Source: Acidobacteriota bacterium (GTDB lineage Bacteria; Acidobacteriota; Blastocatellia; Pyrinomonadales; Pyrinomonadaceae). Taken from it: a stretch of DNA of 35,220 nucleotides. This document shows, in pieces, positions 1 through 35,220 of this stretch (within the stretch, counting starts at the first letter, position 1; each line of letters starts with the position of its first letter). The notes beneath the pieces are model-generated. The model saw nothing but the letters and a program-made list of their open reading frames with translations. It was not told where the DNA came from and made no database searches. Location: contig JAIVJG010000007.1 in assembly GCA_020200155.1 (NCBI GenBank), forward strand, positions 1-35,220, written 5' to 3'. Both the position numbers and the translations under genes were made by a program.

Positions 1-1
1 G

Positions 2-295
2 AGCATCACGCCGCACACGAAGTTCAAGGCGGAGGCGTATGTTTTGACGAAGGAAGAGGGAGGGCGTCACACGCCGTTTTTCACGGGATACCGGCCACAG
101 TTTTACTTTCGGACGACGGACGTAACGGGGGTGGCAAGTCTGCCGGAGGGAGTGGAGATGGTGATGCCTGGAGACAATGTGGCGATGGAGATCGAGTTGA
201 TAACGCCGATCGCGATGGAGAAGGGTTTGAGGTTTGCGATACGGGAAGGTGGGCGGACGGTGGGAGCCGGCACTATCTCCGATATCGTTGAATAA
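2..295 (+). CDS. tuf: Elongation factor Tu, C-terminal end (partial)
   Basis: The last 97 codons of EF-Tu, the GTPase that delivers aminoacyl-tRNA to the ribosome; the gene starts outside the window. The reading frame begins at base 2 with [15 protein letters not shown] and contains [21 protein letters not shown] and a C-terminus rich in beta-strand residues, which is domain III and part of domain II of the family. The stop is TAA at 293-295. The GTP-binding domain is not visible. Position directly before rpsJ is the usual tuf (tufA-like) site at the head of the S10 cluster. Confidence 0.97.
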
Positions 296-345
296 CTTTT
301 CAATTTGCGATTTCTGGTCTTAAGGATTCAGTCGCAAATCGAAAG
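296..345. repeat. Intergenic inverted repeat, tuf-rpsJ
   Basis: Arms 296-310 and 332-345 share the core TTGCGA/TCGCAA with a flanking CTTTY. This is the TTGCGATTT type, seen again at 12811-12897 and 21444-21505. The left arm begins at the base after the tuf stop. Confidence 0.6.
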
Positions 346-362
346 TCTGGAATTTAAAAATC

Positions 363-686
363 ATGCTGAACGAAAAGATCAGAATCAGGCTCAAGGCATA
401 CGATCATCGTGTGCTGGATCAATCCACCTCGGAGATCGTCGAGACGGCGAAGCGCACGGGTGCGCGCGTGGCGGGGCCGATCCCGCTCCCGACCTCAAAG
501 AATAAGTGGACTGTTCTCAGGTCGCCGCACGTGGACAAGAAGTCGCGTGAGCAGTTCGAGATCAGGACGCACAAGCGCCTGATGGACATTCTCGACCCGA
601 CGCCGCAGACCGTTGACGCGCTGATGAAACTCGACCTGCCGGCGGGCGTGGATGTCGAGATCAAGGCATTCGGCAGAGACAGATAA
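363..686 (+). CDS. rpsJ: 30S ribosomal protein uS10 (S10/NusE)
   Basis: A 107-residue uS10, slightly longer than the usual 102-105. It sits in the 30S head and, with NusB, also acts in transcription antitermination (family knowledge). The sequence opens [20 protein letters not shown] and carries the conserved [17 protein letters not shown] block and the terminal [10 protein letters not shown]. It is the first gene of the S10 operon after tuf. The ATG is the only sensible start; no strong Shine-Dalgarno is visible upstream, where A-rich sequence and an inverted repeat lie. Confidence 0.97.
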
Positions 687-689
687 CAA

Positions 690-765
690 GGGATGAAGGA
701 TGAGGGATGAGGGATGAATAAAATACATCTCTTGTTCATCCCTCATCCCTTATCCCTCATCCCTT
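690..765. repeat. Heptamer inverted repeat, rpsJ-rplC
   Basis: The left arm (690-718) is a run of GGGATGA/AGGATGA 7-mers and the right arm (736-765) is its near-complete reverse complement. The loop is about 17 nt. The right arm ends one base before the GAGG Shine-Dalgarno of rplC (766-769). Confidence 0.85.
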
Positions 766-777
766 GAGGTTGTTGTG

Positions 778-1428
778 ATGGTTAACGGAATCATCGGTAA
801 AAAAGTCGGCATGACGCAGTTGTTCGCGGCGGACGGCAGGGTCGTCCCCGTGACGGTTATCAAGGCCGGGCCTTGCGTCGTGGTGCAGAAGAAGACCGCC
901 GCCGGGCCGGACGGTTACGACGCGGTGCAACTCGGACTCGTCGAAGAGAAGCCGGTCAAGCTCAAGAACGTCAACAAGCCGATGCGCGGCCACTTCGAGA
1001 AGACGGGCGGCGGCGTGCCTCCGACCCGCATCCTCAAGGAGCTTCGCGTCGAAGGCGCGAACGGCGAGGTCAACGTCGGCGACAAAGTTCTGGTTGACCA
1101 GTTCGCCGACGGCGACGCCATTGAGGTCATCGGAAAATCGAAGGGGCGCGGCTTCGCGGGCACGATCAAGCGGCACAACTTCAGCCGCGGCCCGGAGTCG
1201 CACGGCTCTATGAACGTGCGTGCGCCGGGTTCCATCGGCCAGTCGGCCTACCCCTCGCGCGTCATCAAGGGCACGCGTTCGTCGGGCCATATGGGCGACA
1301 AGCGCGTGACCGTCAGAGGTCTGACCGTGGCGCGCGTGGACGTGGAGAACAACCTGCTGATGGTGCGCGGCGCGGTGCCGGGCGCGAACGGCAGCGTCGT
1401 CGTCATCAAGAAATCGCAGAAGAAGTGA
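778..1428 (+). CDS. rplC: 50S ribosomal protein uL3
   Basis: A 216-residue uL3, an early-assembly protein near the peptidyl-transferase centre. It begins [16 protein letters not shown] and has the typical [20 protein letters not shown] and PGSIGQ segments. Gln155 corresponds to the glutamine that PrmB methylates in E. coli. An in-frame GTG lies one codon upstream at 775, but ATG 778 is 8 nt from GAGG (766-769) and is preferred. The stop TGA (1426-1428) lies inside the left arm of the next hairpin. Confidence 0.97.
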
Positions 1429-1493
1429 TAAGAGATGAGTGATAAGAAAAGACGACGGTTTGTCTTATCACTTATCACTTGTCTCTCATCGCT
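1424..1493. repeat. Heptamer inverted repeat, rplC-rplD
   Basis: Units are GTGATAA/GAGATGA in the left arm (1424-1447), with the complement TTATCAC/TCTCATC in the right arm (1464-1493). The rplC stop codon is part of the first unit. The same unit type recurs between rpsK and rpsD. Confidence 0.8.
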
Positions 1494-1508
1494 CGAACGG
1501 AGTGAGCT

Positions 1509-2222
1509 ATGCCTACCGTTAAGGTTCGCAATCTGAAGAACGAAGAGATCGGCGACCTCGATTTGTCGGACGCTGTGTTCGGCGCTGAGTTGAACGAATC
1601 GCTGATTCACGCGGCGGTGAAATCTCATCTGGCCGGCGCGCGTCAGGGCACTGTCGGGACGAAGACGCGCGGCGATGTGTCCGGCTCCGGCAAGAAGCTC
1701 TGGAAGCAGAAGGGGACAGGGCGCGCACGTATCGCCAGCATCCGCTCGCCACTCTGGAAGGGCGGCGGCAACGCGCACGGCCCGCAGGCGCGCGACTGGT
1801 CGCAGCCGCTGCCGAAAAAGATGCGGCGCGGCGCGTTGCGCTCCGCACTGTCGGAGCGGTTGCGCGAAGGAAACCTGCTCGTGGTTGACGAGTTCGTGCT
1901 GGAGAAGGCGAAGACGAAAGAGTTCATCGGCGCGCTCTCGACGCTCGAACTGGGCGGCAAGACGCTGCTCGTGGACAGGTTCGGCGACGACAACCCGCGT
2001 CTGGACAGCCTGCTGCTCGCCTCGCGCAACGTCAAGCGCGCGAAGGTCGTCAACAGCGCCGGCCTGAACATCTACGACGTGCTCTATCACGAAAAACTCG
2101 TCCTCTCTCGCGCCGCCGCCGAAGAGCTTTCGCGTGCGCTCGACCCGCAGTCGAAGCACGTCGCGGAGACGAACGACGACGCGGCGGAAGAGAGCAACGA
2201 ACAGGCGGAGGAGGCCGCGTAA
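1509..2222 (+). CDS. rplD: 50S ribosomal protein uL4
   Basis: A 237-residue uL4, longer than the usual 200-210. Its extended loop (residues about 58-95, including [20 protein letters not shown]) reaches the exit tunnel in known ribosomes. The last about 25 residues form an acidic Glu/Ala tail ([17 protein letters not shown]) outside the family core. In some bacteria L4 regulates the S10 operon; nothing in this sequence proves that here. The gene ends 4 nt before rplW. Confidence 0.97.
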
Positions 2223-2226
2223 AAAG

Positions 2227-2532
2227 ATGAGAACAGTTTGGGACATCATCAAAGCGCCGGTCATCACGGAGAAGGCGCTCGTGGCGAAAGAGGAGTCGCA
2301 GGACGGTCGGCAGCTTTTGACCTTCCGCGTTGACACACGCGCCACCAAGCCGGAAATCAAGTCCGCCATCGAAAAGATTTTCAACATACAGGTGGACACC
2401 GTGCGTACCATCAACTACATGGGCAAGAAGAAGCGGCAGGGGCGCTTCGAGGGCCGACGGCCTTCGTGGAAGAAAGCCTACGTCACGCTCAAGGCGGGAC
2501 AAGACCCGTTCGACTACGGCGAAAATATCTAA
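2227..2532 (+). CDS. rplW: 50S ribosomal protein uL23
   Basis: A 101-residue uL23 that sits at the polypeptide exit and docks SRP and trigger factor (family knowledge). It begins MRTVWDIIKAPVITEKAL and contains VDTVRTINYMGKKKR, the typical loop and strand. The reading frame is open upstream to 2134 but overlaps rplD there. ATG 2227, four bases after the rplD stop with GGAGGA-like sequence inside the rplD end, gives the normal N-terminus and suggests translational coupling. Confidence 0.96.
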   Translation: MRTVWDIIKAPVITEKALVAKEESQDGRQLLTFRVDTRATKPEIKSAIEKIFNIQVDTVRTINYMGKKKRQGRFEGRRPSWKKAYVTLKAGQDPFDYGENI

Positions 2533-2538
2533 CAGCCG

Positions 2539-2591
2539 TGACAGGTGACAAGATAAGAACTTGTTCCCACCTGTCACCTGTCACCTGTCAC
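2539..2591. repeat. Heptamer inverted repeat, rplW-rplB
   Basis: GTGACAG units in the left arm (2539-2553) pair with CTGTCAC units in the right arm (2560-2591). The right arm has about four units and the left only two, so the arms are unequal. The same unit type recurs between rpmD and rplO. Confidence 0.82.
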
Positions 2592-2602
2592 GAAATAAAG
2601 TT

Positions 2603-3433
2603 ATGGGCATCAAGAAACTGAGACCGACATCGCCTGCGCGTCGCTACCAGACGTACCTGACGCGCGACGAGCTGACGCCGGGCGCGAAGCCTGAGAGGGC
2701 TTTGCTCGAACCGAAGACGCGCATCTCCGGGCGCAACAACGACGGGCATATCACCGTGCGTCGTCGCGGCGGCGGCCACAAGCGCTTTTACCGGATCATA
2801 GATTTCAAGCGCAACAAGCCGGGCATTCCCGGTCGCGTGACGCAGATTGAGTACGACCCGAACCGCTCGGCGCACATCGCGCTCATCACCTACCTCGACG
2901 GCGAGAAGCGCTACATCATCGCGCCCGTCGGCCTTGAGGTCGGCAAGACCGTGATGAGCGGGCCGGAGGCCGATATCCTGCCGGGGAACGCCCTGCCAAT
3001 CCACAACATCCCGCTCGGCACGCAGATTCACAACATCGAAATGCGTCCCGGCAAGGGCGGGCAAATGGCGAGAAGCGCAGGCTCGTTCGCGCAACTCGTC
3101 GCGAAAGAGGGCGACTACGCGCAACTCCGCATGCCTTCGGGCGAAGTACGGCGCGTGCCCGTCGTCTGCATGGCGACCGTGGGGCAGGTCGGCAACGTCG
3201 AGCACGAGAACGTCTCTTACGGCAAGGCCGGACGCTCGCGCTGGCATGGTTTGCGCCCGAAGGTGCGCGGCGTCGCGATGAACCCCGTAGATCACCCGCA
3301 CGGCGGCGGTGAAGGCAAGACCAGCGGCGGCGGCCATCCCGTCACGCCCTGGGGCCAGCCGACGCGCGGCTACAAAACGCGCAAGAACAAACGCACGCAA
3401 AACATGATCGTGCGCGACAGAAGGAAGAAGTAA
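2603..3433 (+). CDS. rplB: 50S ribosomal protein uL2
   Basis: A 276-residue uL2, needed for subunit association and peptidyl transfer. It begins [20 protein letters not shown] and carries the universally conserved DHPHGGGEG at 230-238, whose histidine is functionally important in the family. The frame is open upstream to 2561 through the right arm of the hairpin, but ATG 2603 gives the family N-terminus. No good Shine-Dalgarno is visible upstream (AAATAAAG). The C-terminus [17 protein letters not shown] is normal. Confidence 0.97.
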
Positions 3434-3491
3434 GGAATGAAGGTAAGGAGGCGGTTGGAAGTAACAAACATCCCTCTGCCCTCATCCTTTT
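3432..3491. repeat. Degenerate inverted repeat, rplB-rpsS
   Basis: AAGGAATGAAGGTAAGGAGG in the left part pairs imperfectly with CCCTCTGCCCTCATCCTTTT on the right. The 7-bp phase is visible but eroded. It overlaps the rplB stop. Confidence 0.6.
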
Positions 3492-3514
3492 GAAGTGGAG
3501 CGAAGCGAAACGTT

Positions 3515-3808
3515 ATGGCACGTTCAGTTAAAAAAGGCCCGTTCATTGACGACTTTGTGCAGAAGGCTGTGGATCGCATCCGCCAGAGCGGCAACCGTCC
3601 GCCGGCTATTAAGACCTGGTCGCGCCGTTCAACGATCTCGCCCGACATGGTCGGGCTGACCTTCGGCGTCCACAACGGCAAGCGTCACATTCCCGTCTAC
3701 GTGACGGAGAACATGGTCGGACACAAGCTCGGCGAGTTCTCCCCGACGCGAACCTTCAAGGGGCATTCGGGCACGAAGGCTGAGAAGTCGTCGAAGCCGG
3801 CAAGATAG
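3515..3808 (+). CDS. rpsS: 30S ribosomal protein uS19
   Basis: A 97-residue uS19 in the 30S head that contacts uS13 and the A-site region. It starts [19 protein letters not shown] and has the conserved [17 protein letters not shown] and [16 protein letters not shown] motifs. It lies in the normal order between rplB and rplV, with hairpin elements on both sides. The upstream sequence AAGTGGAGCGAAGCG contains a GGAG about 15 nt before the ATG. Confidence 0.97.
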
Positions 3809-3814
3809 TTAATG

Positions 3815-3879
3815 GTAAATAGTCAATAGTAAATGGTGAATAGATAACAACCATTCACGATTTACTATTCACCATTTAC
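3815..3879. repeat. Heptamer inverted repeat, rpsS-rplV
   Basis: Arms 3815-3841 and 3853-3879 match at 24 of 27 positions and consist of GTAAATA/GTCAATA/GTGAAT 7-mers, with an 11-nt loop. GAGG, the rplV Shine-Dalgarno, begins at the base after the right arm (3880). Same unit type as 5181-5254, 6421-6495 and 10279-10350. Confidence 0.9.
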
Positions 3880-3891
3880 GAGGTTTAAGTG

Positions 3892-4380
3892 ATGGAAGCG
3901 AAAGCAAGCGCAAAATATCTCCACGGGTCGCCGCAGAAGGCTCGTCTCGTGATTGACATGATTCGTGGCAAGAGTCTGGGGCAGGCGCTGGCGATTTTGC
4001 AGTTCACGAATAAGCGCGCCGCAGGCCACATCGAAAAGTGCGTGCGCTCGGCGTGGGCCAACGCCAACGAGGCCGCCGAGAAGGCGAACGTCTCCGTTGA
4101 CCCGGACGAGTTGTTCGTCAAAGCCGCGTTCGTGGATCAGGGGCCGACGAAGAACCGCCGTCGTGTACGTCCCGCGCCGCAGGGCCGCGCCTATCGCGAG
4201 CAGAGACACTTCTGCCACGTGACCGTGCTGCTGGGGACTGACGGGAAAGAAGACGCGCCGGTGGGCGGCAAGAGCACTTCGGGAAAAAAGCGCGCCGCCG
4301 CGCCCGCGACCGCGACGAAGAAGAAAACAGTCGTCGCTTCAAAAACTAAGGCTGTCAAAGAAGAGACGGCTCAAGAATAG
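3892..4380 (+). CDS. rplV: 50S ribosomal protein uL22 with basic C-terminal tail
   Basis: A 162-residue protein. Residues 1-115 or so are uL22 (MEAKASAKYLHGSPQKARLV, RRRVRPAPQGRAYR), whose hairpin lines the exit tunnel. The last about 45 residues are a Lys/Ala/Thr-rich tail (KKRAAAPATATKKKTVVASK) absent from ordinary 110-residue uL22. A GTG at 3889 is in frame, but ATG 3892 is 8 nt from GAGG (3880-3883) and is preferred. The stop is followed by rpsC 16 nt later. Confidence 0.95.
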   Translation: MEAKASAKYLHGSPQKARLVIDMIRGKSLGQALAILQFTNKRAAGHIEKCVRSAWANANEAAEKANVSVDPDELFVKAAFVDQGPTKNRRRVRPAPQGRAYREQRHFCHVTVLLGTDGKEDAPVGGKSTSGKKRAAAPATATKKKTVVASKTKAVKEETAQE

Positions 4381-4396
4381 TTGAACGGAGAAGATT

Positions 4397-5176
4397 GTGG
4401 GTCAGAAAGTTCATCCTTACGGTTTCCGCCTCGGCTACAACAAAGACTGGCATTCGCACTGGTTCGCCAAAAAGCAGTACGGCGATTACCTGATCGAAGA
4501 CCTCAAGTTGAAGGCCACCTTGAAGGCTCGCTTCGCCGGCGCGGGCGTCTCGCACGTTGACGTTGAGCGCGCGGCCAACCGCCTCAAGCTCATCATCTAC
4601 ACGTCGCGCCCCGGCATCATCATCGGTCGCAAGGGCGCGGAGATTGACAAGCTCAAGGCCGACATCGCCTCGCGCACGGGCCGCGAAGTGCTGGTCTCGA
4701 TTCAGGAAATCCATAAGCCGGAACTGAACGCGCAGTTGCAGGCCGAGAAGATCGCGCAGCAGTTAGAGAAGCGCATCGCCTTTCGCCGCGCCATGCGTAA
4801 GACCGTCGAAGAGACTCTGCGCTTCGGCGGGCAGGGCATCAAGGTCAAGGTCGCAGGCCGCTTGAACGGCGCGGAGATCGCACGCAGCGAGTGGCACCTG
4901 CAAGGGCGTCTCCCACTGCACACACTGCGCGCCGACGTTGACTACGGCTTTACGGAAGCGCACACGACGTTCGGCGTGATCGGCGTCAAGGTCTGGATAT
5001 ATCGCGGTGAAATTCTCGACCCGAAGGCGGCGATGGCACGCGGCACACAGACCGACCCGATCAACGAGCCACGCCCCGAGCGCGGCAGCGACGGGCGACG
5101 CCCGCGCCCGCGCCGCGACGAAGGCGAAGGACGCCCGCGCGGCGACCGTGGGGGCCGGCCTCCCGGCAGAAGATAA
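4397..5176 (+). CDS. rpsC: 30S ribosomal protein uS3
   Basis: A 259-residue uS3 with an N-terminal KH domain (GIIIGRKG, residues 73-80) and the C-terminal domain ([29 protein letters not shown]). It forms part of the mRNA entry channel and has helicase activity together with uS4 (family knowledge). It uses a GTG start at 4397 with GGAG 6 nt upstream. Residues from about 226 form an Arg/Gly/Pro-rich, probably disordered tail ([18 protein letters not shown]) beyond the family core. Confidence 0.97.
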
Positions 5177-5180
5177 GCGA

Positions 5181-5254
5181 GTAAATGGTCAATGGTAAAT
5201 GGTGAATAGAGGGCTTCAGAGTCAGCCACCATTTGCTATTCACCATTTACCATT
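5181..5254. repeat. Heptamer inverted repeat, rpsC-rplP
   Basis: GTAAATG/GTCAATG/GTGAATA units in the left arm (5181-5209) pair with the right arm (5228-5254); a 19-nt block at 5191-5209 has an exact reverse complement in the right arm. A GAAGAGGG Shine-Dalgarno follows directly. Confidence 0.88.
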
Positions 5255-5269
5255 GAAGAGGGTTACATC

Positions 5270-5698
5270 ATGTTGATGCCGAAAAAAGTTAAGCACCGGA
5301 AGCAGATGAAGGGCCGGATGAAGGGCACGGCGCAACGCGGCAGCGCCATCAGCTTCGGTGAGTACGGGTTGAAGACTCTGGAGCCGGGCTGGATCACCGA
5401 CCGCCAGATCGAGGCCGCTCGTATCGCCATGACGCGCCACATCAAGCGCGGCGGCAAAATCTGGATACGCATGTTCCCGGACAAGCCCATCACGAAGAAG
5501 CCTGCGGAAACCCGCATGGGCAAAGGCAAGGGCGCACCGGAATACTGGGTGGCGGTCGTCAAGCCGGGCCGCGTCCTCTACGAAATTGAAGGTGTTGACG
5601 AGACGACGGCGCGCGAAGCGATGCGTCTGGCGGCGCAGAAGCTGCCGGTCAAGACCAAGTTCGTGACCCGCGCCGAGCAAGAGGGAGGCGCAGTTTAA
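5270..5698 (+). CDS. rplP: 50S ribosomal protein uL16
   Basis: A 142-residue uL16, a late-assembly protein at the A-site tRNA elbow. It starts [19 protein letters not shown] and contains [24 protein letters not shown] and [20 protein letters not shown], both diagnostic. The stop is only two bases before the rpmC ATG, so the two are likely translated in a coupled way. GAGG lies about 8 nt before the start. Confidence 0.97.
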
Positions 5699-5700
5699 TT

Positions 5701-5922
5701 ATGGCGAAGAGACGTGAAGAAATAGATCGCCTGCGCGATTTGTCGGACGCGGACTTGAAGGAAGAAGCGGCGCGCATCAAAGAGTCGCTCTTCCGGCTCA
5801 ACTTCAAGCTGGCGCTCGGCGACATGGACGCGGTTAAGACCGTGCGCCGCGAGAAAAAATCCCTCGCGCGCCTGCGGACTATGATGCGCCAGCGCGAGTT
5901 GGAGCAGGCGGCGACAAAGTAA
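5701..5922 (+). CDS. rpmC: 50S ribosomal protein uL29
   Basis: A 73-residue uL29, a small helical protein near the exit tunnel. It has the family pattern LRDLSDADLKEEAARIKESLFRLNFKLALG and a second helix of the VRREKKSLARLRTMMRQRE type. It follows rplP with a 2-nt gap, and the GGGAGG inside the end of rplP can serve as its Shine-Dalgarno. Length and position are normal. Confidence 0.95.
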   Translation: MAKRREEIDRLRDLSDADLKEEAARIKESLFRLNFKLALGDMDAVKTVRREKKSLARLRTMMRQRELEQAATK

Positions 5923-5923
5923 A

Positions 5924-5996
5924 TGTTGAACGATAAACGCGCAGTGATGAATTAAGAGAAGCTCCGGCTTTCGTTCGTCAACACGCATTTATCAAT
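5924..5996. repeat. Degenerate heptamer inverted repeat, rpmC-rpsQ
   Basis: GATAAACGCG-type left arm (5932-5951) and right arm (5974-5993) pair at about 15 of 20 positions. The left arm reads as eroded 7-mers of the AATGATG type. GAGG for rpsQ follows at 5998. Confidence 0.6.
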
Positions 5997-6007
5997 AGAG
6001 GTTTGTA

Positions 6008-6421
6008 ATGGCAGAAGAGACGCAGGACAACAGTCAGGAAACGGAGCGCACGGGCGACGAGCAGGCAGCCGTGGTGGCGGCGGACGTGAAGTCTGGCGAG
6101 AGCCTCGCGCACGAGGTCGCGCCGGGCGTGGATTCGCAGGCGGGCAACGCCGCAGGCACGGAAGCCGGCAAGCGCGGGCATCGCGCGGAGAAAATCGGCA
6201 TCGTCGCCTCCGACAAGATGGAGAAGACGGTCGTGGTGCGCGTGGATCGCTTAATCAAGCACCCGAAGTATCGCCGCTACGTCCGCCGCACGTCCAAGTT
6301 CATGGCGCACGACGAGTCCGGCGCGACCATCGGCGACAAGGTACGCATCGTCGAGACGCGGCCCCTCTCGGCGCGCAAACGCTGGCGCGTCGTCGAGATC
6401 GTTCAGAAGGCACAGAAGTAG
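6008..6421 (+). CDS. rpsQ: 30S ribosomal protein uS17 with acidic N-terminal extension
   Basis: A 137-residue protein against about 80-90 for ordinary uS17. The conserved core begins near residue 61 (KIGIVASDKMEKTVVVRVDRL) and continues with HPKYRRYVRRTSKFMAHDE and RIVETRPLSARKRWRVVEI. The first about 55 residues are Glu/Asp/Ala/Gly-rich (MAEETQDNSQETERTGDEQ) and probably disordered. The start is supported by GAGG (5998-6001) 6 nt upstream, and no internal start would give the plain core. uS17 binds 16S rRNA early in assembly; the role of the extension is unknown. Confidence 0.95.
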   Translation: MAEETQDNSQETERTGDEQAAVVAADVKSGESLAHEVAPGVDSQAGNAAGTEAGKRGHRAEKIGIVASDKMEKTVVVRVDRLIKHPKYRRYVRRTSKFMAHDESGATIGDKVRIVETRPLSARKRWRVVEIVQKAQK

Positions 6422-6495
6422 TGAATGGTTAATGGTCAATAGTAAATGGATGAAGAGGGTTATTTCCATTTACCATTCACTGTTCACTATTTATC
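6421..6495. repeat. Heptamer inverted repeat, rpsQ-rplN
   Basis: GTGAATG/GTTAATG/GTCAATA/GTAAATG units on the left (6421-6450) pair with the right arm (about 6465-6495). It starts at the last base of the rpsQ stop and ends at the AGGAG Shine-Dalgarno of rplN (6496-6500). Confidence 0.85.
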
Positions 6496-6506
6496 AGGAG
6501 TGAGTC

Positions 6507-6878
6507 ATGGCAATTCAGATGCAAACGTCTCTGGACGTGGCGGACAATTCGGGCGCGCGTCGCGTGGAGATGATTATGTCCATCGGCGGCTCGACCGGGC
6601 GTAAGGCGAGCCTCGGCGACAAGATCAAGGTGACGGTCAAAGAGGCCGCGCCGGACGGGGGCGTGAAGAAGGGGACGGTGCATAACGCCGTCATCGTCCG
6701 CACGCGCAAGGAGGTGCGCCGCAAGGACGGCACCTACATCCGTTTCGACCAGAACGCCTGTGTGCTCATCAAGCCCGACGACACGCCCATCGGCACGCGC
6801 GTCTTCGGCCCCGTCGCCAGAGAACTGCGCGACCGCAACTTTATGAAGATCGTTTCGCTCGCGCCGGAGGTGATTTAA
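6507..6878 (+). CDS. rplN: 50S ribosomal protein uL14
   Basis: A 123-residue uL14 of normal length, located at the subunit interface; it is the known docking site of RsfS, encoded at 23269-23790 in this window. It opens [21 protein letters not shown] and contains [20 protein letters not shown] and [25 protein letters not shown] sits 6 nt before the ATG. The stop is 2 nt before the GTG of rplX. Confidence 0.97.
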
Positions 6879-6880
6879 CA

Positions 6881-7225
6881 GTGGCAACTAAGGGAAACAA
6901 GCGCTCCAAGGTCAGGAAGGGCGATCAGGTCGTCGTCATCGCCGGGCGCGATAACGGCAAGCGCGGTCGCGTGCTCGAAGTCCTGCCCGCCGACGGCAAG
7001 GTGAAAGTCGAGGGCGTGGCGATGATGAAAAAGCATCAGCGCGGCAACCAGCAACTCAATCGCGGCGGCGGCATCATCGAGAAGGAAGCCTACATCAACA
7101 TCTCGAACGTACAGTTGATTGACCCGCAGTCCGGCAAACCGACGCGCGTCCGTTACGAAGTGGCGGACGACGGCTCGAAGACACGCGTCGCGACCGGCAG
7201 CGGCCAGACTTTGGACAAAGCGTAG
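6881..7225 (+). CDS. rplX: 50S ribosomal protein uL24
   Basis: A 114-residue uL24 with the KOW motif near the N-terminus (KVRKGDQVVVIAGRDNGKRG) and the conserved GGGIIEKEAYINISNVQLID. It is an assembly initiator for 23S rRNA in the family. It uses a GTG start two bases after rplN; GGAGG inside the end of rplN (6866-6870) is 10 nt away. The last about 15 residues are variable. The 93-nt gap to rplE lacks a heptamer hairpin, unlike most gaps here. Confidence 0.95.
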   Translation: MATKGNKRSKVRKGDQVVVIAGRDNGKRGRVLEVLPADGKVKVEGVAMMKKHQRGNQQLNRGGGIIEKEAYINISNVQLIDPQSGKPTRVRYEVADDGSKTRVATGSGQTLDKA

Positions 7226-7318
7226 AAACCGAGCGGCACGAAAAGCCGCCGGCGCGGAAACGTCAGGCTCCGTTTGGGCTGGGACGAGACCCGTGCGAAT
7301 GTGTGAGGTAGAGAAGAA

Positions 7319-7861
7319 ATGGCAGCCAGATTAAAAGAGCGTTATCAAAAAGAAATCGCACCGGCGCTCGCCAAGGAGTTCGGCATCACGAACACGATGG
7401 CGATTCCGAAGGTGGAAAAAGTCGTCATCAACATGGGACTCGGCGAGGCCATCGCCAATGCCAAGATCATTGACACGGCAGCGGACGAGTTGCGCTCCGT
7501 GACGGGCCAGAAGCCCGTCACGACGAAAGCCAAAAAATCCATCGCGGCCTTCAAACTGCGCCAGGGTATGCCCATCGGCTCGATGGTGACGTTGCGCGGC
7601 GATAGGATGTACGAGTTCCTCGACCGTCTGGTGTCGGTCGCGCTGCCGCGCGTCAGGGACTTTCGCGGCGTCAGCCCCAAGGCGTTCGACGGGCGCGGCA
7701 ACTACACGCTCGGCGTCCGCGACCAGTTGATCTTCCCCGAAATTGATTTCAACAAAGTGGACAAGACGCGCGGGATGAACATCTCAATCGTCACCACCGC
7801 ACGCAACGACGAGCAGGCACGCGCGCTCCTCAAGGCGCTCGGCATGCCGTTCAGACAATAA
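7319..7861 (+). CDS. rplE: 50S ribosomal protein uL5
   Basis: A 180-residue uL5 of the central protuberance that binds 5S rRNA. It has the signature [14 protein letters not shown], the block [20 protein letters not shown], the P-site loop ([20 protein letters not shown]) and the C-terminal [19 protein letters not shown]. Length is normal. The start ATG follows AGAGAAGAA, a weak purine-rich site. Confidence 0.97.
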
Positions 7862-7864
7862 CGT

Positions 7865-7926
7865 AGGGGCTTGGAAAGTTAGGGGCTGGCGAAAACCAGC
7901 GACCGACCTTCCAGCCTCAAGCCTCT
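7865..7926. repeat. Degenerate heptamer inverted repeat, rplE-rpsN
   Basis: AGGGGCTTGG...GGGGCTGG on the left pairs with CCAGC...CCTCAAGCCTCT on the right. Same GGCTGGA/GGAGGCC type as 15277-15330 and 26622-26689. GAGG for rpsN follows at once. Confidence 0.65.
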
Positions 7927-7934
7927 GAGGTTCT

Positions 7935-8120
7935 ATGGCAAAGAAGTCACTGATCGCGAAAGCGAACCGGAAACCGAAATTCTCTGTGCGCGCATACACG
8001 CGCTGCCAGCGTTGCGGCAGGCCGCGCGCGTACCTGCGTAAGTTTAAGCTGTGCCGCATCTGCTTCCGCGAACTGGCGCTACAGGGGCAAATCCCCGGCG
8101 TCGTTAAGTCGAGTTGGTAA
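7935..8120 (+). CDS. rpsN: 30S ribosomal protein uS14, zinc-binding type Z
   Basis: A 61-residue short uS14 with a Cys4 zinc site: C24, C27, C40 and C43 ([20 protein letters not shown]). This is the zinc-containing form, in contrast to the roughly 100-residue zinc-free form. It ends [15 protein letters not shown], the family C-terminus. It lies between rplE and rpsH as usual for spc operons. Confidence 0.97.
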
Positions 8121-8131
8121 TTTAGCATTCG

Positions 8132-8180
8132 ACCGCCAGCAGTCAGCCGCGCGCCGAGTCGCAGAGCCGAAACCTGGCGG
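8132..8180. repeat. Weak inverted repeat, rpsN-rpsH
   Basis: CCGCCAG (8133-8139) and CTGGCGG (8174-8180) form 7-bp arms, and the left side reads CAGCAGTCAGC, similar to the rplO-secY element. It may be an eroded member of the same class or chance in GC-rich sequence. Confidence 0.35.
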
Positions 8181-8203
8181 CTTCATTTGGAGCTTATAGA
8201 GTA

Positions 8204-8596
8204 ATGACCGATCCTATTGCCGACATGCTGACGCGTATGCGTAACGCGATTGCCGCGAAGCACTCGCGCGTGGACATCCCGGCGTCGAAACTGAAACTGG
8301 AGATTGCCCGCATCCTCAAGGAAGAGGGCTACATCAACAACTTCGTCATCAAGGGCGAGGGGCCGAAAAAGATGATCCGCATCTTCCTGCGCTACGACGC
8401 GCGCGGCACTTCTTCCATCTCGCACCTGTCTCGCGTCTCGCGCCCCGGTCGCCGCGTCTACATGGGCGCGACCGACATCCCGCGTGTGCTCGGCGGCTAC
8501 GGCGTCAACATCGTCTCGACCTCGCGCGGCCTGATGAGCGGCAAACGCGCACGCCGCGAGAACGTCGGCGGCGAAGTGCTGGCGGCAATCTATTAA
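8204..8596 (+). CDS. rpsH: 30S ribosomal protein uS8
   Basis: A 130-residue uS8, a central-domain assembly protein and, in E. coli, the repressor of the spc operon. It begins MTDPIADMLTRMRNAIAAKH and ends with the RNA-binding STSRGLMSGKRARRENVGGE block. Length is normal. The GGAGCTT upstream is a loose Shine-Dalgarno about 11 nt from the ATG. No S8-binding leader can be recognised by eye. Confidence 0.97.
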   Translation: MTDPIADMLTRMRNAIAAKHSRVDIPASKLKLEIARILKEEGYINNFVIKGEGPKKMIRIFLRYDARGTSSISHLSRVSRPGRRVYMGATDIPRVLGGYGVNIVSTSRGLMSGKRARRENVGGEVLAAIY

Positions 8597-8675
8597 GGGA
8601 TGAGGGATGAAGGATGAGGGATGAAGCGAACCGCGCTTGTCCTGTTTCATCCCTCATCCCTCCGCCCTCATCCTT
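8595..8675. repeat. Heptamer inverted repeat, rpsH-rplF
   Basis: GGGATGA/AGGATGA units on the left (8595-8625) pair with TCATCCC units on the right (8645-8675). It overlaps the rpsH stop and is the same unit type as 690-765. AGAGG for rplF starts at the right arm end. Confidence 0.85.
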
Positions 8676-8685
8676 AGAGGTAGCT

Positions 8686-9246
8686 ATGTCTCGTATTGGA
8701 AAGAAAATCATCACGATTCCGAAGGGTGTCACGGTGGCGATCCGCGACGGCGAGTTGGAAGTGAAGGGGCCTAAGGGCACGCTCAAAACGCCGATTCCCG
8801 AAGGCATCACGTTCAAACAGGAAGGCGACACGTTGCAGGCCGAGCGCGCCTCGGACGAACAGCGTGCGCTGCACGGGCTGGCCCGCGCGCTGGCGAACAA
8901 CGCCGTCGTTGGCGTGACCGAAGGTTTCACGCGGCAGATGGACGTGGTCGGCGTCGGCTATAAGGCGGACGTGCAGGCCAAGCGCATCGTCTTCTCGCTC
9001 GGCTACTCGCACCCCATCGAATTCCCGCTGCCCGAAGGCGTGGAAGTGAAATCCGAGCGCGTGCCGGCGAAGGGTTCGATCCAGCAGTACCAGGTGACGC
9101 TGACGCTCACAGGGATTGACAAGCAGAAGCTAGGACAGGTCGCCGCAGAGATGTACAACCTGCGTAAGCCCGACCCTTATAAGGGCAAAGGCGTGCGCTA
9201 CGCCGACGTGAAGTTGAAGCTCAGACCCGGCAAGACCGGCAAATAG
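8686..9246 (+). CDS. rplF: 50S ribosomal protein uL6
   Basis: A 186-residue uL6 with two tandem related domains. It starts [19 protein letters not shown] and has [24 protein letters not shown] and the signature [14 protein letters not shown] near the C-terminus. The frame is open upstream to 8614 through the hairpin, but ATG 8686 with AGAGG 6 nt upstream gives the family N-terminus. It binds near the GTPase-associated centre. Confidence 0.97.
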
Positions 9247-9340
9247 TAACTGTTGATTTAGGTTCGCGGTTCCTTTCGGGAATCACCCCTTGCGGCGGGC
9301 GCGCATCGGTACACGCGACACCTGAAGGAGCGTTTGAGAA

Positions 9341-9751
9341 ATGGCAAAGAAGGACAGAGCAACAATTCGCAGGGGGGTGCACACACGCATCCGTCGCAAG
9401 GTGCGCGGAACGTCGGCGCGCCCGCGCCTGGCGATCTACCGCAGCTTGAATCACATCTACGCGCAGGTCATTGACGACGAGCAGGGCGCGACGATTGCCT
9501 CCGCCTCGACGACGGAGAAAGACTTGCGTAGCGGCACGGGTGGCAACATCGAGGCCGCGCAGCGCATCGGTCGCGCCATCGCCGAGCGCACACTCGCGAA
9601 GGGCATCGAGTCCGTCGTCTTCGACCGTGGCGGCTATCGCTACCACGGGCGCGTCAAGGCTCTGACGGACGCCGCGCGCGAGGCAGGACTTAACAAGGCA
9701 GAGGCGGAAGCGGCCCCCGCACCCGCCGAAGAAGAAGGCGCGGCGGCCTGA
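9341..9751 (+). CDS. rplR: 50S ribosomal protein uL18
   Basis: A 136-residue uL18, a 5S rRNA-binding protein of the central protuberance. The core ([43 protein letters not shown]) is normal, followed by an added Ala/Glu/Pro tail of about 18 residues ([15 protein letters not shown]). AAGGAG lies 10 nt upstream of the ATG. The 94-nt gap before it has no clear heptamer element. Confidence 0.96.
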
Positions 9752-9767
9752 GAGATAGGAAAAAGCG

Positions 9768-10274
9768 ATGCGACAACCGAAACAGAGAATTTTATCGCAG
9801 GGTCTCGATCTGAAGGATCAGGTCATCTCGATCAACCGCGTGACGAAGGTCGTCAAGGGCGGCAAGAACATGAGCTTCGCGGCGCTCGTCGTCATCGGCG
9901 ACGGGGCGGGCCACGTCGGCTTCGGCACTGGCAAGGCGCGCGAAGTGCCGCTCGCCATCAAGAAGGCCATCGAGGCGGCGAAGAAGAATCTGATCCGCGT
10001 GCCTCTCATCAACAACACGCTGCCGCACCCGCTCGTCGGCGTGCATGGCGCGGGACGCGTGCTGATGAAGCCTGCGTCGGAAGGCACAGGCGTCATTGCG
10101 GGCGGGGCCGTCCGCGCGGTGATGCAGGCCGTCGGCGTCCACGACGTGCGGACGAAGTCGCTCGGCTCGGCCAACCCGCACAACGTCGTGCGCGCGACCT
10201 TCAACGGCCTCCTCAACATGAAAGACCCGATGGAACTGGCGCGACTGCGCGGCAAGCAGGTCGAAGAGCTATAG
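9768..10274 (+). CDS. rpsE: 30S ribosomal protein uS5
   Basis: A 168-residue uS5 with the double-stranded-RNA-binding-like N-domain ([26 protein letters not shown]) and the C-domain ([31 protein letters not shown] split by loops). It shapes the mRNA entry site and decoding fidelity. The start lies 16 nt after rplR, after the purine-rich GATAGGAAAAAGCG. Length is normal. Confidence 0.97.
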
Positions 10275-10278
10275 GCAA

Positions 10279-10350
10279 GTAAATAGTAAATGGTCAAAGG
10301 TGAATAGAAAAACGGTCTTTCACCATTCACTGTTTACCATTGACCGTTGA
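10279..10350. repeat. Heptamer inverted repeat, rpsE-rpmD
   Basis: GTAAATA/GTAAATG/GTCAAAG/GTGAATA on the left pairs with CACCATTCACTGTTTACCAT on the right. The element ends just before the CGAGG of rpmD (10351-10355). Confidence 0.85.
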
Positions 10351-10361
10351 CGAGGTTTGAA

Positions 10362-10571
10362 ATGGCTGACGAGAATAAGCAACAGGACGGCGATGGCGGG
10401 AAGATTCGCATACAGTATTACCGCAGCGTCATCGCTTTCCCGAAAACGCAGAAAGAGATCGTGCGCAGCGTCGGGTTCACCAAGCTGAATCAGACGCTCG
10501 AGCGCCCCGACACACCCGCGATGCGCGGCGTCGTCGCCAAAGTGCCGCATCTCCTGCGGATCATTGAATAA
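10362..10571 (+). CDS. rpmD: 50S ribosomal protein uL30
   Basis: A 69-residue uL30. The core IRIQYYRSVIAFPKTQKEIVR and LERPDTPAMRGVVAKVPHL is clear. It is preceded by about 13 extra hydrophilic residues (MADENKQQDGDGG), so it is longer than the usual 58-61. ATG 10362 with GAGG 6 nt upstream is preferred over the in-frame codon at 10347, which lies inside the hairpin. Confidence 0.95.
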   Translation: MADENKQQDGDGGKIRIQYYRSVIAFPKTQKEIVRSVGFTKLNQTLERPDTPAMRGVVAKVPHLLRIIE

Positions 10572-10574
10572 AGC

Positions 10575-10651
10575 CGTGACGGGTAGATCGTGACAGGTGA
10601 CAAGAAAGAAATCTTGTTTTGACCTGTCACCTGTTACCTATCACCATTCAC
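10575..10651. repeat. Heptamer inverted repeat, rpmD-rplO
   Basis: GTGACGG...GTGACAG GTGACAA on the left pairs with CTTGTTTTGACCTGTCACCT on the right. Same GTGACAG type as 2539-2591. The CGAGGTTTGAA that follows is identical to the one before rpmD. Confidence 0.82.
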
Positions 10652-10661
10652 GAGGTTTGAA

Positions 10662-11153
10662 ATGGCTATCGGTTTGAACAACTTGCACCCCGCGCCGGGT
10701 TCGACGCACAAGAAGAAGCGGGTCGGTCGCGGCCCCGGCTCCGGCCTGGGCAAAACCGCCGGGCGCGGCAACAAGGGCCAGAAGTCGCGTTCCGGCTACA
10801 GCGCCAAGATCGGCTTCGAGGGCGGCCAGATGCCTTTGCAGCGTCGCCTGCCCAAACGCGGCTTCACGAACATTTTTAAGAAGCAGTGGATCGAGGTCAG
10901 CCTCGCCTCGCTCGAAAAGCAGTTCGGAGCGAACGACGAGATTACGCCGGAGCTTCTGCACGAGCGCGGCGTGATCGCGAAGGGCAAGCGCGACGTGGTC
11001 GTGCTCGGCACCGGCGAGGTCACGAAGGCTCTGCGCGTCGCGGCGCACCGCTTCACCAAAAGCGCACGCGAAAAGATCGAGCGGGCCGGCGGCACAGTCA
11101 CCGTCATCGAGCCGCATAAAAAACCGGATGCGCCGGTGCCGGTGGAGCAGTAA
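10662..11153 (+). CDS. rplO: 50S ribosomal protein uL15
   Basis: A 163-residue uL15. The glycine-rich N-terminus ([28 protein letters not shown]) penetrates 23S rRNA, and the C-terminal globular part has [24 protein letters not shown] is 6 nt upstream. A short Pro/Val tail closes the protein. It is the last r-protein gene before secY. Confidence 0.96.
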
Positions 11154-11191
11154 GCCGCGCGCCGCTTTGAAAGTTTAATCCTGCAAAGAGA

Positions 11192-11245
11192 GCTGAGGAC
11201 GCGGTGAAGAGCTGTTAAGTTTCTTCGGCGTCTTCAGCCGTTTTT
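11192..11245 (+). terminator. Terminator- or attenuator-like hairpin before secY
   Basis: Arms 11192-11202 and 11228-11238 pair at 10 of 11 positions, an inner GAAGA/TCTTC adds to the stem, and TTTTT follows at 11241-11245. It lies inside the operon, so it is more likely a partial attenuator between rplO and secY than a full stop. Confidence 0.4.
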
Positions 11246-11251
11246 GATGAA

Positions 11252-11378
11252 GGCGGCCAGCAGCCCGTTATCGTCAGTCAGGCCAAAGCAAAACACCTGC
11301 TTTGCTAAATTCCGAAGGTTGCTGGTAGGCTTTTGAGAAGATTCGAGACTGGCCGCTAACTGCTGATTGCTGAGAGTT
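11252..11378. repeat. Loose inverted repeat, rplO-secY
   Basis: GCGGCCAG (11253-11260) and CTGGCCGC (11349-11356) are exact complements. The right side continues TAACTGCTGATTGCTGAGAG, a 7-bp phased CTGCTGA-type run. The inner AAAGCA/TGCTTT adds pairing. The rest of the 229-nt gap shows no gene. Confidence 0.4.
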
Positions 11379-11382
11379 AATT

Positions 11383-12804
11383 ATGGAAAAGTTTTTTGCC
11401 GCCGTTCGCAACATGTTCACCGTGCCTGACCTGCGTAAGCGTATTCTGTTTACGCTCGGCATGCTCGCCGTCTATCGCTTCGGCGCGCACATCACCGCGC
11501 CCGGTGTTGACCGCGACCAACTGAAGAGAGTCTGGCAGGAGGTCGGGAGCACACTGCTCGGCGTGCTCGACCTGTTTTCCGGCGGCAACTTTCAGACAAT
11601 CTCCATCTTCGCGCTCGGCGTGACGCCCTACATTACCGCCTCGATCATCCTCCAATTGATGACGACGGTCTTTCCGCAGTTGAAGAAGTTGCAGGAGGAA
11701 GGCGAGGCCGGGCGGCAGAAGATTAACCAGTACACGCGCTACCTGACGGTTGTGCTCTGCCTGTTCCAGACCTTCATCGTCGCGCGCTGGCTTCAAGCCA
11801 ATCAGGTCGGCGCGGGCGGCCCCGGCTTCATCCTGACGACGATGCTGACGCTCACCACCGGCACGATCTTCATCATGTGGCTCGGCGAGCAGATCACCGA
11901 GCGCGGCATCGGCAACGGCATCTCGCTGCTCATCTTCGCGGGCATCGTCATCGGCCTGCCGACCAAGGGCGTTCCGCAGGTCTTCGAGCGCCTCCGCAGC
12001 GGCGATACCTTCGCCACCATCGGCGTCATCGCCATGGTCGCCATCCTCGTCGGCCTCATCGCCTTCATCGTCTACGTCGAGACGGCACGCCGCAAAGTCC
12101 CGATCTCATATGCCAAGCGCCACGTCGGGCGGCAACTCGTCGGCGGGCAGCAGACGAACATGCCGATCAAGATCAACATGGGCGGCGTCATCCCCGTTAT
12201 CTTCGCCTCGTCCGTGCTTGCCATCCCGCAGACGGTTTTGCAATTCATCCCGCGCGACCCCAACAACACTGCGTCTCTGGGGAGCCGTGTGCACACGTTC
12301 TTTCAGGGCTTCCACGGCGGCGACCCTTACTACGAGATTTTCTTCGCCTCGCTGATTATCCTGTTCACGTTTTTCTACATCACCATCATCTTCAACGTCG
12401 AGGAGGTGGCCGACAACCTGCGTAAGCACGGCGGCTTCGTCCCCGGCATCCGACCGGGACGCAACACGGCTGAGTTTCTCAACACGATCCTGACGCGCCT
12501 GACGACCGTCGGCGCGCTCTACCTCGTGTTCGTCGCGCTCATCCCGCAGATCATGCTGAGCGGCTTCAACGTCGGGCGACTGCCGTTGGTCGGCACAGGT
12601 CTCGAAGATTTCGTCAGCCGCACGCCGGGTTTGGGGTGGATTCCCCGTGGCATGGGCTATCAATTCTATTTCGGCGGCACCAGCCTGCTGATTCTCGTCG
12701 GCGTGGCGATGGACACCGTCTCGCAGATCGAGGCGCAACTCGTGATGCGTAACTACGAAGGCTTCTTCGGGCCGGGCAGTCGCCTGCGCGGACGGAGAAA
12801 CTAG
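11383..12804 (+). CDS. secY: Preprotein translocase subunit SecY
   Basis: A 473-residue inner-membrane channel of the Sec pathway with about ten hydrophobic segments. It begins with the amphipathic [23 protein letters not shown] and has the signature [15 protein letters not shown], the loop after TM2 ([20 protein letters not shown]), [14 protein letters not shown], and the cytosolic loop [21 protein letters not shown]. Position between rplO and adk is standard. Slightly longer than the typical 430-450. The Shine-Dalgarno is weak. Confidence 0.97.
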
Positions 12805-12810
12805 AGAATT

Positions 12811-12897
12811 TTTGAGTTGCGATTTTTAATTTTCGATTGAATGACAGCCGCGCCACCTGCGTAGTTCTTCCAATCAGAAACCAAAAATCGCAAATTG
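12811..12897. repeat. Inverted repeat, secY-adk
   Basis: TTGCGATTTTT on the left (within 12811-12840) pairs with AAAAATCGCAA on the right (within 12870-12897). TTGCGATTT type, as at 296-345. Confidence 0.65.
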
Positions 12898-12900
12898 ACT

Positions 12901-13557
12901 ATGTCGAAGATCATCGTCCTCATGGGTGCGCCGGGTGCAGGGAAGGGCACGCAGGCGCGACTGCTGCAAGAGCGTCGAGGCCTGCCGCAGATTTCGACCG
13001 GCGATATGTTCCGCGCTCTCTTAAAGACACAGACGCCGCTCGCAGAGGAACTACGGCCTATACTTGCCACCGGAGCACTCGTTCCCGACGACTTGACGAT
13101 CCGCATCGTCAGGGAGCGCACGGGCCAGCCGGATTGCCTCGGCGGGTACATCCTCGACGGCTTCCCGCGCACGACGGCGCAAGCTGAGATGCTGGAAAAA
13201 ATCGCCGTTGAGCAAGGCAACGAGATCGGCGCGATTCTCGTTGACGTGCCTTTCGAGATTTTAGAGAAGCGCATGACGGGACGCCGTTCCTGCCCCGTGT
13301 GCGGCGAGATTTACAACGTCTATTTCAAGCCGCCTAAGATGGACAACGTCTGCGACCTCCACCCTGATGTCCAACTTAACCATCGTGCGGATGACAACGC
13401 CGAGACAAGCAAAGTAAGACTTGAAACTTACGAGCAGCAGACGCAGCCGTTGCTCGATTACTACAACGCGACCGAGCGTCTGCACCGCGTGGACGGCACG
13501 CGCGACGTTGAGCCGATTTACAACGACATTGAAAAGATTGTGACGGGCGGGCGGTAA
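12901..13557 (+). CDS. adk: Adenylate kinase
   Basis: A 218-residue long-form adenylate kinase (ATP + AMP to 2 ADP). Walker A is GAPGAGKGT (9-17), the AMP site includes STGDMFRAL, and DGFPRT is at 86-91. The LID domain (about 128-165) carries C131, C134, C151 and H154, a CxxC...CxxH arrangement that could bind zinc; Cys4 or Cys3Asp is more common in zinc-type enzymes. ATG 12901 is preferred over the in-frame TTG at 12895, which is in the hairpin. Gene order secY-adk-map is classic. Confidence 0.96.
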   Translation: MSKIIVLMGAPGAGKGTQARLLQERRGLPQISTGDMFRALLKTQTPLAEELRPILATGALVPDDLTIRIVRERTGQPDCLGGYILDGFPRTTAQAEMLEKIAVEQGNEIGAILVDVPFEILEKRMTGRRSCPVCGEIYNVYFKPPKMDNVCDLHPDVQLNHRADDNAETSKVRLETYEQQTQPLLDYYNATERLHRVDGTRDVEPIYNDIEKIVTGGR

Positions 13558-13561
13558 CAAG

Positions 13562-13602
13562 CCGGCGCGATGACGAGTTGTTCCTCGTTCGCCGCGCGCC
13601 GG
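13562..13602. other. Strong GC hairpin between adk and map
   Basis: CCGGCGCG (13562-13569) pairs with CGCGCCGG (13595-13602), and GACGAG pairs with CTCGTT inside. No T-run follows, so it is not an obvious terminator. It may be an mRNA processing or stability structure. Confidence 0.45.
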
Positions 13603-13623
13603 TTGCCACTTCTCACAGCATTT

Positions 13624-14406
13624 ATGATTATCGGGAAGTCGAAAAGGGAGTTGGACAAGATGCGCGCCGCCGGACGTTTGATCGGGCTGGTGCGCGAGGA
13701 GTTGCGCAGGATGGTGCGGCCCGGCGTGACCACGCTCGAACTCGACGCGGCAGCCGAGAAGATGATTCGCGACTCCGGCGCGCTCCCGACCTTCAAGGGC
13801 TATCACGGCTACCCGTTTTCGATCTGCGCGTCCGTCAACGAGCAGGTCGTGCACGGCTTCCCCTCGAAATACGTTTTGAAAGAGGGCGACATCTTTTCCG
13901 TTGACTGCGGCGCGACGCTCGAAGGCTTCGTCGGCGACACCGCGACGACCGTGCCGGTCGGGAAGGTCAGCGAAGACAGACTCAAGCTCATCCGCGTGGC
14001 GGAAGAAAGCCTTGAGCGCGCCATCGCACAGTGCCGGCCCGGCAAACATTTGGGCGACATCGGCTGGGCAGTGCAGGAGCACGCAGAGGCGCACGGCTAT
14101 TCCATCGTGCGCGACTACGTGGGGCATGGCATCGGTCGCAAGATGCACGAAGACCCGCAAATCCCTAATTACGGGAAGCCGGGCACGGGCGTCAGGATCA
14201 AGGCGGGCTACGTTTTCGCCGTCGAGCCGATGATTAACATGGGCACGCATTACACGAAGACGCTCTCCGACGGCTGGACGGTTGTCACTCTGGACGGCAA
14301 GCCCAGCGCGCACGTCGAACATACCATCGCCATTACGGAGGACGGGCCGGAAGTGCTGACGCAGGTGACGGAAAAAGTGCCGGAGGCGGAGGCCGTCAAC
14401 GCCTGA
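13624..14406 (+). CDS. map: Methionine aminopeptidase, type I
   Basis: A 260-residue type I enzyme that removes the initiator methionine. The five metal ligands are visible: D94 (SVDCG), D105 (GDTA), H168 (GHGIG), E201 (VEPM) and E232 (VEHT); H77 (VVHGFP) is the catalytic histidine. ATG 13624 gives the family start MIIGKSKREL. An in-frame ATG at 13570 lies inside the GC hairpin and would add 18 unrelated residues. In most genomes map is followed by infA; here only a remnant follows. Confidence 0.96.
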   Translation: MIIGKSKRELDKMRAAGRLIGLVREELRRMVRPGVTTLELDAAAEKMIRDSGALPTFKGYHGYPFSICASVNEQVVHGFPSKYVLKEGDIFSVDCGATLEGFVGDTATTVPVGKVSEDRLKLIRVAEESLERAIAQCRPGKHLGDIGWAVQEHAEAHGYSIVRDYVGHGIGRKMHEDPQIPNYGKPGTGVRIKAGYVFAVEPMINMGTHYTKTLSDGWTVVTLDGKPSAHVEHTIAITEDGPEVLTQVTEKVPEAEAVNA

Positions 14407-14424
14407 AAGGCGTGCCGCCGCTCC

Positions 14425-14489
14425 TAGTGGGTCAGTTTCAAATTAGAGCACTGATAAATGCTGGCTCAGAATTTCAAACTGACCCACTA
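14425..14489. mobile_element. 65-bp MITE-like palindrome between map and the infA remnant
   Basis: Terminal arms 14425-14444 and 14470-14489 are reverse complements at 19 of 20 positions, beginning TAGTGGGTCAGTTT. The 25-nt centre has smaller GAGC/GCTC pairing. The element is flanked directly by TGCCGCCGCTCC (14413-14424) and TGCCGCCGCTGCTCC (14490-14504), which look like a target duplication with a 3-nt slip. It is AT-richer than the surrounding DNA and does not follow the 7-bp pattern of the other hairpins. No copy elsewhere in the window and no transposase. Confidence 0.55.
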
Positions 14490-14506
14490 TGCCGCCGCTG
14501 CTCCGC

Positions 14507-14535
14507 TTGGAGCATCTATCAGGTTGTGCTATTAT
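14507..14535 (+). promoter_or_regulatory. Sigma-70-type promoter before the infA remnant and rpmJ
   Basis: TTGGAG (14507-14512), a 17-nt spacer and TATTAT (14530-14535) with an extended -10 TG at 14527-14528. It would drive rpmJ-rpsM-rpsK-rpsD-rpoA-rplQ. Confidence 0.6.
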
Positions 14536-14583
14536 TCGCAGTTTGCGAGCCGCATTCTTTTTTACCCAGGATTTTAAGAGGGT

Positions 14584-14662
14584 ATGGCGAAAGAAGAAGC
14601 GATGGTAGAGCTTTCGTCATAACGATTTGAATCGCGGGCGCATTACGTATCGCTACAAATAA
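14584..14662 (+). pseudogene. infA: infA remnant: translation initiation factor IF-1 with core deleted
   Basis: The 5' end reads MAKEEAMVELSS and then stops (TAA 14620-14622). One base further on, the second frame reads DLNRGRITYRYK and ends with TAA (14660-14662). Intact IF-1 (about 72 residues) starts MAKEEA and ends VELSPYDLxRGRITYRYK. The remnant is therefore the two ends joined, with about 45 codons of the OB fold gone and one extra A near 14621 that breaks the frame. The junction falls at a Val-Glu that occurs more than once in intact IF-1, as expected for deletion between short repeats. The position between map and rpmJ is the usual infA site. It cannot encode a working IF-1, which is normally essential, so another copy should exist elsewhere. 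An assembly error is the main alternative. Confidence 0.85.
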
Positions 14663-14702
14663 ACGCCGGTAGGTTATCTCCTGCGAAAAAGGTGTGTGAG
14701 TG

Positions 14703-14816
14703 ATGAAAGTAAGGGCTTCCGTCAAAAAAATGTGTGACAACTGCAAGATCATTCACCGCAAAGGTGTGGTCAGGGTGATCTGCACCAACCCGAAGCACAA
14801 GCAGCGTCAGGGTTAA
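14703..14816 (+). CDS. rpmJ: 50S ribosomal protein bL36
   Basis: A 37-residue bL36 with the zinc ligands C11, C14, C27 and H32 (CDNC...CTNPKH). It begins [11 protein letters not shown] and ends HKQRQG, both typical. The start overlaps a GTGTGTGAGTG stretch, and AAAAAGG lies about 12 nt upstream. It sits in the normal order before rpsM. It packs into the base of the peptidyl-transferase region in known 50S structures. Confidence 0.96.
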
Positions 14817-14819
14817 GTC

Positions 14820-14853
14820 ATTTTCAAATCCCGGATTTCAGATTTGAAATTTT
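14820..14853. repeat. Short inverted repeat, rpmJ-rpsM
   Basis: TTCAAATC (14823-14830) and GATTTGAA (14841-14848) form an exact 8-bp stem with a 10-nt loop. Probably a short relative of the intergenic elements. Confidence 0.55.
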
Positions 14854-14886
14854 CCGAAACGAATTGTCGAGAGTTGGAGAGAAGAA

Positions 14887-15270
14887 ATGGCTCGTGTAGT
14901 TGGCGTTGATCTTCCGGTCAATAAGCGCGTCGAAATCGGCCTGACGTACATTTACGGCATCGGTCGCTCGCGCTCGAACTCGATTCTGCGAGAGGCGCAG
15001 ATTAGCCCGAACACGCGCGTGCGTGATCTGGACGAGGCTCAGTTGGGGCGCATTCGCTCGGTCATAGAAGGCCAGGGCGATGTCGAGGGCGACCTGCGTA
15101 AACGCGTGCAGATGGACATCAAGCGTTTGATGGACATCGGATGCTATCGCGGCCTGCGCCACCGTCGCGGCCTCCCCGCGCGCGGGCAGCGCACACACAC
15201 TAACGCGCGCACGCGCAAAGGCCCGCGCCGCGCCACCGTCGCGAAGAAGAAAGCGCCGGGCAAGAAGTAA
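14887..15270 (+). CDS. rpsM: 30S ribosomal protein uS13
   Basis: A 127-residue uS13 of the 30S head, forming inter-subunit bridges and touching P-site tRNA with its tail. It begins [20 protein letters not shown], carries [14 protein letters not shown] and the [20 protein letters not shown] signature, and ends in a basic tail. GGAGAGAAGAA lies just upstream of the ATG. Normal length. Confidence 0.97.
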
Positions 15271-15276
15271 GAATTA

Positions 15277-15330
15277 GAGGCCGGAGGCCGGTAAGAATTT
15301 CTTGAACCAGCCTCCAGCCCCAAGTCTCCG
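15277..15330. repeat. Heptamer inverted repeat, rpsM-rpsK
   Basis: GAGGCCG GAGGCCG on the left pairs with CCAGCCTCCAGCC on the right. CGAGG for rpsK follows at once. Confidence 0.7.
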
Positions 15331-15338
15331 AGGTTCTA

Positions 15339-15743
15339 ATGGCAAAACCAACCACTGGCGGCAAGAAGAAAACCTTTCGTAAGAAAGAGAAGAAGAACAT
15401 CCCGACGGGGATCGTCCACATCGCGGCGTCGTTTAATAACACGATGATCTCGATCACGGACATGAACGGCAACCTGATCGCGCAATCGTCGGCGGGCGCG
15501 CGCGGTTTTCGCGGCTCGCGCAAGGGCACGCCGTTCGCCGCGCAGCAGGCTGCCGGCGAGGCAGCACGTATCGCCAAGGAAGCCGGCATGCAGCAGGCCG
15601 AGGTGCGCGTCAAAGGGCCGGGCGGCGGTCGCGAGTCGGCGATCCGTGCGATCAACAGTTCCGGCATTCGCGTCACCATCATCCGCGACGCCACGCCGAT
15701 TCCGCACAACGGCTGTCGTCCGCCGAAGCGTCGCAGAGTTTAG
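15339..15743 (+). CDS. rpsK: 30S ribosomal protein uS11
   Basis: A 134-residue uS11 of the 30S platform, lining the mRNA exit. It has a basic N-terminus ([18 protein letters not shown]), then [20 protein letters not shown] and the C-terminal signature [20 protein letters not shown]. In many bacteria the Asn in the HNGC motif is isomerised to isoaspartate. CGAGG lies about 5 nt before the start. Confidence 0.97.
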
Positions 15744-15750
15744 CAAGCAG

Positions 15751-15819
15751 GTGATAAGTAATAAGTGATAAGACAGAGCATTGGCTTTTTCTCATCACTC
15801 ATCACTTATCACTCATCAC
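15751..15819. repeat. Heptamer inverted repeat, rpsK-rpsD
   Basis: GTGATAA GTAATAA GTGATAA on the left (15751-15772) pairs with CTCATCACTCATCACTTATC on the right (15790-15819). Same type as 1424-1493. Confidence 0.85.
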
Positions 15820-15916
15820 GTTCTTATGACCTAAAGGATGAAGGGTCGTGCGTGCGCGGCGGCGCGCGGTCTGTAAACTTTTCCGTCTTGTAAATAAGAG
15901 ACTGGAGGCAAAAGTA

Positions 15917-16555
15917 GTGGCTAGGTATCGTGGAGCGGTGTGCCGTCTGTGCCGCCGTGAAGGTGCAAAATTATTCTTGAAGGGCGACCGTTGTTTCAAG
16001 CCCTCGTGCCCGATTGAGAAGCGCGGCACGCAGCCGCCCGGACAGCATGGAAACTCTATGCGTCGCGGCAAGGCGCTGGCTGGCTACGGCCAGCAGTTGC
16101 GCGAGAAGCAGAAGGTCAAGCGAATTTACTTCGTCCTCGAAGGGCAGTTTCGCAACTATTTCGAGCGCGCGGCGCGCATCAAGGGCATCACGGGCGAAAA
16201 CCTTCTGATCCTGCTCGAACGCCGCCTCGACAACACCGTCTACCGCGCGGGCTTTGCCACGTCGCGCCGACAGGCGCGCCAGCTCGTCAATCACGGGCAC
16301 GTCGAAGTCAACGGGCGCAAGGTGGACATCCCCTCGTTTCAGGTCAAGCCGAGCGACATCATTACCATCAAGGAGGCGAGCCGCAAGAACTCACACGTCG
16401 AGGGTGCGTGGCAGACCGCAGGCGGGCGCGGTCGTCCGAGTTGGCTCGCGCCGGCGGATGGAGAGATGAGCGCGCGGGTCGCTTCATTGCCGACGCGCGC
16501 CGACGTTGACCGCTCGATCAACGAGCAACTGATCGTCGAGCTTTACAGCAAGTAA
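15917..16555 (+). CDS. rpsD: 30S ribosomal protein uS4, zinc-binding form
   Basis: A 212-residue uS4. The N-terminal zinc site uses C9, C12, C26 and C31 (CRLC and CFKPSC), and the S4 RNA-binding domain includes [20 protein letters not shown] and [17 protein letters not shown]. The start is GTG 15917, supported by GGAGG (15904-15908) 8 nt upstream. The open frame further upstream to 15848 gives a non-family sequence. uS4 represses the alpha operon in E. coli; the target site cannot be recognised here. Confidence 0.96.
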
Positions 16556-16568
16556 CACGCGCGTGGTG

Positions 16569-16607
16569 CGGCGCGCTCTGCGGTTCTCGTTCGACGAGAC
16601 GGCGGGG
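16569..16607. other. Hairpin between rpsD and rpoA
   Basis: TCTCGT-TCG-ACGAGA (16585-16599) is an exact 6-bp hairpin with a 3-nt loop, inside looser GCGGC/GCCGC pairing. No T-run follows. It could be an mRNA processing or regulatory structure. Confidence 0.4.
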
Positions 16608-16656
16608 CCGCGCTTCACCCCGCCTTGCCCTTTCGGATACAGGTCTTGATAAAACT

Positions 16657-17715
16657 ATGGCTATGGATCAACAAAATCTCTGGACAGGGTTTCAGATGCC
16701 GCGCCGCCTCGCCGTCGAGGGCGACACGCTGACAGAACGCTACGGGCGCTTCTCGGCGCAGCCGTTCGAGCGCGGCTTCGGCACCACCATCGGCAACTCT
16801 CTCAGGCGCGCTCTGCTCTCTTCCATCGAAGGCGCGGCCATCACCGCCGTCAAGATCGAAGGCGTCGAGCACGAGTTCTCAAGCATTCGCGGCGTCGTCG
16901 AGGACGCGACCGACGTAATCCTGAATCTGAAGCAGATTCCGTTCAAGCTGCACGGCGGCGAGGCGAAGACGCTGACGATACACAAGGACGGCGCGGGCGA
17001 AGTCACCTCCGCCGACATCCAAGCGGACGGCGAAGTCGAAGTGCTCGACCCGAATGTCTACATCGCGACTGTCAGCGATGGCGGCTCGCTGACGGTCGAG
17101 ATGCGTCTGCGTCGCGGGCGCGGCTACGTCCCCGCCGAGCGCAACTTCGATGAAGACCTCTCGCTCGGTTACATCCCCGTGGATTCCGTACACACGCCGG
17201 TCAAGAAGGTGAACTTCACGGTCGAGGCGGCGCGGCTCGGTCAGAACACAGAGTTCGACAAGCTGACCATCGAAGTCTGGACGGACGGCTCCGTGAAGCC
17301 GGACGACGCCATCGGTCTCGCCGCGAAGTTGATTAAGGATCACATGGCGATCTTCATCAACTTCGAGGAAGACACGGACGACTTCGCCTACCAGAACATC
17401 GAGCGCCCGCCCTTGCCGCGCAACGACCTGCTCGACCGCTCGGTTGACGAGCTTGAGCTATCGGTGCGCTCCTACAACTGCCTGAAGAACGCCAACATTC
17501 GCACCATCCGCGACCTCGTGCAACGCAGCGAGCGCGAGATGCTGGCGACGAAAAACTTCGGCAAAAAGTCTCTGAACGAGATCAAGGACATCCTGCACGG
17601 GATGGGCCTCGACTTCGGCATGGAGTTCGACGAGCAGGGCAATCCGATTCCCGGCTCCGGCGGCAGGGACGGCGACATCAGCGATTTCGAGGACGACGAG
17701 GAAGAAGAGGAGTAG
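16657..17715 (+). CDS. rpoA: DNA-directed RNA polymerase alpha subunit
   Basis: A 352-residue alpha subunit. The N-terminal dimerisation domain has [20 protein letters not shown]; the C-terminal domain (about 260-325) has [20 protein letters not shown] and [15 protein letters not shown], which contacts UP elements and activators. The C-terminus is extended by an acidic tail ([15 protein letters not shown]). Position between rpsD and rplQ is standard. No strong Shine-Dalgarno is seen. Confidence 0.97.
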
Positions 17716-17719
17716 AAGA

Positions 17720-17802
17720 AACGATAAATGCGGAATGCCGCAATGATGAATGAAGAAAATGCTTTTGTCTTTCATCCATCACTCATCATTTATCATTTCG
17801 GG
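17720..17802. repeat. Heptamer inverted repeat, rpoA-rplQ
   Basis: ACGATAAATGCGGAATGCCG and AATGATGAATGAA on the left pair with TTCATCCATCACTCATCATT on the right. Same AATGATG type as 29600-29689. Confidence 0.8.
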
Positions 17803-17811
17803 GAATCTGTC

Positions 17812-18549
17812 ATGCGACACTTAAAAGCACATCGCAAGCTGGGACGCACTACGGAGCATCGCATGTCCATGCTGCGCAACCTTGCGACTTCGCTCATCAA
17901 CGCACGCGACGAGCGCATCGTGACCACGTTGCCGAAGGCGAAAGAACTGCGCCCGTTCGTCGAGCGCGCGATCACTCTCTCGCGCAACGCGCAGGGATTG
18001 GAAGGCGAGCAGGCCGCCGCGCAAAGCGTGCACCTTCGCCGTCAGGCCGCCGCGTTCTTCCACGCGGGCAATCGTGGGCAGTCGGTTTCGGCGGGCAAGC
18101 GCGGCCAGCCACGCGCGCCGCGCACGGCGGGCGTCGCGGCTGTCAAGCGCCTGTTTGACGAACTCGGCGAGCGCTTCAAGGATCGGCAGGGCGGCTACAC
18201 CCGCATCATCAAACTGGGGCGGCGCGACGGCGACAACGCCGAACTCGCGATCATCGAACTCGTTGACAACCTGCGCGAGCGCGAGGCCGCCGCCTCTTCA
18301 CCCAAGCGCGCCAAGACGGTCGCGTCGGGCAAGAAGAAGACGACGAAGCTCGACGATTCAAAGGAAGCGCAGGGCGGTCGTCGCGGCGGCAAGAAGGCCG
18401 ACCGCACCTTCGAGAAGCCGGAGACGACGCGCGCACGCGGCAAGGGCGAGGCTTCAATCCCTGAGTCGAAGGACGCCGACAAGGCCGGCAGCGGCGGGCG
18501 TCGCTCGAAGAAAACCGAATCAACCGCCGCCGAGAAAGACACGGAGTAG
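17812..18549 (+). CDS. rplQ: 50S ribosomal protein bL17 with internal insert and long tail
   Basis: A 245-residue protein against about 120-130 for a plain bL17. Residues 1-60 (HRMSMLRNLATSLI, TTLPKAKELRPFVE) and about 110-150 (VKRLFDELGERF, GGYTRIIKLGRRDGDNAELA) are bL17. Between them lies an insert of about 30 residues (HAGNRGQSVSAGKRGQPRAP). After about residue 155 comes a Lys/Arg/Ser/Glu-rich, probably disordered tail. ATG 17812 is the family start; the open frame upstream to 17728 runs through the hairpin. Last gene of the alpha operon. Confidence 0.95.
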   Translation: MRHLKAHRKLGRTTEHRMSMLRNLATSLINARDERIVTTLPKAKELRPFVERAITLSRNAQGLEGEQAAAQSVHLRRQAAAFFHAGNRGQSVSAGKRGQPRAPRTAGVAAVKRLFDELGERFKDRQGGYTRIIKLGRRDGDNAELAIIELVDNLREREAAASSPKRAKTVASGKKKTTKLDDSKEAQGGRRGGKKADRTFEKPETTRARGKGEASIPESKDADKAGSGGRRSKKTESTAAEKDTE

Positions 18550-18630
18550 TACAGGCAGGGCGGAAATGTGTGTGGCGCGCGACCCCGCTCACGCGAAACT
18601 AAGGAGGCGCAACCCCGCTTTTTCTTCATC

Positions 18631-18690
18631 GAGAGCAGGCCCCAACGAAGTCGCCGGTGCAGCGGGCGGCGCTGGGGCCTGTTCTCTTGT
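18631..18690 (+). terminator. Large hairpin between rplQ and accB, probable operon end
   Basis: Arms 18631-18647 and 18670-18686 pair at 15 of 17 positions, with a 22-nt loop. Only a short T-rich stretch (TTCTCTTGT) follows, so termination is probable but not certain. The 195-nt gap otherwise holds a second GGGCG/CGCCC stem at about 18707-18725. Confidence 0.5.
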
Positions 18691-18744
18691 CGGCGAACTA
18701 ACACACGGGCGTCACCCACGCGCCCGCTCGGAGGCTCGAAGAGC

Positions 18745-19440
18745 ATGAGCGATCAAGATCAAACTTCATCGTCCGGCAATGAACAAACAAGGAGCGCAGA
18801 GACGGAGCGTGGCGGCGACACCGGCACGGGAGAACGCGGCGGCGTCGGTCGCCACAGTGGGCGACGCAGGCGCGGGCGCACTTCAACTCAGCCGTCGCAG
18901 GGCCAGTCGCGCCGCGCGGAATCTTCGCTCAACCTTGAAGAACTGCGCGAGCTGACAGAGTTGTTCACGGAGCATCGCCTGACGGATTTCGAGTTCGAGA
19001 ACGCGGACATCCGCGTCCGCCTGAGCCGCAACCCCGCGCCGCAGGCAGGAGCGCAATCCGCCGCGCCGCCCCCCACGACGGCTACGCCTGCCTCGACCTC
19101 CGCCGCGCAGTCGGCGGGCGGCGAAGCGGCTTCGTCGTCAACCGCCCCGTCCGGCGCGGGCGCGTCGTCCGGGACGAGTCACGCCGAGGCGAAGGAAGAA
19201 GAACTGCACATCATCACGTCGCCGATTGTCGGGACGTTCTATCGCGCGTCGTCGCCCAACGCCGACTCATTCGTCAAGGCGGGCAGCCACGTCGAGCACG
19301 ACACGGTCGTCTGCATCATCGAGGCGATGAAATTGATGAACGAGATACAGGCCGAGACGACGGGGACGGTCGAGAAAATCTACGTCGAGAACGGCCAGCC
19401 GGTCGAGTTCGGCCAGCCGCTGTTCGGAATCAAAAAGTAG
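18745..19440 (+). CDS. accB: Biotin carboxyl carrier protein of acetyl-CoA carboxylase
   Basis: A 231-residue BCCP, the biotin-carrying subunit for malonyl-CoA synthesis. The C-terminal biotinyl domain (about 153-231) has EAMKLMNE at 193-200 with K196 as the biotin site. The helical segment LNLEELRELTELFTEHRLTD (63-82) and the Ala/Pro/Ser linker are typical. The first about 60 residues are an extra Gly/Arg-rich segment (GRHSGRRRRGRTSTQ). ATG 18745 has GAGG 10 nt upstream; the longer open frame upstream runs through the hairpin. Confidence 0.95.
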   Translation: MSDQDQTSSSGNEQTRSAETERGGDTGTGERGGVGRHSGRRRRGRTSTQPSQGQSRRAESSLNLEELRELTELFTEHRLTDFEFENADIRVRLSRNPAPQAGAQSAAPPPTTATPASTSAAQSAGGEAASSSTAPSGAGASSGTSHAEAKEEELHIITSPIVGTFYRASSPNADSFVKAGSHVEHDTVVCIIEAMKLMNEIQAETTGTVEKIYVENGQPVEFGQPLFGIKK

Positions 19441-19516
19441 TTCAAAGTCTAAGGTTCAAAGTCAGAAAGTCGCACGAGGGCTTTCCGACTTTGAACCTTA
19501 GACTTTGAACTTTGAA
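19441..19516. repeat. Heptamer inverted repeat, accB-accC
   Basis: Arms 19441-19469 and 19481-19509 match at 28 of 29 positions, built from TTCAAAG/TCTAAGG 7-mers, with an 11-nt loop. A further TTTGAAC unit extends the right arm to 19516. It is the best preserved element in the window. Confidence 0.92.
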
Positions 19517-19522
19517 CTTGAG

Positions 19523-20884
<1,362 letters not shown>

Positions 20885-20911
20885 GGCGCACGGAGCGTCT
20901 AGCACACGCGT

Positions 20912-20940
20912 TTGACGGCGAACGCCGTGGCCCCTATAAT
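20912..20940 (+). promoter_or_regulatory. Strong sigma-70 promoter of rplU
   Basis: TTGACG (20912-20917), a 17-nt spacer and a perfect TATAAT (20935-20940). It is about 50 nt upstream of the rplU start and the best consensus promoter in the window. Confidence 0.85.
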
Positions 20941-20954
20941 GAAAGACTTTTCTA

Positions 20955-20973
20955 AGGCAAGCGGGCCTTGCCT
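20955..20973 (+). promoter_or_regulatory. Leader hairpin in the rplU 5' UTR
   Basis: AGGCAAG-CGGGC-CTTGCCT is an exact 7-bp stem lying between the promoter and the GGAGG. Such a hairpin could be an r-protein leader, but no known L21 leader motif was verified. Confidence 0.45.
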
Positions 20974-20993
20974 GTGTGGGAGGAGTGAGGAAA

Positions 20994-21359
20994 ATGGCTT
21001 ACGCAATCATCAGATCGGGCGGCAAACAGTTTCGCGTCGAAGAGGGCGCGACCATCCGCCTGCCGCTCATGAACAAAGACGCAGGCGACAAGGTTGAACT
21101 TGAAGCGCTCGTCGTCGAGAGCGCGGACGGCGTCAAGATCGGCACGCCGCTTGTCGAAGGCGCGCGAATCGCGGCCACCGTCGTTGACCACGGTCGCGGC
21201 GAAAAGCTCATCGTCTTCAAAAAGAAGCGCCGCAAGCAGTACAAACGCACACAGGGCCACCGCGAGGACAAGGGGCGGCGCGGCAAGTTCATCAGCGTGT
21301 ACCCGGCGGACGCGGCTGCCGCCGCCGTGCCCGATGCGACTTCCGCAGTCGCCGTATAA
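20994..21359 (+). CDS. rplU: 50S ribosomal protein bL21
   Basis: A 121-residue bL21 that binds 23S rRNA domain I near bL20. It opens MAYAIIRSGGKQFRVEEGAT and contains VFKKKRRKQYKRTQGHRE and KFISV, the family signature region, plus a short Ala-rich tail. ATG 20994 is preferred; the in-frame upstream codon at 20976 overlaps the Shine-Dalgarno region. Unusually, rpmA (bL27) does not follow. Confidence 0.96.
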   Translation: MAYAIIRSGGKQFRVEEGATIRLPLMNKDAGDKVELEALVVESADGVKIGTPLVEGARIAATVVDHGRGEKLIVFKKKRRKQYKRTQGHREDKGRRGKFISVYPADAAAAAVPDATSAVAV

Positions 21360-21392
21360 GTCAGAGGGTAATCCAGAGTCTGCTTCTGATGC

Positions 21393-21432
21393 GACGCCCC
21401 CGCCGAGTGTTCACACTCAAGCGACGGGCGTC
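21393..21432 (+). terminator. Hairpin after rplU
   Basis: GACGCCC (21393-21399) pairs with GGGCGTC (21426-21432) and encloses an exact GAGTG/CACTC stem (21405-21418). Only a short T-run (ATTTT) follows 8 nt later. It may be a weak terminator or processing site before obgE. Confidence 0.4.
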
Positions 21433-21443
21433 ATTCGCATTTT

Positions 21444-21505
21444 GGATTGACGATTGAAAGAGAATTGAAGATCGCCGGCAATCCGTTCAATCGCAAATCA
21501 AAAGT
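21444..21505. repeat. Inverted repeat, rplU-obgE
   Basis: GATTGACGATTGAA on the left pairs with GTTCAATCGCAAATC on the right. The 7-bp phase is visible (GATTGAC GATTGAA). Right arm of the TTGCGATTT type. Confidence 0.6.
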
Positions 21506-21514
21506 CTAAACAAT

Positions 21515-22561
21515 TTGTTTATTGATCGCGTCAAAATCAGGATTCGGGGAGGTCACGGCGGGAACGGCGTGACGGCCTTCCGGCGCGAGAAGTTCGTGCC
21601 GCGCGGCGGGCCTTCGGGCGGCGACGGCGGGCGCGGCGGCGACGTGTGGCTACAGGCCGATTCGTCCATCAACACGCTGCTGCACCTGCGTTACAACCCG
21701 GAGCACACGGCGGAGCGCGGTTATCACGGAGAGGGGTCGAATCGTTACGGGCGCGACGGCGAGGACGTACTGGTGCGCGTGCCCATCGGCACGCAGGTCT
21801 TCGATGGCGAGACTGGTGATTTTTATTGCGACCTCTCGGAAGACGGGCAGCGTTGGCTGGCGGCGCACGGCGGGCGCGGCGGCTTCGGCAATTCGCACTT
21901 CGCGTCCTCGACCAATCGCGCGCCGCGTTATCATCAGGAGGGCAGCCCCGGCGAGGAGCGCGAACTCCAACTCGAACTCAAACTGCTCGCCGACGTGGGG
22001 CTAATCGGCTTCCCGAATGCCGGCAAGTCAACGTTGATTTCCGCCGTCTCCGCCGCCAAGCCGAAAATCGCAGACTATCCCTTCACGACACTTGAGCCGC
22101 ATCTCGGCGTGGTTGATCTGGGCGACTATCGCACATTCGTCGTTGCAGACATCCCCGGCCTCATCGAAGGCGCGCACACGGGCGCTGGCCTCGGCGACCG
22201 TTTCCTGCGCCACGTCGAGCGGACGAAACTTTTACTTCATCTGGTGGATGTCTCCTCGCTTTCGGGCCGCGATCCCGTGAGCGATTACGAAATCATTAAT
22301 CGCGAACTCGCGGCATACGACCCGCAGTTGGCGGAGCGCCCGCAGATCGTCGTCGCCACCAAGCTCGACGCGCTCGACGAGCCGGAGCGTCTGGAAAGTC
22401 TGCGCGGGCGGGCGAAGGAAGACGGGCGGGATTTTTATGAAATATCTTCGGTGACGAACCGTGGCGTGCGCGAACTTGTCTTCGCGTTGGCGAAGCGGTT
22501 GGACGAAATGAATACTTCGCACGATAATGCCCAGTCGCGCGAGGCGGGAACGCGACAGTGA
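21515..22561 (+). CDS. obgE: GTPase Obg
   Basis: A 348-residue GTPase for late 50S assembly and stress control. The glycine-rich Obg fold (residues 1-157: [34 protein letters not shown]) is followed by the G domain with G1 GFPNAGKST (165-173), G3 DIPG (212-215) and G4 ATKLD. It uses a TTG start at 21515 giving [13 protein letters not shown], with no clear Shine-Dalgarno. There is no C-terminal OCT domain of note. Confidence 0.95.
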
Positions 22562-22589
22562 GACTCGGCGCAAGTTGAAACTTTGAAGG

Positions 22590-23312
22590 ATGGAGAAGCG
22601 CATCGCTCTTTACGGCGGGACTTTCGACCCCGTGCATGCCGGGCACATGACGGTGGCGCGCGGCCTTCTCGAATTGTTCGCGCTCGACGAAGTTCTTTTC
22701 ATTCCCGCGCACGTCGCCCCGCACAAGCGCAGCGCCCACGTCAGCGTGCCGCTTCATCGTTACGCGATGCTGGCGCTCGCGACACAGGACGAAAAAAGCT
22801 TTCGTATCTCGACGGTCGAACTCGACGCGCCGGAGAGGCCGTACACGGTCGAGACCCTCGCGCGGTTTCAGGAGACGCTCGGCCAGACGGCGCGCTTATT
22901 CTTCGTGATGGGCGCGGACTCGTGGGCGGAAATCAAAACGTGGCGCGAGTGGGAGCGCGTGCTCTCGCTCACAGATCACCTCGTCGTGACGCGACCCGGC
23001 TATGAGTTGAGCACGGCGCACATCACGCCTACGGTGCGCGAGCGCGTGGTTGATTTGCGCGGCGCGGGCAGAGAAGAGGCCGAGCGTGCGCTGTGCGAGC
23101 CGGGCGGCACGCGCATTTACCTGACCGACGCGGCGCAGGTGGACGCGGCGGCGACAGACATCCGCCGTTCATTGCGAAACTCTGAAGCGGGCGCAAAACT
23201 GAATGCGCTCGACGTGCCGTCGCCGGTGGCGGGCTACATCGAAAAATACAGACTCTATCGAGAGGTACATGAAAGAGAATCCCTTGATATCGAAAACGAA
23301 CAAACGCATTGA
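22590..23312 (+). CDS. nadD: Nicotinate-nucleotide adenylyltransferase
   Basis: A 240-residue nucleotidyltransferase that makes deamido-NAD from NaMN and ATP. The nucleotide-binding motif GGTFDPVHAGH (9-19) is intact, as are ISTVELDAPERPYTVETL, FVMGADSWAEIKTW and the C-terminal TDIRRSLR. The start ATG follows AAGG with almost no spacing, so translation may depend on coupling to obgE 28 nt upstream. The 3' end overlaps the rsfS start. Confidence 0.95.
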   Translation: MEKRIALYGGTFDPVHAGHMTVARGLLELFALDEVLFIPAHVAPHKRSAHVSVPLHRYAMLALATQDEKSFRISTVELDAPERPYTVETLARFQETLGQTARLFFVMGADSWAEIKTWREWERVLSLTDHLVVTRPGYELSTAHITPTVRERVVDLRGAGREEAERALCEPGGTRIYLTDAAQVDAAATDIRRSLRNSEAGAKLNALDVPSPVAGYIEKYRLYREVHERESLDIENEQTH

Positions 23313-23790
23313 AGCGGGGCGGGACGAAGAGTCCGCCGCCGCTACGTATGAGCTTGCCGTGAGCGCCGGAGGGATGGACGCAGAGGAGGGCCTCGACGAG
23401 CGGATGCTGGCGGCCCTGCGCGCGGCGAGCGACAAGAAGGCGCTGGAACTCGTCGCGCTCGACCTGCGCGCCGTCGCGAGCTTCACGGATTTCTTCCTGA
23501 TCGCGAGCGGCACGAACGTCCGGCAGGTGCAGGCCATCGCCGACGCGGTGGTCGAGAAGTTGAAAGAGCTGGGCAAAAGGCCTGCGCGCATCGAGGGCTA
23601 CAATTCTGCGGAGTGGATTCTGCTCGACTACGGCGACTTCATCTTCCACATCTTTGAAGACAAGGCGCGGCGCTTCTTCGACCTCGAACGACTGTGGCGC
23701 GACGCGGGGCGCGTGTCTCTGCCGCCGGAACTCGCCGCCGCCGCGACGGGCGTGACCGACGGCGAAAGCTCTTTGAGAAAAGAACAGTGA
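23269..23790 (+). CDS. rsfS: Ribosomal silencing factor RsfS
   Basis: RsfS (YbeB/Iojap family) binds uL14 and blocks 50S-30S joining in slow growth. The core from about residue 45 is typical: DKKALELVALDLRAVASFTD, FFLIASGTNVRQVQAIADAV and EGYNSAEWILLDYGDFIFHI. ATG 23269 has AGAGG just upstream and overlaps nadD by 44 nt, giving 173 residues. ATG 23374 would give 138 residues, closer to the family norm, but its GGAGG is too close. The exact start is uncertain. Next to nadD as in many bacteria. Confidence 0.92.
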   Translation: MKENPLISKTNKRIEAGRDEESAAATYELAVSAGGMDAEEGLDERMLAALRAASDKKALELVALDLRAVASFTDFFLIASGTNVRQVQAIADAVVEKLKELGKRPARIEGYNSAEWILLDYGDFIFHIFEDKARRFFDLERLWRDAGRVSLPPELAAAATGVTDGESSLRKEQ

Positions 23791-24737
23791 TTGAGATCGT
23801 CGCGCAGTCCGGGGCGATGCGCGAGGCGCTGCGTCTCGCGGGCCGCGTGGCGGCGACGGACGCCAACGTCCTCGTGACGGGCGAGTCCGGCGCGGGCAAG
23901 GACGCGCTCGCCCTCTTCATCCACGCGCTCTCGCCGCGCGCTCTGGGGCCGTTCGTCAAGATTGACTGCGCGGCGCTGCCCGGCGAGTTGCTGGAAGCCG
24001 AGTTGTTCGGCTACGAGCGCGGCGCTTTCACGGGCGCGGCGCAGGCGAAGCCGGGGCGGCTCGAAGCGGCGCACAAGGGCACGCTCGTCCTTGACGAGAT
24101 CGCGCACCTGACGATTGACGCGCAGGCGAAACTCTTGCGCGTGATCGAGCGGCGCGAGTTTGAAAGGCTCGGAGGCCGGCGCACCGTGCGCGTTGACGCG
24201 CGGCTTCTGGCGCTCACCAACATTGATCTGGACGATGCGGTCAGGCGTCGAGCGTTCCGCGAAGATTTGTTTTATCGCCTGAACGTCATCCGCATCCCCG
24301 TGCCGCCGTTGCGCGAGCGGGACGAGGACGTGGTGCCGCTCGCTGAATCTCTCCTCGAATTCTACGCGTCCAAGCACGGGCGCGGCGCGCGGAAGCTGAC
24401 GCCGGAAGCGTTGAGTGTGCTACGCCTCTACGACTTTCCCGGCAACGTGCGTGAGTTGTCGAACATCTTGGAGCGCGCCGTGATCGTCTCGGATGGGCCG
24501 GGAATCGAGGCAGATGATTTGCCGGAGGCGGTTCGCGCGGCGGCCATCGTCCGCAGTAGGCGCGGGCAGCGCCTGACGTTGGCCGAACTCGAAGCCGTCT
24601 ACATCAAGGAAACGCTCGCCGCGACGCGCGGCAACAAGTCCGAGGCGGCGCGGCTTCTGGGCATCAGCCGCAAGAATCTCTACGAAAAGCTCGCGCGGTA
24701 CGAAAAGGATGTGGGCGGAGGGATGAGTGATGAGTGA
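23787..24737 (+). CDS. Sigma-54-dependent AAA+ activator without sensor domain
   Basis: A 316-residue bacterial enhancer-binding protein reduced to the AAA+ and DNA-binding parts. It shows Walker A GESGAGKD (32-39), the sigma-54 contact loop GAFTGA (79-84), Walker B LVLDE (100-104), the arginine-finger region REDLFYRLN (158-166) and a Fis-type helix-turn-helix (NKSEAARLLGISRKNLYEKL). No receiver, GAF or PAS domain precedes the ATPase. GTG 23787 overlaps the rsfS stop (GTGA). Its C-terminal residues KDVGGGMSDE are encoded by the left arm of the next repeat element. Its target promoters are not known. Confidence 0.9.
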   Translation: MIEIVAQSGAMREALRLAGRVAATDANVLVTGESGAGKDALALFIHALSPRALGPFVKIDCAALPGELLEAELFGYERGAFTGAAQAKPGRLEAAHKGTLVLDEIAHLTIDAQAKLLRVIERREFERLGGRRTVRVDARLLALTNIDLDDAVRRRAFREDLFYRLNVIRIPVPPLRERDEDVVPLAESLLEFYASKHGRGARKLTPEALSVLRLYDFPGNVRELSNILERAVIVSDGPGIEADDLPEAVRAAAIVRSRRGQRLTLAELEAVYIKETLAATRGNKSEAARLLGISRKNLYEKLARYEKDVGGGMSDE

Positions 24738-24826
24738 GAGACAGAAGGGAAGCACGGGCGCGGAAACGGTAGGCGAGCGGTTGATAGCAGGCCTTTCATC
24801 CCTCGTCCCTCCGACCACGTCCTTTT
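24703..24826. repeat. Heptamer inverted repeat overlapping the activator 3' end
   Basis: Arms 24703-24733 and 24796-24826 match at 27 of 31 positions (GGATGTG GGCGGAG GGATGAG type). The left arm lies inside the coding sequence of the activator and supplies its last about 11 codons and stop; the loop is 62 nt. Confidence 0.8.
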
Positions 24827-24830
24827 AACC

Positions 24831-25295
24831 ATGCACTTGCGCCTGATCTGGGTCGGCAAAACGCGGAACGAGCACCTGCGGGCGCTGGTCGGGGACTATT
24901 TGAAAAGGCTCTCGCGGTTCGCGCGTTGCGAGGTCGTGGAATTGCGAGAGAGCGCGAGCGCCGACGAGCGAATTTGTCTTGAAGAAGAGGGCAAACGTAT
25001 TGTGGGTGCTTTAGCATCTGATGCGCTGGCGGTTTTGCTGGACGTGGAGGGGCCGGCGCGCTGGAGTTCGCCGGAACTGGCCGCCCGCGTGGAAGAGTGG
25101 CAGGCACGCTCTTTGAAGGAAGTGGCTTTTATCGTCGGGGGGCATCTGGGCGTCTCTGCGGACGTGCGGAACCGTGCGGACGTTCGCTGGTCGCTGTCGC
25201 GCCTGACGCTGACGCACGAGATGGCGCGCGTTGTGCTGGTCGAACAACTCTATCGTGCGTACACGATCATGCGCGGGCTGCCTTATCAGAAATGA
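24831..25295 (+). CDS. rlmH: 23S rRNA pseudouridine-1915 N3-methyltransferase RlmH
   Basis: A 154-residue SPOUT-type methyltransferase. It starts MHLRLIWVGKTRNEHL, has LLDVEGPARWSSPELA, the SAM-binding FIVGGHLGVSADVRNRADVR and the C-terminal HEMARVVLVEQLYRAYTIMR knot region. It modifies helix 69 of 23S rRNA in assembled ribosomes. Often encoded near rsfS and nadD, as here. No good Shine-Dalgarno; the start is directly after the hairpin. Confidence 0.95.
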   Translation: MHLRLIWVGKTRNEHLRALVGDYLKRLSRFARCEVVELRESASADERICLEEEGKRIVGALASDALAVLLDVEGPARWSSPELAARVEEWQARSLKEVAFIVGGHLGVSADVRNRADVRWSLSRLTLTHEMARVVLVEQLYRAYTIMRGLPYQK

Positions 25296-25400
25296 GTCCG
25301 GCGAGCGAAGGTTTTTGAGAGTCGGTTTTGAAACATCCCCCAAGGGCATATGTGTTGAATGGGTTTCGAGCAAGTCGGGTTTAGAAGGAGCTGATAAAAA

Positions 25401-25769
25401 ATGGATAAGAGAAAAATGAAAACATACCGCGACCGCTTGCTTGAGCGGCGCGAGTCGCTTTTCAGACAGGTGACGGAGGCGGAGCTGACGAGCCGCGAGC
25501 GCGACCTTGAGGCGACGCAAGACCCTGCGGATATGGCCGCCAACGCCTACACCAAGGAACTTTTAATCTCGATGTCGGCCAACGACCGCCGGCTGCTCGA
25601 ATTGATTGATGAAGCCTTAGTGCGCGTCGAAGCGGGCGAGTATGGGGAGTGCGTCAACTGCGGCGAGCCTGTGCAGGAGAAGCGGCTCGATGCCGTGCCG
25701 TGGGCGCGCTTCTGTCTCAAGTGCCAGGACTTGCAGGAGCGCGGCCTTTTGAATAATGACGAAGAGTAA
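25401..25769 (+). CDS. DksA/TraR-family zinc-finger protein
   Basis: A 122-residue protein with an N-terminal coiled coil, a DPADMA motif (41-46, matching the acidic tip motif DxxDxA of the family) and a C4 zinc finger C84, C87, C105, C108 (CVNCGEP, FCLKCQ). Family members bind the RNA polymerase secondary channel and modulate ppGpp-responsive promoters. AAGGAG lies about 10 nt upstream. It is followed by the clearest terminator in the window, so it ends a transcription unit. Confidence 0.92.
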
Positions 25770-25799
25770 AATTCGCTAACGCGCAGCCTTAATCTTAAC

Positions 25800-25843
25800 A
25801 GCCACGCGGACGGGAACGTTCCCATCCGCGTGGCTTTTCGTTT
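25800..25843 (+). terminator. Intrinsic terminator of the dksA-like gene
   Basis: AGCCACGCGGACGGGAAC (25800-25817) pairs with the segment 25818-25834 almost perfectly, the stem closing at AACGTT. TTTTCGTTT follows. It is the textbook arrangement. Confidence 0.88.
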
Positions 25844-25856
25844 ATGCTGGCGAGCC

Positions 25857-26603
25857 ATGACACGGACGGGCAAACTTGGCACGCTCTACGCCGCCGCGCT
25901 CTCGCTCCTGTACCCGCAAGCCTGCGCGGCGTGCAACGTGGCGAGCGTCGAGGCTCGCAGAGATATGCCCGCATGCGCTTCGTGCTGGCAACGTACACGC
26001 ATCTTTTCCGCTGAAGACACGCTGTGCTGGAAGTGCGGGACGCCTGCGCCAGGTGCTGTGCCGGAAGAGAAGAGAGAACAGGTGCGCTGTCGCAGGTGCG
26101 AGCCGGAAGCTTTTACGGCGGCGCGTGCGTGCGGCGTTTACGAAGGCGCACTGCGCGCCGCCGTCCTGAGCCTGAAGCGCGAGCCGCACGTGGGCGACCG
26201 TCTCGCGCGCCTGCTGTTTGAAACGCAGCGCCGCGCGCCCCTCTCTTCGGCGACGCGCATCGTGCCGGTTCCTCTTCACTCCGAGCGCGAACACGAGCGC
26301 GGCTTCAATCAGGCGACGCTGCTCGGACGCGCACTGTCCGCGCTCAACCATCTGCCGCTCGACGAACTGAGCCTCGTTCGCGTTACGCACACCGAACAGC
26401 ACCGTGCCGGGATGGATGCACGCGCCCGCCGCGAAAGCGTCGAGGAAGCCTTTCACGTCGCCCGCCCGCGCCTCGTCGAAGGCGAACGCATCCTGCTCGT
26501 GGACGACGTGTTCACGACGGGCGCGACCGTCTCGTCAGCCGCAAGCGCACTACGGGCCGCAGGCGCGTTGGAAGTCCTTGTTCTCACCGTCGCCCGCGCA
26601 TGA
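25857..26603 (+). CDS. ComF family phosphoribosyltransferase-like protein
   Basis: A 248-residue ComF-type protein. The N-terminal part has CxxC pairs (C23/C26, C40/C43, C57/C60, C78/C81) suited to zinc binding. The C-terminal phosphoribosyltransferase fold has IVPVPLHSEREHERGFNQA and the PRPP loop VDDVFTTGAT (215-224). ComF supports DNA uptake in competent bacteria; many homologues occur in non-competent species. The start is ATG 25857; a GTG at 25830 lies within the terminator. No convincing Shine-Dalgarno. Confidence 0.9.
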   Translation: MTRTGKLGTLYAAALSLLYPQACAACNVASVEARRDMPACASCWQRTRIFSAEDTLCWKCGTPAPGAVPEEKREQVRCRRCEPEAFTAARACGVYEGALRAAVLSLKREPHVGDRLARLLFETQRRAPLSSATRIVPVPLHSEREHERGFNQATLLGRALSALNHLPLDELSLVRVTHTEQHRAGMDARARRESVEEAFHVARPRLVEGERILLVDDVFTTGATVSSAASALRAAGALEVLVLTVARA

Positions 26604-26621
26604 ATCGCCCGCGCATAAAAT

Positions 26622-26689
26622 CGAGGCTTGAGGCCGGTATGAAGATTGCGCTTTCACTGTCCTCTAGCCTCCGACCTCCGACCTCTGTA
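26622..26689. repeat. Heptamer inverted repeat, comF-pip
   Basis: GAGGCTTGAGGCCGG on the left pairs with CCTCTAGCCTCCGACCTCCG on the right, where CCTCCGA 7-mers are tandem. Confidence 0.7.
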
Positions 26690-26700
26690 TCATATTTCCC

Positions 26701-27654
26701 ATGAGAACCTTCTATCCACCCATCGAACCCTACGACACGGGCATGCTGCCGGTCTCGCCCGTGCACACGATTTACTACGAGCAGTGCGGTAATCCCGAAG
26801 GGCTGCCGGTCGTCTTTCTGCATGGCGGGCCGGGCGGCGGCTGCGTGCCGGAGTATCGTCGCTTCTTCGACCCGACAGCTTACCGCATCATTCTCTTCGA
26901 CCAGCGCGGTTCGGGATTGAGCGCGCCGCACGCCAGCATCGAAGACAATACGACGTGGCGACTCGTCGAAGACATCGAACGCTTGCGCGAGCATCTGGGC
27001 GTCGAGAGTTGGGTCGTCTTCGGCGGTTCGTGGGGCAGCACGCTTTCGCTGGCCTACGCGCAGACGCATCCCCACAGGGCACGCGCGCTCATCCTGCGCG
27101 GCATCTTCCTGTGCCGCCCGAAGGAGATACGCTGGTTCTATCAGGAGGGCGCGAGCGCCATCTTCCCAGATGTGTGGGAAGAGTACCTGAAGGTCATCCC
27201 GGAGGCCGAGCGCGAAGACATGGTGAGCGCATACCACCGTCGGCTAACGAGCGAGGACGAGGCCGTGCGCCTCGAAGCGGCGCGCGCGTGGAGCGTCTGG
27301 GAGGGCAGCACGTCGAAGCTTTTCTTCGACTACACGATGATTGAAAAATTCGCCGACCCGGAATTCGCGCTCGCCTTCGCGCGCATCGAATGCCACTACT
27401 TTATGAACAACGCTTTCTTCGAGACGGACAACTACCTGATCGAGAACGTCGGCAAAATTCGACACATCCCTGCGGTCATCGTGCAGGGCCGCTACGACGT
27501 GGTCTGCCCGATGATGAGCGCGTGGGAACTCCACCGCGCATGGCCGGAGGCCGATTTACAAGTGATCCCCGACGCAGGCCACTCCGCCACCGAGCCGGGC
27601 ATCATCAACGCGCTCGTCGAGGCCACAGACAGGCTTAAAGGCGGCGACAAATAA
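26701..27654 (+). CDS. pip: Prolyl iminopeptidase
   Basis: A 317-residue alpha/beta-hydrolase of peptidase family S33 that releases N-terminal proline. The oxyanion loop HGGPGGG (41-47), nucleophile elbow GGSWGS with S110, acid D266 (GRYDVVCP) and H294 (DAGHS) complete the triad. It starts MRTFYPPIEPYDTGMLPVSP, the family start, and has no signal peptide, so it is cytoplasmic. The ATG follows CATATTTCCC with no visible Shine-Dalgarno. Confidence 0.93.
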   Translation: MRTFYPPIEPYDTGMLPVSPVHTIYYEQCGNPEGLPVVFLHGGPGGGCVPEYRRFFDPTAYRIILFDQRGSGLSAPHASIEDNTTWRLVEDIERLREHLGVESWVVFGGSWGSTLSLAYAQTHPHRARALILRGIFLCRPKEIRWFYQEGASAIFPDVWEEYLKVIPEAEREDMVSAYHRRLTSEDEAVRLEAARAWSVWEGSTSKLFFDYTMIEKFADPEFALAFARIECHYFMNNAFFETDNYLIENVGKIRHIPAVIVQGRYDVVCPMMSAWELHRAWPEADLQVIPDAGHSATEPGIINALVEATDRLKGGDK

Positions 27655-27656
27655 CT

Positions 27657-27719
27657 GTTGAGGGGCGACAGGAAAGAGCCTGTTTTATGTTGTCACCCGT
27701 CGCCCATCGCCCATCGCGG
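27657..27719. repeat. Heptamer inverted repeat, pip-HNH gene
   Basis: GTTGAGGGGCGACAGG on the left pairs loosely with GTCGCCC ATCGCCC ATCGCGG on the right. A T-rich run (TTTTGTTTTT) follows, so it could also end transcription of pip. Confidence 0.6.
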
Positions 27720-27728
27720 CTTTTGTTT

Positions 27729-27758
27729 TTGACACCTTTCGCGAGCGTCGCGTAATAT
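27729..27758 (+). promoter_or_regulatory. Promoter of the HNH gene, near-leaderless
   Basis: TTGACA (27729-27734), 18-nt spacer, TAATAT (27753-27758). A start site about 7 nt after the -10 would be only about 5 nt before ATG 27770. Confidence 0.65.
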
Positions 27759-27769
27759 CGTTGGGCAAT

Positions 27770-28300
<531 letters not shown>

Positions 28301-28398
28301 TGAGCGCGCCCGACTTCGGATTGCGCGACAATGGCCCGTGCCGCTCACCACGCTTTGAGCTTTCACGTCGGGGAAGATGATCTTCAAGGAGCTACGTA

Positions 28399-28677
28399 AT
28401 GAACCACGCACTGTCGGCAGGAATGATACCGGGGGGCTGGGAACTGCTCGTCGTGCTTTTTGTGATTCTGCTTTTGTTCGGCGGCGCGAAATTGCCGCAA
28501 CTCGCCAAAGGCATGGGCAAAAGCATCAGGGAATTCAAAAAAGGAATTAACGAAGGCGGCGACGACGATGAAGCGGACGAAGCGGCGCGGCGTGCCCAAC
28601 TGCGTACCGCAGAGGCGAATCGCCTGCGCGAAGACGAACTCGCTTCGGAAAAATACACCGCCAACAAGCCGCGCTGA
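28399..28677 (+). CDS. tatA: Sec-independent translocase protein TatA/TatE
   Basis: A 92-residue TatA. One transmembrane helix (about 14-28, WELLVVLFVILLLFGG) is followed by the FG hinge at 27-28, an amphipathic helix (KLPQLAKGMGKSIREFKKGI) and a charged tail. TatA forms the pore for folded proteins with twin-arginine signals. tatC and tatB are not in the window. AAGGAG lies about 8 nt before the ATG. Confidence 0.94.
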   Translation: MNHALSAGMIPGGWELLVVLFVILLLFGGAKLPQLAKGMGKSIREFKKGINEGGDDDEADEAARRAQLRTAEANRLREDELASEKYTANKPR

Positions 28678-28679
28678 TT

Positions 28680-28765
28680 GGGGAAGCAAAGTGAAAAGGT
28701 AGAAGGCAGAGGGGAAGACACAATCTTCTCCTTTCTCTTTCTACCTTTTCACTTTGCCTTCTTCC
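28680..28765. repeat. Heptamer inverted repeat between tatA and the methyltransferase
   Basis: Left arm 28680-28717 and right arm 28725-28765 share an exact 19-nt core (GCAAAGTGAAAAGGTAGAA). The 7-bp phase shows as AAGTGAA AAGGTAG AAGGCAG. It lies between convergent genes, so it may also terminate both. Confidence 0.85.
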
Positions 28766-29593
28766 TTACTCCGCTTTTCGTCCGACGATGATGGTCGCCT
28801 TGATCGAGAGCGTGTAGTCCGCTCCCTGCCGCTCGTCGTCAATGATGCGCTCGACCTCGCCGAGCACTTCCGCCCGCGTCGCCTCGTCTTCAGGCAAAAA
28901 CTCAAGCCAGTTGCCGAGCAGAAAGTCTCTGACCAGCGGCGCGCTCAGGAAGGCTTCCCCGGACGCGAAGTCAAATTCTTCCGTGCGTGTCCAGGATTGA
29001 ACGTCGTTCAGTGCCTCGCGCCCGGCCAGAACCTCCACGTCCGAGACGGTCGGGAGTGCGCTGATGAGCGCCTCGACTCCGGCGGCCTGCTCCGCGTGGC
29101 CTGTGTTGGCGAGCGCCTCCCAGTAGACCGAGAAGAACTCGCCGAAACTCGACGCGGTCGTCAGGTTAAGCGCGACGGTCGCGCCCGGCGCGGCGACGCG
29201 CACCATCTCCGAGAGCATCTCCGGCAAACGCTCCGGCGCGACCAGCGAGGCGTCGCCGACGACAAGATCGAACTGTTCGTCCTCGAACGAGAGCGCCTCC
29301 AACTGCCCGTGCTGAAATTCAGCGCCCGACTCTTTGACCGCCGCCGCCTTGACGCGCGAAAGCTCGAGGCGCGCTTCGCTCTCGTCAACGCAGACGAAAG
29401 TCACGCCCTGCCCGGCGCGTTTCTTAAGCGCCAGCGCGTGCCCGCCCGTGCCCGCCGCGACGTAAATCGCACGCCCCTTCGACGGTAACTTCACATGCTC
29501 GTCAATCAACTCCGCGAACCTCTCGCCCCAATCAGTCGCGACGTAAAGGTCGTGAAGAAACGCCAGTTTCTTATCCGTCTTCAGTGTGCTCAT
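28766..29593 (-). CDS. Class I SAM-dependent methyltransferase
   Basis: A 275-residue protein with the class I fold: motif I IYVAAGTGGHALAL (43-56), the acidic end of strand 2 at D70 (VCVDESEARLE) and FDLVVGDASL (108-117). The substrate is not predictable from the sequence. ATG at 29591-29593 is chosen; the frame is open 26 codons further upstream but runs through the repeat element. It follows rarA on the same strand and may be co-transcribed. Convergent with tatA. Confidence 0.85.
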   Translation of the reverse strand: MSTLKTDKKLAFLHDLYVATDWGERFAELIDEHVKLPSKGRAIYVAAGTGGHALALKKRAGQGVTFVCVDESEARLELSRVKAAAVKESGAEFQHGQLEALSFEDEQFDLVVGDASLVAPERLPEMLSEMVRVAAPGATVALNLTTASSFGEFFSVYWEALANTGHAEQAAGVEALISALPTVSDVEVLAGREALNDVQSWTRTEEFDFASGEAFLSAPLVRDFLLGNWLEFLPEDEATRAEVLGEVERIIDDERQGADYTLSIKATIIVGRKAE

Positions 29594-29599
29594 AACGGC

Positions 29600-29689
29600 A
29601 AAATGATGAATGCGGAATGATGAATGATGAATGAGAAGCACGCAGATTGTCTTTGATTCATCATTCCGCATTCATCACTCATCATTTTC
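29600..29689. repeat. Heptamer inverted repeat between rarA and the methyltransferase
   Basis: A 21-nt block (29605-29625) made of three 7-mers (GATGAAT GCGGAAT GATGAAT) has an exact reverse complement at 29656-29676. The outer right arm overlaps the rarA 3' end and encodes its last residues and stop on the minus strand. Confidence 0.88.
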
Positions 29690-30979
29690 TTTCTCTTCTT
29701 CCCAGTATTTCCTTCCCTGTAAGCGTTCGGGCAGGCATTGCATCTCTTCGCGTGCGTGTGTGTCGTCGTGGACGTAGCGGTAATTCTTTCCGTAGCCCGC
29801 GCGCTTCATTAAGGGCGTGACGGCGTTGCGAAGATGCAGCGGGACGGGTTCGCGCGCCGTCTCTCCGGCGTCTTCTGCGGCGGCGTGGTAGGCGCGCTTG
29901 ATGGCGTTGGACTTCGGCGCGTGCGCCAGATAGACGGTCGCCTGCGAGAGCGGGTAGAGAGCTTCGGGCAGGCCGATGAGTTGCGTGATCTGCGCGGCTG
30001 CGGCGGCCTGCACCATCGCCTGCGGGTCGGCCAGTCCAACGTCTTCCGACGCGAGGATGCAGAGGCGGCGCGCGATGAAGACCGGATCGGCCCCGCCCTC
30101 GATAAGGCGCGCGAGCCAGTAGAGCGCGGCATTCACGTCCGAGTTGCGGAGCGACTTGATGAGCGCGGAGGCGAGATTGTAATGCTCTTCGCCTCCCTTG
30201 TCGTAAGCGTAGCGCGCACGTCCCAACGCCTCGATGATTGTCTCTGTCGTGATGTGTCGCGCGCCCTTTTTGTCTGGGACGGTTGATTCGACCGCCGCTT
30301 CGAGAGCCGACAGCGCCACACGCGCGTCGCCGCCGGACGCGTGCGCGACGCGCGCGATCAACTCGTCGGGCACGTCCGGGTGGAGGTTGGCGAGGCCGCG
30401 TTCCTCATCGTTGAGCGCGCGACGCAGAAGCGTGTTGATGTCCTCTTCGGTGAGCGGTTCGAGCGTCAGGACACGGCTGCGCGAGAGGAGCGCGCCGATA
30501 ACTTCAAACGAAGGGTTCTCGGTCGTCGCGCCGATGAGCGTGACGGTTCCGTCCTCGACCGCAGGCAGGAGCGCGTCCTGCTGCGCCTTGTTGAAGCGAT
30601 GGATTTCGTCAACGAAGAGGATCGTTCGCTGGCCGTCCCGCTTGCGCTCGCGCGCTTCGGCGATGGCGGCGCGCAAATCTTTGACGCCTGAGAAGACCGC
30701 CGAGAGCGCGACGAAATGCGCGCCGCCCCTGTGCGCGAGCAGCCGCGCGAGCGTCGTCTTGCCGGTGCCGGGCGCGCCCCACAGGATGAGCGAAGGCAGG
30801 CTGCCCTCGCCTTCGATGAGACGGCGCAGGACGCGCCCCTCGCCGATCAGGTGCCGCTGCCCGACGAACTCGTTGAGCGTGCGCGGGCGCATCCTCTCGG
30901 CCAGCGGCGCGCTCTCGTCCGGCGGCGGAGTTTCTTCTTCCGGCTCCGCGAAAAGTCTCTGGTCAGCGCGACGCGGCAT
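29675..30979 (-). CDS. rarA: Replication-associated recombination protein RarA (MgsA)
   Basis: A 434-residue AAA+ ATPase related to clamp loaders that acts at stalled forks. Walker A is GAPGTGKTT (68-76) and Walker B ILFVDEIHRF (120-129, D124/E125); sensor 1 is in GATTENPSFE and the C-terminal tetramerisation region has EDVGLADPQA and HLRNAVTPLMK. The N-terminus MPRRADQRLFAEPEEE is a short extra acidic stretch. The last residues ENDE come from a repeat-element arm. Length is normal. Confidence 0.95.
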   Translation of the reverse strand: MPRRADQRLFAEPEEETPPPDESAPLAERMRPRTLNEFVGQRHLIGEGRVLRRLIEGEGSLPSLILWGAPGTGKTTLARLLAHRGGAHFVALSAVFSGVKDLRAAIAEARERKRDGQRTILFVDEIHRFNKAQQDALLPAVEDGTVTLIGATTENPSFEVIGALLSRSRVLTLEPLTEEDINTLLRRALNDEERGLANLHPDVPDELIARVAHASGGDARVALSALEAAVESTVPDKKGARHITTETIIEALGRARYAYDKGGEEHYNLASALIKSLRNSDVNAALYWLARLIEGGADPVFIARRLCILASEDVGLADPQAMVQAAAAAQITQLIGLPEALYPLSQATVYLAHAPKSNAIKRAYHAAAEDAGETAREPVPLHLRNAVTPLMKRAGYGKNYRYVHDDTHAREEMQCLPERLQGRKYWEEEKENDE

Positions 30980-31062
30980 GTTTTATTAATCCTGCGCTCC
31001 GGGGAATAAAGCCGGCGACTCCGCGACCGCCTTTGCCTGAAAAGGGCCGGGCGCGGAAAATT

Positions 31063-31245
31063 ATGAGCAAGGGGAACAGGCAAAAGCTTAACACAAATTC
31101 GTTTGAATCAGAGAAAAGGGAAGACAACTTTGGGGAGTACAAAAACTTGCACGGACGTTATAGAATCTTGCACGGAACGTCTCTGCACATCATTTCGTAT
31201 ATCGAAGCAAGCCGGCGCAAAAGGCAGGGAATAGTCATCCTGTAA
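31063..31245 (+). CDS. Possible small protein, unrecognised
   Basis: A 60-residue open frame starting MSKGNRQKLNTNSFESEKRE, hydrophilic and basic, with the internal repeat LHGR/LHGT. No family recognised, and GGAAAA upstream is a poor Shine-Dalgarno. It lies in the about 295-nt gap between rarA and the small membrane protein. The gap may instead be regulatory DNA. Low confidence. Confidence 0.25.
   Translation: MSKGNRQKLNTNSFESEKREDNFGEYKNLHGRYRILHGTSLHIISYIEASRRKRQGIVIL
31146..31176 (+). repeat. Direct repeat with 21-bp period
   Basis: CTTGCACGGA occurs at 31146-31155 and again at 31167-31176, two helical turns apart, and each copy is followed by (A)CGT. It could be a paired binding site upstream of the small membrane protein gene, or part of a coding repeat. 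Confidence 0.45.
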
Positions 31246-31274
31246 GCGCGCGGCGGATTTGTTGAGGTGAAATT

Positions 31275-31481
31275 ATGAAAGACACAAAGAACATGCTTCG
31301 TATCGTCGGAATCATTCTGCTCGGAATCTTCGCGCTCGTAGTCGTGACCCCTCTGGTCTTAAAAGCTGTCGGCATTGTCGTCCTGACCGCCATCGGCCTG
31401 GCAATCCTGCTTATCAAGCTGGGAGTCGTCGTCGCCGTCGGCTACCTGATTTTGGTGGGCGTGCGTGCCGTGCTGCGTTGA
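31275..31481 (+). CDS. Small two-helix membrane protein, unknown function
   Basis: A 68-residue protein with two hydrophobic segments (about 9-30, VGIILLGIFALVVVTPLVL; about 34-62, IVVLTAIGLAILLIKLGVVV) separated by a short turn, with a basic end (VGVRAVLR). GAGGT lies about 7 nt upstream of the ATG, so translation is well supported. No family was recognised. A terminator-like hairpin follows about 105 nt downstream. Confidence 0.7.
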   Translation: MKDTKNMLRIVGIILLGIFALVVVTPLVLKAVGIVVLTAIGLAILLIKLGVVVAVGYLILVGVRAVLR

Positions 31482-31586
31482 AGACGCCGGACAGTTTTTA
31501 CATTCTCTCCGGGTGACGATTTAACCGGATGGATTCAGATGAGAGCGCCGCCCGGCGAATTCCCGGAGAGTTCCATAGGACAATAC

Positions 31587-31639
31587 AATGTGCCGCTCAA
31601 CTGACACTCGTTGGTTGGGCGGCACATTTTACTTTTCGG
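31587..31639 (+). terminator. Terminator-like hairpin after the small membrane protein
   Basis: Arms 31587-31601 and 31614-31628 match at 14 of 15 positions around a 12-nt loop, followed by the T-rich TTACTTTTC. The T-rich part overlaps a possible promoter of the next gene. Confidence 0.65.
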
Positions 31640-31655
31640 CGATCTCCCCTATTAT
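31628..31655 (+). promoter_or_regulatory. Possible promoter of the lipoprotein gene
   Basis: TTTACT (31628-31633), 16-nt spacer, TATTAT (31650-31655), about 50 nt before the chosen start. The -35 is a weak match. Confidence 0.4.
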
Positions 31656-31704
31656 CTCACCGGACAAATCGTTTTGCTGGACATCAATTGCGGGGAGGCG
31701 AGGC

Positions 31705-32451
31705 ATGGACGTGTGCGACTTGCGTGAGAGAAGTATCTTCGGGAGGGCAGGCGCGGGCGACATGCGTGCGTTCGGGGCGTGGCTCTCGTGTTTGATTCTG
31801 GCGCTGCTTGCGGGGTGCGCGGTGCCCGGAGGGCCGCCCGTGGGCAAAGGTGAAACGCCGTCGCCAACGATGGAAAGCACGCCGCGCGAATCGCACGCCC
31901 CTGCGTCGCCTTCCCCGGCTGCCACCCTGTCCGAATCCGGGCCGGGGAAGACTAATCTCACCGGCAAAGACCGGCGGGCGTGGCGCGCCGTGCTCAAGTG
32001 GCCCGACGATTGTGAAGACGCATTCGAGCGGACGATGGATAGAGAGACGGCGGGGCTGGAATTCTACGAGTTGGCTTCCGGTCGGTATCTCGTCGAGATA
32101 AAATGCACGAATGGAGCTTATCAAGGCTACCAGTTCTACTCGTATCTGGACGAAACGAAGTCGCCGCCTGCGGCGAAGTTGCTCACCTTTACCACTTACG
32201 AATCCGAGGACGACGACAAGTCGGAAAAGAAGAAGGTCGAGGAAGTTTGGGGGTTGCCTGACTTTGACGCGAAGGCGAAATCGTTGAAGATTCTGAACAA
32301 GTATCGAGGGCCGGGTGATTGCGGGTCGCTGGCGACTTACGAGTTCCGGGAGGGCGTGCCGTCGCTGAAAGAGTTCAGGTTGAAATCGAAGTGCGACGGC
32401 AAAGGCGGCGGGCATCCTGAGCGGTGGGAGAAAATCGTCCCGTCTCCCTGA
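31705..32451 (+). CDS. Probable lipoprotein, DUF1176-like C-terminal region
   Basis: A 248-residue protein. A hydrophobic stretch (FGAWLSCLILALLAGC) ends in a lipobox with C38, followed by a Pro/Ser/Thr-rich linker, so it is likely an outer- or inner-membrane lipoprotein. The rest has CTNGAYQGYQFYSYLDE and KYRGPGDCGSLATYEFREG, which resembles DUF1176-type proteins; this match is from memory and tentative. ATG 31705 has GGAGG about 7 nt upstream; ATG 31762 would give a more ordinary signal peptide length. Function unknown. Confidence 0.75.
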   Translation: MDVCDLRERSIFGRAGAGDMRAFGAWLSCLILALLAGCAVPGGPPVGKGETPSPTMESTPRESHAPASPSPAATLSESGPGKTNLTGKDRRAWRAVLKWPDDCEDAFERTMDRETAGLEFYELASGRYLVEIKCTNGAYQGYQFYSYLDETKSPPAAKLLTFTTYESEDDDKSEKKKVEEVWGLPDFDAKAKSLKILNKYRGPGDCGSLATYEFREGVPSLKEFRLKSKCDGKGGGHPERWEKIVPSP

Positions 32452-32630
32452 CGCGATTGGTCGGAAGTCGAATACCTCTCAATGCCGGGTGGATGAATTC
32501 ACCGTCCACGTCAACGCGCCTGCCCTGGTAAAAAGGTTGCAATTATTCATCTGGTAAGATAGTTTTTACCCCTCGCAAGGTAGGTTTCAAACCAGCTCTT
32601 CTTAGCTCTTCACACCAAAGGAATGTCACC

Positions 32631-33206
32631 ATGAAATTTGATCGGAAACAATTCTTCGACGAATACAAATCCCGCTTCAACGAGAAGCTTAGCCAGAGTC
32701 AGGTTGACGGCATCGAACAGTTGCTGGGCTTCATCGAAAACGACCCCGCACTGCTTGACGTGCGCTGGATCGCCTACATGATGGCGACGGTCAAGCACGA
32801 GTGCGCCGAACGTTGGCATCCGATTGAGGAGTTCGCCAGCGGGAAGCAGTACGAAGGCCGCGCCGATCTGGGCAACACGGTGAAAGGCGACGGGCCGAGA
32901 TTCAAGGGACGCGGCTACGTGCAGATCACGGGACGCGGCAACTATCGCAAGTTTTCGCAGCGGCTCAGCGTTGACCTCGTCAGCAACCCGCTGCTCGCCC
33001 TCGACCCCGGAATCAGCTACAAGATCGCCAGCCTCGGCATGCGGCAAGGCTTGTTCACGGGCAAGGCGCTGGTAGACTTCATACATGACTCCGGTTCTGA
33101 TTACAGTAACGCCCGCCGCATCATCAACGGCCTCGACAAGGCCGACAAAATCAAGGGACACGCCGAGAAGCTTGAACTGGCACTGCGGGCCAGCCAAATC
33201 TCCTGA
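32631..33206 (+). CDS. GH19-like chitinase/endolysin domain protein
   Basis: A 191-residue protein with the GH19-type pattern: YMMATVKHECAERWHPIEEF (50-69, candidate catalytic E57), YEGRADLGNT and FKGRGYVQITGRGNYRKFS. Family members cleave chitin or, in phages and bacteria, peptidoglycan. It lacks a signal peptide, as in phage endolysins that need a holin or a special release route. No holin or phage gene is near. AAAGGA is 8 nt upstream of the ATG. Confidence 0.88.
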   Translation: MKFDRKQFFDEYKSRFNEKLSQSQVDGIEQLLGFIENDPALLDVRWIAYMMATVKHECAERWHPIEEFASGKQYEGRADLGNTVKGDGPRFKGRGYVQITGRGNYRKFSQRLSVDLVSNPLLALDPGISYKIASLGMRQGLFTGKALVDFIHDSGSDYSNARRIINGLDKADKIKGHAEKLELALRASQIS

Positions 33207-33208
33207 GT

Positions 33209-33249
33209 TGGCCGACGCCGCCCGCATCCGTGCGGCGGGCGGCTGGCCG
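33209..33249. terminator. Bidirectional hairpin between convergent genes
   Basis: GCCGCCCGC (33217-33225) and GCGGGCGGC (33235-33243) form an exact 9-bp stem inside a GGCC/GGCC outer pair. It lies between the GH19-like gene and ychF, which converge. No long T-run on either strand. Confidence 0.55.
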
Positions 33250-33251
33250 GC

Positions 33252-34352
33252 TCACACGTTGAAGCGGAAGTGAACCACGTCGCCTTCCCGCATCACATAC
33301 TCTTTGCCTTCCAGCCGCAGCAGCCCCTGTTCGCGCGCGGCGGCGTAAGAACCGACGCGCAGCAGTTCGCCGTAGTTGATGACTTCGGCGCGGATGAAGC
33401 CGCGCTCGATGTCGGAGTGGATTGTGCCGGCGGCCTGCGGAGCGCGCGTGCCCTGCCGTGTCGTCCACGCGCGCACCTCCTTTTCGCCCGCCGTCAAAAA
33501 CGACATCAGGCCGAGCAGCCGGTAGGCGCTCTTAATCAGGTCGTCCACGCCGCTGCCTTCGACTCCGATTGATGAGAGATAGCCGCGCCTGTCTTCGGGC
33601 GAGAGCGCAACGAGTTCGGCCTCGATTTGCGCGCAGATGACGACACACTCCGCGCCCTCTGCCGCCGCGATTTCCCGGACGGCTGCGACGTGCGTATTCG
33701 ACTGGGGGTCTGCGAGCGTCGCCTCGTCCACGTTGGCGGCGTAGATGGTCGGCTTCATCGTCAGCAGGAAAAGGTTGCGCGCGGCGGCACGCTCCGCGTC
33801 GTCGAGCGCGACGATGCGCGCGGGCTTCCCGTCGGCGAGCGCGGTCAGCAGCTTGTCTATAACTTCGATCTCGACGCGTGCGGCCTTGTCGCCGCTCTTG
33901 GCCGTCTTCTGCGCGCGTTCGCGCCGGCGCTCGGCGGTCGCGAGGTCTGCGAGCGCCAGTTCGATCTGGATCGTCTCGATGTCGCGGCGCGGGTCAACCG
34001 AGCCTTCGACGTGGATCACGTTCTCGTCCTCGAAGCAGCGGACGACCTGAACAACAGCGTCGGTTTCGCGGATGTTGGCGAGGAACTGGTTGCCGAGGCC
34101 CTCGCCTTTTGACGCGCCGCGCACCAGCCCCGCGATGTCGAGGAACTCGACCGTGGCGGGGACGATGGTTTGCGTTTTAACCAGCTTCGCCAGCGGCTCA
34201 AGCCGCTCGTCGGGGACGGGGACGACGCCGACGTTAGGCTCAATGGTGGCGAAAGGATAGTTAGCGGCGAGCGCCGACTGCTGCGCTGTGAGCGCGTTGA
34301 AAAGCGTGGACTTGCCGACGTTCGGCAGACCGACAATACCTGCACGGAGCAT
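33252..34352 (-). CDS. ychF: Redox/stress-related ATPase YchF (OLA1)
   Basis: A 366-residue Obg-like P-loop NTPase. The P-loop GLPNVGKST (8-16), the DIAGLVRGAS switch and the NVDE motif in place of the GTPase NKxD, which explains preference for ATP in the family, are all present. The C-terminal TGS domain has GTIHSDIERGFIRAEVINYG and ends REGDVVHFRFNV. It binds ribosomes and is linked to oxidative stress in other bacteria. Length is normal. Confidence 0.96.
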   Translation of the reverse strand: MLRAGIVGLPNVGKSTLFNALTAQQSALAANYPFATIEPNVGVVPVPDERLEPLAKLVKTQTIVPATVEFLDIAGLVRGASKGEGLGNQFLANIRETDAVVQVVRCFEDENVIHVEGSVDPRRDIETIQIELALADLATAERRRERAQKTAKSGDKAARVEIEVIDKLLTALADGKPARIVALDDAERAAARNLFLLTMKPTIYAANVDEATLADPQSNTHVAAVREIAAAEGAECVVICAQIEAELVALSPEDRRGYLSSIGVEGSGVDDLIKSAYRLLGLMSFLTAGEKEVRAWTTRQGTRAPQAAGTIHSDIERGFIRAEVINYGELLRVGSYAAAREQGLLRLEGKEYVMREGDVVHFRFNV

Positions 34353-34372
34353 GAATCAAACCTCAAGAATAA

Positions 34373-34422
34373 AGATGTCAGACGATAGACGACGAAAACG
34401 GTGTCCGGCGAACCTGACATCT
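34373..34422. repeat. Inverted repeat upstream of ychF
   Basis: AGATGTCAG (34373-34381) and CTGACATCT (34414-34422) are exact complements. The left side continues ACGATAGACGACG with a 7-bp phase (GATGTCA GACGATA GACGACG). Confidence 0.6.
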
Positions 34423-34473
34423 AAGCACCCCGCCTCCGCACTTGTCCAGCCGCCTCCAACAGCGTTGATGCCT

Positions 34474-34504
34474 TTGCCACGACGGGACGATGTTCGCGTA
34501 TAAT
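34474..34504 (+). promoter_or_regulatory. Possible promoter of the partial membrane protein gene
   Basis: TTGCCA (34474-34479), a long 19-nt spacer and a perfect TATAAT (34499-34504), about 80 nt before ATG 34583 and 46 nt before an in-frame GTG at 34550. Confidence 0.45.
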
Positions 34505-34582
34505 CGCGGCGACTTTGAGTATAAATCTCTAACGCGCGCGGAATAGATTGTGCGCCGCGCACGACCGCCCCGTTTTCATCTT

Positions 34583-35220
34583 ATGCCCTTCGCACTCTTG
34601 CTGGCGCTCGTCGCGATGGCGAGCGCGACGCTGCTGACGTACCTCTACGACCGTGATGCGCCTTTGCCGGCGCGACTCTGCGCGGGCGCGTGCACGGGAT
34701 TCGCCGCGCTCGGCCTCATGGGATTCGTCCTCGCCTCCCTGACCGGACTGACGCCTGCCTCTCTCTCTCTGACGGGCGTGCTCGCCGCCGCGCCGCTGCT
34801 GCTACTCGCGCGGCGCGACTGGCGCGAGCGCGTCGGTGCGGGCATCGTTGAAACCTTACGCGCCGTGCGTCTGGCAGTTGTGCGGCCCGGCAAAGGCGCG
34901 ACGGGGATTCTGGTTTTTTACCTGCTCGCGGCGCTGTTGTTCTGGTTCGTCTTCGACCGCGCGATGTACCAGCATCCGGGCGGCGTCTTCACGGGCGTTG
35001 ACAACAACATCGGCGACCTTCCTTTCCACCTTTCCATCGTCACGGGTTTCGCGCACGGCGCAAACTTTCCGCCGCAGCACACGGAGTTCGCGGGCGTGCG
35101 CCTGACCTACCCGTTTATGATTGATTTCGTGGCGGCGATGTTCGTGCGCGCAGGGGCTTCTCTGGAGGGCGCGCTGTTCTGGCAGAACTTCGTGCTGGCG
35201 CTCTCGCTCACAGGATTGCT
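34583..35220 (+). CDS. Multi-pass membrane protein, partial (runs off the window)
   Basis: The visible 212 residues contain about five hydrophobic stretches: FALLLALVAMASATLLTYL, ALGLMGFVLASL, GVLAAAPLLLLA, ILVFYLLAALLFWFVF and a final one after FWQNFVLALSL. A loop carries VDNNIGDLPFHLSIVTGFAH, with a D-x-x-x-H pattern seen in some GT-C-type glycosyltransferases; this is only a hint. An in-frame GTG at 34550 would add MRRARPPRFHL. No Shine-Dalgarno at either start. The C-terminus is outside the window. Confidence 0.65.
   Translation, partial: MPFALLLALVAMASATLLTYLYDRDAPLPARLCAGACTGFAALGLMGFVLASLTGLTPASLSLTGVLAAAPLLLLARRDWRERVGAGIVETLRAVRLAVVRPGKGATGILVFYLLAALLFWFVFDRAMYQHPGGVFTGVDNNIGDLPFHLSIVTGFAHGANFPPQHTEFAGVRLTYPFMIDFVAAMFVRAGASLEGALFWQNFVLALSLTGL

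What the first reader, a model, noticed from the sequence alone, without database searches (positions are those of the whole stretch)
296..34422. A window-wide class of intergenic hairpins built from variable 7-bp repeat units
At least 25 gaps hold inverted repeats whose arms are runs of degenerate 7-mers. Unit sequences differ (GGGATGA, GTAAATG, GTGACAG, GTGATAA, GATGAAT, GGAGGCC, TTCAAAG, AAGTGAAA, TTGCGATTT and others) but the architecture is constant: purine-rich units on the left, short loop, complement on the right. The best pair matches at 28 of 29 positions (19441-19509); another has a 21-nt block of exactly three units (29605-29625 and 29656-29676). Heptanucleotide STRR repeats are known from filamentous cyanobacteria; this hairpin form with many unit types in a ribosomal operon looks distinct. 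Because 7 is not a multiple of 3, units such as GTGATAA put stops in all frames. Conserved symmetry with varied units suggests expansion by slippage or template switching that keeps the arms complementary.
Basis: partly seen in the sequence, partly recalled or inferred. Interest (0 to 1): 0.88.

Follow-up and report, generated by a model that had tools for sequence, protein, structure and literature searches.

The report
Seven-base-unit palindromes behind stop codons
This soil-type bacterium and its relatives carry many copies of short DNA palindromes whose arms are built from 7-letter words; they sit just behind genes' stop codons, and the words are swapped wholesale between close relatives while the place and the hairpin stay, which looks like an undescribed kind of tiny mobile DNA.

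Summary
In 390 kb of this Pyrinomonadaceae (Acidobacteriota) genome, gap sequences have a sharp 7-bp periodicity (lags 7, 14, 21) that genes and shuffled gaps lack. The hairpins start a median 4-7 nt after stop codons and are rare in divergent gaps.

Orthologous ribosomal-protein gaps in other genera hold hairpins in the same place with different 7-mer words; own arms match each other far better than orthologous arms. Two congeners with 93% identical rplC carry different words in most hairpin-bearing r-protein gaps; genome-wide counts are 211 vs 2 for one word, 13 vs 812 for another. One family is an 81-bp element with sharp ends in 41 copies, two 100% identical at different loci, without target-site duplication; a variable heptad is mirrored in both arms (26/41; 7.7 expected). 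Arm lengths also change together between congeners.

Best reading: many families of small dispersed palindromes, copied into stop-proximal sites, with arms homogenised by slippage and template switching. The mobiliser is unknown; RAYT and reverse transcriptase are absent from some of the richest genomes. A cellular role is inferred only.

The parts
687..766 (.). rpsJ-rplC gap hairpin, word GGGATGA, 32-bp arms, starts right after the TAA stop
   Evidence: RNA fold -60.3 kcal/mol, z -11
1423..1494 (.). rplC-rplD gap hairpin, word GTGATAA/GAGATGA; the rplC stop codon TGA is part of the array
   Evidence: the same gap holds other words in other genera
2537..2592 (.). rplW-rplB gap hairpin, word GTGACAG
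3805..3879 (.). rpsS-rplV gap hairpin, words GTAAATA/GTCAATA/GTGAATA
5181..5256 (.). rpsC-rplP gap hairpin, words GTAAATG/GTCAATG
6420..6491 (.). rpsQ-rplN gap hairpin, words GTGAATG/GTTAATG
8596..8673 (.). rpsH-rplF gap hairpin, word GGGATGA
10278..10351 (.). rpsE-rpmD gap hairpin, words GTAAATA/GTCAAAG
10593..10651 (.). rpmD-rplO gap hairpin, word GTGACAG
15751..15819 (.). rpsK 3' hairpin, words GTGATAA/GTGATGA; gap is 172 bp and the element abuts the stop-codon side
17718..17799 (.). rpoA-rplQ gap, degenerate hairpin, words ATGATGA/ATGATAA type
19439..19519 (.). gap before the biotin carboxylase gene, hairpin with words TTCAAAG/TCTAAGG, 30 of 31 paired; overlaps the upstream stop codon
28686..28757 (.). 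convergent-gap hairpin, degenerate words AAAGTGA/AAAGGTA type
29602..29682 (.). hairpin between two minus-strand genes, words ATGATGA/ATGCGGA
298..344 (.). weak hairpin before rpsJ, TTTGCGATTT type, no detectable 7-bp run
   Evidence: score 10
12817..12893 (.). weak secY-adk hairpin, ATTTTT/GCGATTT type
   Evidence: score 11
27692..27717 (.). 7-bp array CCCATCG/CCCGTCG without a good opposite arm

Best explanation
These are copies of several families of small (about 55-200 bp), non-coding, dispersed palindromic elements. Each family has arms made of imperfect 7-bp units of its own word, and the copies lie immediately 3' of stop codons (median 4-7 nt), mostly between co-directional genes. Shown: 7-bp period, palindromic form, stop-proximal position, genome-specific word repertoire, sharp-ended copies of one family at dozens of loci, filled versus empty gaps, and replacement of one family by another at the same gaps between congeners. 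Inferred: that the copies spread by some transposition-like or template-copying process; that slippage and template switching between the arms adjust unit number and keep the arms complementary; and that the main consequence in the cell is a strong hairpin in the mRNA just behind the stop codon, which could stabilise the upstream message or insulate neighbouring cistrons. Why the unit is 7 bp and what enzyme, if any, moves them is not known.
For: Period 7 only. Position: 46 elements in 62 kb of tandem gaps, 12 in 15 kb of convergent gaps, 3 in 29 kb of divergent gaps; median 4-7 nt from the stop even where the start is 100-460 nt away. Orthologous gaps: own-arm match 17.5 vs orthologous-arm match 7.6, p=2e-38; identical word in 49 of 1239 orthologous pairs. 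Same-word share (one mismatch allowed) falls with rplC nucleotide identity: 0.48 at >=88%, then 0.27, 0.20, 0.09. Empty sites of 2-20 bp vs filled sites of 80-110 bp, e.g. rplD-rplW G010, rplR-rpsE G025, rplC-rplD within genus g10. Congeners G020/G082: ACGATGAACGATGAA 211 vs 2, GTGACRRGTGACRRGTGAC 13 vs 812, with matching replacement in the r-protein gaps. AACGATG family: 41 copies with conservation dropping from about 0.95 to about 0.4 at both ends; two 81-bp copies 100% identical in G025 on different contigs, and relatives in 23 of 104 genomes. G015 long GTGAC elements share a common core, three in inverted orientation. Same word 9.9% of pairs within a genome vs 1.8% between genomes. Mirrored third heptad 26/41 vs 7.7; co-varying arm lengths. 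Template switching is known to homogenise inverted-repeat arms and invert the spacer (PMC8604942, abstract).
Against: No target-site duplication and no mobiliser identified; G010 has neither a Y1 transposase nor a reverse-transcriptase match, and G015, G020 and G025 have no reverse-transcriptase match. Loops of same-word copies are only slightly more alike than loops of different words (5.6 vs 4.6), so most copies are old, or arms are copied or maintained better than loops. The fourth heptad shows no mirroring beyond chance. Arms of one element are no more alike than arms of different elements of the same word when any register is allowed (18.6 vs 19.0). No movement was observed directly.
Confidence: 0.7

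Rival explanations
1. Functional mRNA hairpins evolved in place: selection keeps a strong hairpin behind the stop codon, the sequence drifts, and slippage makes 7-bp units; nothing moves.
For: Strong predicted RNA folds (-23 to -60 kcal/mol, z -3 to -11); constant place behind stops; gap length conserved while words change; coordinated arm-length change.
Against: G.U mismatches (126) are not in excess over A.C mismatches (175) on the mRNA strand, as RNA-level selection would favour; identical 81-bp copies at different loci and sharp ends; word switch at many loci at once between congeners.
Confidence: 0.15
2. REP/REPIN-like or TIR-type miniature elements mobilised by IS200/IS605-type tyrosine transposases (RAYT or TIRYT).
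For: Small palindromes in high copy outside genes; TIRYTs are reported in Acidobacteria (PMC3733652); Y1_Tnp matches in 49 of 60 relatives.
Against: Genomes G010, G011, G034 have no Y1_Tnp match yet G010 and G034 are rich in elements; no GTAG or CGTC tag at the ends of the one family resolved (consensus AAACGATG); dozens of unrelated words per clade.
Confidence: 0.1
3. Heptanucleotide simple-sequence repeats of the cyanobacterial STRR / Xanthomonas GGGAATC kind that happen to lie in inverted pairs.
For: Same unit length, intergenic, lineage-specific words; Rehm et al. note some convergent pairs in Xanthomonas (PMC4692102).
Against: Here the hairpin is the rule, copies have fixed length and sharp ends, units are imperfect and few, and the site is stop-codon-proximal.
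Confidence: 0.08
4. Ordinary intrinsic terminators.
For: Hairpins behind stop codons in tandem and convergent gaps.
Against: They lie inside ribosomal-protein operons, the 3' arm is followed by a ribosome-binding site rather than a T tract, and terminator-like sites are no more frequent than in shuffles (22 vs 24.1).
Confidence: 0.03

Closest known systems
Heptanucleotide tandem repeats: STRR of filamentous cyanobacteria, GGGAATC repeats of Xanthomonas and GGGGA(C/T)T of Nostoc (PMC4692102), TAACTGA repeats of Beggiatoaceae (PMC4679880)
   Same: 7-bp units, intergenic, many loci per genome, lineage-specific words; TAACTGA sets can overlap the stop codon of the upstream gene; length and sequence vary between close relatives
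   Different: Those are described as direct repeats of one or a few words per genome, with only some inverted pairs noted in Xanthomonas; here the element is a palindrome of fixed size, many words coexist, and position is tied to stop codons
REP / REPIN elements (PMC3116915, PMC3733652)
   Same: Small non-autonomous palindromic repeats in high copy, extragenic, hairpin-forming, able to differ between close relatives
   Different: No GTAG/CGTC tag in the resolved family, no dependence on Y1 transposase in element-rich genomes, arms periodic in 7 bp, very many sequence families per clade
MITEs
   Same: Short terminal inverted repeats without coding capacity, inserted next to genes and transcribed
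   Different: No target-site duplication detected and no parent transposon found; arms make up most of the element
Quasipalindrome template-switch mutation (PMC8604942, PMC7202029)
   Same: Predicts arm homogenisation and spacer inversion, both of which fit what is seen here
   Different: A mutational process at existing inverted repeats; it does not create copies at new loci

Membership tests
REPIN / REP | GTAG or CGTC tetranucleotide at one end | tested here: not met
   End consensus of 41 AACGATG copies is AAACGATG on both sides; tested for this family only
REPIN / REP | Linked to a RAYT (Y1 transposase) in the genome | tested here: not met
   G010 and G034 are element-rich with zero Y1_Tnp matches; drafts about 90% complete
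REPIN / REP | Small inverted-repeat pair, high copy, extragenic | tested here: met
MITE | Terminal inverted repeats with sharp ends in multiple copies | tested here: met
   (AACGATG family)
MITE | Target-site duplication | tested here: not met
   0-2 observed at k>=3, near expectation, offsets 14-16
MITE | Parent transposase recognising the ends | not tested
   No autonomous copy was searched for systematically
STRR heptanucleotide repeats | Tandem repeats of a 7-bp unit | tested here: met
STRR heptanucleotide repeats | Direct-repeat array of one word, without palindromic partner | tested here: not met
   11 of 16 window gaps with a 7-bp array also hold an inverted repeat >=12
Intrinsic terminator | Hairpin followed by a T tract | tested here: not met
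   3' arm is followed by SD-like GAGG/GGAG; no terminator excess
Rfam family | Match above gathering score | tested here: not met
   0 matches in the window

The most novel reading that the evidence does not exclude
A class of mobile DNA defined by symmetry and a 7-bp period rather than by sequence: an unknown copying process makes palindromes of any word, places them behind stop codons, and periodically sweeps a genome with a new word, replacing the old one at the same sites.
Probability: 0.4. Interest if true: 0.9.

Novelty: new variant of a known kind. Interest (0 to 1): 0.76.

Why it matters
It shows a structure and a position conserved across a bacterial family while the sequence is repeatedly replaced, even inside the ribosomal-protein operon. 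It offers a test bed for three open questions: why bacterial tandem repeats favour 7 bp, how small palindromes spread without a recognisable transposase, and what a hairpin directly behind a stop codon does in an operon. It also warns that intergenic sequence in this clade cannot be used as a simple molecular clock, nor its hairpins read as a conserved RNA from alignment alone.

Tried and rejected
RAYT/Y1 transposase (PF01797) and reverse transcriptase (PF00078) as drivers: no correlation, absent from some of the richest genomes. RNA-wobble test for selection at the mRNA level: no G.U excess. Regional spread within an operon: words are not clustered along the genome (permutation p=0.76). Target-site duplication: none. 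Preference for insertion into older hairpins: only 3 of 41 flanks form a strong inverted repeat vs 0.65 expected, suggestive at most. A mirror-order test by permuting heptads gave 18.8 vs 16.1 but is biased because arms were chosen for matching; I rely on the third-heptad test, where the selection used only inner bases. The register-shift comparison and the arm-swap comparison have the same bias. No match was found in plasmids for the AACGATG element or in phages for the 684-770 hairpin. Rfam: nothing. Literature: searches in the held library for Pyrinomonadaceae intergenic repeats and for heptamer palindromes found nothing on this.
Full report
WHAT WAS CHECKED. The window is contig C245 of an otherwise unnamed 4.25-Mb draft genome: a ribosomal-protein operon from rpsJ to rplQ followed by other genes. 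Contigs of relatives with matching lengths are titled Pyrinomonadaceae or Acidobacteria subdivision 4, so the family is Pyrinomonadaceae, class Blastocatellia.

In 390 kb of this genome, exact 6-mer recurrence within gaps peaks at lags 7, 14 and 21 (311, 238, 128 against mostly 4-34 at other lags). Genes and shuffled gaps show no such peak. Tandem runs of score 10 occur 61 times at period 7 and 5 times at period 9, with none at these periods in shuffles. Of 217 gaps, 52 have a strong inverted repeat, against 1 in shuffles. In the window, 15 of 42 gaps have a strong hairpin, 16 have a 7-bp array and 11 have both. The quoted pairs at 19441 and 29605 are confirmed at 30/31 and 22/22 positions.

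WHERE THEY SIT. Combining samples of three genomes, there are 46 elements in 62 kb of tandem gaps, 12 in 15 kb of convergent gaps and 3 in 29 kb of divergent gaps. The near edge lies a median 4-7 nt from the stop codon, even where the next start is more than 100 nt away. The stop codon itself is often inside the first unit. In tight operons the far edge leaves the ribosome-binding site free.

ORTHOLOGOUS GAPS. Twenty other genomes of the family, from 18 genera, have the same operon. Most have hairpins in the same gaps with other words: GATGAAT, GAGTCTG, AGTTTTC, TAGCTGT, CCGTAAA, ATTTCCG, AGTTTCA and so on. Of 221 hairpins collected, the best internal period of the left arm is 7 in 183 of 206 measurable cases. 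Own arms match with score 17.5, orthologous arms with 7.6 (p=2e-38), and only 49 of 1239 orthologous pairs share a word. Some gaps are 2-26 bp in most genera and 85-105 bp with a hairpin in one (rplD-rplW in G010, rplR-rpsE in G025, rplV-rpsC in G012), and within genus g10 the rplC-rplD gap is 9 bp in three species and about 78 bp in others.

WORDS BELONG TO GENOMES. The same word is found in 9.9% of element pairs within a genome and 1.8% between genomes. Words are not clustered along this chromosome. The share of orthologous gaps with the same word, one mismatch allowed, falls from 0.48 to 0.09 with increasing divergence. The clearest case is G020 and G082, of one genus, 93.4% identical in rplC: G082 has GTGACAA-type hairpins in about a dozen r-protein gaps where G020 has AACGATG and several other words, while most gaps without hairpins align well. 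Genome-wide, the AACGATG word gives 211 and 2 hits, the GTGAC word 13 and 812; the reversed control gives 12 for the GTGAC pattern in G020, so its 13 is about background.

COPIES WITH ENDS. Selecting only by inner bases, 41 AACGATG copies in G025 and G020 show a common element: about 30-nt arms around a loop of about 20 nt, with conservation dropping abruptly at both ends and no target-site duplication. Two 81-bp copies in G025 are 100% identical on different contigs, and related copies occur in 23 of 104 family genomes. In G015, long GTGAC elements share a common core, three in inverted orientation, and one has a different-word hairpin inside its arms. Loops of three GATTTTG elements in G015 are related, one inverted. 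These facts argue for copying of elements, not only growth in place.

HOW THE ARMS STAY COMPLEMENTARY. In the 41 copies, the third heptad varies (AGTAGGA, AGTCGGA, AGTATGA, ACGCGGA, ACGATGA) and is identical in both arms in 26 cases against 7.7 expected (maximum of 5000 permutations 17); the fourth heptad shows no such excess. Copying of whole subfamilies can produce this as well as template switching. Between congeners 93.5-96% identical in rplC, the two arrays at rpmD-rplO are 44/45, 71/78 and 86/92 nt and at rpsC-rplP 31/24, 58/57 and 37/50 nt, which is what slippage plus template switching predicts. Template switching is known to homogenise arms and invert spacers (PMC8604942). On the mRNA strand, G.U mismatches are not more frequent than A.C mismatches (126 vs 175), so there is no sign that RNA pairing itself is what is conserved.

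Purine-left is not a rule (89 vs 84), but G exceeds C in left arms (131 vs 34). Stops in all frames occur in 56 of 256 left arms. The feature is genome-wide, not an operon feature.

RANGE. The 7-bp excess in r-protein gaps is present in nearly all Pyrinomonadaceae tested, in one genome of another Blastocatellia family and in several other Acidobacteriota, and absent from G021, G022, several Blastocatellia families and nearly all Firmicutes tested (a Pelotomaculum operon has weak arrays without hairpins).

WHAT MOVES THEM. Unknown. Y1 transposases and reverse transcriptases do not track the elements. No Rfam, plasmid or phage match was found.

FUNCTION. Inferred only. The predicted mRNA hairpins are strong (-23 to -60 kcal/mol) and begin within what, from general knowledge, is the footprint of a terminating ribosome; a 3'-stabilising or insulating effect is the most likely consequence, but nothing here shows it, and a purely selfish or neutral element tolerated at the one permissive spot is equally consistent with the data.

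NOVELTY. Heptamer over-representation in bacteria and its possible link to polymerase contact size are known (PMC4692102 and references there); small mobile palindromes are known (PMC3116915). A multi-word, stop-anchored, 7-bp-periodic palindrome class with wholesale word replacement between congeners was not found in the held literature; absence there is not proof, since most subscription papers are not held.

Noticed in passing
window 1492-1508 and similar sites; G015, G025, G012 r-protein contigs: Many start codons are preceded by a small palindrome with the Shine-Dalgarno core in its loop (GCGAACGGAGTGAGC, TTTACGGAGTAAA, CTCACGGAGTGAG). GCGAACGGAGTGAGC has 4 of its 6 copies in G015, all 3 in G025 and both in G012 on the r-protein contig.
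   Followed up: partly
L206 (G015) and L199-L205: Nested elements: GTGAC-word arms enclose hairpins of other words (AGTTTCA, ATTTTTA), as if one element had landed in the loop of another.
   Followed up: partly
L213, L216, L252 (G025) flanks: Some AACGATG elements lie inside or beside a CACCGCAGAGG / CCTCTGCGGTG inverted repeat, perhaps another dispersed repeat with 8-9-bp units.
   Followed up: no
own-genome gaps; L031/L057, L056: A weaker period of 9 bp (e.g. GGAAGTTTT) coexists with the 7-bp class (5 runs vs 61 in the own-genome sample).
   Followed up: no
window 14425-14489: Inverted repeat TAGTGGGTCAGTTTCAAATT (19 of 20 paired) without 7-bp period in the map-rpmJ gap; looks like a different miniature element.
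   Followed up: no
window 25800-25835: 18-bp near-perfect palindrome with no loop before the comF-like gene, followed by a T-rich stretch; probably an ordinary terminator.
   Followed up: no
adk-map gap in G001, G010, G015, G020: The 3' end of adk runs into the heptad array, so the last codons and the stop codon are array units.
   Followed up: partly

Follow-up and report, generated by a model that had tools for sequence, protein, structure and literature searches.

infA lies in the spc/alpha ribosomal-protein operon, whose gene order ranks among the most strongly conserved in bacteria, and initiation factor IF-1 is usually treated as the product of a fixed single-copy gene. How, then, can a member of the Pyrinomonadaceae have only a fragment of infA at this site? 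The question is raised by a stretch of 35,220 nucleotides from a soil bacterium of the Acidobacteriota (contig JAIVJG010000007.1; hereafter the window). The genome to which it belongs is a draft of 4.25 Mb in 312 contigs with 92% completeness, and the closest named relatives found are metagenome assemblies of Acidobacteria subgroup 4/Pyrinomonadaceae.

Between the intact map and rpmJ genes, where relatives carry infA, the window contains a relic of 79 bp (Table 1), compared with 222 bp for the intact infA of a sister genome (G010). The relic starts with an ATG at 14584 and terminates with a TAA at 14660–14662, in agreement with the limits given to it in a previous sequence-only reading. Its 5' end, ATGGCGAAAGAAGAAGCGAT, is that of the G010 gene, and the first 20 bases, up to codon 7, are identical to the latter; relative to G010 infA, the OB-fold has lost approximately 144 bp and a single A has been inserted. 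The 3' end is made up of the final infA codons, DLNRGRITYRYK followed by the stop, with a C-terminal match of 12 out of 12 residues, as against no more than 7 out of 12 in 30 block shuffles of the window. Translation in the first frame yields MAKEEAMVELSS and stops after 12 codons, a second frame reads NDLNRGRITYRYK up to a stop, and, with the OB-fold core missing and the frame broken, no frame gives IF-1. Syntenic homology to infA, combined with the inability to encode a full IF-1, confirms that the ancestral infA (infA1) persists at 14584–14662 as a pseudogene. The suggestion that the stretch is a deleted and frameshifted infA remnant is thereby borne out.

Table 1. Features of the window around the infA1 relic
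Feature	Position	Strand	Remarks
map, methionine aminopeptidase, intact	13570–14406	+	Open reading frame; orthologues at the same position in relatives; true start probably slightly downstream
65-bp inverted repeat, MITE-like	14425–14489		Separates map from the infA promoter, as an insertion; dispersed over the genome in five identical copies, each with TA at its two ends
Promoter-like motif	14507–14535	+	-35 TTGGAG (14507–14512), 17-bp spacer, -10 TATTAT (14530–14535), then GCAGTTTG
infA1 remnant	14584–14662	+	Codons 1–7 joined to approximately codons 56–73, one extra A; untranslatable as IF-1
rpmJ, ribosomal protein L36, intact, 37 residues	14703–14816	+	Assigned from sequence
rpsM, ribosomal protein S13, intact	14887–15270	+	
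rpsK, rpsD, rpoA, intact	15339–17715	+	Expression presumably from the retained promoter

Across the deletion, codon 7 is followed by approximately codon 56. The loss had been attributed to short repeats at a Val-Glu pair, and this proposal stands in part. The Val-Glu at the joint derives from the downstream part of the gene (VLVELSP), and a deletion in one step would have had no more than about 1 base of homology at its break, the two TAGAG-like repeats being a few bases out of register. TAGAG-like words do lie near both ends of the deletion (ATAGAGG at codons 7–9 and GTAGAGC at codons 56–58). Furthermore, a genome of a distant genus (G121) has undergone an independent 146-bp deletion with its break within the same repeats (TAGAAG/TAGAGC), and the resulting relic is nearly identical in form to that of the window. 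The two ends of infA are thus alike, and the part between them is deleted repeatedly, which supports a looser form of the short-repeat idea.

Upstream of the relic the promoter-like motif is retained. A motif with the same spacing was present in all 25 genomes without infA1 and in 33 of the 34 genomes with infA1, its consensus being mostly TTGGNN or TTGAAA, a spacer of 17–18 bp, TANNAT and then GTTTG. This suggests that the promoter region is under selection for the expression of rpmJ and the genes that follow, the infA1 frame being free to decay. Copies of the 65-bp MITE-like repeat are always flanked by CC and TG, and G011 has a related element in the corresponding gap (L094). In the AA19 assembly (G010), map is present on two contigs (L101 and L072), in one of them cut by the contig end, possibly as a result of strain mixture.

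The map–rpmJ site was surveyed in 119 genomes of the family. It was unreadable in seven of these; among the 112 readable genomes, 87 have an intact infA1 at the site and 25 have no intact copy. The decay ranges from frameshifts only (G028, G029 and G122), through combined retention of 5' and 3' ends around a deletion (the window's genome, G000, and G121) and partial stubs (G036, G125, G008 and G081), to gaps with nothing recognisable in them (e.g. G014, G004, G007, G035, G097 and G095). A tree of seven neighbouring proteins (SecY, Adk, Map, S13, S11, S4 and RpoA) from 61 genomes requires 16 infA1 losses if regain is excluded and 14 if weak nodes are resolved toward shared loss, a count that is soft, since the genomes are drafts and the genes behind the tree are linked. 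That the losses were many also follows from sister pairs with opposite infA1 states, namely G010/G135 (of one genus, the former intact and the latter lost), G012/G036, G119/G125 and G104/G081. infA1 has been lost at least about 14 separate times in the Pyrinomonadaceae, the exact number being soft, and for this family the view that loss at this position is rare does not hold. Elsewhere in the class, in other families (L013, L018, L020, L021, L022 and L029), neither map nor rpsM occurs within 1.5 kb of the single infA; in four of these cases (L013, L018, L020 and L029) it comes after a gene resembling MerR/HspR regulators.

A divergent paralogue of IF-1 is encoded elsewhere in the chromosome. 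One half of the family has it in the form of infA2, the other half in that of infA3, and the two forms group in a single clade (support 0.997) apart from infA1. Searches with an infA2 model gave 146–164 bits for infA2 and approximately 123–136 bits for infA3. An origin of infA2 outside the family was considered and rejected, since nothing outside it in a 297-genome sample of the phylum scored above approximately 123 bits. Both forms pass the curated IF-1 equivalog model TIGR00008 (108.4 and 101.5 bits; cut-off 61.15), and solved structures of IF-1 can be aligned with infA2 from one end to the other. The infA2/infA3 frames are open and without stops in 20 infA1-loss genomes; the copy in the window's genome, on contig C99, does not retain an intact frame. 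infA2 probably supplies the IF-1 function.

The infA2 gene starts with TTG, accompanied by a strong Shine-Dalgarno sequence, in 29 of the 30 loci read (e.g. L033–L051, L056 and L067–L071), and an earlier start is excluded by the fact that several of the open frames comprise just 73 codons. Genes for a DEAD-box helicase, an RRM protein or ribosomal protein S21 (rpsU) lie within approximately 1.5 kb of infA2 in 29 out of 38 loci, but near only a handful of 76 other loci, some of which had been included for their proximity to such genes. infA2 may be regulated together with the genes for the RNA helicase, the RNA-binding protein and S21. Several infA1-less genomes (G001, G004, G020, G035, G078 and G079) contain two infA2 copies in differing neighbourhoods, rpsU-linked in one case and helicase- or RRM-linked in the other.

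infA2 or infA3 was found in 20 of the 24 loss genomes other than the window's (21 of 25 when its truncated copy is counted) and in 46 of the 87 genomes that keep infA1; Fisher's test gives p values of approximately 0.02 without the truncated copy and 0.005 with it, kinship among the genomes being ignored. The four loss genomes devoid of both forms are drafts with completeness of 67–90%, and neither infA1 nor a paralogue was found in G027, G095 and G109. The association fits a scenario in which the paralogue would permit the loss of infA1.

It is thus very likely that a redundant infA1 died and that the infA2/infA3 lineage took over. The second IF-1 lineage carried by the family would have made infA1 redundant, so that the latter could die; in the window it lost approximately 144 bp by deletion close to the TAGAG-like repeats and acquired a frameshift of 1 bp. 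Its promoter would have been kept because it also serves rpmJ-rpsM-rpsK-rpsD-rpoA, with the consequence that only the infA1 reading frame decays. For the family as a whole, takeover by the paralogue has good support, and to this extent the earlier prediction that a second infA serves the cell holds. In the window's own genome the prediction fares less well: a search of the remaining contigs for an intact infA, proposed in the same reading, recovered a single other copy, an infA2 on the minus strand of C99 (4.8 kb; 3018–3209), without codons 1–10 and the ribosome-binding site.

Matches of the C99 gene to infA2 begin at approximately codon 10/11, and the sole remaining start is a GTG at codon 12, from which 62 residues would be translated. 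In the region 3018–3250 (L032) the truncated gene passes directly into the sequence upstream of an Rv2179c-like exoribonuclease gene, which is divergent; in sister genomes, unlike on C99, a ChaN-like gene lies between rpsU and the exoribonuclease gene. The other neighbours on C99 are the expected ones, rpsU and a small gene that has CxxC pairs and no assigned family. That C99 is a random contaminant was considered and is weakened: it carries the only rpsU found in the assembly, its genes are locally ordered as in relatives, and its infA2, in a natural neighbourhood with rpsU, speaks against an unrelated contig. Near the infA2/rpsU cluster of G014 and G020 there is an RRM gene, so that one deletion, of the RRM gene and the infA2 start, would explain the arrangement on C99. 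Neither the infA2 N-terminus nor another infA was found in the assembly; on the other contigs the lost N-terminus gave three one-mismatch pattern hits, none of which matched the peptide. The helicase locus, where sister genomes carry infA2, was also considered, but the helicase orthologue on C266 has no infA2 within 1.5 kb. Given the truncation on C99, the failure to find another infA in the assembly and the helicase locus without infA2, we infer rather than observe the takeover in the window's genome itself. The likeliest explanation is that an intact IF-1 copy is missing from, or misassembled in, this assembly, a truncated but working IF-1 being less likely.

Taken literally, the assembly holds no full-length IF-1, as would be the case if both infA copies were damaged and the organism lived with the 62-residue protein or with none. 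The C99 copy is, apart from its truncation, 97% identical to intact infA2, without an internal stop and in a natural rpsU neighbourhood, all of which would suit such a reading. We nevertheless regard it as improbable: the truncated gene lacks a Shine-Dalgarno sequence and part of the first strand, its joint with the exonuclease gene was found in no other genome examined, the assembly is only 92% complete, and IF-1 is essential in E. coli. Decidedly improbable, too, is the wider proposition that this genome, and perhaps G027, G095 and G109, do without a conventional full-length IF-1, either because the truncated GTG-started infA2 works or because initiation is IF-1-independent.

The sequence-only reading had allowed that the region might be misassembled, i.e. 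that an intact infA is really present here and the relic reflects misassembly or sequencing error. The genome is indeed in 312 contigs, a 65-bp repeat with five identical copies lies 95 bp upstream of the relic, and the other infA, on C99, has an odd junction as well. Yet the same site has decayed in 25 of the 112 readable genomes, which come from several projects and include the near-copy of the deletion in G121; the relic combines its deletion with a further indel; and on its two sides map, the promoter, rpmJ and rpsM are undamaged and arranged as usual. As decay has occurred independently in other genomes, misassembly is rejected as the main cause and is very unlikely to account for the relic. 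That the relic is instead a short functional element, a leader peptide or regulatory RNA kept for operon expression, is hardly credible, for although the translatable 12-codon leader MAKEEAMVELSS remains with its start, the stretch from the promoter to the rpmJ leader shows no sequence conservation among the loss genomes, varies freely in length and content, and in several of them retains nothing of infA.

The closest parallel to the death of infA1 and its replacement by infA2/infA3 is the plastid infA of flowering plants, which has been lost repeatedly and replaced by a nuclear copy (PMC4329224). Common to both are many independent losses, frameshifted relics and a second copy present elsewhere beforehand; the plant copy resides in another compartment and needs a transit peptide, whereas here a chromosomal paralogue of free-living bacteria is involved. 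As for the TTG start, E. coli infC is autoregulated through a non-AUG start. Like infC, infA2 encodes an initiation factor and begins at a conserved codon other than AUG (UUG in the mRNA), although the factor and the codon are different, and infC-like autoregulation of infA2 via the TTG is only a proposal. According to Giangrossi et al. (2007), as cited in PMC9947658, infA of E. coli is itself a cold-shock gene, induced from its own P1 promoter. A similar tie of IF-1 to cold-shock RNA metabolism is suggested by the neighbourhood of infA2 (DEAD-box helicase, RRM protein and S21); in E. coli, as the same account has it, cold induction acts on P1 of infA and not on a second gene. A role of infA2 in cold or RNA remodelling is a reasonable guess, no more. 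Our literature search retrieved no report of such an infA takeover in bacteria, no paper linking infA, IF-1 and Acidobacteria, and no use of the names infA1 and infA2 in the present sense, many subscription papers lying outside its reach.

With at least about 14 deaths of infA1, every stage of decay and a promoter that is kept throughout, the Pyrinomonadaceae would constitute a natural series for the movement of an essential function between loci. The absence of infA from its operon is not necessarily an assembly error, and in these bacteria the IF-1 gene may be a paralogue that starts with TTG and has RNA-helicase and RNA-binding-protein genes as its neighbours.
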